Shown piece by piece: positions 1 through 41,110 of a stretch of 41,110 nt of DNA (position 1 is its first letter; each line of letters begins with the position of its first letter). The notes beneath the pieces are model-generated. The model saw nothing but the letters and a program-made list of their open reading frames with translations. It ran no database searches and was not told where the DNA came from. The stretch spans positions 1-41,110 of the forward strand of contig JAGIBE010000177.1 of NCBI GenBank assembly GCA_017744495.1, in the 5' to 3' direction. This DNA comes from Caulobacter sp. (lineage in GTDB: Bacteria; Pseudomonadota; Alphaproteobacteria; Caulobacterales; Caulobacteraceae). The translations under genes were made by a program, and so were the position numbers.

Positions 1-1472
1 CCGTTGCGGCCCTTGTCGTTGTGGAAGATCGGGACGGTGATCCCGTCGGCTTTCGCCTTGTCGTCCAGCCACTTCATGTAGCGTTGCTGGGGCGCGCCGA
101 CGACGTCGAGCTCGTTCTCGATCTGGTGGGCGATCACCGTGCCTTGGCCGGTCGTCAGCTGGTGACGGGCGATGACGGCGTTGATCTGGGTCAGCCACTC
201 GTCGGCGGCCTGGATGTATTCCGGCGCGTCGGTGCGGGCGCGGGCCTGCTGGTTGACCAGCCAGCCGGGGAAGCCGCCCCGGGTCAGCTCGGCGTTCACA
301 TAAGGCCCGGCGCGGGTGATGACGTAGAGGCCCTCTTCCTTGGCCATGGTCAGCACGCGGTCCATGTCGCGCACGCCGTTGAAGTCGTAGACCCCCTGCT
401 TGGGCGAGTGGTAGCCCCAGTCGAAATAGATCGCGACCGTGTTGTAGCCGCTGGCCTTCATTTTCTGGAGGATGTCGCGCCACAGGTCGGGGCTCGGCAC
501 GCGGAAGGGATGGAACTCGCCGCCCCATGAATAGACGCGCTGGCCGTCGACCTTCAGCGAGTACTTGTCCCAGGTGATCTGGTGCGCTTGAGCCGGTTTG
601 GCCGCGACCGTCTGGTCGCCGCCTTCCTTCAGCACGGTGAAGTGGCGCACCGTGCCGGACAGGTCCGGAAGCTCGGTCTTGGCCGTCCAGGTACGCAAGC
701 CGTCCTTGCTGTCCGAGTACCAGTACCGCTTGGCGGCGTACTCGTCGAAATAGATGCGCCAAGACCCTTCGGGAGTACGCGTCAGGGCGGGGCCTTCGAC
801 GCCCTTGCCCCAGCCGGCCCAATCGCCCGAGCCCTTGGCCTGCCACGGCCCGTCCAGCGAGGGGGCGGTGTAGAGCTCGATGAACTTGCTGGTCTCGTTC
901 TTGGCGAAGGCGTTGTAGAGCCCGCCGTCCCGCACCACGAAGGTGTCGATGAAGTTCGGCCCCAGCCCCGAGAGCGGCTTGGGCGCGCTCCACGCGGACA
1001 GCGAGGCGTCGGTCGCGGCGAGACGGTAAGGCTGGAACTGGCCCTGCTGGCCCGTCGTGGAGACCGACAGGATCAGGTTCATCGACCCGTCCTGGTCGAC
1101 GAACCATTCCGGCGCCCAGCTGTTGGTCGCGCCGGGAACCTCGACCTTCACGTCGCGCAGGTAGGTCCAGTCGGCCAGGTCCTTGCTGCGAGCCAGGCCG
1201 ATCGTGTCGCCGCTCCAGCCGGTGGTGTAGGCGACATAGTACCAGCCGTCGGTGTGCTTCATCACGCTGGGATCGCGGATGAGACCCTTGGGCGGGGTGT
1301 AGGCCAGCGGCTTCTTCAGGATGAAGCGCGTCCCGTCCGCCGAGTCGTAGACGCTCATGTTCGACTGGCTGGCGTTGGTGAACGCCGTCATCGTGTAGCG
1401 CGCGGGCTCGGCGAGCGCCGACGTCGCCATCAAGGCGGCGGCCAGGCTGAGGGCGGGAAGGAAAAAGCGCAT
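1..1472 (-). CDS. Secreted GH43-GH35 two-domain glycoside hydrolase (partial, C-terminus beyond left edge)
   Basis: An uninterrupted frame of 490 codons runs from ATG at 1472 off the left edge. Residues 1-21 form a signal peptide (MRFFLPALSLAAALMATSALA). Residues about 30-285 look like a GH43 five-bladed propeller: Asp67 in IRDPSV, SWAPEWF near 120, Asp176 in NFIDTF and Glu226 in VEGP are the expected catalytic triad and surroundings. From about 297 a GH35 beta-galactosidase domain begins (WGGEFHPFR, AGPYVNAE, and the acid/base in QIENE, Glu454). It is the last visible gene of the leftward rhamnose operon, 2 bp after rhaM. Arabinan/galactan side chains of rhamnogalacturonan I are the likely substrate (inference). 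The GH43 and GH35 assignments come from motifs; the exact bond cleaved cannot be read from sequence. Confidence 0.88.
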   Translation of the reverse strand, partial: MRFFLPALSLAAALMATSALAEPARYTMTAFTNASQSNMSVYDSADGTRFILKKPLAYTPPKGLIRDPSVMKHTDGWYYVAYTTGWSGDTIGLARSKDLADWTYLRDVKVEVPGATNSWAPEWFVDQDGSMNLILSVSTTGQQGQFQPYRLAATDASLSAWSAPKPLSGLGPNFIDTFVVRDGGLYNAFAKNETSKFIELYTAPSLDGPWQAKGSGDWAGWGKGVEGPALTRTPEGSWRIYFDEYAAKRYWYSDSKDGLRTWTAKTELPDLSGTVRHFTVLKEGGDQTVAAKPAQAHQITWDKYSLKVDGQRVYSWGGEFHPFRVPSPDLWRDILQKMKASGYNTVAIYFDWGYHSPKQGVYDFNGVRDMDRVLTMAKEEGLYVITRAGPYVNAELTRGGFPGWLVNQQARARTDAPEYIQAADEWLTQINAVIARHQLTTGQGTVIAHQIENELDVVGAPQQRYMKWLDDKAKADGITVPIFHNDKGRN

Positions 1473-1474
1473 CC

Positions 1475-1804
1475 TCAGCCCTCGAAATAGAAGACAGGCT
1501 TGAGCGGCCATTCGACTGGCCTGTGGTCCGGATGGACCTCCATCAGGTCGGCCATGAAGTCCCACCAGCGCTTCATCACCGGCTGCAGCGGCAGGGCGTC
1601 CTTCTTGTTGTCGGGGCGCAGGCGCAGCACGGCGAAGAGGCTCAGGGTCTCTTCGTCCAGGAAGATCGAATAGTCGTGGACGCCCGCGTCACGCAGGGCG
1701 TTGGCGAGATCGGGCCACAGTTGGTCGTGGCGACGCTCGTACTCGGCCGCGACGCCGGGCTTGAGCTGCATGCGGAAGGCGAGGGGCCGGTCCTGGTTGC
1801 TCAT
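1475..1804 (-). CDS. rhaM: L-rhamnose mutarotase
   Basis: A 109-residue protein matching the RhaM/RhaU family in length and pattern (FRMQLKPG, EYERRHDQLWPDL, YSIFLDEET, near-terminal VEWPLKPVFYFEG). The family interconverts the alpha and beta anomers of L-rhamnopyranose in the cytoplasm, so the sugar dehydrogenase receives the right anomer. The start ATG at 1804 follows a good Shine-Dalgarno (GGGAGGACACG). It lies 35 bp after the lactonase and 2 bp before the GH43-GH35 gene, so it is co-transcribed with the L-rhamnonate pathway. Its presence is strong evidence that this operon handles L-rhamnose rather than L-fucose. Confidence 0.93.
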   Translation of the reverse strand: MSNQDRPLAFRMQLKPGVAAEYERRHDQLWPDLANALRDAGVHDYSIFLDEETLSLFAVLRLRPDNKKDALPLQPVMKRWWDFMADLMEVHPDHRPVEWPLKPVFYFEG

Positions 1805-1839
1805 CGTGTCCTCCCGTTTCTTGCTCTTGTCGTTGTGGA

Positions 1840-2757
1840 TCAGGTCGTGGCCGGCGGCAGGCGGTAGACTTGGCGGGCCGTTCCGCTGAACAGCAGGTCC
1901 CGCTCGGTCTCGCCGAAGTCGGCGGTGATAGCGTCGTAAGCCTCGTAGAAGCCGCCGAACGACCCGTGCACCTTCTCGACCGGGAAGTTGCTGGCGAACA
2001 TGCAGCGCTCCGGCCCAAAGGTCTCGATCACGCGCAGCACGAAGGGGCGCAGGCTGTCGGTCGTCCACGACCGGTCGATCATGGCCAGGCCGGAGATCTT
2101 GCAACTGACGTTCGGCCGTTCCGCCAACAGAGCCAGGCCGTCGCGCCAGGCCCTCAGCCCCGCCTCGTCGCGATCGGTGGGCATGCCGGCGTGGTTGACG
2201 ATCACCGGGATGTCCGGATGCGCCGCCGCCAGTTCCGCCGCTGTCGCCATCTGCGACGGATAGAGCTGCAGGTCGAACGACAGGCCGTACTTGGCCAGCA
2301 CGGCGTAGCCCTTGCGCCACGCATCGTTCACCAGCAGGTCGGTCGGGCCGTAGGTCTTGGCCGGGTCCTTGTGCCAGTTGACGATCTGGCGCACGCCTCG
2401 GACATTGGGCCGCTGAGCCTGAGCTTCCAGCAGGGCCTCGACGCCCGGATCGTCCAGATTGGCCCCACAGACGATGCCGCCGATCACGCCTCGCGTATCG
2501 GCCAGGCCCTGCAGCCAGTCCGTCTCCGACAGCTGGTCCTTGGGCGGAAGGCCGCACTCGACGTGGACGGTCTGGACGACGTTCCAGCCCCTGGTGTCGG
2601 CCAGATAGTCGTCCAGCCCGTACGAGCGATAGGCGATCGGCGACATGTCGCCGGCCGGGTTGTTCGGCAGCGGCTCGTCCTGAAGCCAGGCGTAGTAATG
2701 CCGGTCCAGGTCCCACAGATGCATGTGGGGGTCGACGATCGGACCGGCGTAGGCCAT
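1840..2757 (-). CDS. Amidohydrolase-2 family sugar lactonase, probable L-rhamnono-lactonase
   Basis: A 305-residue TIM-barrel hydrolase of the amidohydrolase-2 family (PF04909 type). The metal-binding HxH is His11-Met12-His13 in VDPHMHLWD; VNHAGMPTD supplies a later His, and MFASNFPVEK is the typical C-terminal strand of the sugar lactonase branch. The likely reaction is hydrolysis of L-rhamnono-lactone to L-rhamnonate, between the dehydrogenase at 6752 and the dehydratase RhmD. It has no signal peptide, so it is cytoplasmic. ATG at 2757 follows GGGAG and lies 12 bp after the SDR stop. Close relatives act on L-fuconolactone; the rhamnose assignment comes from rhaM and rhmD in the same operon. 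Confidence 0.87.
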   Translation of the reverse strand: MAYAGPIVDPHMHLWDLDRHYYAWLQDEPLPNNPAGDMSPIAYRSYGLDDYLADTRGWNVVQTVHVECGLPPKDQLSETDWLQGLADTRGVIGGIVCGANLDDPGVEALLEAQAQRPNVRGVRQIVNWHKDPAKTYGPTDLLVNDAWRKGYAVLAKYGLSFDLQLYPSQMATAAELAAAHPDIPVIVNHAGMPTDRDEAGLRAWRDGLALLAERPNVSCKISGLAMIDRSWTTDSLRPFVLRVIETFGPERCMFASNFPVEKVHGSFGGFYEAYDAITADFGETERDLLFSGTARQVYRLPPATT

Positions 2758-2769
2758 CGCCCTGGCTCC

Positions 2770-3537
2770 CTAGAAGGTCGTGCGGCCGCCCGACGTGTCG
2801 AAGGTCGAGGCGGTGGTGAAGCTGCACTCTTCGCTGGCCATGAAGCAGACCATGGCGGCGCTCTCATGGACTTCGCCAAGGCGGCCCATCGGGATCTTGC
2901 CCTTCATGTACTCGACCTGGCTCTGGGGCAGCTGCTCCAGGATCGGGCTTTCGAAGGTGGCCGGGGTCAGGCTGTTGGCGATGACGCCCTTGGTGGCCAA
3001 TTCCTTGCCCAGCGACTTGGTCAGGCCGATCACCGCCGCCTTCGACGCCGAATAGGCGCCGGCGTTGGGATTGCCTTCCTTGCCCGCCACCGAGGCGACG
3101 TTGACGATCCGCCCGTAACCATTGGCCAGCATGAACGGGACCACGGCCTTGCAGCAGTAGAAGACGCCGTTGACGTTGATGTCGAAGACACGCTTCCAGC
3201 TGTCGGTCGGGTACTCGTATACGGTGGCCGTGGCGCCGGTGATGCCGGCCGAGGCCACCAGGACGTCGACGCGGCCCAAGGCCGCGTTGGCGGCCTTGCC
3301 GGCGGCCAGGACGGCGGCTTCGTCGGAGACGTCCAGGGCCACGGCGTGCTGGGCGCCCACCTCGGCGGCGGCGGCCTTCAGGCCGTCGGCGTCCACGTCC
3401 CACAGCGAGACCTGGCCGCCCTCGGCGACGATGCGCGCGGCCACGGCCTTGCCCAGGCCCGAGGCCCCGCCGGTGACCACCGCGGCGCGACCGGCGAAAC
3501 GGTTGGGATAGACCTTGGGAGAGGAGACGGTGCTCAC
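2770..3537 (-). CDS. SDR dehydrogenase, probable 2-keto-3-deoxy-L-rhamnonate 4-dehydrogenase (LRA5-like)
   Basis: A 255-residue classical short-chain dehydrogenase. The cofactor motif is TGGASGLG near the N-terminus and the catalytic pair is AYSASK (YxxxK), with NVASVAG before it. The usual NNAG is replaced by ASAG. The C-terminus (FDTSGGRTTF) is typical of the SDRs that oxidise C4 of 2-keto-3-deoxy sugar acids in the diketo-hydrolase pathway. GTG at 3537 is the chosen start: its bases overlap the TGA of the upstream FAH-family gene (GTGA, 3534-3537), which implies translational coupling. The frame extends upstream inside that gene but without family similarity. Function is inferred from the pathway context. 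Confidence 0.85.
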   Translation of the reverse strand: MSTVSSPKVYPNRFAGRAAVVTGGASGLGKAVAARIVAEGGQVSLWDVDADGLKAAAAEVGAQHAVALDVSDEAAVLAAGKAANAALGRVDVLVASAGITGATATVYEYPTDSWKRVFDINVNGVFYCCKAVVPFMLANGYGRIVNVASVAGKEGNPNAGAYSASKAAVIGLTKSLGKELATKGVIANSLTPATFESPILEQLPQSQVEYMKGKIPMGRLGEVHESAAMVCFMASEECSFTTASTFDTSGGRTTF

Positions 3538-4397
3538 GCGACGCCGTCCTTCGACCAGGCCACGACGATCTGGCGCTGCTCGCCCAGCTTCTCGATGCCC
3601 AGGCGGATCTCGTCGCCGGCCTTCAGATAGACGGGCTCGGGCTTCTGGCCCATGCCGACGCCCGGCGGCGTGCCGGTGGTGATCAGGTCGCCCGGCTCCA
3701 GCGTCATGAACTCGCTGATGTAGGAGACCAGCTTGCTGATCGGGAAGATCATGGTCTTGGACGAGCCGTCCTGCTTGCGCTGGCCGTTGACCTCCAGCCA
3801 CATGCCCAGGTTCTGCGGGTCGCCCACCTCGTCCGAAGTGACCATCCATGGGCCGACCGGACCGAAGGTGTCGCAGCCCTTGCCCTTGTCCCAGGTGCCG
3901 CCGCGTTCGATCTGGAAGGCGCGCTCGGAGACGTCGTTGATCAGCACATAGCCGGCGACGTGGTCCAGGGCCTCGGCTTCCGAAACGTACGAAGCGCGCG
4001 TGCCGATCACGACGCCCAGCTCCACTTCCCAGTCGGTCTTGGTCGAGCCTTTGGGGATCATCACCGGATCGTTCGGGCCGGTCAGGCAGCTGACGGCCTT
4101 GGTGAAGAGCACCGGCTCTTCCGGGATCGGCAGGTTCGACTCGGCGGCGTGGTCGGCGAAGTTCAGGCCCACGGCGATGAACTTGCTGACGCCCTTGACC
4201 GGCACGCCGTAGCGGGGCGAGCCCTCGACCAGCGGCAGCGACTTGGGATCGATCGCGGCCAGTTTCTTTAGGCTGGCGGGCGACAGCTCGGCGCCAGTGA
4301 TGTCGGCGACGTGGCCGGACAGGTCGCGGATCTGGCCCTCGGCGTCGAGGAGGCCGGGCTTTTCAGACCCCTTGGGGCCGTAACGGAGCAGTTTCAT
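3534..4397 (-). CDS. FAH-family hydrolase, probable 2,4-diketo-3-deoxy-L-rhamnonate hydrolase (LRA6-like)
   Basis: A 287-residue fumarylacetoacetate-hydrolase family protein. Visible family signatures are KFIAVGLNFADHAAES, DWEVELGVVIG (metal-binding Glu residues), GYVLINDVSERAFQ and LITTGTPPGVGMG. The predicted reaction splits 2,4-diketo-3-deoxy-L-rhamnonate into pyruvate and L-lactate, the last step of the non-phosphorylative L-rhamnose pathway described in Sphingomonas. The gene sits 25 bp after rhmD and overlaps the next SDR by 4 bp. The presence of an L-lactate dehydrogenase at 7519 fits this product. No strong Shine-Dalgarno is seen before ATG 4397. Confidence 0.88.
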   Translation of the reverse strand: MKLLRYGPKGSEKPGLLDAEGQIRDLSGHVADITGAELSPASLKKLAAIDPKSLPLVEGSPRYGVPVKGVSKFIAVGLNFADHAAESNLPIPEEPVLFTKAVSCLTGPNDPVMIPKGSTKTDWEVELGVVIGTRASYVSEAEALDHVAGYVLINDVSERAFQIERGGTWDKGKGCDTFGPVGPWMVTSDEVGDPQNLGMWLEVNGQRKQDGSSKTMIFPISKLVSYISEFMTLEPGDLITTGTPPGVGMGQKPEPVYLKAGDEIRLGIEKLGEQRQIVVAWSKDGVA

Positions 4398-4422
4398 TTG
4401 GGGGATGCTCTTTGGGAGGAGA

Positions 4423-5601
4423 TCAGCGGGCGTAAGGCCGGTGCAAGCCGACCTCGCGATTGAGGTCGACGCCGAAGCCGGGCGCGTCGGAGAGTTTCAG
4501 CTTGCCGTTCACCGGCACGGGTTCGCCGATCAGCTGGGGGTGGAACATCGGGACCACCTCATCGGCCTTGGGGGCCATCATCAGGAACTCGGCGAACGGG
4601 CTGTTATGGCGCGTGATCACGAAGTGGTAGCTGTACACGGACGAGCCGTGCGGGATCATCATCACGCCCTTGCTGTCGGCCAGGTTGGCGATCTTGATCA
4701 GCTCGGTGACGCCGCCGCACCAGCCCACGTCCGGCTGGATGATGTCGCAGCACTCCATCTCCAGCAGCATGCGAAAGCCCCAGCGGGTGGCCTCGTGCTC
4801 GCCGGTGGTGACCAGCATGCCTTTGGGAGCGTTCTTCTTCAGGTCGCGATAGCCCCAGTAGTCGTCGGGGCTGAGCGCCTCCTCGATCCACTTGAGGCCA
4901 TACTCATGGGCCTTGTGGGCCAGCTTGGTGGCGTAGTTGAGGTCCAGGGCCATCCAGCAGTCGAACATCAGCCAGAAGTCCTCGCCGCAGCGCTCGCGCA
5001 TCGTGGCGAGCTCCTCGAGGTTCTTGCGCAGGCCTTCCTCGCCCTCGGCCGGGCCGTGGTGCAGGGGCATCTTGCCGCCGATGAAGCCCATCTCTTTGGC
5101 CAGGTCCGGGCGGGCGCCCGTGGCGTAGAAGGTCAGCTCGTCACGGACCTTGCCGCCCAGCAGGGCGTAGACCGGCTCCTGGCGCAGCTTGCCCAAAAGG
5201 TCGTACAGCGCCAGGTCGACGCCGGAGATGGCGTTCACCACCAGGCCCTTGCGGCCGTAGTACTGGGTCGAGAAGTACATCTGGTCCCAGATCTTCTCGA
5301 CCTCGCTCGGGTCGCGGCCTTCCAGGAAGCGCGAGAGGTGCTTCTCGACGATGTAGGCGGCCGGCTCGCCGCCGGTGGTCACCGCGAAGCCGACCGTGCC
5401 GTCGGCCGCCTCGATCTCGACGACCAGGGTGCCCAGCACGTTGATGCCGAAGCTCTGGCGGCTCTGGCGATACTCAGGATAGCGCGACATCGGGGTGGCG
5501 ATGTGGTCGTCGATCCAGTGGCCGTCGCCCTGGTCGTGATAGTCGGCGCCGCCGCCGCGGACGACATAGGCGCGCACCTGGCGGATAAGGGGAAACGGCA
5601 T
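4423..5601 (-). CDS. rhmD: L-rhamnonate dehydratase
   Basis: A 392-residue enolase-superfamily (mandelate racemase subgroup) enzyme that closely follows E. coli RhmD as remembered: [68 protein letters not shown] (metal Asp), KWIEEAL (metal Glu), TTGEHEAT (metal Glu), QPDVGWCGG and [10 protein letters not shown] (catalytic His). It dehydrates L-rhamnonate to 2-keto-3-deoxy-L-rhamnonate. ATG at 5601 gives the family N-terminus [16 protein letters not shown] 14 codons upstream is possible but adds no conserved residues. This is the first gene of the leftward operon, divergent from the IclR gene about 235 bp away. Confidence 0.96.
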
Positions 5602-5806
5602 GGGAAAAACCAGCTCCAGCCCAAGACTTCCAAGAGGAAGCAATCTACTTAAAGTAAGGGAAGGGCGTATCGTAAGGCTCAGGCCTTCGACATGCTTTGG
5701 CGAAACCTTGAGCGGCCGCGCCTATCCTCCCCGGAGACGTCCTATGACACGGTGGCGCGCCCTGACTTTTGGTGACCGGATCGTCGCCTTCGCCGCTTGC
5801 GCTAGG

Positions 5807-5841
5807 TACCATATTATGAGAGAGAGTGCTACAAAATGAAA
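5807..5841. promoter_or_regulatory. Tandem IclR-type operator pair before iclR (sites 5807-5821 and 5827-5841)
   Basis: TACCAT-ATT-ATGAGA at 5807 and TGCTAC-AAA-ATGAAA at 5827 are 15-bp imperfect palindromes whose starts are exactly 20 bp apart. The same two-site arrangement occurs before four other transcription units in the window. The second site covers the ATG at 5836. Its position in the rhmD-iclR divergent region suggests autoregulation plus control of both arms. Binding is inferred. Confidence 0.65.
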
Positions 5842-6666
5842 CGTGACGCGTCAAGGGGAGCCGAGCCGGTGGCCAAGGAAGACAGCGCAGGCGGCAAGGC
5901 GCCCAGCGGCAGCCAGACGCTCTTCCGGGGCCTGGACCTTCTGGACGTGGTCGCCGACTCCGGCACCATCGGCCTACCCGCCCTGGCCCAGCGCCTGGGC
6001 CTGACCCGCAGCACGACTCACCGCCTGGCCACGGCCCTGGTCGAGCGTCGCCTGCTCTCCCAGACCCCGCGCGAAGGCTACAGCCTGGGCTCCAAACTTC
6101 TCGAGCTGGGATACCTGGCCGGCCAGCAGATGGACCTGCCGCGCGTAGCCCGCCCGCATCTGGAAAAGCTGTGGGACGAGCTGGAGGACACGGTCCACCT
6201 GGGCGTCCTGGAAGGCGACCGAGCCCACTACCTGGACAAGCTGACCGGTCGCCGGCGGATCAACATCTCCTCACGCGTCGGCGACCGCCAGCCGATCCGC
6301 TCGACGGGCCTGGGCAAGGCTCTGGTGCTGGACGACACCGAGGAACGCTGGCGCGAGCTCTATCGCAAGGAAGGCCCGCGTTCGGCGCACGGCCCCGACG
6401 AGGAGCAGTGGATCGCCTGGATGCGCGACTACGCCAAGAAGGGCGTGGCCTTCGACTTGGAGGAGAACGAGGATCGCATCCGCTGCGTCGCCGCGCCGAT
6501 CCGCGGCCCCAGCGGCGCGATCGTCGCGGCCATCAGTGTCTCGGGCGCGGCCCAGTACATGGACGACGCCCGCATGAAGGACCTGACCACGACGGTGCGC
6601 GACTGCGCCAACGCCATCGGCGTCGAGTTGGGTTGGAACGAGAAGAGGACGCCCGCCAAGCGGTAG
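5836..6666 (+). CDS. IclR-family transcriptional regulator, likely regulator of the rhamnose/rhamnogalacturonan genes
   Basis: A 276-residue IclR protein. The winged helix lies at about residues 27-90 (SGSQTLFRGLDLLD, LPALAQRLGLTRSTTHRLATAL, YSLGSKLLELG). The effector domain runs to about 262 (ARPHLEKLWDELEDTVHLGVLEGDRA summarises its start; SRVGDRQPIRSTGLGKALVL; IRCVAAPIRGPSGAIVAAISVSG). It is divergent from rhmD and followed by the rhamnose dehydrogenase. Start choice matters: ATG 5836 has little Shine-Dalgarno and lies inside a putative operator, whereas GTG 5869 has AGGGGAG about 8 bp upstream and removes only 11 non-conserved residues. Regulon membership is inferred from the five shared operator pairs. 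Confidence 0.92.
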   Translation: MKRDASRGAEPVAKEDSAGGKAPSGSQTLFRGLDLLDVVADSGTIGLPALAQRLGLTRSTTHRLATALVERRLLSQTPREGYSLGSKLLELGYLAGQQMDLPRVARPHLEKLWDELEDTVHLGVLEGDRAHYLDKLTGRRRINISSRVGDRQPIRSTGLGKALVLDDTEERWRELYRKEGPRSAHGPDEEQWIAWMRDYAKKGVAFDLEENEDRIRCVAAPIRGPSGAIVAAISVSGAAQYMDDARMKDLTTTVRDCANAIGVELGWNEKRTPAKR

Positions 6667-6713
6667 AGCGTGACAGCCGAAAGTGGATGCCGGTTTCGGC
6701 GCCCGTCACGCTC
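6666..6713. repeat. 48-bp palindromic intergenic element
   Basis: GAGCGTGAC (6666-6674) pairs perfectly with GTCACGCTC (6705-6713). An inner CCGAAA/TTTCGG stem encloses GTGGATGCCGG. It begins at the last base of the iclR stop codon. The sequence resembles, from memory, the dispersed palindromes with a GAAA-GTGG...CCGG-TTTC core common between genes in alphaproteobacteria. It has no T-run, so it is not a clear terminator, but it could stabilise or attenuate mRNA between iclR and the dehydrogenase gene. Confidence 0.7.
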
Positions 6714-6751
6714 CAACTCTGAAGAGCGTCCTGAGTATTAGTGGAGGAACG

Positions 6752-7513
6752 ATGCTTCTGAAGGACAAGGTGGTGCTGGTGACCGGCGCCTCGCAGGGGA
6801 TCGGCAAGGCCGCGGCCATCGGCTGCGCCCGGCACGGCGCGGACGTGGCGATCAACTACCATTCCGACGAGGCCGGCGCGGCCGACGCCGTGCGCGAGAT
6901 CCAGGCCCTGGGCCGCCGCGCCATCGCCGTGAAGGGCGACGTGGCCGAGGTCGAGACCGCCGCATCGTTCGTCCAGGCCGCGGTCGACGCCTTCGGCCGG
7001 GTCGACGTCTTCGTCAACAACGCCGGCATCTGCCCGTTCCACGCCTTCCTCGACATGCCGCCCGAAGTGATGGAGCGGACGATGAAGGTGAACCTCTTCG
7101 GCGCCTACTACATGGTCCAGGCGGCGGCCAACCAGATGGTCAAGCAGGGCGACGGCGGCGCGATCATCGCCGTCAGCTCGATCAGCGCCCTGGTCGGCGG
7201 CGGCATGCAGACCCACTACACCCCGACCAAGGCCGGCGTGCACAGCCTGATGCAGTCGACGGCCATCGCCCTGGGCAAGTACGGCATCCGCTGCAACTCG
7301 GTGCTGCCGGGCACCATCGAGACGGCGATCAACAAGGAAGACCTGGCCGACGTCGCCAAGCGCGACTACATGGCCGGCCGCATCCCGCTGGGACGCCTGG
7401 GCGAACCCGACGACCTGGCTGGGCCGATCGTCTTTCTGGCTTCGGACTTGGCCAAGTACGTCACCGGCGCGGCCCTGCTGGTCGACGGCGGCGCCTTCGT
7501 GAACCTGCAATAG
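6752..7513 (+). CDS. L-rhamnose 1-dehydrogenase (SDR family)
   Basis: A 253-residue short-chain dehydrogenase with TGASQGIG at residues 11-18, [28 protein letters not shown] and the catalytic HYTPTKAG (YxxxK). These stretches and the C-terminus ([15 protein letters not shown]) match the characterised Azotobacter-type L-rhamnose dehydrogenase as remembered. It oxidises L-rhamnose with NAD(P)+ to L-rhamnono-lactone, the first step of the pathway. ATG 6752 follows GTGGAGGAACG. It lies downstream of iclR across the palindrome at 6666 and 5 bp before lldD, so it probably forms one operon with them. The cofactor preference cannot be told from sequence here. Confidence 0.92.
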
Positions 7514-7518
7514 CGGCC

Positions 7519-8661
7519 ATGATCGTCTCGTCCACGACGGACTTCCGAGAAGCGGCGCGGCGCAAGCTGCCGCGCTTCCTGTTCGACTACATCGACGGCG
7601 GCGCCTATGCCGAGCGGACCCTGGCTCGCAACGTCTCGGACTTGGCCGACCTTTCCCTGCGCCAGCGGGTGCTGAAGGACGTCTCGCGGGTCGACACCTC
7701 CACCACCCTGTTCGGCCACTATCAGGCCCTGCCGGTGGCGCTGGCCCCCGTGGGCCTGACGGGCATGTACGCGCGGCGCGGCGAGTGTCAGGCGGCCAAG
7801 GCCGCGGCCGCCAAGGGCGTGCCGTTCTGCCTGTCGACGGTTTCGGTCTGCGACCTCAAGGAAGTCTCCCAGGCCAGCCCGTCGCCGATCTGGTTCCAGC
7901 TCTACGTGCTGCGCGACCGGGCCTTCATGCGCGACCTGCTGGCCCGCGCCGCCGACGCCGGGGCCACGGCCCTGGTGTTCACCGTCGACATGCCCGTGCC
8001 CGGGGCCCGCTATCGCGACGCCCATTCCGGCATGAGCGGTCCCAACGCCGCCGCGCGGCGGCTGGCGCAGGCGATGTTCAAGCCGCAATGGGCCTGGGAC
8101 GTCGGGGTCATGGGTCGTCCCCACACCCTGGGCAACGTCGCCCCGGTGCTCGGCGCCAATTCGGGCCTGGAGGACTTCATGGGCTGGCTGGGGGCCAATT
8201 TCGATCCCTCGATCCAGTGGAAGGACCTCGACTGGATCCGCGACCAGTGGAAGGGGCCGCTGATCATCAAGGGCGTGCTCGATCCCGAGGACGCTAAGGC
8301 CGCCGCCGACATCGGGGCCGACGGCATCGTGGTCTCCAACCATGGCGGCCGTCAGCTGGACGGCGTGCTGTCCTCGGCCCGCGCCCTGCCGGCCATAGCC
8401 GACGCCGTGGGCGACCGCCTGACCGTGCTGGCCGACAGCGGCGTGCGCTCGGGCCTGGACGTGGTGCGAATGCTGGCCCTGGGGGCCAAGGGCGTCCTCT
8501 TGGGCCGGGCCTTCGTCTACGCCCTGGCCGCGCGCGGCGGGCCGGGCGTGACCCAACTGCTGGACCTGATCGAGAAGGAGATGCGCGTGGCCATGGCCCT
8601 GACCGGGGTCAACACACTGGCCGAGATCGACAGGTCTATCCTGGCCAAGGTGGATTCATGA
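7519..8661 (+). CDS. lldD: L-lactate dehydrogenase (FMN-dependent, quinone-linked)
   Basis: A 380-residue member of the FMN-dependent alpha-hydroxy-acid dehydrogenase family, very close to E. coli LldD across its length ([74 protein letters not shown] with the catalytic His, [10 protein letters not shown]). It oxidises L-lactate to pyruvate at the membrane. Within this locus it consumes the L-lactate released by the FAH-family hydrolase. The gene starts 5 bp after the rhamnose dehydrogenase and overlaps the following esterase by 4 bp (ATGA). Confidence 0.95.
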
Positions 8662-9503
8662 GCGTGCTCGCCCTCGTCGCGGCCCTGGCGCTGCAGGCCG
8701 CGCCTGTTACGGCGCCAGGCGCGCCCAAGCCCGACCTCACGGACGTGCCAGCGCCGCCAGCCATGGCCGCCCCGGTCGCGCGCATCCTGATCGCCAGCGA
8801 TTCCACCGCCGCCAACTACGGCGCCTCGGCCTATCCGCAGATGGGCTGGGGCATGGTGCTGAAGTGCTCGCTGGACCCGCGTGTCGAGGTTGTGAACCTG
8901 GCGCGCGGCGGTCGCTCGACCAAGACCTTCATCGAGGAAGGCCTGTGGGACGGTCTGCTGGCCAAGCTCCAGCCGGGCGACACCGTGCTGATCCAGTTCG
9001 GCCACAACGACGCCGACCGGGTGAAGATCATCCGCTTCACCGATCCCAAGGGCGCCTACACGGCCAACCTGACCCGCTTCGTGGCCGACGTGCGGGCCAA
9101 GGGCGGCCAGCCGGTCCTGATGACCCCGATCGCCAAGCATGTGTTCGAAGGCGACAAGGTCCAGGAGACCCACGGCCCCTACGCAGAGGCCGTCCGCGCC
9201 GTGGCCAAGGCCACGAAGACCCCGCTGATCGACCTGGACGCTGACATGATGGGCGCCCAGCAGGCGATGGGCGAGCCGGCCTCGCGCCGCCTCTACCTGA
9301 TCTACACGCCCGAGGACCACGTCGCCCGCTATCCGACGGGCAACAGCGACACCACCCATATCAACGAGGGCGGAGCGCGCCTGGCCGCGTCGCTGGTGGC
9401 GGGACGTCTGGCGTTTCTGGGCCTGCCGGTCTCGACCTATGTGCACCCCGCCTCGACCGGCGTGCAGCCGATCCTCGGCGCGCCAAGATGCCCCGGGCGG
9501 TAG
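8658..9503 (+). CDS. SGNH hydrolase, probable rhamnogalacturonan acetylesterase (CE12)
   Basis: A 281-residue SGNH esterase. The blocks are [11 protein letters not shown] (nucleophile Ser), [11 protein letters not shown] (oxyanion Gly), IQFGHNDAD (Asn) and [10 protein letters not shown] (Asp/His), the CE12 arrangement. The N-terminus ([19 protein letters not shown]) looks like a signal peptide, so it likely acts in the periplasm or outside. It would remove acetyl groups from the galacturonate of rhamnogalacturonan I. Its ATG overlaps the lldD stop (ATGA, 8658-8661), which couples a polysaccharide esterase to lactate oxidation. A second CE12 gene lies at 22869. Confidence 0.87.
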
Positions 9504-9522
9504 AGCTTCCGGCAAAGAAAAA

Positions 9523-9547
9523 GCGGAGCGCCGATTAGGCGCCCCGC
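9523..9547. terminator. Inverted repeat after the rhamnose dehydrogenase operon
   Basis: GCGGAGCGCC (9523) and GGCGCCCCGC (to 9547) form a 10-bp stem with one mismatch and a GATTA loop. The A-run lies on the left side, so the U-tract would belong to leftward transcripts, though no leftward gene precedes it. It may still act as a weak 3' end for the rightward operon. Confidence 0.45.
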
Positions 9548-9624
9548 TGGCCCGGATTGGGGGGAAGACGGGCGAGTCCGTGTGTGGGGAGGGACGGAAC
9601 AGGCTCCAATCCCAACGGCTAAGA

Positions 9625-9659
9625 TTCCACAATGTGGAACATTGTCCGATATAATGAGA
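9625..9659. promoter_or_regulatory. Tandem IclR-type operator pair and TATAAT before the GH2 gene (9625-9639, 9645-9659)
   Basis: TTCCAC-AAT-GTGGAA (9625) is a perfect palindrome apart from its 3-bp centre. TCCGAT-ATA-ATGAGA (9645) starts 20 bp later. A TATAAT at 9650-9655 lies inside the second site, so a bound protein would block the -10 region. This places the GH2 gene in the proposed IclR regulon. Confidence 0.68.
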
Positions 9660-9662
9660 ATA

Positions 9663-9686
9663 CTTGACAGCGGGACGGATGTCAAG
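9663..9686. other. Leader inverted repeat before GH2
   Basis: CTTGACA (9663-9669) and TGTCAAG (9680-9686) are perfect 7-bp inverted copies around a 10-bp spacer, just downstream of the putative -10. It may form a hairpin at the 5' end of the mRNA or be a protein site. Nothing else supports a function. Confidence 0.35.
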
Positions 9687-9738
9687 CCACAGGTGGAAAA
9701 AGGCCCGAAGTGGTCTGGCCAATTTGGAGGGCGCCACC

Positions 9739-12700
9739 ATGCGACAGGTTGCGGGATCGATCCTGGGCGGACTCTGCACCGCCCTCTGCGTGGCGGGCGC
9801 CGCGACGGCCGCTCCGCGTGTCGACCGGTTCTTCAATGACGGCTGGCGCATGACGACCGGCGAGATCGCCGGCGCCGAACAGCCCGACCTCGACGACGCC
9901 GCCTGGAAGTCCGTCACCCTTCCGCGCGCCTTCAACGAGGACCAGGCCTTCCGCGACGCCAGCACCGACCAGAAGGAAGCGATCATCTGGTATCGCAAGC
10001 GCTTTGTTTTACCCGCCGACGCGGTCCCGGGCGGCAAGGCGTTCCTGGCCTTCGAGGGCGTGCGTCAGGCGGCCGACGTCTTCGTCAACGGCGTGCGCGT
10101 GGGCGGCCACGAGAACGGCGTCTCGGGCTTCGCCGTCGACGCCACCGCCCAGCTGAAGCCCGCGCCCTTCGTCAATGTCATCGCCGTACGGGTCGACAAC
10201 AGCTGGACCTACAAGGAGCGCGCCACCGGCAGCGCCTTCCAGTGGAACAATAAGAACTTCAACGCCAACTACGGCGGGGTGAACCAGGCCGTGCGCCTGC
10301 ACCTGACCGGCGGCCTGCACCAGACCCTGCCGTTCTATTCCAGCCTGGGCACGACGGGCGTTTACATCTGGGCTGACCGGTTCGACATCCGAAAGGGCGC
10401 GGCGACCGTCCATGCCGAGTCCCAGGTGCGTAACGACAGCAGCCGCCCGCGCACCTTCAGCTATCGGGTCAGCCTGCGCGACGTGGACGGCAAGCCGGCC
10501 GGGAGGTTCGAGGGCCCGACGATCACCCTGGCGCCCGGCGAAGCCCGCACGGTCTCGGCACAGGCGGCGCTGAAGGGCCTGCACTTCTGGAGCTGGGGCT
10601 ACGGCTATCTCTACACGGTCAGCACCGAGCTGGTGGAAAACGGGGCGGCCGTCGATGCGGTCTCAACCCGCACCGGCTTCCGGAAGACCGAGTTCCGGAA
10701 CGGCATGATCTGGCTCAACGACCGGGTCATCCAGGTCCACGGCTACGCCCAGCGCAGCACCAACGAATGGCCCGCCCTGGGCTCGGACGCGCCGGCGTGG
10801 ATGAGCGACTTCTCCAATCGCCTGATGGTCGAGAGCAACGGCAACCTGGTGCGCTGGATGCACGTGACCCCGGCCCGCCAGGACATCGACTCCGCCGACC
10901 GCGTGGGCCTGATGCAAGCCCTGCCGGCGGGCGACGCCGAGAGCGACGTCACCGGCCGCCGCTGGGAGCAGCGCGTCGAGGTCACGCGCGACGCCATGGT
11001 GGCCTTCCGCAACAACCCGTCGGTGATCTTCTACGAGGGCGGCAATGAGAACATCAGCGACGAGCACGTGGCCGAGTTGAAGGCCCTGCGCGACCAGTTC
11101 GACCCGCACGGCGGCCGCGCCGTCGGCTCGCGCGAGATGCTGGCCAGCAAGGTCGCCGAGTACGGCGGCGAAATGCTCTACATCAACAAGAGCGCCGGCA
11201 AGCCGGTCTGGGCCATGGAATATTCCCGCGACGAGGGCGCGCGGAAGTTCCAGGATGACTTCACCCCGCCGTTCCACATCGACAGCCCCGACTACAACCG
11301 CAACCAGGACAGCCACGCGGCCGAGGATGTCCGCCGCTGGTTCGACTACTGGCGTGAACGGCCCGGCGGCGGCGATCGCGTCAGCTCCGGCGGTGTGAAC
11401 ATCGGCTTCACCGACAGCAACACCCACTTCCGGGGCGACAACAACTATCGCCGCAGCGGCGAGGTGGACGCCATGCGCCTGCCCAAGGAGGGCTTCTGGG
11501 CCCACCAGGTGATGTGGGACGGCTGGGTCGATGTCGAGCGTCCGCGCAGCCACATCATCGGCCACTGGAACTACGCGCCGGGCACGGTGAAGGACGTGAT
11601 GGTGGTCTCCAGCGCCGACAGCGTCGAGCTGCTGCTGAACGGCAAGTCGCTGGGCCGGGGCGTGAAGTCGGACGGCTTCCTCTTCACCTTCAAGGACGTG
11701 GCCTGGGCGTCGGGGACGCTGCGGGCGGTCGGCCGCGACGCCAAGGGCAGGGATGTCTCGGTCGCCGAAGTCGCCACCACCGGCCCCGCCGTCGCCCTGC
11801 GCCTGACCCCGCACGTCGGCCCCTCCGGCTGGCGCGCCGACGCCTCGGACATCGCGCTGGTCGACGTCGAGGCCGTGGACGCCCAGGGCCGCCGCGTGCC
11901 GACGGCGCTGGACCTGGTGAAGTTCGACCTGTCGGGCCCAGCCGAGTGGCGCGGCGGCCTCGCCCAGGGCGACTCCACCGGCAAGAAGCCGGCTGCGGTC
12001 ATCGGTCCGGCGGTGAACATTACCAGCCAGGCGGCCGGCAAGGACGCGGTCACCCACTACGAGGGGACCAATCGCGGCGACGACAACTGGATACTGTCGC
12101 GCAGCCTGCCGATCGAGGCCGGGATCAACCGCGTGGCCCTGCGCTCGACCCTGGCGGCCGGCAAGGTCGTCGTCAGCGCCACCGCCGAGGGGCTGAAGCC
12201 CGCCAGCCTGACCCTGGACGTCGCCCCCCCGTCGGCGGAGCCCGCTGTTCTGCCGGTCAATCTGGAGCGCGGCCCGACGCCGACCACGCCGTCCTATGAG
12301 GTCCGGCGCGTGGCCCTGAAGCCCGCCGCCGTGGTGGCCGGCTCCAACCCCGCCGACGTCGCCAAGGCCACGGACGATGACGAGACCACCCACTGGGCCA
12401 GCGACGGCCGGCTGCCCGACGCCTGGCTGGAGCTCCAATACGCCCAGCCCCAGAAGGTGGACGAGGTGGTGCTGAAGCTGATCGGCTGGCGCCTGCGGGC
12501 CTATCCGCTGCGCATCACCCTGGACGGCAGGGTCGTCTACGAAGGCGTGGCGCCCAAGAGCCTGGGCTATGTCACCCTGCCTCTGAAGCCCAGCGCCGCC
12601 GGCCGCAAGCTGCGCATCGCCCTGACCGGTCCCACCGAGGATCGCGACGCCTTCGGCAAGATCGTCGAGATCACCGGCGCCCGGGCGGGCCTGGATACGG

Positions 12701-12768
12701 GGGCGGAGAAGGTCAAGACCGGCGGCGCGCTCGGGCTGATCGAGGCCGAGGTCTATCGGCGGCGGTAG
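9739..12768 (+). CDS. Secreted glycoside hydrolase family 2 protein with C-terminal discoidin-like domain
   Basis: A 1009-residue exported GH2 enzyme (beta-galactosidase/glucuronidase class). ATG 9739 follows GGAGG and begins a signal peptide (MRQVAGSILGGLCTALCVAGAATAA); upstream codons in frame add no signal. Then come the sugar-binding jelly-roll (WYRKRFVLP, FVNGVRVGGHENG), an Ig-like domain and the catalytic barrel. The acid/base is in YEGGNENIS (about residue 435) and the nucleophile probably in WAMEYSRDEG (about 493). Further beta domains follow, and residues about 870-990 resemble an F5/8-type C or CBM32 module (ATDDDETTHWASDGRLPDAW). It is transcribed alone behind its own operator pair and probably trims rhamnogalacturonan side chains. 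Confidence 0.86.
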   Translation: MRQVAGSILGGLCTALCVAGAATAAPRVDRFFNDGWRMTTGEIAGAEQPDLDDAAWKSVTLPRAFNEDQAFRDASTDQKEAIIWYRKRFVLPADAVPGGKAFLAFEGVRQAADVFVNGVRVGGHENGVSGFAVDATAQLKPAPFVNVIAVRVDNSWTYKERATGSAFQWNNKNFNANYGGVNQAVRLHLTGGLHQTLPFYSSLGTTGVYIWADRFDIRKGAATVHAESQVRNDSSRPRTFSYRVSLRDVDGKPAGRFEGPTITLAPGEARTVSAQAALKGLHFWSWGYGYLYTVSTELVENGAAVDAVSTRTGFRKTEFRNGMIWLNDRVIQVHGYAQRSTNEWPALGSDAPAWMSDFSNRLMVESNGNLVRWMHVTPARQDIDSADRVGLMQALPAGDAESDVTGRRWEQRVEVTRDAMVAFRNNPSVIFYEGGNENISDEHVAELKALRDQFDPHGGRAVGSREMLASKVAEYGGEMLYINKSAGKPVWAMEYSRDEGARKFQDDFTPPFHIDSPDYNRNQDSHAAEDVRRWFDYWRERPGGGDRVSSGGVNIGFTDSNTHFRGDNNYRRSGEVDAMRLPKEGFWAHQVMWDGWVDVERPRSHIIGHWNYAPGTVKDVMVVSSADSVELLLNGKSLGRGVKSDGFLFTFKDVAWASGTLRAVGRDAKGRDVSVAEVATTGPAVALRLTPHVGPSGWRADASDIALVDVEAVDAQGRRVPTALDLVKFDLSGPAEWRGGLAQGDSTGKKPAAVIGPAVNITSQAAGKDAVTHYEGTNRGDDNWILSRSLPIEAGINRVALRSTLAAGKVVVSATAEGLKPASLTLDVAPPSAEPAVLPVNLERGPTPTTPSYEVRRVALKPAAVVAGSNPADVAKATDDDETTHWASDGRLPDAWLELQYAQPQKVDEVVLKLIGWRLRAYPLRITLDGRVVYEGVAPKSLGYVTLPLKPSAAGRKLRIALTGPTEDRDAFGKIVEITGARAGLDTGAEKVKTGGALGLIEAEVYRRR

Positions 12769-12778
12769 CTCCGCCGCC
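12758..12778. terminator. GC-rich inverted repeat at the GH2 stop codon
   Basis: GGCGGCGG and CCGCCGCC flank a 5-base loop that contains the TAG stop of the GH2 gene. It lies between two convergent genes and could end transcripts from both sides, although no T-run follows. Confidence 0.45.
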
Positions 12779-12790
12779 TACAGGGCGAGC

Positions 12791-14134
12791 CTACTTCGCC
12801 TTGGCCACCTCGACCGCGTAGACGTGATTAACCCCGTGCATGTTGGAGCGGAACACGATCCACTTGGCGTCGGGCGTGAAGTTGACGTTCGGCTCCAGCC
12901 GGTAGTCGTGGCCTTTCATGTTGACCAGCTTCTCGGTGTCGAGAACGCCTGGCTGGATCAGGGCCTCAGAGCCCGGCGCGTGGATGCCGGCGACGTCCGG
13001 AATGGCGCGCGGGCGCATCAGATAGAGCCATTTGCCGTCGAGGGCGTGGGCGACCATTTCGCTGTCGCCGCCGTCGCCCGCGAACAGCTTGCCGTCCGGC
13101 GAGGTGTTGAAGTGCACCGACCAGGCGTTGCGGTCCAGGTGCAGCCAGGTGCGCTTGCCGGTGGCGATCTCGTAGCCGGCCACCCAGAAGTCCTCGCCGC
13201 GCGGGGTCTGCAGGTCGTACCAGACGGTCTTGCCGTCGGCGCTGAACCACTCGTGCCCGGCGATCTCCATGTTCATGGTCCGGGCGTGGATCTTGACGGG
13301 CACGTCACCGGTCTTGTCGATCCTCACCAGCCACAGGCGGTCCACCTTATGCCAGGGGCCCTCGTGGCAGAACATCAGCAGGCCCGGATCGGTGGGCGAG
13401 AACTGCAGGTGGTTCAGCCAGTCGGTGGCCTGGTGCACGACCTTGCGCTCGCCGGTGGCCGTGTTGATCGTGAAGATCTCCATCGGGATGCGGCTGTCGA
13501 GGCGCGCGTTCAGCTGGACCTCGCGACCCTCGGCGTAGGACAGCTCACGGCCGTCGGCGCTTTTCACGTCGTCGGGGTTCTTGGGCAGGGTGTCGGCCAG
13601 GTTCGGGACGGCCGGCACGTCGGTGCGCACGGCCACGCCGGCCAGCAGGGTCTCGTCGGCGTTGATCGTCTGGATGCCCACGCCCTTGGCCAGCTTGGCG
13701 ATCGCCCGGACCTTCTTGGTGGCCGGATCGACCGCCTCGACCTGGCCCGTGCCGTCCTCGGCCATGCGCTGGTAGTAGACCTGGCCGGTCTTGCGGCCGA
13801 CGAACAGTAGCCGGACCTTGCCCTCGACGACGGGCTTGAGGACGTGGCTCTTCAGGTCGACCACCGAGATCCCGTCCGGCGTGCTGATCGCCAGGAACCG
13901 GCCGTCGGGCGTGTAGCCGTTGTAGTTGAAATAGAGGCTGCCGCTGCCGGGCTTGTCCGACAGGCGGATCACGCGGTGGCCGGTGTCCTTGTCGATCCAT
14001 TCGCGCGGGGCCTCGGGCAGGCCGGGGCGGGGCTCGGTGACCCTGTCTTGGGCCAGGGCAGGAACGAGGGCGGCGGGCGCGGCGGCGGCGAGCACCAGGC
14101 TCAGGGCGGCGGCGCGGAGGAGGGCGGTCTTCAT
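12791..14134 (-). CDS. Exported oligogalacturonate lyase-like protein (PL22 type)
   Basis: A 447-residue protein with a signal peptide (MKTALLRAAALSLVLAAAAPAALVPALA) and a beta-propeller pattern. The stretches LNHLQFSPTDPGLLMFCHEG, PWHKVDRLWLV and AGHEWFSADGKTVWYDLQTP match oligogalacturonate lyase, whose conserved His residues bind Mn2+. Classical PL22 enzymes are cytoplasmic and split short oligogalacturonides; this one is predicted periplasmic. ATG 14134 has GAGG at a good distance; ATG 14140 and GTG 14143 in the same frame are less well placed. The gene follows the PL11 lyase by about 10 bp and shares its promoter. An unsaturated rhamnogalacturonan disaccharide is an alternative substrate. 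Confidence 0.8.
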   Translation of the reverse strand: MKTALLRAAALSLVLAAAAPAALVPALAQDRVTEPRPGLPEAPREWIDKDTGHRVIRLSDKPGSGSLYFNYNGYTPDGRFLAISTPDGISVVDLKSHVLKPVVEGKVRLLFVGRKTGQVYYQRMAEDGTGQVEAVDPATKKVRAIAKLAKGVGIQTINADETLLAGVAVRTDVPAVPNLADTLPKNPDDVKSADGRELSYAEGREVQLNARLDSRIPMEIFTINTATGERKVVHQATDWLNHLQFSPTDPGLLMFCHEGPWHKVDRLWLVRIDKTGDVPVKIHARTMNMEIAGHEWFSADGKTVWYDLQTPRGEDFWVAGYEIATGKRTWLHLDRNAWSVHFNTSPDGKLFAGDGGDSEMVAHALDGKWLYLMRPRAIPDVAGIHAPGSEALIQPGVLDTEKLVNMKGHDYRLEPNVNFTPDAKWIVFRSNMHGVNHVYAVEVAKAK

Positions 14135-14144
14135 CGTCATCACC

Positions 14145-16130
14145 TCACTTGGTCACGATGTCGGCGCGGGGCGGCGTCTTCATGCCCTCGCCGAGATAGA
14201 AGCTGGTGTGCGGCGGCTGGTTGTAGGCCGTGTTCTGCCAGGCGATCGACACGCGGTACTGCGGGTCGTGCATCAGGGTCACCAGGCGGCGCTGGGTGAC
14301 GTAGGGCGTGGCGTAGATCCGCAGGGACCTGTTGTCCTCGGCCCGCCAGATGACCTCCTCGCGCCAGTCGCCCAGGATGTCGGCCGACAGGGCCGGGGTC
14401 GACTTGGTGCCGTTGTTGGAGGTGAAGCCCTCGGCGGTCAGCAGGGGCCTCGCCTCGCCGGTCTTCCAGTCCCATTTGCTGATCTGGTTCTTGTCCAGCA
14501 GCTCGCGCAGGTCGTCGCCGTCCCACCAGATCGCGAAGTTGGTCTGGCGCGGATGCTTGACCCCTTCGATCGGCTTGCCCTGGGCGGTGTAGAGCGTCTC
14601 CTGGTTCGAGCCCCAGGCCTCCTCGCCCGGAAAGCGTGGGTCGATGTCGGCCGATAGGCCCCGGCCGGTGTCCTTGTCGGTGGGCGTGCTCCACAGAACC
14701 TTGCCGGTCTTGGCGTCCAGCATGGCCGCGCCGATGCCGCCGTTTTTGCCGGGGCTCTCGTGGACGCCGAACTTCTCCAGGCCCGGATGGGTCGGGTCCA
14801 GATCTCCGACATGCATGGCGTCGCCGTGATACAGCCGGGCGCTCCACAGGCCCTTGCCGTCATCGTCCACCGCCATCGAGCCGTAGATAATCTCGTCGCG
14901 GCCGTCGCCGTCGACATCGGCGACGCTGAGCTGGTGGTTGCCCTGGCCGCCGAACGCCTCGTTACCGGGCGCGGCGCTGTCGAACAGCCAGCGCTGGGTC
15001 AGCTTGCCGTCCCGGAAGTCCCACGCCGCCACCGTGGAACGGGCGTAGTAGCCGCGCCCCATGATGATGCTGGGGCGCCGGCCGTCGAGGTAAGCGGTGC
15101 CGGCCAGGAAGCGGTCGGAGCGGTTGCCGTAGCCGTCGCCCCAGATCTCCGTCATCTGCTCGACGGTGGGCGCGTCGGTGCGCGGGTCGCGCGGGGGCGA
15201 GTAGGGGGCGCTGGCCAGGGCCTTGCCGGTCGCGCCCTCGAAGATGGTCAGGAATTCCGGACCCTTCAGGATGCGGCCCTGGACCTTGGCGACCTTGGTC
15301 CCGTCCGGCTGGACGAAGGCGCCCGTGCGATCGGCCTGGGGGCGTTCGCCGCCGGTTTCGCGCCAGTCGGCCTTAGGCTCGCCCAGCACCTTGCCGGTCC
15401 CGTCGACCGTGCCGTCGCTGGTGCGCACGGCGATTTCGGCCTTGCCGTCGCCGTCGTAGTCATAGACCTGGAACTGGGTGTAGTGCGCCCCGGCCCGGAT
15501 GTTGCGGCCCAGGTCGATGCGCCACAGGCGCTTGCCGTCCAGCGTATAGGCGTCGAGGAAGACGTTCCCCGTATAGCCGCCGAAGGCGTTGTCCTTGGAA
15601 TTGGTCGGGTCCCACTTGAGGACGATCTCGTAGCGGCCGTCGCCGTCCAGGTCGCCGATGCTGGCGTCATTGGCCGTGTAGGCATAGGCCTCGCCCGCCG
15701 GGGTGACGCCGCCGGCCGGCGGGTCCAGCGGGATGCTGAGATAGCCGTTGGCCCAGACCTTGGCTGGAGCGCCGGCCGCGCCCTCCTTGCCGCCGAGGAC
15801 GGCGCGGACCGTGTAGGTCGAGCCCTGGCCGCCGGCCTTGTCGACGAAGTCCGTCGGTCCGGTCAGGGGCTTGGCGTTCAGCTTCGTCCCGTCGCGATAG
15901 AGGTTGAAGGCGACTTTGGGCGAATCGTCGCCCAGCAGCCGCCAGCTGACCAGGACGCCGCCGTCCACGGCCGGCACGGCGACCACGCCGCGGTCGAGAG
16001 CTTCCATCCGGCGAGGCGCGGCCCCGTTCGGCGCGGCGAGCGCCGAGCCGCCCACGGACGACAGCGCCGTCGCCGCCAGAAGAGCCGTCGCGACGACCCG
16101 CGCGCCCCGGTTCCCACCACGCTCACCCAT
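14145..16130 (-). CDS. Rhamnogalacturonan lyase, polysaccharide lyase family 11
   Basis: A 661-residue secreted enzyme of the YesW/YesX-type PL11 family. A signal peptide covers about the first 33 residues. An Fn3-like beta domain (VDGGVLVSWRLLGDDSPKVAF) precedes an eight-bladed propeller with repeated calcium-binding loops such as GDLDGDGRYEIVLKWDPTNS, YDYDGDGKAEIAVRTSDG and ADVDGDGRDEIIYG. Late family motifs include LSADILGDWREEVIWR and YNQPPHTSFYLG. It cleaves the Rha-GalA linkages of the rhamnogalacturonan I backbone by beta-elimination. It is first in a leftward pair with the PL22-like gene and divergent from TBDR-1, with a shared regulatory region. Confidence 0.95.
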   Translation of the reverse strand: MGERGGNRGARVVATALLAATALSSVGGSALAAPNGAAPRRMEALDRGVVAVPAVDGGVLVSWRLLGDDSPKVAFNLYRDGTKLNAKPLTGPTDFVDKAGGQGSTYTVRAVLGGKEGAAGAPAKVWANGYLSIPLDPPAGGVTPAGEAYAYTANDASIGDLDGDGRYEIVLKWDPTNSKDNAFGGYTGNVFLDAYTLDGKRLWRIDLGRNIRAGAHYTQFQVYDYDGDGKAEIAVRTSDGTVDGTGKVLGEPKADWRETGGERPQADRTGAFVQPDGTKVAKVQGRILKGPEFLTIFEGATGKALASAPYSPPRDPRTDAPTVEQMTEIWGDGYGNRSDRFLAGTAYLDGRRPSIIMGRGYYARSTVAAWDFRDGKLTQRWLFDSAAPGNEAFGGQGNHQLSVADVDGDGRDEIIYGSMAVDDDGKGLWSARLYHGDAMHVGDLDPTHPGLEKFGVHESPGKNGGIGAAMLDAKTGKVLWSTPTDKDTGRGLSADIDPRFPGEEAWGSNQETLYTAQGKPIEGVKHPRQTNFAIWWDGDDLRELLDKNQISKWDWKTGEARPLLTAEGFTSNNGTKSTPALSADILGDWREEVIWRAEDNRSLRIYATPYVTQRRLVTLMHDPQYRVSIAWQNTAYNQPPHTSFYLGEGMKTPPRADIVTK

Positions 16131-16258
16131 GCGTCGAACCCCTTTGGTTTCCCCGTTTCCAGGCTCGCGACGGCCGTTCTTCGGGCCTTGCGGGTCGGCG
16201 TGGGAGCCGCCTCGCGAGCGTTGCTGCAGCCTTACACCACGGAAACAAACTTCTGTCT

Positions 16259-16312
16259 TCCCACAAATTGCATTGACATCTCAGAATGTGGAACTATTCC
16301 TATTGTATGAGA
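16259..16312. promoter_or_regulatory. Tandem operator pair and -35 box between PL11 and TBDR-1 (16279-16293, 16298-16312)
   Basis: TCTCAG-AAT-GTGGAA at 16279 and TCCTAT-TGT-ATGAGA at 16298 are related 15-mers, here 19 bp apart. The strings AATGTGGAAC and ATGAGAA recur in the same order in the GH2 promoter. A weak third site with a good left half (TCCCAC-AAA-TTGCAT) starts at 16259. A TTGACA at 16273-16278 could be the -35 box for TBDR-1. The 295-bp gap between the two genes holds nothing else that I can name. Confidence 0.62.
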
Positions 16313-16425
16313 AATGCGCCGCCGTGCGTTGCGAGCAGCCCAGCCAAGGGTCGCCGCCGCGCTGGGTAAGGCGTCCGAGGTCTTCGTCGGGGGACCTCAG
16401 GTCATGGTTAGAGGGAGGGAACCCA

Positions 16426-19400
16426 ATGCTTGTATCCACTCGCGGCCGTCGCGCGGCCGTCGCCACGGCGTCCTTGCTGGCGTTGACCGCCGGCTTGGCC
16501 TGCGCGACCCAGGCCGACGCCCAGGCCAAGCCGGCCGCCACGGCGACCGAGGACAAGGCCAACACCATCGACGAGGTGGTCGTGGTCGGCACGCGCGCCA
16601 GCCTCCAGTCGGCCATGAACCGCAAGAAGCGTAACGGCACGATCTCGGACTCCATCGTCGCCGAGGACATCGGCCAGTTCCCCGACAAGAACATCGGCGA
16701 GGCCCTGGGCCGGGTCACCGGCGTGCAGCTGGCCCGTGACTTCGGCGAAGGCAACGCGGTGTCGATCCGCGGCGTCGAGCCCGACCTGAACCGCGTCGAG
16801 ATCAACGGCATGAGCGTGCTGTCGACCGCCGGCAACCTGCAGGTCTACGGCGGCGGCGGCCGTTCCAACGACTTCCGCGAGCTGGCGGCCGAATTGGTCC
16901 AGTCGATCGACGTGTTCAAGGGCTTCACGGCCGACATGACCGAAGGCGGCGTCGGCGGCACGGTCTCGGTGACCACCCGCAAGCCGCTGGACTTCGCCAA
17001 GCCGACCCTCTCGATGACCGCTTCGGCCCAGAAGCTGGATACCCAGAAGGACTGGGCGCCGCGCTTCAACGTGATCGCGGCCGGCAAGTTCCTGGACGAT
17101 CGCCTGGGGTTGATGGCCAACGTCACCTACGACGACGTCGACACGCGCGGCGACTTCGTGCGCAACACCTCGTGGGGCCGCTTCGCCGACTTCGACAATT
17201 CGGCCGACAAGACCGTCCAGTACTACAACACCGCCTACAACAGCCAGATCAACGACCTGGCCCGCAACGTCACCACGCAGGCCGGCTGCGCCAGCCTGGT
17301 CACGCCCGACGCGACCCAGATCTCGACCTCGAACCTGCGCACGGCTTGCCAGTCGCAATGGTACGACTATGCGCCGCGTACAGCCCGCTATGGCGTCTGG
17401 TATCGCAACGACAAGCGGATCTCGTCGGAGTTCACCGCCCAGTACCGGTTCAACGACCGTTTGGACGCCTGGCTCACCTACAACTACGACGAACGCAAGC
17501 AGACGCTGAACGACATCAACTACGGCACCGACTTCACCTCGGTGAGCCGCCTGCGCAACCTGGTCGGCACGTCATGCTCGGCCACCGACACGACCGCCAG
17601 CTCGGTCAAGGTCGACACCCATCACAACGTCACCGGCTACACCCTGGGCAACTGCCTGGTCACCGCCAGCGCCGGCGGCAATCTGGGCTTTGGCATCAGC
17701 GCCCGCGACTTCTCGCTCAAGACCACCAGCGACTATCTCAGCTTCGGCGGTCGCTATAAGGGCGATCGGCTGCAGGTCGAGTTCATGGGTTCGAGCGGCA
17801 AGACCGACAACACGACCCAAACCAACAACGTCAGCGTCAGCTTCGATACGCCCGGCATGGTCGTGACCCTGGACGGCAATGGCGAGCCGTCGTTCAAGTT
17901 CGCCAGCGGCTACAGCCCGTCGGACGCCTCGGCGATCCGCCAGTGGCAGATCCAGTACCGTCCGTCGCTCGTGAACCAGAAAGAGCAGCAGTTCAAGCTG
18001 GACTTCGACTACGACACGCACCTGCCGATCATCCACAAGCTGGAGTTCGGCGGCCGCGCCACCGACTATAAGACCGTGGGCTACGGCTACGGCGGCTTCA
18101 TCCTGGACGGCGGCGCCAACCCGTATTCGACCACCGACGACACCGTGATCTACAGCAATGCGGTGAACTCGACGGCGACGATCAACAACGCCGCCGGCGC
18201 GCCCGACCAGACCGACCCGGTGCTGGGCACGCCCTACACCACCGGCTACTGGGGGTCTTCGGAAGTCTGGTCGCGGGCGTTCTCGAACCAGGTCTTCGCC
18301 AACGGCATGTCGCCCCTGCCGGCCAACTTTTACTTCGGCGGCGGCTCGATGCCGACGAACTGGCTGTATCCGAACTACGACGTGATCTCGCAAAGCCTCG
18401 ACACGTCGCACTTCAACCTGAACAACATGATCAACACCGTCGGCAACGACGGCAAGGCGCATCAACAGATCCCGTACCGGATCCAGGAAGAGACCAACGC
18501 CCAGTACATCAAGTTCGACTATTCGGTGCCGATCGGCTCGTTCGATCTGGACGGCAATTTCGGCTGGCGTCGGGTTCAGACGAAGGTGACCGCGGAAGCG
18601 GTCTCGACCCGTCAGCAGTCGTACGCGGCCACCAACGGCGGCACGGCGACGACCTACATCCTGTCCAACAGCCTGCGCAGCTACAAGAAGGACTACACGG
18701 TCTGGCTGCCGAGCTTCAACGCGGGCCTGTGGTTCGTGCCGAACAAGCTGTCGACGCGCTTCGGCTTCGCCCAGCTCATGGCCCGTCCGCGCCTGGACTT
18801 CCTGCTGCCGAGCGTGACCTGCACCACCGACGCCTCGCCCGACGCTAACGGAGAGTTCGACGAGCCGAGCTGCACGGCCGGCAACCCGGAGCTGAAGCCC
18901 TACCGCGCCAACCAGTACGACCTGAGCTTCGAATACTATCCGAACCAGGACACCCAGGTGTCGGTCGGTCTGTTCTACAAGGACATCAAGTCGTTCTACG
19001 TCTCGTCGCGCACCCTGCTGGGCAAGCGCGACGTCTACGGCGACGGCGTGATGTATAACTTCAACACCTACGTCAACGGCGACGGCGCCAAGATCAAGGG
19101 CGTGGAAATCACGGCCAAGACCGCCTTCACCTTCCTGCCGGGCTGGCTGTCGGGCTTCGGCGTCGACGCCAACTACACCTACCAGAAGGCCACCGACGTC
19201 GGTCTGTACTCGATCCTCGACGGCTCGCCGCTGCCGTTCCCGGGCCTGTCGCCCGACAGCGCCAACGCGACCCTGTGGTACGACAAGGGGCCGTTCAACG
19301 CCCGCCTGGCCTACAACTACCGCTCCAAGTACCTGATCTCGGCCGCCGACAATTCGGGCCAGCCTGTCTATCGCGATGCGACCGGCTATCTGGACGGCAA

Positions 19401-19566
19401 GATCACCTGGAAGCCGAACCTGTGGAACATCCAGGGCCTGTCCTTCTTCGTCGAAGGTAAGAACCTGACCAAGGAAGAGGAACGCTCGACCGCCGGCGAC
19501 ATCCGTCTGACGGAACTGGGCTACTTCGGCCGCCGCTTCTTCGTCGGCATGACCGCGAAGTTCTAA
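16426..19566 (+). CDS. TonB-dependent outer-membrane receptor 1
   Basis: A 1046-residue TonB-dependent receptor. ATG 16426 follows GGGAGGGA; the signal peptide ends near AQA. The TonB box is IDEVVVVGTR. The plug includes IGQFPDKNIGEALGRVTGVQ, VSIRGVEPDLNRVEINGM and GGVGGTVSVTTRKP. The barrel ends with the family's terminal aromatic signature (RRFFVGMTAKF). Energy from TonB-ExbBD would drive uptake of oligosaccharides across the outer membrane. The neighbouring PL11, PL22-like and GH2 genes and the shared operators point to rhamnogalacturonan fragments as ligand (inference). It lacks an N-terminal anti-sigma-interaction domain. Confidence 0.93.
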   Translation: MLVSTRGRRAAVATASLLALTAGLACATQADAQAKPAATATEDKANTIDEVVVVGTRASLQSAMNRKKRNGTISDSIVAEDIGQFPDKNIGEALGRVTGVQLARDFGEGNAVSIRGVEPDLNRVEINGMSVLSTAGNLQVYGGGGRSNDFRELAAELVQSIDVFKGFTADMTEGGVGGTVSVTTRKPLDFAKPTLSMTASAQKLDTQKDWAPRFNVIAAGKFLDDRLGLMANVTYDDVDTRGDFVRNTSWGRFADFDNSADKTVQYYNTAYNSQINDLARNVTTQAGCASLVTPDATQISTSNLRTACQSQWYDYAPRTARYGVWYRNDKRISSEFTAQYRFNDRLDAWLTYNYDERKQTLNDINYGTDFTSVSRLRNLVGTSCSATDTTASSVKVDTHHNVTGYTLGNCLVTASAGGNLGFGISARDFSLKTTSDYLSFGGRYKGDRLQVEFMGSSGKTDNTTQTNNVSVSFDTPGMVVTLDGNGEPSFKFASGYSPSDASAIRQWQIQYRPSLVNQKEQQFKLDFDYDTHLPIIHKLEFGGRATDYKTVGYGYGGFILDGGANPYSTTDDTVIYSNAVNSTATINNAAGAPDQTDPVLGTPYTTGYWGSSEVWSRAFSNQVFANGMSPLPANFYFGGGSMPTNWLYPNYDVISQSLDTSHFNLNNMINTVGNDGKAHQQIPYRIQEETNAQYIKFDYSVPIGSFDLDGNFGWRRVQTKVTAEAVSTRQQSYAATNGGTATTYILSNSLRSYKKDYTVWLPSFNAGLWFVPNKLSTRFGFAQLMARPRLDFLLPSVTCTTDASPDANGEFDEPSCTAGNPELKPYRANQYDLSFEYYPNQDTQVSVGLFYKDIKSFYVSSRTLLGKRDVYGDGVMYNFNTYVNGDGAKIKGVEITAKTAFTFLPGWLSGFGVDANYTYQKATDVGLYSILDGSPLPFPGLSPDSANATLWYDKGPFNARLAYNYRSKYLISAADNSGQPVYRDATGYLDGKITWKPNLWNIQGLSFFVEGKNLTKEEERSTAGDIRLTELGYFGRRFFVGMTAKF

Positions 19567-19649
19567 GGCCGACGTGGCGGGCGTCCCGGCGTCGAGCCCG
19601 GGGCGCCTGTCGCCGCCGGACTACGCACTACGATCTAGGAACGACTTCA

Positions 19650-19680
19650 GGGCCGCGCCGACATGGCGCGGTCCTTTTTC
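19650..19680 (+). terminator. Intrinsic terminator of TBDR-1
   Basis: GGGCCGCGCC (19650-19659) pairs with GGCGCGGTCC (19665-19674), with one G-T wobble and a short GACAT loop, followed by TTTTT. It lies 84 bp after the TBDR-1 stop. Confidence 0.88.
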
Positions 19681-19707
19681 CTTTGGGCTTGGCTTTGGGA
19701 AGCGGCG

Positions 19708-20406
19708 TTAGCGCGTCAGGGCGTACACCCGGAACCGCCGCACCCGCAGGTGGCTCCAGGTGGTACGCAGGCCAAACCAGCCGCGCGTGTAGGGCTCGGC
19801 GTCGTCCAGCTGGAACAGCTTGCGACCGTCGTTCCAGTACTGGATCCGCCCGCCGTCGGCGATGAGGCGCACCGTCTGCCAACGGTTGGGGACCAGCATC
19901 TCGTCCCTGGCCGCGTGGTCGTGCTGCGGCAGCAGGGGGCGGTCGCCGGGGCGGCCGACATAGCGCCGGAAACGCGTCGAGGTGTTCCCGTTGCCGCCCT
20001 GGCCAACGTAGTAGGTTTTCAGGGTGTCGTAGTCGGCGAAGGCGCCGCTGCGGGGATGGGCGAGGGGGCTTTCGCCCGAGGCATCGCGGGCCATCCAGAA
20101 GGCGTTCAGGTCGCTGACGCGGTCGTGCGGACCACCGGCCGAGACCGCCTGGGCCTCGTATTCGATCAGCACCGGACCGGCCAGCTCGGGCCGGAACCAC
20201 AGGGTCAGGCCGGCGGGGGTGTCGATATCGAGCACGCAGTCGTGCACGCTCACCTGGGCCGGCTTCTCGGCCTCGAGCGCCCACTGGTCCAGGCCGTGGC
20301 GGAAGTTGTCGGCGTATAGGCGCCGACCGCGGCGGGGCGGCGTCTCGGCGAGGACGGGAGCAGCGGCCAGCGAGACCAGCCCGCCCAGGACCATGCGGCG
20401 TCTCAT
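19708..20406 (-). CDS. Exported jelly-roll protein, DUF6250-like
   Basis: A 232-residue protein with an N-terminal signal (MRRRMVLGGLVSLAAAPVLA). The body is beta-rich with many aromatic residues (LTLWFRPELAGPVLIEYEAQ, RVSDLNAFWMARD, NRWQTVRLIADGGRIQYWND, GWFGLRTTWSHLRVRRFRVY), which suggests a concanavalin A-like sandwich of the DUF6250 type found in pectin loci. ATG 20406 overlaps the GH28 stop by 4 bp (ATGA), so it is the last gene of a tightly coupled leftward operon. It could be a carbohydrate-binding protein or an uncharacterised lyase or hydrolase; no catalytic residues can be assigned. Confidence 0.72.
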   Translation of the reverse strand: MRRRMVLGGLVSLAAAPVLAETPPRRGRRLYADNFRHGLDQWALEAEKPAQVSVHDCVLDIDTPAGLTLWFRPELAGPVLIEYEAQAVSAGGPHDRVSDLNAFWMARDASGESPLAHPRSGAFADYDTLKTYYVGQGGNGNTSTRFRRYVGRPGDRPLLPQHDHAARDEMLVPNRWQTVRLIADGGRIQYWNDGRKLFQLDDAEPYTRGWFGLRTTWSHLRVRRFRVYALTR

Positions 20407-21923
20407 GGCGCGTCTCCGTCGATAATCAGGCCCGAGACCTCCTCGACGACGATGGACTCCACGCCCGGCGCGGCCGCCAAGTCCAGCCGGTCGAAGCGGG
20501 CGTCGCGCACGGCCTGCAGCAACACAGGCGGGCGCGGATCGGGCGACAGGGTCTCGACGCGCACATTGTCCAGCCTCAGGCCTTCCACATGCCGCGCCCA
20601 CAGGCCGTGCGCCGGCGTCGGGCCGAACATGCTGGGCTCGGGATAAGCGTGGGCCATGTCGTCCGGTCGCCGCTGGGCCCACCTGGCCTCGCCGCCGCCG
20701 GCATAGACCAGGCGCACGTCGCTCAGCGTCACGTCCTGGATCGGATGGCCCTCGAGCCCGGCGATCGTGGCGGCGTAGTCGGGCAGAATGTCCCAGGCGG
20801 TCAGGTTGCTGACCCTGATCCGGCGGATCGCGCCGCGCGTCGTGCCCTCGGGCCCACGCCCCCGGTCGCCCAGCCGCAGGAACAGCGGGGCGGTGGTGAT
20901 CTCGCGCATGACCACGTCGCGGATCGTGACGTCCTCGATCACGCCGCCGTCGACCGTCTCCAGCGCCAGGCCCCGCGAGCGGGTGAAGACACAGTCGCTG
21001 ATCGTGATCTGGCGAAAGCCGCCGTTGGACTCGGTGCCCAGCTTGATGCGGCCGGTGACCCGATCCTGGTCGGGCGCCAGCTGCTGGGTGCGGCCCTGGG
21101 TCCCGTCCAGCAGGGTCCCCAGGTCGAAGCCGCTGACGTGGCAGCGGGTGATCTCCACCCGCTCGGTGGCCCGGACCTCGCCCAGGGCCATGGAGCTCTT
21201 CAGCACGATGGCGTCGTCATTGGGCGTGTTGACCCGGCAGTCGGCGATGGTCACGTCGCGGCAGCAGTCGATGTCCAGCCCGTCGCGGTTGGTGTCGATG
21301 CGCAGGTCGCGGATCGTTAGATGATCGCAACCGGTGGCCAGCACCGCGAAGTGGCCGCCGCGCCAGATCGTGAAGCCCTCCAGGCGGACGCGGCGGGCGT
21401 GCTTCAGGGCGATGGTCTTGTTGCCCTGGCCGGCCATGGCCTCCAGATCCGGAACCAGGATCGCCATCGCCTCGGCCGACAGGTTGGCCATGCTGATCGG
21501 GAACTCGCCTGCCTGCCGCGTCCAGCGTGAGCCGGGGCCCTCACGGGTCATGCCCACGCCGTCGATCAGGCCCGGGCCTACGACAGCCACGTCCTCGACA
21601 TCCTCGCCCCAGATCAGGCTGTTATGCCAATGGCTGTGGCCGAAGTCCTGGTAGAGGTCGAACGGATTGAGCTCGGCCGGATCATAGGCGCCGCCGTGCT
21701 TGGCCGGATCGGCGGCCTCCAGCACGCAGCCTTCGTCGAGGCGCAGGGTGACGCCGCTGAGCAGCCGGATCGAGAACGACAGCCACCGCCCCGCCGGCAG
21801 CACCACTTCGCCGCCGCCCACGGCGTTGGCAACCGCGACGGCGGCGTTGATCTCGTCGGTGACTAGGGTCGCGCCGTCGCCGACCGCCCCGAAGTCGCGG
21901 ACGTCGAACGGCGCGCCGGTCAT
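20403..21923 (-). CDS. GH28-type beta-helix hydrolase (polygalacturonase/rhamnogalacturonan hydrolase family)
   Basis: A 506-residue right-handed beta-helix protein. It opens with the GH28 N-terminus FDVRDFGAVGDGATLVTDEINAA split over residues 6-28. Catalytic blocks are TNRDGLDID, TPNDDAIVLKS and GRIKLGTESNGG, matching the NTD, DD and RIK motifs; the GHG motif is not obvious. It would hydrolyse galacturonan or rhamnogalacturonan from the chain end. No signal peptide is visible, and the start cannot move far because ATG 21923 overlaps the upstream stop (ATGA). It therefore seems cytoplasmic, or exported by another route. Confidence 0.82.
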   Translation of the reverse strand: MTGAPFDVRDFGAVGDGATLVTDEINAAVAVANAVGGGEVVLPAGRWLSFSIRLLSGVTLRLDEGCVLEAADPAKHGGAYDPAELNPFDLYQDFGHSHWHNSLIWGEDVEDVAVVGPGLIDGVGMTREGPGSRWTRQAGEFPISMANLSAEAMAILVPDLEAMAGQGNKTIALKHARRVRLEGFTIWRGGHFAVLATGCDHLTIRDLRIDTNRDGLDIDCCRDVTIADCRVNTPNDDAIVLKSSMALGEVRATERVEITRCHVSGFDLGTLLDGTQGRTQQLAPDQDRVTGRIKLGTESNGGFRQITISDCVFTRSRGLALETVDGGVIEDVTIRDVVMREITTAPLFLRLGDRGRGPEGTTRGAIRRIRVSNLTAWDILPDYAATIAGLEGHPIQDVTLSDVRLVYAGGGEARWAQRRPDDMAHAYPEPSMFGPTPAHGLWARHVEGLRLDNVRVETLSPDPRPPVLLQAVRDARFDRLDLAAAPGVESIVVEEVSGLIIDGDAP

Positions 21924-22879
21924 GCGTAGAGGCCGTGCCGCTTGAGGAAGGCGCTCAGCAGGGCCGGCCAGGGCATGGCGACGCCGCCGGGACCGGTCAG
22001 GCCGAAACCGTGGCCGCCGCTTTCGAAGACATGCAGCTCGCTGGCGATCTTCTGGGCGCGCAGGGCCTGGAACATCATCAGGCTGTTCTCCATCGCCACC
22101 ACCTTGTCGTCGGCCGCGGCGGCGATGAAGGTCGGCGGGGCGTCGGGCGGGATGCCGTGCTCGGCCGAGACCGACAGGCGCTGGGCCTCGGTCGGGCTGT
22201 TGCCCAGCAAGGACTTCAACGAACTGCCGTGAGCGTGCGGGGCGGTCATGGTGACGACCGGGTAGAACAGGCCGGCCGCCGTCGGACGGGTCGACAGCTT
22301 GTCGGCGGCGTCGACGGGGGCGTAGGTCTCGCGGTGGAACTGGGTGGCCAGGCGCGCGGCGACGTGGCCGCCCGCCGAGAAGCCGGTCACGGCGATGCGC
22401 TCAGGGTCCAGACCCCACTTGCCGGCGTTGGCGCGGATCAGGCGGATGGCGCGCTGGGCGTCCTGCAGCGACACGTCCGGCCCCGCCGCCCAGCCGTCCG
22501 CGGGCAGGCGGTAGTCCATGACGAAGGCGGTCACGCCCTGGTCGGCGATCCAGGCGTCGATCGGCCCGCCGTTCTTGCCTACGGCCACGCGGATGTAGCC
22601 GCCGCCCGGGATCATCAGGATCGCCGCCCCATTGGGTTTCGCGGGGCGGCGCATCATCAGCCAGGGCTTGGTGACGTTCAGGAACGCGGTGTCGTTGGGA
22701 TCGCCGCCGGGCTTGCGCAGGATGACCTGCTCGGTGACCGTGACCTTCTCGCCGCCGGGCGGCTTGCCGGGCCACAGGTCCATGACCTCAATGCCCGGAG
22801 GCGTTTGAGCGCGGGCCAGGCTCGGTGCGGCCAGGGCGAGGGCGCCCAGGCCCAGCAGTGCGCGACGATCAGTTTCCAC
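21920..22879 (-). CDS. Exported alpha/beta-hydrolase esterase
   Basis: A 319-residue alpha/beta-hydrolase of the acetyl-xylan/pectin esterase type. The oxyanion motif is MIPGGGY, the nucleophile is in VTGFSAGGHVA and the C-terminal His in ESGGHGFG, with an acid in AAADDKVV. The N-terminus (VETDRRALLGLGALALAAPSLARA) has twin arginines and a hydrophobic stretch, so Tat export is possible. The start is GTG 22879, with GGAGAAG upstream, and it overlaps the preceding CE12 gene by 11 bp. Likely role: removing acetyl or other esters from pectic oligosaccharides, alongside the CE12 enzyme. Confidence 0.8.
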   Translation of the reverse strand: METDRRALLGLGALALAAPSLARAQTPPGIEVMDLWPGKPPGGEKVTVTEQVILRKPGGDPNDTAFLNVTKPWLMMRRPAKPNGAAILMIPGGGYIRVAVGKNGGPIDAWIADQGVTAFVMDYRLPADGWAAGPDVSLQDAQRAIRLIRANAGKWGLDPERIAVTGFSAGGHVAARLATQFHRETYAPVDAADKLSTRPTAAGLFYPVVTMTAPHAHGSSLKSLLGNSPTEAQRLSVSAEHGIPPDAPPTFIAAAADDKVVAMENSLMMFQALRAQKIASELHVFESGGHGFGLTGPGGVAMPWPALLSAFLKRHGLYA

Positions 22880-24140
22880 GGGGCTTCTCCGTGCTGTGGG
22901 CGGCGCTTTCGGCCAGGACGAAGGTGTCGGGCGGAGTCGGCCTGGCTGGGTCGAACGGCGGCAGGCCGTCCAGCAGGTGCGTAGCCAAGTCCGGGACCTG
23001 GGCGCGGATGCCCGAGACCACGCACTCGGCCAGCACATAGGCGCCGTAGTTGTTGTGGTGGGTAGCGTCCTTGCCGCCGTCGCCGAACGCCTTCCAGGCG
23101 TTGTCGGGACCCAGGGCCTCGTAGAAGGCCGCGCTCATGGTCAGGAGGTCGATGACCGGGACGCCGGTCTCGCGGCCGACGGCGCGCACGGCTTCGGGGT
23201 AGTCGCCGTGGGTGTTCACGATCTTGCCGGCGGCGTCGAACTTGCGGCGGTGCATCGAGGTGACCAGAACCGGCTTGGCCCCGCGCCGCCGGGCCTCGCC
23301 GATATAAACCTTAAGGTAGTCGCGATAGGTCGTGGCCGCCTCGGCGTAGGTCTGGGGCCAGCCTACCTTCTGGTCGTTATGGCCGAACTGGATCAGCAGC
23401 CAGTCGCCCGGCTTGACGGTGCTCAGCAGCTTGTCCAGCCGGTGCTCGAACAGGAACGACTTCAGGGTCTCGCCGGACTCCGCGTGGTTGGCCACGGCGA
23501 TGTCGGGCTTGAAGAACCTCGGCAGCATCTGGCCCCAGCTGGCGCCGGGCTCGAAGCGCTGGTCGGTGACGGTGGAGTCGCCGGCCAGATAGACCACCGG
23601 CACGGTGACGGCCTCGATCCGCACACGGCGCGCGGCCGGAGCGGGGCCGCAGAACTCCAGGGTCAGCTTGTCGTCCCAGTCGTACGAACCTTCCTCGCGC
23701 GGATTCAGCAGCACGCGCACGCCGCCGGGAGCGTTGGGCGGCGGGGCGGCGAGGGCGGCGGTGCGGACGTTGACGATGAACGTGGCGGTGGCGGTCTTGC
23801 CGGCCTCGGTGACGATCCGCTCGGCCATCAGGCGGCGGGACTCGGCCTTGACCGTGGTGTCGGACGCGGCCTCGCCGTCCAGCTCCAGCGTCACGCGGTA
23901 ATCGCCCTCGGGCACCGCGACCGAGAACAGGAACGGACCGCCAGCCGGAGAGGGTTCGAAGCCATGGCCGACGGCGGGGTCATAGGCTGCGTCGCGCCTG
24001 ACGCGGACATGGCCGGGCGCGACCGCCTTGTCGTCGCCGAAGTCGAAGGCCCAACTCTGCATCGATTTCACCGGCTCCCCCGCCCAGCCGACGCTCGGCG
24101 CGACGGCCAGGGCGGCGAGGAGGGCGCGTCGGTGCAACAT
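22869..24140 (-). CDS. CE12 rhamnogalacturonan acetylesterase with N-terminal beta-sandwich domain
   Basis: A 423-residue exported esterase, first gene of the leftward operon. ATG 24140 follows AGGAGG (10-bp spacing), and the N-terminus MLHRRALLAALAVAPSVGWA is a signal peptide. Residues about 27-180 form a beta-sandwich (WAFDFGDDKAVAPGHVRV, DYRVTLELDGEAASDTTVKA) like the modules often joined to CE12. The SGNH domain follows: VYLAGDSTVTDQ (Ser), [22 protein letters not shown] (Asn) and KDATHHNNYGA (Asp/His). It probably deacetylates rhamnogalacturonan I. It differs from the single-domain CE12 at 8658, so the two may act on different acetyl positions or chain lengths. Confidence 0.88.
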   Translation of the reverse strand: MLHRRALLAALAVAPSVGWAGEPVKSMQSWAFDFGDDKAVAPGHVRVRRDAAYDPAVGHGFEPSPAGGPFLFSVAVPEGDYRVTLELDGEAASDTTVKAESRRLMAERIVTEAGKTATATFIVNVRTAALAAPPPNAPGGVRVLLNPREEGSYDWDDKLTLEFCGPAPAARRVRIEAVTVPVVYLAGDSTVTDQRFEPGASWGQMLPRFFKPDIAVANHAESGETLKSFLFEHRLDKLLSTVKPGDWLLIQFGHNDQKVGWPQTYAEAATTYRDYLKVYIGEARRRGAKPVLVTSMHRRKFDAAGKIVNTHGDYPEAVRAVGRETGVPVIDLLTMSAAFYEALGPDNAWKAFGDGGKDATHHNNYGAYVLAECVVSGIRAQVPDLATHLLDGLPPFDPARPTPPDTFVLAESAAHSTEKPRGN

Positions 24141-24231
24141 CAAGGCGCGGCCTCCTGTCCGGCATTCGGGCGATCTGCGTCGCGCTGGGTCGATCCTGAA
24201 ACTACCGACCGCCGAACAGTGAAGCAATGGA

Positions 24232-24266
24232 TTTCATATTGCGAGATTTAGTCCCGTAAAATGGAA
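24232..24266. promoter_or_regulatory. Tandem IclR-type operator pair before the CE12 operon (24232-24246, 24252-24266)
   Basis: TTTCAT-ATT-GCGAGA at 24232 and TCCCGT-AAA-ATGGAA at 24252 are 20 bp apart, about 92 bp upstream of the CE12 start at 24140. This means the four-gene operon has its own promoter separate from TBDR-2. Confidence 0.6.
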
Positions 24267-24304
24267 CTCTTCGCGCCGTCATCCTTGGAATGAGTCCGAT
24301 AACA

Positions 24305-24326
24305 GGGCCGCCCCGAAGGGCGGCCC
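24305..24326 (-). terminator. Probable terminator of TBDR-2
   Basis: GGGCCGCCC and GGGCGGCCC form a perfect 9-bp stem with a 4-base loop, just after the TBDR-2 stop. Only a weak T-rich tail (TGTTAT on the minus strand) follows. Confidence 0.65.
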
Positions 24327-24331
24327 GTCAC

Positions 24332-27300
24332 TTAGAAGGTATAGGACGCGCCGAAGAAGAACTGGCGGCCCGTGGTGCTGAACACGCGCTGCGAGCGACG
24401 CACCTTGCCGCTCCACTGGTCGGCCTCCTGGTTGGTCAGGTTCAGGGCGTCGAAGGTCAGCTTGAAGTGGTCGGTCAGCTTGTAGGACGCCGAGGCGTCG
24501 ATGTTGGTCGTCGCATAGCTGCCGTTGGCGTCGGGCACTTCCGACTTGAAGGGCAGGGCGGTCAGGTACTCGTCGCGATAGGCCACCGAGACGCGGGCCG
24601 AGAGCTTGCTGTCCTCGTAGTACAGCGTGGCGTTCACCGAGTGCGGCGACACGTTCAGGAACTGGTCGTGGATCTGCGTCGCCGGCGTCGTGGCCGTGCC
24701 GCTCGACAGGTAGTAGAGCACCGAGCTGTCCACATAGGTGTAGTTCAGCATCGTGCCCAGATTGTCGAAGGGCGCGGGCAGGAACTTGAACGGCTGCTGG
24801 TAGTTCAGCTCGATCCCGCGGATGTAGCCGCCCTGGGTATTGCGCGAGCGGGTGATCAGGTACGGCGTCGAAGCGTCCTGGCCGGCCGGCAGCAGGGCCA
24901 GCGGCAGGCCGGTGGCGCCGTAGGGCTCCGTGGTGGCGATGGTCTGGATCGAGCTCTCGATCTCCTTGTCGAAGACGGTCGCCGACAGGATCGCGCCCGC
25001 GGCGGGGTACCATTCCAGGCTGAGGTCGTAGTTCTTGGCGCGATACGGATCCAGGAACGGGTTGCCGATCGTCGCCGTCTGGGCGCCGAAGGTGGTGTTG
25101 ACCGAACCGCCCGGCGTCAGGTTGCCGAAGCTGGGACGGGCCATCACCCGGGCCGCGGCGAAGCGGGCGACCAGGTTCTCGCGCAGATCGAAGGCGACGT
25201 TCAGCGAGGGCAGCCAGTCGCTGTACTTGTTGTTGACCGTGACCTGCGAGGTCAGGGAAGTGTAGCCGGTGGCGTCCAGGTCGGTCTTGACGTAGCGGAC
25301 GCCGACATTGCCGCGCAGGCGATGGCCGCTCAGGACCTCGGTGTCGAAATCGGCCTGCACGTAGGCGGCGGTGTCGGTCTCCTCGACCGCGCGGTTGTTC
25401 CCCAGGGCCGAATTAATGGCCAGGGTGAAGTCGCCATATTTGTTGGCGCAGTTGCAGAGCAGGCCCAGCTTGTCGATGTAGGCCGAGACGTCCGGCACGA
25501 CCCAGCTGGTCACCGAACCGGCCGGCATCTTCAGCTGCTTGCCGAAGCCCGTGATCGTCTCGCTGAGCGGGGCCGAGCCGGGGAAGTCGGCGGCGAACTG
25601 GGCGAAGTTGAACGGGATGGTGCCCGTCGCCGTCACGCCCGTCGGACCGTTGTTGCCATACAGGCGCTGGACCTGCTTGGTCTGGAAGTCGAACGATTTC
25701 AGCGACACGCCGCCCTTGAGGGTGAGGATGTCGTTCAGGCGGAACTTGGCGTTCGCCTCGCCGGTCCACAGCGTGTTGAAAACCGACGCCTTGACGACGC
25801 GGATGTCGGGGGTCAGGCCCGTGCCGGCGTTGGTGAAGGTGACATTGGCCGGGTTGGTGACGTCGTAGCCGTAGTCGATGAAGGGGCGGCGGGCGTCCTG
25901 GCGCGCGTCCCAGACGTAGCCCGGCTTGTTGAAGCCGTCATAGGACATCAGCACGTCCCAGGGCTGCTTGAAGTCCGACCCGGAGTGCCCGAGCTTGGCG
26001 TCGGCGCTGAACCGGTCGTTGAAATCGTGCCTCAGCGTCAGGCCGATCTGGTGCGTCTCGGTGGTGGTGACGCTCTTTTCCTCGATGTGCTTGATGTCGA
26101 CATTGTTGATCTTCATGTAGTCGACCTGGCCGGTCGGCAGCACGTGGACGTCCATGATCTGGGCGTCGACCCGGCCGGCGAACAGCGGGAAGGCCGCCGT
26201 GGCGCCGTTGACGTTACGGTTCAGCGAGGCGTTCGACAGGGCGTAATCGGTGCGGTCCTGGTCGAACTTCGAATAGACCAGGTCCAGGATGACTTCAGTG
26301 CGGTCGCTGGGCCGCCATTGCAGGGCGCCCGTCATGCCCAGGCGCTTCTGGTCCAGCTGGAAACGGCCCAGGCCCGGGTTGCGCGGCAGGAAGACGTTGG
26401 GCTGGTTGATCGCGGCGTAGGCGGTGGGGTCCGACGGCAGGCCCGAGAAGCACTGGCCGGCCGGCCGGTTGCCCGAGCCCGACAGCGGGTTCACGTACGG
26501 GATGGGGGTGTTGACCACCTGGCTGCCGGGCTGGCTGGCGATGTCCACGGCCGTGCCGCAGAAGCCGTTGTTGGCGTCTGAATAGTCGGACTGCGAGGTG
26601 TCGCTGTAGCCTTCCTCCATCTGCTTGCGCGTGTTGTAGGCCAGCGAGAACAGGGCGCCGAACTGGCCGGCTCCGGTGTCCCAGGTGTCGCTGACCAGTC
26701 CCGCGAAGCGCGGCGCGGTGGTCTTGTTGTTGTCGTAGTAGGCGGCCTGGGCCGAGGCGGCGGCGCGGAAGCCCTGCTTGTCGAACGGGCGACCGGTCTG
26801 CAGGTCGACGGTTGCGGCCAGCGAGCCTTCGTCCATCTCGGCCGACTGCGACTTGCTGACGGTGACGCTGTTGAAGAGCTCAGACGCGAAGGTCGAGAAG
26901 TCGAAGCCGCGCGAGCGGTTGATGCCGGCCACCACGCCCAGGGTCGAGCCGGTCGTGGCCGAATAGGCTTCGATGCCGTTCAGGGTGGTGCGCACGAAGT
27001 CGCCCCCCAGGCCGCGCACGGTGATGTTGCGGCCCTCGCCGCCGTCGCGGGTGATCGAGACGCCTGGGATGCGCTGGATCGACTCGGCCAGGTTGGCGTC
27101 CGGGAAGCTGGCCATGTCGTCGGCCTTGATGACGTCGACGATATTGTTGGAGACCCGCTTGGTGTTGATGGCGCTGGTCAGGCTGGCGCGGAAACCGGTG
27201 ACCACCACCTCCTCGACCGTGGTGTCGGCGTTGACCGGAGGCGTCGCCTGCGCGGCGGCCTCTTGGGCGTGGGCCGGGGTGAGCAGGGCGGCCGAGGCGA

Positions 27301-27352
27301 GCGCCGCCAACGAACAGCCCGCGATGAGACGCGTCGCGCGAATGCGTACCAT
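24332..27352 (-). CDS. TonB-dependent outer-membrane receptor 2
   Basis: A 1006-residue TonB-dependent receptor with a signal peptide ending near AHAQ. The TonB box is VEEVVVTGFRASL. The plug includes DMASFPDANLAESIQRIPGV, ITVRGLGGDFVRTTLNG and DEGSLAATVDLQTGRPFD. The barrel ends in GRQFFFGASYTF. ATG 27352 follows GGGAGGAAGTC. It is of the GFRASL-type group common in Caulobacterales and Sphingomonads for plant glycans. It differs from TBDR-1 in its TonB box and plug, so the two are not a recent duplication and may import different rhamnogalacturonan products. The operator pair at 27445 suggests co-regulation with the enzymes. Confidence 0.93.
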   Translation of the reverse strand: MVRIRATRLIAGCSLAALASAALLTPAHAQEAAAQATPPVNADTTVEEVVVTGFRASLTSAINTKRVSNNIVDVIKADDMASFPDANLAESIQRIPGVSITRDGGEGRNITVRGLGGDFVRTTLNGIEAYSATTGSTLGVVAGINRSRGFDFSTFASELFNSVTVSKSQSAEMDEGSLAATVDLQTGRPFDKQGFRAAASAQAAYYDNNKTTAPRFAGLVSDTWDTGAGQFGALFSLAYNTRKQMEEGYSDTSQSDYSDANNGFCGTAVDIASQPGSQVVNTPIPYVNPLSGSGNRPAGQCFSGLPSDPTAYAAINQPNVFLPRNPGLGRFQLDQKRLGMTGALQWRPSDRTEVILDLVYSKFDQDRTDYALSNASLNRNVNGATAAFPLFAGRVDAQIMDVHVLPTGQVDYMKINNVDIKHIEEKSVTTTETHQIGLTLRHDFNDRFSADAKLGHSGSDFKQPWDVLMSYDGFNKPGYVWDARQDARRPFIDYGYDVTNPANVTFTNAGTGLTPDIRVVKASVFNTLWTGEANAKFRLNDILTLKGGVSLKSFDFQTKQVQRLYGNNGPTGVTATGTIPFNFAQFAADFPGSAPLSETITGFGKQLKMPAGSVTSWVVPDVSAYIDKLGLLCNCANKYGDFTLAINSALGNNRAVEETDTAAYVQADFDTEVLSGHRLRGNVGVRYVKTDLDATGYTSLTSQVTVNNKYSDWLPSLNVAFDLRENLVARFAAARVMARPSFGNLTPGGSVNTTFGAQTATIGNPFLDPYRAKNYDLSLEWYPAAGAILSATVFDKEIESSIQTIATTEPYGATGLPLALLPAGQDASTPYLITRSRNTQGGYIRGIELNYQQPFKFLPAPFDNLGTMLNYTYVDSSVLYYLSSGTATTPATQIHDQFLNVSPHSVNATLYYEDSKLSARVSVAYRDEYLTALPFKSEVPDANGSYATTNIDASASYKLTDHFKLTFDALNLTNQEADQWSGKVRRSQRVFSTTGRQFFFGASYTF

Positions 27353-27444
27353 GACTTCCTCCCTGCCGGGCTCACGCCCGTTTCTTGTTCTGGTGAAGCG
27401 ACGCCGTCGGCCTTTTGGGCAGCCGGTCTAGGTTCAGCGTCGTC

Positions 27445-27479
27445 TCCCATAAAATGGGATTAAATCCCATTTGTTGAAA
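27445..27479. promoter_or_regulatory. Tandem IclR-type operator pair between TBDR-2 and the DUF6065-JmjC gene (27445-27459, 27465-27479)
   Basis: TCCCAT-AAA-ATGGGA at 27445 has perfect arms and TCCCAT-TTG-TTGAAA starts 20 bp later. The pair is 93 bp from the TBDR-2 start and about 207 bp from the divergent ATG at 27686. The rest of the 333-bp gap (27353-27444, 27480-27685) shows only the TBDR-2 ribosome site and no other recognisable element. Confidence 0.7.
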
Positions 27480-27685
27480 GCTAGCGCGAAAGGAACCGCG
27501 GGGCAATCCATTGCGAACGGCGTTACCGGACGCCGCGATCGAGGGTTTTATCGGCCCGCAGCCGAATGCGTTCGTAAAGGAGCGATCGACCCGCAACCTG
27601 GGATTTTAGTGGCCAAGACCGGTCCTGTTCCGCCAAGCTGGGAACGGGGGCAACCGCTGGCCGGGCAGCAGGCGGAGATCGCGGC

Positions 27686-29293
27686 ATGGAGCTGACCTGC
27701 TACGTCTATCCCGGCTGGGCTCCCCGGATCCGCGCGGCCTCGTCGCGGCGGCCGTGGATGGACGCTTCGCCGGACTCGTTCGCCTACCGCTGCCTGCCGC
27801 TCAACATCGCCAACGCCCATGGCTGGGAGGTCCTGAGCCCTTGCGGCTTCGAGGCCGAATGGAACGGCGGCATGGGCGTGGACGACGTGGTCGTGCGGAT
27901 CGACGCCGGGACGCCGCCGGGCGCGGGGCCGGTGGCCCTGTTCGGCCAAGGCGTGCTGACCTTTCACGTCGAGGGGCTGATCCGTACCCCGCCGGGCTAC
28001 AATCTCTGGGTCGGCGGCTCGCCCAACGCCATGAAGGACGGCCTGGCCCCGTTGAGCGGCCTGATCGAGACCGACTGGTCGCCGTTCACCTTCACCATGA
28101 ACTGGCGCTTCACCCGTCCGGGCCATCGCGTGCGGTTCGAGGAGAACGAGCCTTTCTGCTTCTTCTTCCCCGTGGAGCGCGGTCTGGCCTCGTCGGTCGT
28201 CCCGCGCATCGCTCCGATTGACGAGGCGCCCGACCTGAAGCGGAAATTCGAGACCTGGAGCCGCTCGCGCGACGCCTTCCAGGCCCAGATCGCCGCCGAT
28301 CCCCCGGCCGCGCCCGCCGACCACTGGCAGAAGTTCTACTATCGCGGGGTCGACGCCGAGGGCGCGCCCGGAGCGGCCGACCACTGCCCCAAACTGCGGC
28401 TGGCCGAGTTCGCCGGCGCCGAGCATGTTCAGGAAGAGACCGCCAAGACGCCCGCCGCTCCCGCCCCGGGTCCGATCCCGGGTAAGATGGCCTGGATCGC
28501 GCGTTCGCTGGAGCGCCTGCGCGCGCTCTCCGACCACAAGGTCATCCCGCGCAAGGCGAGGATCGGCGCCGACGAATTCCTGGAAGCCCACTACGCGGCC
28601 AACAGGCCCGTGGTGCTGGTCGGCGAGATGGCCGACTGGCCGGCCCGTCAACGCTGGAGCCCAGACTATCTCAAGCGTCTGATCGGCTCCGCCGAGGTCG
28701 AGGTCCAGACCGGCCGCGCCGCCGATCCCGACTTCGAACGACGCATGGCGGCCCATGCGCGCCGGCTGCCGTTCGGCGCCTTCATCGACCAGATTTCACG
28801 GCCAGGCGTAGGGAACGACGCCTATCTGACGGCCTACAACTCGGCGGGCAACGTCGCGGCTCTGGCGCCGCTGGAGCAGGATCTGGGCTTCATCGACAAG
28901 CTGCTGGTCCGCGACGTCGCCCAGGCGCACGGCATGCCCTGGATCGGACCGGCGGGATCGTTCACGCCCTTGCACCACGATCTGACCAACAACCTGCTGC
29001 TGCAGGTGGTCGGCCGCAAACGCCTGCTGCTGGTCCCGCCGTCCGAGACGCCGCGTCTCTATAACGACCATCACGTCTACAGCCGCGTGCGCGACCTGGC
29101 CCAGCCGGGGCTGGTGAGCCGCTTCCCGGCCCTTGATGGGCTGAACGTCCACCAGGTGATCCTGGTCCCGGGCGAGGCCTTGTTCATCCCGCTGGGCTGG
29201 TGGCACCAGGTCACGGCCCTGGATTTCAGCGTGAGCATCACCCACACCAACTTCCGCTGGCCCAACGACTTCCACGCTGGCCATCCCGGATAG
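27686..29293 (+). CDS. DUF6065-JmjC/cupin_8 fusion protein
   Basis: A 535-residue cytoplasmic protein of two parts. Residues 1 to about 235 match DUF6065 from memory (ELTCYVYPGWAPRIRAASS, YRCLPLNIANAHGWEVLSP, LIETDWSPFTFTMNWRF, PFCFFFPVERG). Residues about 275-535 are a JmjC-like cupin_8 oxygenase (RKARIGADEFLEAHYAANRP, PLHHDLTNNLLLQVVGRKR, LFIPLGWWHQV). Iron ligands would be His430-x-Asp432 and His507. Such proteins hydroxylate side chains with Fe(II) and 2-oxoglutarate. It diverges from TBDR-2. ATG 27686 has GGAG about 8 bp upstream. The substrate is unknown; cupin_8 proteins often neighbour TBDR genes in this group of bacteria. Confidence 0.8.
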   Translation: MELTCYVYPGWAPRIRAASSRRPWMDASPDSFAYRCLPLNIANAHGWEVLSPCGFEAEWNGGMGVDDVVVRIDAGTPPGAGPVALFGQGVLTFHVEGLIRTPPGYNLWVGGSPNAMKDGLAPLSGLIETDWSPFTFTMNWRFTRPGHRVRFEENEPFCFFFPVERGLASSVVPRIAPIDEAPDLKRKFETWSRSRDAFQAQIAADPPAAPADHWQKFYYRGVDAEGAPGAADHCPKLRLAEFAGAEHVQEETAKTPAAPAPGPIPGKMAWIARSLERLRALSDHKVIPRKARIGADEFLEAHYAANRPVVLVGEMADWPARQRWSPDYLKRLIGSAEVEVQTGRAADPDFERRMAAHARRLPFGAFIDQISRPGVGNDAYLTAYNSAGNVAALAPLEQDLGFIDKLLVRDVAQAHGMPWIGPAGSFTPLHHDLTNNLLLQVVGRKRLLLVPPSETPRLYNDHHVYSRVRDLAQPGLVSRFPALDGLNVHQVILVPGEALFIPLGWWHQVTALDFSVSITHTNFRWPNDFHAGHPG

Positions 29294-29352
29294 GCGCCGA
29301 AACGGACGCGAACGGGCGTCGCGTTCTGGAGATTTTCAATTTGGGAAATTGG

Positions 29353-29387
29353 CGGGGACCCAAGCGATGAACTCGCTCGGGTCCCCG
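29353..29387 (-). terminator. Terminator of tRNA-Thr
   Basis: A 15-bp stem (29353-29367 with 29373-29387, one G-T wobble) and a 5-base loop directly abut the CCA end of the tRNA. On the minus strand it is followed by CCAATTTCCC. A second small repeat, CAATTT-GGG-AAATTG, lies just beyond. Confidence 0.75.
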
Positions 29388-29462
<75 letters not shown>

Positions 29463-29475
29463 GACGAGGAGGGGG

Positions 29476-29503
29476 CGTATAGCGAACCAAACGCGGTTGG
29501 CAA
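29476..29503 (-). promoter_or_regulatory. Probable promoter of tRNA-Thr
   Basis: On the minus strand TTGCCA (29498-29503) and TATACG (29476-29481) are 16 bp apart and would start transcription a few bases before the tRNA 5' end. Confidence 0.5.
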
Positions 29504-29552
29504 AGCCAAAATCGTCTTGACCGATCGTCGCAGCGATTTCACCTGTGGACAT

Positions 29553-29720
29553 ATGAGCCAGAACCCCAAGCCCGATAACGGAAAAGCCGAGCGCGAAGCG
29601 CGGCTGGCCCAGGCGCTGAGAACCAACCTCCGCCGCAGGAAGGCCGCGCCCGCTGCCGCCGCCAAGCCGGAATCGCCGCGTTCGGACGACGAATCCTTTC
29701 CTGATCGAAAGGGCGACTGA
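29553..29720 (+). CDS. Small basic hypothetical protein
   Basis: A 55-residue charged protein starting MSQNPKPDNGKAEREARLAQ and continuing with an Arg-rich segment (RTNLRRRKAAPA) and an acidic, Pro-rich tail. It is preceded by a modest GTGGA and lies upstream of murA. It has no membrane segment or known domain and is probably helical at residues 10-30. The frame is open further upstream, but that part covers the tRNA and is not coding. Existence is supported by codon use and by its position, which I recall as commonly occupied by such a small gene in relatives. Function is unknown. Confidence 0.6.
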   Translation: MSQNPKPDNGKAEREARLAQALRTNLRRRKAAPAAAAKPESPRSDDESFPDRKGD

Positions 29721-29840
29721 GCAGGAAGCTTGAGGAATCCGTGCAGCCCCTTGCGCGGGCTCTTGCAACCCGTAAAACCGCCCCTTCACATATGACCGCG
29801 CGGCGACACCCCCCGCAGGCCGCGTGACGAGGGACTTTCA

Positions 29841-31131
<1,291 letters not shown>

Positions 31132-31139
<8 letters not shown>

Positions 31140-31569
31140 CGCCCCGCCTCTCAAGCTTTTGGCCCAGGACGCCGCGGATCTGGCGGTCATCTCGGCCGCC
31201 CTGCAGGACGCGGTGGCCAAGATCGGCGACATCCGCTGGGACGCCTCGGCGCGCACCCTGACCCTGGCCTGCAACCGGTTCCGCTGGGAAGGCGGGAGCC
31301 AAAAGCGGGGCGGAGAGCGCATCCGCTCCGCCCTGCAGCTGGGCGACGTCAGCGGCGTTCAGGCCCGCAAGCTGCGACGCGACGCCAAGAACGCGGTGGT
31401 CGAGCTCCTGTCGGTGACCTTCGAGCCCGCCGAAGCGCCCGGCGGCGCGGTGCTGCTGACCTTCGCGGGTGGCGGCGACCTGAAGGTCAGCGTCGACTGC
31501 CTGGACGTGATCCTGGCCGACGTCTCCGGCCCGTGGTCGACGCCGCGCAGGCCTGGGCACGCGGAGTAG
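31132..31569 (+). CDS. DUF2948 family protein
   Basis: A 145-residue cytoplasmic protein of the DUF2948 family ([59 protein letters not shown]). ATG 31132 overlaps the end of murA by 8 bp, so the two are translated together. The murA-DUF2948 order is widespread in alphaproteobacteria, where hisD often follows. Here a convergent YdeI-like gene follows instead. The function is unknown. Confidence 0.88.
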
Positions 31570-31605
31570 CGGCGTTTAGAGGCGGGGCTCGCTGCACGGG
31601 GTGCG

Positions 31606-32217
31606 TCACCCTTTCGCGTATTTCCAGAACCGGCCCTTGCCTTCCGCGATCCAGGCCATCGCCTCGTCGATGCGCTTGTCGCGCGTCGCATCGGTTTTCG
31701 CTTCGCCGATCCAGACATTGTATTCCTTCTGGAACGACGGCGACTTGCTCTCGAACACCGCCTTGACCGACGGATCGGCCGCCAGACGCTCGGCGAAGGC
31801 CGGCGGCGCGTCGGCCGCCTTGGGCGCCGTGGACGGCTTGCGGGGCGCAAGCTTCACGCCCCGCTCGTTCAGCGACATGGCCTCCTGGATCCAGGCGATC
31901 AGCTGATCGTCCGCGGGCAGGTCGGCGAGGCTGGTCAGTTTGCCCATGAAGCGCTTGGCGGCCGGCTGGTCGGCGTTGGCCTTGAGCCGCTCATCCGTCA
32001 TCAACGAGTCCTTCCAGAACGAGAAGGAGCAATGCGACTTGTAGGCGGCGAAGATGCACATCATTTCGCCCCGATAGTCGAAGTGAGGAATGCCCCACTT
32101 CATGACTTCCACGACCTCGGGGCAGGTCGAGCGGATCAGGCCGCGCAGATGCGCCAGGATGGGCTTGGCGAAGGCCTGGGCGCCTTCGCTGTACGCGTCA
32201 ACGTCGGAAATGGACAT
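31606..32217 (-). CDS. DUF1801/YdeI (OmdA-like) family protein
   Basis: A 203-residue soluble protein. Residues about 20-120 form the DUF1801 fold (LRGLIRSTCPEVVEVMKWGI, PHFDYRGEMMCIFAAYKSHC). Residues about 140-200 are the YdeI/OmpD-associated C-terminal domain (FAERLAADPSVKAVFESKSP, RDKRIDEAMAWIAEGKGRFW). Family members are small stress-linked or uncharacterised proteins; no enzymatic role is established. It is transcribed toward DUF2948 with a 36-bp gap. Confidence 0.85.
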   Translation of the reverse strand: MSISDVDAYSEGAQAFAKPILAHLRGLIRSTCPEVVEVMKWGIPHFDYRGEMMCIFAAYKSHCSFSFWKDSLMTDERLKANADQPAAKRFMGKLTSLADLPADDQLIAWIQEAMSLNERGVKLAPRKPSTAPKAADAPPAFAERLAADPSVKAVFESKSPSFQKEYNVWIGEAKTDATRDKRIDEAMAWIAEGKGRFWKYAKG

Positions 32218-32299
32218 CGCGAACTCACGTCTTGATCGAACGCCTCAGGCGTCCGGTTGACCGAAAGGGACCTGGCGCGGGGCTATCTAGAGCCCTGGG

Positions 32300-32704
32300 C
32301 TATTGCATCGCGGAAGGGTTCATCCAGACGAACTCCCAGACATTGCCGTCCGGGTCCTCGATGTGGCGGTTGAACAAGAACCCAAGATCCTGGGCCGGAT
32401 TGGGATCGGCGCGCCCGCCTGCCGCCACGCCCTTTTCGATCGTGGCGTTGACCGCGTCCTTGCTGTCGGCCGTCAGGGCGAACAGCGCCTGGCTCTCGCG
32501 CCAAGCGTCACCGATCGGCCGCGCCGTGAACTGGCCGTAGTGCTCGTGGGTCAACAACATGACCCCGATCGAGTCCGAGAACATGATCGAGCTGGCTTGC
32601 TCGCTGGAGAACTGCGGGTTCAGCACCCCGCCCAGCGCCTCGTAGAAGCGGGTCGCGGCCGGCAGATCGCGCACTGGCAGATTCACGAAAATCATTCTAG
32701 CCAT
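32300..32704 (-). CDS. VOC family (glyoxalase-like) protein
   Basis: A 134-residue vicinal-oxygen-chelate protein of the lactoylglutathione-lyase-like group. It starts MARMIFVNLPVRDLPAATRF and ends with the typical IEDPDGNVWEFVWMNP. The single module suggests a dimer. It is divergent from the TetR gene, whose promoter repeats (32739, 32781) lie close to its start, so the TetR protein may control it. The substrate is unknown. Confidence 0.88.
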   Translation of the reverse strand: MARMIFVNLPVRDLPAATRFYEALGGVLNPQFSSEQASSIMFSDSIGVMLLTHEHYGQFTARPIGDAWRESQALFALTADSKDAVNATIEKGVAAGGRADPNPAQDLGFLFNRHIEDPDGNVWEFVWMNPSAMQ

Positions 32705-32738
32705 TGATCAATTTCGCTCCAGAGGTGCAGTACTGGTC

Positions 32739-32792
32739 GGTCTAGTACTGTGGCGAGGCATATCACGCACGGAACGGAACCGTCTAGTACCG
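32739..32792. promoter_or_regulatory. Repeated GTCTAGTAC motifs between VOC and TetR genes
   Basis: CGGTCTAGTACTG near 32738-32750 and CCGTCTAGTACCG near 32780-32792 share GTCTAGTAC. A further CAGTACTGG at about 32728 gives an inverted CAGTAC...GTACTG arrangement. The motifs fill the 101-bp divergent gap and are likely TetR operators. Confidence 0.5.
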
Positions 32793-32805
32793 ACTTGAGG
32801 ATGAT

Positions 32806-33450
32806 ATGAAGGTTGAAGGCGAGACCCGATCGGCGCGCAAGGAGCGCGACATCGTCGAAGCCGCCACCGCGGCGTTCGTCAGTCGTGGCTATGACGGAAC
32901 GAGCATGGAGGAAATCGCCACCAAGGCCGGGGTTTCCAAGCAGACGATCTACAAGCATTTCACCGACAAGGAGACGCTCTTCGGAGAGGTCATTCGGGCT
33001 TCCGCCGCCCAGGCCACCAGCGCCTTCGATGCGGTCGCGGCGTTGCTTACCGAAGCCGAATTCCTGACGGGCGGTCTGCAGCAGGTGGCCCGCCTCTTCA
33101 TGACGACGCTGATGGACGAGGAGCGTCTGAGGTTGCGCCGCCTGATCATCGCCAACGCCGATCGAATGCCCCAGCTCGGCCGGGACTGGTATGAAAAGGG
33201 CTTCGAGCGGATGCTCGCTTCAATGGGCTCCTGTTTCCAGCAGCTGACGGACCGGAATCTCCTGCGGACGCCTGACCCTTATCTGGCGGCCAGCCATTTC
33301 TTTGGAATGCTTCTTTGGATTCCAATGAACGAAGCGATGTTCACGGGAAACAAGACACCGCGTTCCAAGGCTGATCTCGAGCGTCACGCCGACGCCACGG
33401 TCGAGACATTTCTCGTCGCCTACGGACCGCAGGCGCAAGGCTCGCGCTGA
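32806..33450 (+). CDS. TetR-family transcriptional regulator
   Basis: A 214-residue TetR regulator. The HTH lies at residues about 10-57 (KERDIVEAATAAFVSRGYDG, TSMEEIATKAGVSKQTIYKH, FTDKETLF). The C-terminal part (RLRRLIIANADRMPQLGRDW, HFFGMLLWIPMNEAMF) resembles the AefR-like effector domain. It is divergent from the VOC gene and probably represses itself and that gene. The ligand cannot be predicted. ATG 32806 gives a normal N-terminus. Confidence 0.92.
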   Translation: MKVEGETRSARKERDIVEAATAAFVSRGYDGTSMEEIATKAGVSKQTIYKHFTDKETLFGEVIRASAAQATSAFDAVAALLTEAEFLTGGLQQVARLFMTTLMDEERLRLRRLIIANADRMPQLGRDWYEKGFERMLASMGSCFQQLTDRNLLRTPDPYLAASHFFGMLLWIPMNEAMFTGNKTPRSKADLERHADATVETFLVAYGPQAQGSR

Positions 33451-33616
33451 TCGGGCGACTTCCTGAGGAAGCGGCTTGGCCAGAAAAAGGTCGAACGTCC
33501 AATCGGGCGAAAGCCGAAGCCCAAACCTAGGCGCCGACGCGCCTTTCCGCCCCCCGTTCCAACCTCTCCGCGCATTTTCGCTGGCCACGGCGCGCCAACG
33601 CGGCTAACGCCGCGTG

Positions 33617-34069
33617 ATGATCGAACGTCACCCCTCGGGCGGTTACATCCTGGAAGAGCTCTCCGTCGGGATGGTCGCTGAAAAGAGCGTCCCCGTCACC
33701 GAAGAGCGCATCGGGCTGTTCGCAGAGGCCTCGGACGACTTCAACCCGGTGCACATGGACGAAGGCTTTGCGTCCAAGACCGCCTATCGCGGGCGGATCG
33801 CCCACGGCCTGCTGTCGGCCTCGTTCGGTTCGGCGGTGGTCGGCACCATCCTGCCGGGCGCGGGCGCGATCTACCTGACCCAGACCCTGGCCTTCCATAA
33901 GCCCGTGCGCATCGGCGACGTGGTGACGGCCCGCATCACCGTGTCGGCCATCGACGAGGTCAGCGCCCGGGTCACCCTGCGCTGCGAAGGCCTGGTCGGC
34001 GACGAGCTGATCATGGACGGCGAGGCCACGGTCCGCGTCCCCCGTCGCCGTCGTCCGGCCAAGGCCTAA
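33617..34069 (+). CDS. MaoC-family (R)-hydratase
   Basis: A 150-residue hot-dog-fold protein with the hydratase-2 motif DDFNPVHMDEGFA and AHGLLSASFGSAVVG. This family hydrates trans-2-enoyl-CoA to (R)-3-hydroxyacyl-CoA, often linking fatty acid turnover to other pathways. The start could be GTG 33614 or ATG 33617; neither has a clear Shine-Dalgarno. It stands alone between the TetR gene and a long gap. The 163 bp before it show nothing identifiable except a short GCGGC-TAAC-GCCGC repeat at the start codon. Confidence 0.88.
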   Translation: MIERHPSGGYILEELSVGMVAEKSVPVTEERIGLFAEASDDFNPVHMDEGFASKTAYRGRIAHGLLSASFGSAVVGTILPGAGAIYLTQTLAFHKPVRIGDVVTARITVSAIDEVSARVTLRCEGLVGDELIMDGEATVRVPRRRRPAKA

Positions 34070-34375
34070 ACACCCATCTCTCCGTCATCCGCGCCCTCGC
34101 GGCGCGAGCCGTTCCGCCCGTCGCAAGGGGCGGAGCCTTGAATCGCGCCTTCATAAAAATACTACCAAAAGGCGATATTTAACCTGTTGACTCTCTATGG
34201 TAGTGTTGGTTTCCTGAAGCTCCCTAAAGTCGATCCACAGTAGAGCTTAACGGCGAACGCTCGGTCCGTTCGGCCCGTCGACGCCGCCCTGCGCCGCGCC
34301 TTCCACGACGCGGCGATACGTCCTCGACTCCAAGATCCGACCCAAAAAACCGACATCGAAACAGGGAGAAAGACC
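34070..34375 (+). promoter_or_regulatory. 306-bp intergenic region before the Vps62 gene, with an inverted repeat
   Basis: This stretch is locally AT-rich (34150-34215). It contains ACTACCA (34161-34167) and its exact inverse TGGTAGT (34198-34204), 30 bases apart, around a TTGACT at about 34187. That makes it the likely promoter/operator of the Vps62-type gene. A Shine-Dalgarno (AGGGAGAAAG) lies just before ATG 34376. No gene is supported in this stretch. Confidence 0.45.
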
Positions 34376-35884
34376 ATGGACCTGGTCTCTGAAATCGCCT
34401 CGGACTTCGCCGCGATCGGCCAGACGACGCGCAAGGTCGTCGTCGGCTCCGCGACCTTCAGCGGCGTCTATCTGCGCCTGGACGGCGCGGGCGTCACCAA
34501 GCCTGTCGGACCCGGCGGCGGCGTCGCCAACGCCCAGTACGGTGCGGGGCCGTACGAGACGTTCGATCTGGTCACCAATCCGGACGGCACCGTCTCGTTC
34601 GGCTCGACGGCGTTCCCGGGCGTCTTCCTGCGGCTGGACGGTGCGGGCGTCACCAAGCCTGTCGGGCCCGGCGGCGGCGTCGCCAACGCCCAGTTCACCG
34701 CCGGCCCGTACGAGAAGTTCCGCCTGGTTCCCAACGCCGACGGCACCCAGTCCATCGCGTCGACGGCGTTCCCGGGCGTCTATCTGCGGCTGGACGGGCA
34801 GGGCGTCACCCACCCCGTGGGCCCCGGCGGCGGCGTGGTCAACGGCCAGTTCGGCATCGGCCCCTGGGAGAAGTTCAACATCGCCGAGGTCTCCAAGGGT
34901 CTCACCGCCGACGAGCTGAAGCAGGCTATCCAGACCTATGCGCCGATCCTGCATCTGCATCCCCGCGAGCTCTACAAGATGTGCTCGGTCGAGGCCTTCC
35001 TGCAGCACGCCAAGCTGCACGACAGCAAGACGGGTACGGACATCAATCACCCGAGCGCCTCGCAACTGCCCACCGGGCCCAAGGAAGACGGACGCTACTG
35101 GCTGATCCTGGAGGACGCGTTCAAGGGCGGCGACATGTCGACGGCCAAGGCCTATGTCCATGCCTACTGGAAGCCGGGCCTGTCATACACGGACCTGCAG
35201 TTCTGGTTCTTCTACGCCTATAACGGCCCCGGGACCGCCCACATCAACGGCCTCGTCTTCGACACCATCGTCCACAGCGGCGATCCCGACCTGTCGCCCA
35301 TGGGCGAGCACTATGGGGACTGGGAGTGCTGCATGGTCCGTATCGACAACCAGGAAAAGACCCTGATCGGCGCCTGGCTGTCGCAGCATTCTAGCGGCCA
35401 AATGTTCGGCTTCAACGACCTGAGCCAGTTCCAGCGCACCAACAAGCAGATCAACGTCTATTCGTCGCGCAACGGCCACGCCGTCTATGCCGGGGTCGGC
35501 TCGAACTACAGCGAGCACCGGAAGTATCCCAGCTCCGGCATTCCCGCCGGCCTGGAATTCTTCCTTCGCAACGATACGGCCGACGGCGGCGACAGCCTGG
35601 ACTGCGCCCAGAAGTACGAGATCATCGCGGCCGATTGGCTGGGTGTGACCGAGCCGCCCTGGGTGAACTACCCCTACCGCTGGGGTCCGGAAGGCGCAAC
35701 CACCCACCTGAACCCCAGCACCGTCGCCGACATTCTGTACGCCGCGCTGGGCTGGCTGGGCACGGTTGTGGCGGGGCCGATCGTGCAGGTTGTCGCCGGC
35801 TACATCCTGTCGATCTTCGTTACCGACGACGTCAACGGTCCGGAGGGGCCCAAGACCAAGTCCACCTGGACCGGCGGCTACTAG
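34376..35884 (+). CDS. Beta-trefoil/fascin-like triple repeat fused to a Vps62-type domain
   Basis: A 502-residue protein without a signal peptide. Residues about 26-171 hold three repeats with a 52-residue period: V-Y/F-LRLDG at 31, 83 and 135, then VGPGGGV and GP-Y/W-E-x-F. Such a threefold repeat suggests a beta-trefoil or fascin-like lectin fold. Residues about 185-480 resemble Vps62/DUF946 (APILHLHPRELYKMCSVEAF, LQFWFFYAYNGPG, GEHYGDWECCMVRID, VYSSRNGHAVYAG). Vps62 domains are known from fungi, plants and some bacteria, with no clear molecular function. The gene stands alone, with its own promoter region and terminator. A surface-binding or toxin-like role is conceivable but unproven. 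Confidence 0.78.
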   Translation: MDLVSEIASDFAAIGQTTRKVVVGSATFSGVYLRLDGAGVTKPVGPGGGVANAQYGAGPYETFDLVTNPDGTVSFGSTAFPGVFLRLDGAGVTKPVGPGGGVANAQFTAGPYEKFRLVPNADGTQSIASTAFPGVYLRLDGQGVTHPVGPGGGVVNGQFGIGPWEKFNIAEVSKGLTADELKQAIQTYAPILHLHPRELYKMCSVEAFLQHAKLHDSKTGTDINHPSASQLPTGPKEDGRYWLILEDAFKGGDMSTAKAYVHAYWKPGLSYTDLQFWFFYAYNGPGTAHINGLVFDTIVHSGDPDLSPMGEHYGDWECCMVRIDNQEKTLIGAWLSQHSSGQMFGFNDLSQFQRTNKQINVYSSRNGHAVYAGVGSNYSEHRKYPSSGIPAGLEFFLRNDTADGGDSLDCAQKYEIIAADWLGVTEPPWVNYPYRWGPEGATTHLNPSTVADILYAALGWLGTVVAGPIVQVVAGYILSIFVTDDVNGPEGPKTKSTWTGGY

Positions 35885-35896
35885 CGGTCCCGCGAG

Positions 35897-35930
35897 GGGA
35901 GGCGGCTCGTGGGTCGCCTCCCGTTTCGTT
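35897..35930 (+). terminator. Terminator of the Vps62 gene
   Basis: GGGAGGCG (35897-35904) and CGCCTCCC (35915-35922) form a perfect 8-bp stem with a 10-base loop, followed by GTTTCGTT, 13 bp after the stop codon. Confidence 0.72.
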
Positions 35931-36025
35931 GACGTCGGGGGCGGCATGACGCCCGCCGGGCCGCATGCTTAGCTCCCGCCGCGACGCCTCGCCTTCCGCG
36001 CAGGCTGTCAGCTCAGGGAGCCGAC

Positions 36026-36334
36026 ATGGTCATCTTCAGCGTACTCTATCCCGCCAAGGCCGGCGCGAGATTCGATGAGGCCTACTACCACGCCACGCAC
36101 ATCCCGCTGGCGCGAGAGGCTTTCGGCGAGGCGCTTACGGACGTTCAGGTGATCAAGGGTCTGTCTTCGCCGGACGGCGGTCCGGCCCCGTTCGTGCTGA
36201 TCACCCACCTGACTTTCGCCAGCCCCGAGGCCATGGCCGGCGCCCTCGGCGGGCAGCGCGGGGCCGAGGTGGCCGGCGACGTGGTCAACTTCACCGACAT
36301 CGTCCCTGTGGTTCAGGTCGGCGCGCCGGTCTAG
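36026..36334 (+). CDS. EthD domain protein
   Basis: A 102-residue dimeric alpha/beta-barrel-type protein of the EthD family: MVIFSVLYPAKAGARFDEAY, YHATHIPLAREAFG with the conserved His residues, and a C-terminal VNFTDIVPVVQVG. ATG 36026 follows CAGGGAGCCGAC. Members act in small-molecule degradation or are of unknown role. No neighbour suggests a substrate. Confidence 0.88.
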   Translation: MVIFSVLYPAKAGARFDEAYYHATHIPLAREAFGEALTDVQVIKGLSSPDGGPAPFVLITHLTFASPEAMAGALGGQRGAEVAGDVVNFTDIVPVVQVGAPV

Positions 36335-36372
36335 GGCAGGACTATCCCGCGCAAGGGTTTGTGACGCCTCGG

Positions 36373-36409
36373 CCGCATCATGGTTAATTGCGGATTAACC
36401 ATGATGCGG
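36373..36409. promoter_or_regulatory. 37-bp perfect palindrome containing a CtrA-like box
   Basis: CCGCATCATGGTTAA (36373-36387) and its exact inverse (36395-36409) flank TTGCGGA. The centre reads TTAA-N7-TTAAC (36384-36399), the CtrA recognition motif of Caulobacter. It lies about 68 bp before the start of the gene at 36477. Confidence 0.7.
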
Positions 36410-36476
36410 CTTGGTTGCGGCGTGTTTCCACGCCGTCGCGATTCGTGATTTTCGCGGCGGCCAGCGAGGTCCGCCC

Positions 36477-37607
36477 ATGGTCAGCAGCGTCACCGGCTAC
36501 GGCTCGACCTCCTACCTGCTCAACACCGCGACGACGTCGACGACCTCGGGGACGACTTCCGGGACGGCGGCGGCCACGGCCTACGGCCAGTCGTCGGCGG
36601 CCGGATCGACCGGCGGCTCCAGCGTCAACGTCACCCTGTCGGCCGAGGCCCAGGCGGCCCTGGCCGCCCAGACCGACACCCGCACCACCGACGCGGTGGT
36701 CGCCGACGCCCGCTCGGCCCTGGACAAGCTGCTGGCCGGCGCCAAGGCGACCAGCGCCCTGAAGAACGGCCAGGCGACGATCGATGTCTCGGGTCTGGAC
36801 CGTCGCAGCCTCTACGCCATCGCCAGCAACAAGGGCGGCAAGTTCACGATCGAGGAGCAGGTCGTCGCGACCCTGCAGATGAAGGCTACGCGCGACGCGT
36901 CCCTGTCCGCCTCGGCTTCGGCCATGCGCGTGACCGGCGACTACGCCGGGCTCTACAAGGCGGCCCTGGCCAATCTCGAGGCGGCCGGGCCCGAGGAGAA
37001 GGCGTCCGGGCAGTGGGCCAAGGACAAGGCCGCCCTGACCGAGGGGCTCAAGCAGGCCACCGCCAAGCCGGGCGTCCAGCCCAGCGGCATCGAGGACGAC
37101 CCGGTCGCGGCCTATCTGAAGGACGTCGGCGGTGTGGTCGCCAACCCACGCACCCGCGACATCACCAAGGTCGCTTCCGACGTCCGCACGGTGCTGGACA
37201 AGCAGTACGCGTCCGCCACCGGCGACGGCATGGCGACCTCGCCGGACGAGGGGATCATCGACTTTTCCAAGTTTGACGACCGCTCGCTGGCCGCCGTGGC
37301 CCTGAACAAGGGCGGGCAGTTCTCCGAGCACGAGATCGCCCAGGCCGCGGCCGAGGTGAAGACACGCAACCGCGACAGCGTCTCCAACGCCTACAAGGGC
37401 GCCCAGGCCGACGGCTCGGCCTTCGGCAAGAGCCTGCTGACCCAGTACGCCGCGATGAGCGACGAAGAGCGCCAGGCCGCCGGCTGGACCCCGGCCCTCT
37501 ACGACAAGATGGTCGCCATGCAGAACCTCTCGGACAAGCTGGCGGCGCTGTTCAATCCGGACGGCAGCGTCAACACCGGCGGCTCGAGCCTGCTGGACTA
37601 CATCTGA
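36477..37607 (+). CDS. Hypothetical protein with an internal 68-residue duplication
   Basis: A 376-residue soluble protein that I do not recognise by family. The first 50 residues are Ser/Thr/Gly/Ala-rich and probably disordered. Residues 74-140 and 232-300 are copies of one unit: V-A-D/S-x-R-S/T-x-L-DK at the start, then ID-x-S-x-x-D-x-RSL-x-A-x-A-x-NKGG-x-F and a helical end (KATRD/KTRNRD). No signal peptide or membrane segment is visible. ATG 36477 is chosen because the Ser/Thr-rich start is typical; the frame is open 22 codons further up through the promoter. The CtrA-like box upstream suggests cell-cycle-regulated expression, perhaps a flagellum-, pilus- or envelope-related role (inference). 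Confidence 0.72.
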   Translation: MVSSVTGYGSTSYLLNTATTSTTSGTTSGTAAATAYGQSSAAGSTGGSSVNVTLSAEAQAALAAQTDTRTTDAVVADARSALDKLLAGAKATSALKNGQATIDVSGLDRRSLYAIASNKGGKFTIEEQVVATLQMKATRDASLSASASAMRVTGDYAGLYKAALANLEAAGPEEKASGQWAKDKAALTEGLKQATAKPGVQPSGIEDDPVAAYLKDVGGVVANPRTRDITKVASDVRTVLDKQYASATGDGMATSPDEGIIDFSKFDDRSLAAVALNKGGQFSEHEIAQAAAEVKTRNRDSVSNAYKGAQADGSAFGKSLLTQYAAMSDEERQAAGWTPALYDKMVAMQNLSDKLAALFNPDGSVNTGGSSLLDYI

Positions 37608-37695
37608 ACCTTCGGCCGGATGGGCGGTTGAGAAGGGGCGGAGCGACGGGCTAAGACGGTGGTTAACGCCCCGTCCGTAGTCGGAACCTCCGTCC

Positions 37696-39609
37696 ATGAC
37701 CTTCAAGATCTCCACCCGCGCCGCCGTGCTGGCGCTTCTGCTGTGCGGAGCCGCCATGCCGGCCTTGGCCCAGACCGCTCCGGCCACCAATCCGCCGATC
37801 CCGGCGATCCTGAAGACGCCGGAAGCGCACGACATCCATTCCTACGCCCAGCCGCTAGTCGCGCGCGTCACTCACGTCGATCTGGATCTCACCGCCGACT
37901 TCGCCGGCCAGAAGATGACCGGCACGGCCGCCCTCGACATCGCCACCGCGCCGGACGCCAAGGAAGTGGTGCTCGACAGCAAGGGCCTGGTGATCCACGG
38001 CGTCACCGACGACAAGGGCCGGGCCCTGCCGTGGACCCTGGGCAAGGCCGACCCGATCCTGGGCGCGCCGCTGACGGTGACGTTGAACGGAACTCGCCGC
38101 ATCGTCGTCTCGTACGACAGCGCTCCCGGCGGCGCGGCCCTGCAGTGGCTGACTCCGGCCCAGACCGCGGGCAAGAAGAAGCCGTACCTGTTCAGCCAGG
38201 GCGAGGCGATCCTCAACCGCACCTGGATTCCCACCCAGGACAGCCCCGGGATCCGCCAGACCTGGACCGCCCGCATCGTCGCGCCCGAGGGCCTGAAGGC
38301 GGTGATGAGCGCCGAGATGCTAACCCCGGACGGCGAGCCCGTTCCTGGCGGTGGTCGCGCCTACCGCTTCCGGATGGACAAGCCGGTCGCCTCGTACCTG
38401 ATCGCCATCGCCATCGGCGATCTGACGTTCACGCCGCTGGGCCGGCGGACCGGCGTCTACACCGAGCCGTCGGTGATGAAGAAGACCGCCAACGAGCTGG
38501 CCGATGTCGAGAAGATGGTCGAGGCCGCCGAGAGCCTCTACGGCCCCTACGCCTGGGGCCGCTACGACCTGCTGGTCCTGCCGCCGTCGTTCCCGTTCGG
38601 CGGCATGGAGAACCCGCGCCTGACCTTCGCCACCCCGACGATCATCGCCGGCGACCGCTCGCTGGTCAGCCTGGTGGCGCACGAACTGGCTCACTCGTGG
38701 TCGGGCAACCTGGTCAACAACGCCACCTGGTCGGACTTCTGGCTGAACGAGGGCTTCACAGACTATTTCGAGAACCGGATCATGGAGAAGCTGTACGGCA
38801 AGCCACGCGCCGACATGCTGGCCGATCTGGGCTGGAGCGACCTGCAGGACGCCATCAAGGACGCCGGCGGCCCCACCGGCGCCGACACCCGCCTGCACCT
38901 GGACCTGGCCGGCCGCGATCCCGACGACGGCATGACCGACATCGCCTACCAGAAGGGCGCGACCTTTCTGCGCACCATCGAGAAGGCCGTCGGCCGCGAG
39001 CGCTGGGACGCCTATCTCAAGGACTACTTCGCCCGCCACGCCTTCCAGAGCCAGACCACGGCCGGCTTCGTCGCGGACCTGCGAGCCAACCTGATCAAGG
39101 GCGATCCGAAGCTGGAAGCGGCGATCGGTATCCACAAGTGGGTCTATGACGTGGGCCTGCCGGACAACGCCGTGCACATCAAGTCGGCCGCCTTCCCGGC
39201 CGTGGACGCCCTGGCCGCGGCCTACGCCAACGGCAGTCCGGCCCCGGCCGCCAAATGGAAGGCCTGGAGCACGCCCGAGCGCACCCGCTTCGTCGCCAGC
39301 CTGCCGCGCCAACTGTCCAAGGAGCGACTGGCCACGCTCGACAAGGCCTTCGGCCTGTCCGCCCAGGGCAACAGCGAGATCCGCTTTGTCTGGCTGGAGC
39401 TGGCCGTGGCCAACCGCTACGACCCGGCCGTGCCGTCGCTGGAAGCCTTCCTGACCGACCAGGGCCGCCGCAAATTCGTGGCTCCGCTGTTCAAGGACCT
39501 GATGGCCCAAGGCGAGTGGGGCCAGCCCATCGCCAAGCGCCTCTATACCAAGACCCGGCCGCTCTATCACGCCGTCACCCGCCAGACGGTGGACGGGATT
39601 GTGAAATAG
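37696..39609 (+). CDS. Exported M1-family aminopeptidase (leukotriene A4 hydrolase-like)
   Basis: A 637-residue zinc peptidase with a signal peptide (MTFKISTRAAVLALLLCGAA up to LAQ). The exopeptidase motif is GGMEN. The zinc site is HELAH (His329, Glu330, His333) with Glu352 in LNEGFTDYFE, the HEXXH-18-E pattern. A C-terminal helical domain (about 490-637) matches the leukotriene A4 hydrolase branch. It probably trims peptides in the periplasm. It lies 88 bp after the duplicated-domain gene and ends in its own terminator. Confidence 0.94.
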   Translation: MTFKISTRAAVLALLLCGAAMPALAQTAPATNPPIPAILKTPEAHDIHSYAQPLVARVTHVDLDLTADFAGQKMTGTAALDIATAPDAKEVVLDSKGLVIHGVTDDKGRALPWTLGKADPILGAPLTVTLNGTRRIVVSYDSAPGGAALQWLTPAQTAGKKKPYLFSQGEAILNRTWIPTQDSPGIRQTWTARIVAPEGLKAVMSAEMLTPDGEPVPGGGRAYRFRMDKPVASYLIAIAIGDLTFTPLGRRTGVYTEPSVMKKTANELADVEKMVEAAESLYGPYAWGRYDLLVLPPSFPFGGMENPRLTFATPTIIAGDRSLVSLVAHELAHSWSGNLVNNATWSDFWLNEGFTDYFENRIMEKLYGKPRADMLADLGWSDLQDAIKDAGGPTGADTRLHLDLAGRDPDDGMTDIAYQKGATFLRTIEKAVGRERWDAYLKDYFARHAFQSQTTAGFVADLRANLIKGDPKLEAAIGIHKWVYDVGLPDNAVHIKSAAFPAVDALAAAYANGSPAPAAKWKAWSTPERTRFVASLPRQLSKERLATLDKAFGLSAQGNSEIRFVWLELAVANRYDPAVPSLEAFLTDQGRRKFVAPLFKDLMAQGEWGQPIAKRLYTKTRPLYHAVTRQTVDGIVK

Positions 39610-39620
39610 AGGTTTTCCGA

Positions 39621-39676
39621 AAAATCGCGCGATTTTCGTCGTTCGGAGCCGTTCGGACGTCGAAATCGCGCGATTT
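39621..39676. repeat. Pair of AAATCGCGCGATTT palindromes
   Basis: AAAATCGCGCGATTTT (39621-39636, 16-bp perfect palindrome) and AAATCGCGCGATTT (39663-39676) lie 42 bp apart in the 3' region of the M1 peptidase gene. The two copies could also pair with each other. The function is unknown. Confidence 0.7.
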
Positions 39677-39705
39677 GACCGTCGTTTTCTTCAAAAAGGC
39701 GTCCG

Positions 39706-39731
39706 AAACTCGCGCGTTGGGCGAGTTTTTG
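39706..39731 (+). terminator. Intrinsic terminator after the M1 peptidase
   Basis: AAACTCGC (39706-39713) and GCGAGTTT (39721-39728) form an 8-bp stem with a 7-base loop and continue into a T-run (TTTTTG). Confidence 0.82.
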
Positions 39732-39790
39732 TGTTAACCCTGACTACGCGCCTCCGTCAGAGAGGCGGGCCTCGTTAGGGAGAGATCGCC

Positions 39791-39985
39791 ATGGCTCATG
39801 CCGTGTTCGCGACCCGTGTGCGTGCGCGTCCCGTGTCCTTCAAAAAGTGCGACATCAACAAGCCCGAAGCCGCCGAGCTTCGGCACGCCGGCCCCTGCAT
39901 CCAGTGGGGTCGGGTGGGCGTCGTGGCCATGGTTCTGCTGTTCGGCGCCGGCCTCGCCACCTGGGCCTATGCCGGCATCTTCTAG
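39791..39985 (+). CDS. Small single-span membrane protein
   Basis: A 64-residue protein with a basic N-terminal half (MAHAVFATRVRARPVSFKKC) and one C-terminal transmembrane helix (VGVVAMVLLFGAGLATWAYA). It has a good ribosome site (TTAGGGAGAGATCGCC) before ATG 39791, which supports it as a real gene. It contains two Cys residues. The function is unknown. Confidence 0.68.
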   Translation: MAHAVFATRVRARPVSFKKCDINKPEAAELRHAGPCIQWGRVGVVAMVLLFGAGLATWAYAGIF

Positions 39986-40004
39986 ACCCCCCAGCTTCCA
40001 GACC

Positions 40005-40604
40005 CTAGACGCCGGGCGGACCGAACCGGTTCTCGCCCGGCTGACCGGGGCGGGTCAGCAGGAACACCAGCAGAGCCAGCGACGCCAGATAGAGTAGGTT
40101 GTTGGCGAAGAGCAGGCCGAACATCTTCAGCGCTTCGGGGCCCATTTCGCCCGATAGCGTGCTCTGGAAGAAGCGCGGGAAGACGGTCATGCCCACGGCC
40201 AAGAAGGGCAGGGGCAGGAGGCCCCACCAGCCACGCCGCCCGCTGTCGTGCAGCCGCCGGGCCACCGCCGCCGCCAGCAGCAGCACGACCGCGGCGCACC
40301 CCGCCTGCATCACCGTGAAGAACGGAGTGACGTCGGGCATCAGCTCGGGGTGGTTCCCCTGAATCTGGATCGAATACGACCCTGGCCCCCGTGTGACCGT
40401 CGCCTGGTCGGGATGCTCGGCCGCGAACCGTTCCATGCGCGAGAACGACTGGCCCATGATCGGTCCCATCGTCGCCGCCGCGCTGACGAACAGCAGAGCG
40501 ATCACCACGGCGACATAGGGCCAGAAGCGCCCGACGGAATCCCGGCCGGAGAAGCGCAGCAGGCCGGTGAAGCCGTTGCGGATGGAATCGATGAAGGCGT
40601 TCAC
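40005..40604 (-). CDS. DUF805 family membrane protein
   Basis: A 199-residue inner-membrane protein of the DUF805 family: N-terminal GFTGLLRFSGRDSVGRFWPY, then four hydrophobic segments (about 32-52, 98-118, 126-146 and 165-185), and ARRLHDSGRRGWWGLL between them. The start is GTG 40604, preceded by AGGGGGA; the frame is open upstream but without family similarity. The loop between helices 1 and 2 (about residues 55-95) is unusually long for the family. The function is unknown. It is divergent from the NCS1 gene. Confidence 0.85.
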   Translation of the reverse strand: MNAFIDSIRNGFTGLLRFSGRDSVGRFWPYVAVVIALLFVSAAATMGPIMGQSFSRMERFAAEHPDQATVTRGPGSYSIQIQGNHPELMPDVTPFFTVMQAGCAAVVLLLAAAVARRLHDSGRRGWWGLLPLPFLAVGMTVFPRFFQSTLSGEMGPEALKMFGLLFANNLLYLASLALLVFLLTRPGQPGENRFGPPGV

Positions 40605-40738
40605 GGCGTCCCCCTGAGCCTCGAAAGCGAAGCTTCGAAATAGGCGATTCAGCGGGCGACGCCCAGAAGCCGACTTTCTCCGTGACGACCGGCGATCGCT
40701 GACCCATGCTCCGTGCACAACACGATCGCGGGGGCGAC

Positions 40739-41110
40739 ATGGATCAGACCACAGCCAACACGCTCTGGAATCCGGACCTGGCGCCGACCACGGCCGCCCA
40801 GCGCACCTGGAAGGCGCGGCACTACGCGGCCCTGTGGCTGGGCATGGTCATCGCCGTGCCGGCCTACATGCTGGCCGCGGGCCTGATCGAGCAGGGGATG
40901 TCGGCGGGGCAGGCGGTGTGGGCCGTGCTGCTGGGCAACCTGATCGTGCTGGTCCCCATGCTGCTGATCGGCCACGCTGGGGCCAAGTGGGGCGTGCCCT
41001 ACGCGGTGCTGGCCCGCGCCTCTTTCGGCTGGCGCGGCGCGCGGGCCCCGGCCCTGGCCCGGGCCATCGTCGCCTGCGGCTGGTACGGCATCCAGACCTG
41101 GATCGGGGGC
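40739..41110 (+). CDS. NCS1 family nucleobase/allantoin transporter (partial, runs off right edge)
   Basis: The first 124 codons of a permease of the nucleobase:cation symporter-1 family. The N-terminus is soluble (MDQTTANTLWNPDLAPTTAA), followed by membrane segments and the signature YAVLARASFGWRGARAPALA and ACGWYGIQTWIGG. The family imports uracil, allantoin, hydantoins, cytosine or thiamine with Na+ or H+. The WNPDLAPT start is typical of the uracil/allantoin branch. ATG 40739 follows a GGGGG stretch. The C-terminal three quarters are outside the window. Confidence 0.9.
   Translation, partial: MDQTTANTLWNPDLAPTTAAQRTWKARHYAALWLGMVIAVPAYMLAAGLIEQGMSAGQAVWAVLLGNLIVLVPMLLIGHAGAKWGVPYAVLARASFGWRGARAPALARAIVACGWYGIQTWIGG

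What the first reader, a model, noticed from the sequence alone, without database searches (positions are those of the whole stretch)
5807..27479. Five promoters share tandem 15-bp palindromes with 20-bp phasing: a candidate IclR rhamnogalacturonan regulon
Ten sites fit TYCCAT-N3-ATGRGA: 5807, 5827, 9625, 9645, 16279, 16298, 24232, 24252, 27445 and 27465. Each pair starts 20 bp apart (19 in the TBDR-1 promoter), two DNA turns. Two sites have perfect arms (9625, 27445). They precede iclR, GH2, TBDR-1/PL11, the CE12 operon and TBDR-2, and were not noticed elsewhere in the window. IclR proteins are known to bind as dimers of dimers, which fits paired sites. The regulator at 5836 is the only IclR gene here. 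This links sugar catabolism and polysaccharide breakdown into one unit.
Basis: partly seen in the sequence, partly recalled or inferred. Interest (0 to 1): 0.82.

Follow-up and report, generated by a model that had tools for sequence, protein, structure and literature searches.

The report
IclR operator pairs controlling rhamnogalacturonan genes
In this Caulobacter one regulator protein very probably controls its own gene, rhamnose use and a set of pectin-degrading enzymes and uptake channels through the same paired DNA sites: a known kind of switch, in a gene set that our searches did not find described.

Summary
In relatives, iclR promoters excluded, 21 site pairs lie 20 bp apart against 0-1 at every other spacing from 15 to 60. 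The literal consensus is too strict: only 27445 fits exactly. TBDR-1 has a third site, 16259; the pair kept in 12 of 12 relatives is 16259/16279.

A genome-wide model search returns these five promoters plus a weaker sixth beside an exo-rhamnogalacturonan lyase homologue. Of 38 congeneric genomes, sites occur in 19 of 22 with this IclR and 0 of 16 without. Of 30 regions fetched around non-iclR sites, 28 border a TonB receptor, carbohydrate enzyme, esterase, RhaT or rhamnose-pathway gene.

Tandem IclR sites 18-22 nt apart are already described (PMC8222616), so this is a new member of a known kind. The iclR start codon lies inside the second operator, in frame in 42 of 42 loci. Repression released by a rhamnose-pathway intermediate is inferred; binding was not tested.

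The parts
5807..5841 (.). iclR operator pair: sites 5807-5821 and 5827-5841; the second contains ATG 5836
   Evidence: 21.6 and 18.4 bits; ATG in frame in 42 of 42 loci; footprint 0.951 vs 0.623 in 11 relatives
9625..9659 (.). GH2 operator pair: 9625-9639 and 9645-9659
   Evidence: 19.3 and 15.5 bits; genome search 22 bits, E 9.5e-4; footprint not convincing
16259..16312 (.). PL11/TBDR-1 divergent promoter, three sites: 16259-16273 and 16279-16293 (conserved 20-bp pair, TTGACA at 16273-16278 between them), 16298-16312 (extra, 19 bp)
   Evidence: 8.3, 17.9 and 18.1 bits; pair in 12 of 12 relatives, third site in 3 of 12, TTGACA in 11 of 12
24232..24266 (.). Operator pair of the CE12-type esterase operon: 24232-24246 and 24252-24266
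   Evidence: 17.0 and 15.9 bits; best-conserved 35-nt stretch of its promoter, 6 relatives
27445..27479 (.). TBDR-2 operator pair: 27445-27459 and 27465-27479
   Evidence: 21.4 and 17.4 bits; pair also before the 95% identical TBDR-2 of a close relative, L153:5523
5836..6666 (+). IclR-family regulator, the proposed binder
   Evidence: Pfam HTH_IclR 45.3 and IclR_C 116.6 bits, both over cut-off
6683..9503 (+). Genes after iclR: L-rhamnose 1-dehydrogenase LRA1 (6683-7513), L-lactate dehydrogenase LldD (7519-8661), GDSL esterase (8658-9503)
   Evidence: NCBIfam equivalog LRA1 462.6 (cut-off 400), LldD 645.7 (550); Lipase_GDSL_2
9664..12768 (+). GH2 family glycosidase; ATG 9679 is a likelier start than TTG 9664
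   Evidence: Pfam GH2 domains; start by eye
12791..16130 (-). PL22-like (12791-14143) and PL11 rhamnogalacturonan lyase (14145-16130)
   Evidence: Pectate_lyase22 58.7 bits, RGL11_C 786.3 bits
16426..19566 (+). TBDR-1; start ATG 16426 chosen for the AGAGGGAGGG stretch before it
   Evidence: TonB-Xanth-Caul 579.9 bits on ORF 15904-19566; in-frame starts
20403..24227 (-). GH28 rhamnogalacturonidase (20403-21923), BD-FAE esterase (21920-23038), GDSL/CE12-type esterase (22869-24227, start uncertain)
   Evidence: NF049898 636.6 bits, cut-off 500; Pfam
24332..27352 (-). TBDR-2
   Evidence: TonB-Xanth-Caul 678.7 bits
1475..5643 (-). Divergent L-rhamnose operon: L-rhamnonate dehydratase (4423-5643), LRA6 hydrolase (3534-4397), LRA5-like dehydrogenase (in 2770-3849), lactonase-like amidohydrolase (1840-2757), rhaM domain near 1475-1790
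   Evidence: Equivalogs: dehydratase 773.5 (cut-off 393), hydrolase 509.7 (500); Pfam

Best explanation
The sites are paired operators of the IclR-family regulator at 5836: two 15-bp palindromes with centres 20 bp (two helical turns) apart, so that two dimers can sit on one face of the DNA. [quoted passage not shown] Shown by computation: sites, spacing, conservation, co-occurrence with this IclR, kind of neighbouring genes. Inferred: that this protein binds them; that it represses by blocking RNA polymerase (sites cover the iclR start codon and straddle a TTGACA at TBDR-1); that a rhamnose-pathway intermediate, most likely 2-keto-3-deoxy-L-rhamnonate, releases it.
For: iclR-trained matrix ranks the ten sites first; spacing 20 only, reversed matrix gives 0 pairs at 20 against 172 (overlapping loci); genome-wide model search finds the five promoters plus one; 19 of 22 against 0 of 16 genomes (hypergeometric about 4e-8 by hand, not corrected for ancestry); 28 of 30 fetched regions border fitting genes; iclR pair in 42 of 52 loci, start codon in operator in 42 of 42 kept loci; half-site and spacing agree with IclR group 1 tandem sites (PMC8222616).
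Against: No binding or expression data. Several second sites are weak palindromes (5827: 2 of 6 arm positions). The GH2 footprint is not better than its surroundings (0.846 vs 0.766, rank 23 of 166). Three IclR-positive genomes (G138, G150, G176) have no model match, all with a diverged IclR (62-63%). The divergent rhamnose operon has no site of its own in the window. The sixth place is weak in the model search (E 0.2). The 28 of 30 include orthologues of each other.
Confidence: 0.88

Rival explanations
1. This IclR binds the sites but acts as an activator or dual regulator, repressing iclR and activating distant promoters such as TBDR-1 and GH2.
For: IclR proteins can be activators (PbaR is called one in a reference title seen). 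If TBDR-1 starts at ATG 16426, its sites lie 114 nt or more upstream, so the geometry relative to the transcription start is unknown.
Against: At TBDR-1 the pair straddles a TTGACA kept in 11 of 12 relatives; at iclR the second site covers the start codon; both suit occlusion.
Confidence: 0.25
2. Another protein (an IclR paralogue or an unrelated regulator) binds the sites, and the IclR at 5836 is only one of its targets.
For: Relatives carry up to seven IclR matches (G194), and some unlinked sites lie near a paralogue (L140, L146).
Against: Only one other IclR_C protein, weak, was found in this genome; sites follow presence of this IclR; the pair sits at this iclR in 42 of 52 loci.
Confidence: 0.07
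3. The sites are chance palindromes or promoter-like AT-rich stretches read as operators.
For: The literal consensus alone is only modestly enriched (13 vs 4.8), and intergenic stretches here are AT-rich against a 68% GC genome.
Against: Independent matrix, exact 20-bp spacing, shuffles, reversed matrix; no match in 16 IclR-negative congeneric genomes.
Confidence: 0.01

Closest known systems
IclR-family group 1 motifs with tandem sites (Suvorova and Gelfand 2021, PMC8222616; abstract, first part of Results and passages seen)
   Same: Half-site fits GKTYCRYW3-4RYGRAMC in its core (TYCRY-W3-RYGRA); tandem centres 18-22 nt apart, reported for 94 orthologous groups; iclR site centres at -22 and -2 match its reported peaks at -22 and -3 to +1. 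It names COG3254 and COG3618 as frequently associated in IclR regulogs; COG3254 as RhaM-type is recalled, so parts of a rhamnose-like gene set may already be in its tables.
   Different: No rhamnose, pectin regulon of Caulobacter or Sphingomonadaceae is named in the main text ('rhamn' and 'caulobacter' 0 occurrences); its supplement could not be read here.
KdgR of gamma-proteobacteria (IclR family; pectin regulon)
   Same: IclR-family regulator of pectin use (Table 1 of PMC8222616); the window protein matches the KdgR model at 114 bits.
   Different: Far below the KdgR equivalog cut-off of 275; KdgR motif RWWGAAACGNCGTTTCAKKA differs; rhamnogalacturonan and rhamnose genes here.
RhaR/RhaS/RhaQ-type bacterial rhamnose regulons (Rodionova et al. 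2013, PMC3870299; passages seen)
   Same: Local regulators of L-rhamnose catabolism, reconstructed by comparative genomics.
   Different: AraC, DeoR and LacI families; 'iclr' occurs 0 times in the main text.
RhaR of Aspergillus niger (PMC5674754; abstract and outline seen)
   Same: One regulator for the non-phosphorylated rhamnose pathway and for rhamnose release; inducer likely 2-keto-3-deoxy-L-rhamnonate.
   Different: A fungal factor; a functional parallel, no homology claimed.

Membership tests
IclR family of transcription factors | HTH_IclR and IclR_C domains | tested here: met
   45.3 and 116.6 bits, cut-offs 22 and 24; nearest solved chains are IclR-family regulators, e.g. 5w1e, 1mkm, TtgV 2xrn
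IclR group 1 tandem operators (PMC8222616) | Core TYCRY-W3-RYGRA half-sites as a palindrome | tested here: met
   Trained consensus TCTCATAATATGAGA, compared by eye with the published consensus
IclR group 1 tandem operators (PMC8222616) | Tandem sites with centres 18-22 nt apart | tested here: met
   21 pairs at 20, 0-1 at each other spacing 15-60; window pairs 20, 20, 20 (and 19), 20, 20
IclR group 1 tandem operators (PMC8222616) | Regulator binds both sites cooperatively | not testable with these tools
   Needs gel shift or footprint
KdgR | Score over the NCBIfam KdgR equivalog cut-off | tested here: not met
   114 bits against 275
BhcR | Score over the NCBIfam BhcR equivalog cut-off | tested here: not met
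   127.9 bits against 350
Non-phosphorylated L-rhamnose pathway ending in the LRA6 hydrolase | LRA1 dehydrogenase, rhamnonate dehydratase and LRA6 hydrolase encoded together | tested here: met
   462.6 (cut-off 400), 773.5 (393), 509.7 (500) bits; LRA2 and LRA5 by domain only

The most novel reading that the evidence does not exclude
A rhamnose/rhamnogalacturonan regulon shared by Caulobacter, Asticcacaulis and sphingomonads in which the regulator's own start codon is part of its second operator, so that repressor and ribosome compete for one stretch; it senses 2-keto-3-deoxy-L-rhamnonate, as the unrelated fungal RhaR is thought to; and its operators mark unknown enzymes, such as a ~750-aa family without clear Pfam or NCBIfam match beside four of the fetched sites.
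Probability: 0.35. Interest if true: 0.6.

Novelty: new member of a known kind. Interest (0 to 1): 0.5.

Why it matters
It gives a regulator, an operator code and a testable inducer for rhamnogalacturonan use in bacteria for which our searches found no such regulon. The operator works as a genome-wide tag: in relatives it leads to unlinked receptors, lyases, galactosidases, a galactanase and rhamnose transporters, and to uncharacterised proteins that become candidate rhamnogalacturonan enzymes.

Tried and rejected
The literal pattern was a weak chance test; an altered form genome-wide gave 88 forward and 83 reverse matches at up to 2 mismatches against 42 and 45 for the pattern read backwards, too loose, so I went over to matrices. 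Model R1, from iclR sites only, found two of the five window promoters at E<=1 and was replaced by R2, which also learned non-iclR sites of relatives; the independent test of the window's other sites therefore rests on the iclR-only matrix, not on R2. Rows dropped: of 49 loci L006-L054, 44 passed the training cut; L031 and L038 were then left out as poor, leaving 42 loci, 27 distinct sequences. TBDR-1 was translated in a wrong frame in the scripts (seen), so their TBDR1 labels and percentages are unreliable; corrected.

Considered and not chosen: a downstream iclR start (GTG 5869 after AAGGGGAG), because the operator ATG is in frame with linkers of varied length in 42 of 42 loci. A leaderless iclR message was considered and left open: a purine stretch GAGAGAGAG (5818-5826) before ATG 5836 could serve as ribosome-binding site.

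The 30 regions were picked by eye from places listed (one is the sixth place of this genome, one the TBDR-2 promoter of a close relative); other listed places, and matches that one search did not list, were not examined. Six of the 30 are GH2 and four GH115 orthologues of each other.

Full report
What is there. The window is contig C177 of a genome of 4.30 Mb, 290 contigs, 85% complete. Its IclR is 98% identical to that of Caulobacter sp. UNC358MFTsu5.1. A divergent operon holds L-rhamnonate dehydratase and the LRA6 hydrolase (equivalogs over cut-off), an LRA5-like dehydrogenase, a lactonase-like amidohydrolase and a rhaM domain. Then come iclR, LRA1, LldD and a GDSL esterase; GH2, PL22-like and PL11; a TonB receptor; GH28 rhamnogalacturonidase with BD-FAE and GDSL esterases; and a second TonB receptor.

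Is the pattern real? The literal consensus describes it poorly (1 of 10 exact). I therefore trained a matrix elsewhere: of 52 loci with a relative of this IclR, the 35-bp element beside iclR was kept from 42 (27 distinct), and its two sites were pooled in both orientations. In the window this matrix ranks the ten sites first (15.5-21.6 bits, next 11.7). For the iclR pair itself the test is not independent, since close relatives have the same letters; for the other eight it is. Shuffles give 0.08 sites >=15 bits on average. In 979,380 bases of relatives, iclR promoters left out, 21 pairs lie 20 bp apart, 0 or 1 at any other spacing from 15 to 60; many of the 21 are orthologous. The reversed matrix gives 0 pairs at 20 against 172 over all loci held then, which overlap each other.

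TBDR-1/PL11 has three sites. The pair 16259/16279 occurs in 12 of 12 relatives' stretches, the 19-bp pair with 16298 in 3 of 12.

Whole genome. Model R2 (39 paired sites of relatives in both orientations, none from the window) gave 11 strand matches at E<=10: both strands of the five window promoters and one strand of C133:18526-18560 (E 0.2). With the iclR-trained matrix that sixth place is a 20-bp pair of 30.9 bits between a GDSL esterase (minus) and a PcRGLX homologue (plus, 609.9 bits). That PcRGLX is an exo-rhamnogalacturonan lyase of family PL26 is recalled.

Link to the regulator. Of 38 congeneric genomes, 19 of the 22 with an IclR match at E<=1e-40 have R2 matches at E<=0.3; 0 of the 16 without do. 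Many training rows come from the 22, none from the 16. The three exceptions have the most diverged IclR (62-63%, others 80% or more); in the two whose loci I hold (L082, L084) a diverged pair still sits at the same iclR position (26.0 and 28.6 bits). The contrast is not corrected for ancestry. In this genome one other IclR_C protein was found, at 30.5 bits.

Regulon content. In 28 of 30 regions fetched around non-iclR sites a bordering gene is a TonB receptor, a carbohydrate enzyme, an esterase, RhaT or a rhamnose-pathway gene: GH2, GH28, GH53, GH88/DUF4861, GH115, pectic acid lyase, PL11, PcRGLX, RhaT, an 88%-identical LRA5, and receptors; GH106 lies one gene further in L132. The two others border a ~750-aa unknown protein beside an efflux-type transporter (L133) and a GH43-like protein below its cut-off (L139). 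Receptors are common (72 in this genome), so a receptor alone is weak evidence; I ran no matched control on random promoters.

Rhamnose operon. In the window no further site >=5 bits lies between the dehydratase gene and the iclR pair. In 15 of 37 loci (L019-L055), mostly Sphingomonas, Sphingobium and Asticcacaulis, an extra single site of >=14 bits lies in that gap. Control of the catabolic operon is thus visible there and only inferred here.

Anatomy and mechanism. The iclR site centres lie 22 and 2 nt before ATG 5836; PMC8222616 reports -22 as the commonest position and a peak at -3 to +1. The ATG lies in the right arm of site 2 and is in frame and open into the IclR match in 42 of 42 kept loci, with 0 to 32 codons before the first aligned residue. 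I take it as the true start. At TBDR-1 the pair straddles TTGACA, present in 11 of 12 relatives. Both suit a repressor that blocks polymerase, but promoters were not mapped. The effector is inferred from the gene company, from KdgR answering a keto-deoxy sugar acid (recalled), and from the likely inducer of fungal RhaR, 2-keto-3-deoxy-L-rhamnonate (PMC5674754 abstract).

Footprints. Operator against flank identity: iclR 0.951 vs 0.623 (11 relatives), CE12-type 0.881 vs 0.468 (6), TBDR1/PL11 0.897 vs 0.678 (10), GH2 0.846 vs 0.766 (5; rank 23 of 166 windows, not convincing). TBDR-2 was not footprinted.

Known or new? Tandem IclR palindromes 18-22 nt apart are described for 94 orthologous groups and the half-site fits the group 1 core (PMC8222616: abstract, first part of Results, passages). 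That paper also names COG3254 and COG3618 as often associated in IclR regulogs, so part of such a gene set may already be in its supplement, which I could not read. Nine searches of an open-licence library did not show this regulon. Rodionova et al. 2013 (PMC3870299, passages) list AraC, DeoR and LacI rhamnose regulators and no IclR.

Verdict. Observation confirmed with corrections; interpretation supported; new member of a known kind. Not surprising in kind, but well supported for a sequence-only prediction and directly testable.

Noticed in passing
L125:5054-7417, L132:970-3216, L133:2686-4929, L142:2634-4895 (relative at L140:8882-11659): A ~750-aa protein family (82-89% identical among the four, 64-65% to L140) directly beside four operator pairs; no NCBIfam match, and in Pfam only a sub-threshold GH65 hint for the L132 member (E 0.034). 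Candidate new rhamnogalacturonan enzyme.
   Followed up: partly
G000:C133:18526-18560 (L152:5027-5061): Sixth paired site of this genome, between a GDSL esterase and a PcRGLX (exo-rhamnogalacturonan lyase-like) gene, with a 669-aa ORF of no Pfam match further downstream.
   Followed up: yes
L010:11662-12387: In Caulobacter sp. Root655 a second IclR gene (52% identical to the window's) sits between LRA1 and LldD.
   Followed up: no
L140, L146: In two relatives a RhaT gene with a paired site upstream lies next to another IclR paralogue (47-48% identical) and a BD-FAE-like esterase: a possible second rhamnose locus.
   Followed up: no
L151:3307-5111: A paired site lies between a TonB receptor and a divergent tryptophan-halogenase-like gene; the link is unexplained.
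   Followed up: no
L023: A record titled Bacillus sp. 2B10 carries a Sphingomonas-type rhamnose/iclR locus; the label or the assembly looks wrong.
   Followed up: no
29332-29348: Weak single site (11.7 bits) without a partner, best of the rest of the window.
   Followed up: no
27686-29293: Gene joining a DUF6065 domain and a cupin_8/JmjC-like domain beside the TBDR-2 promoter; relation to the regulon unknown.
   Followed up: no
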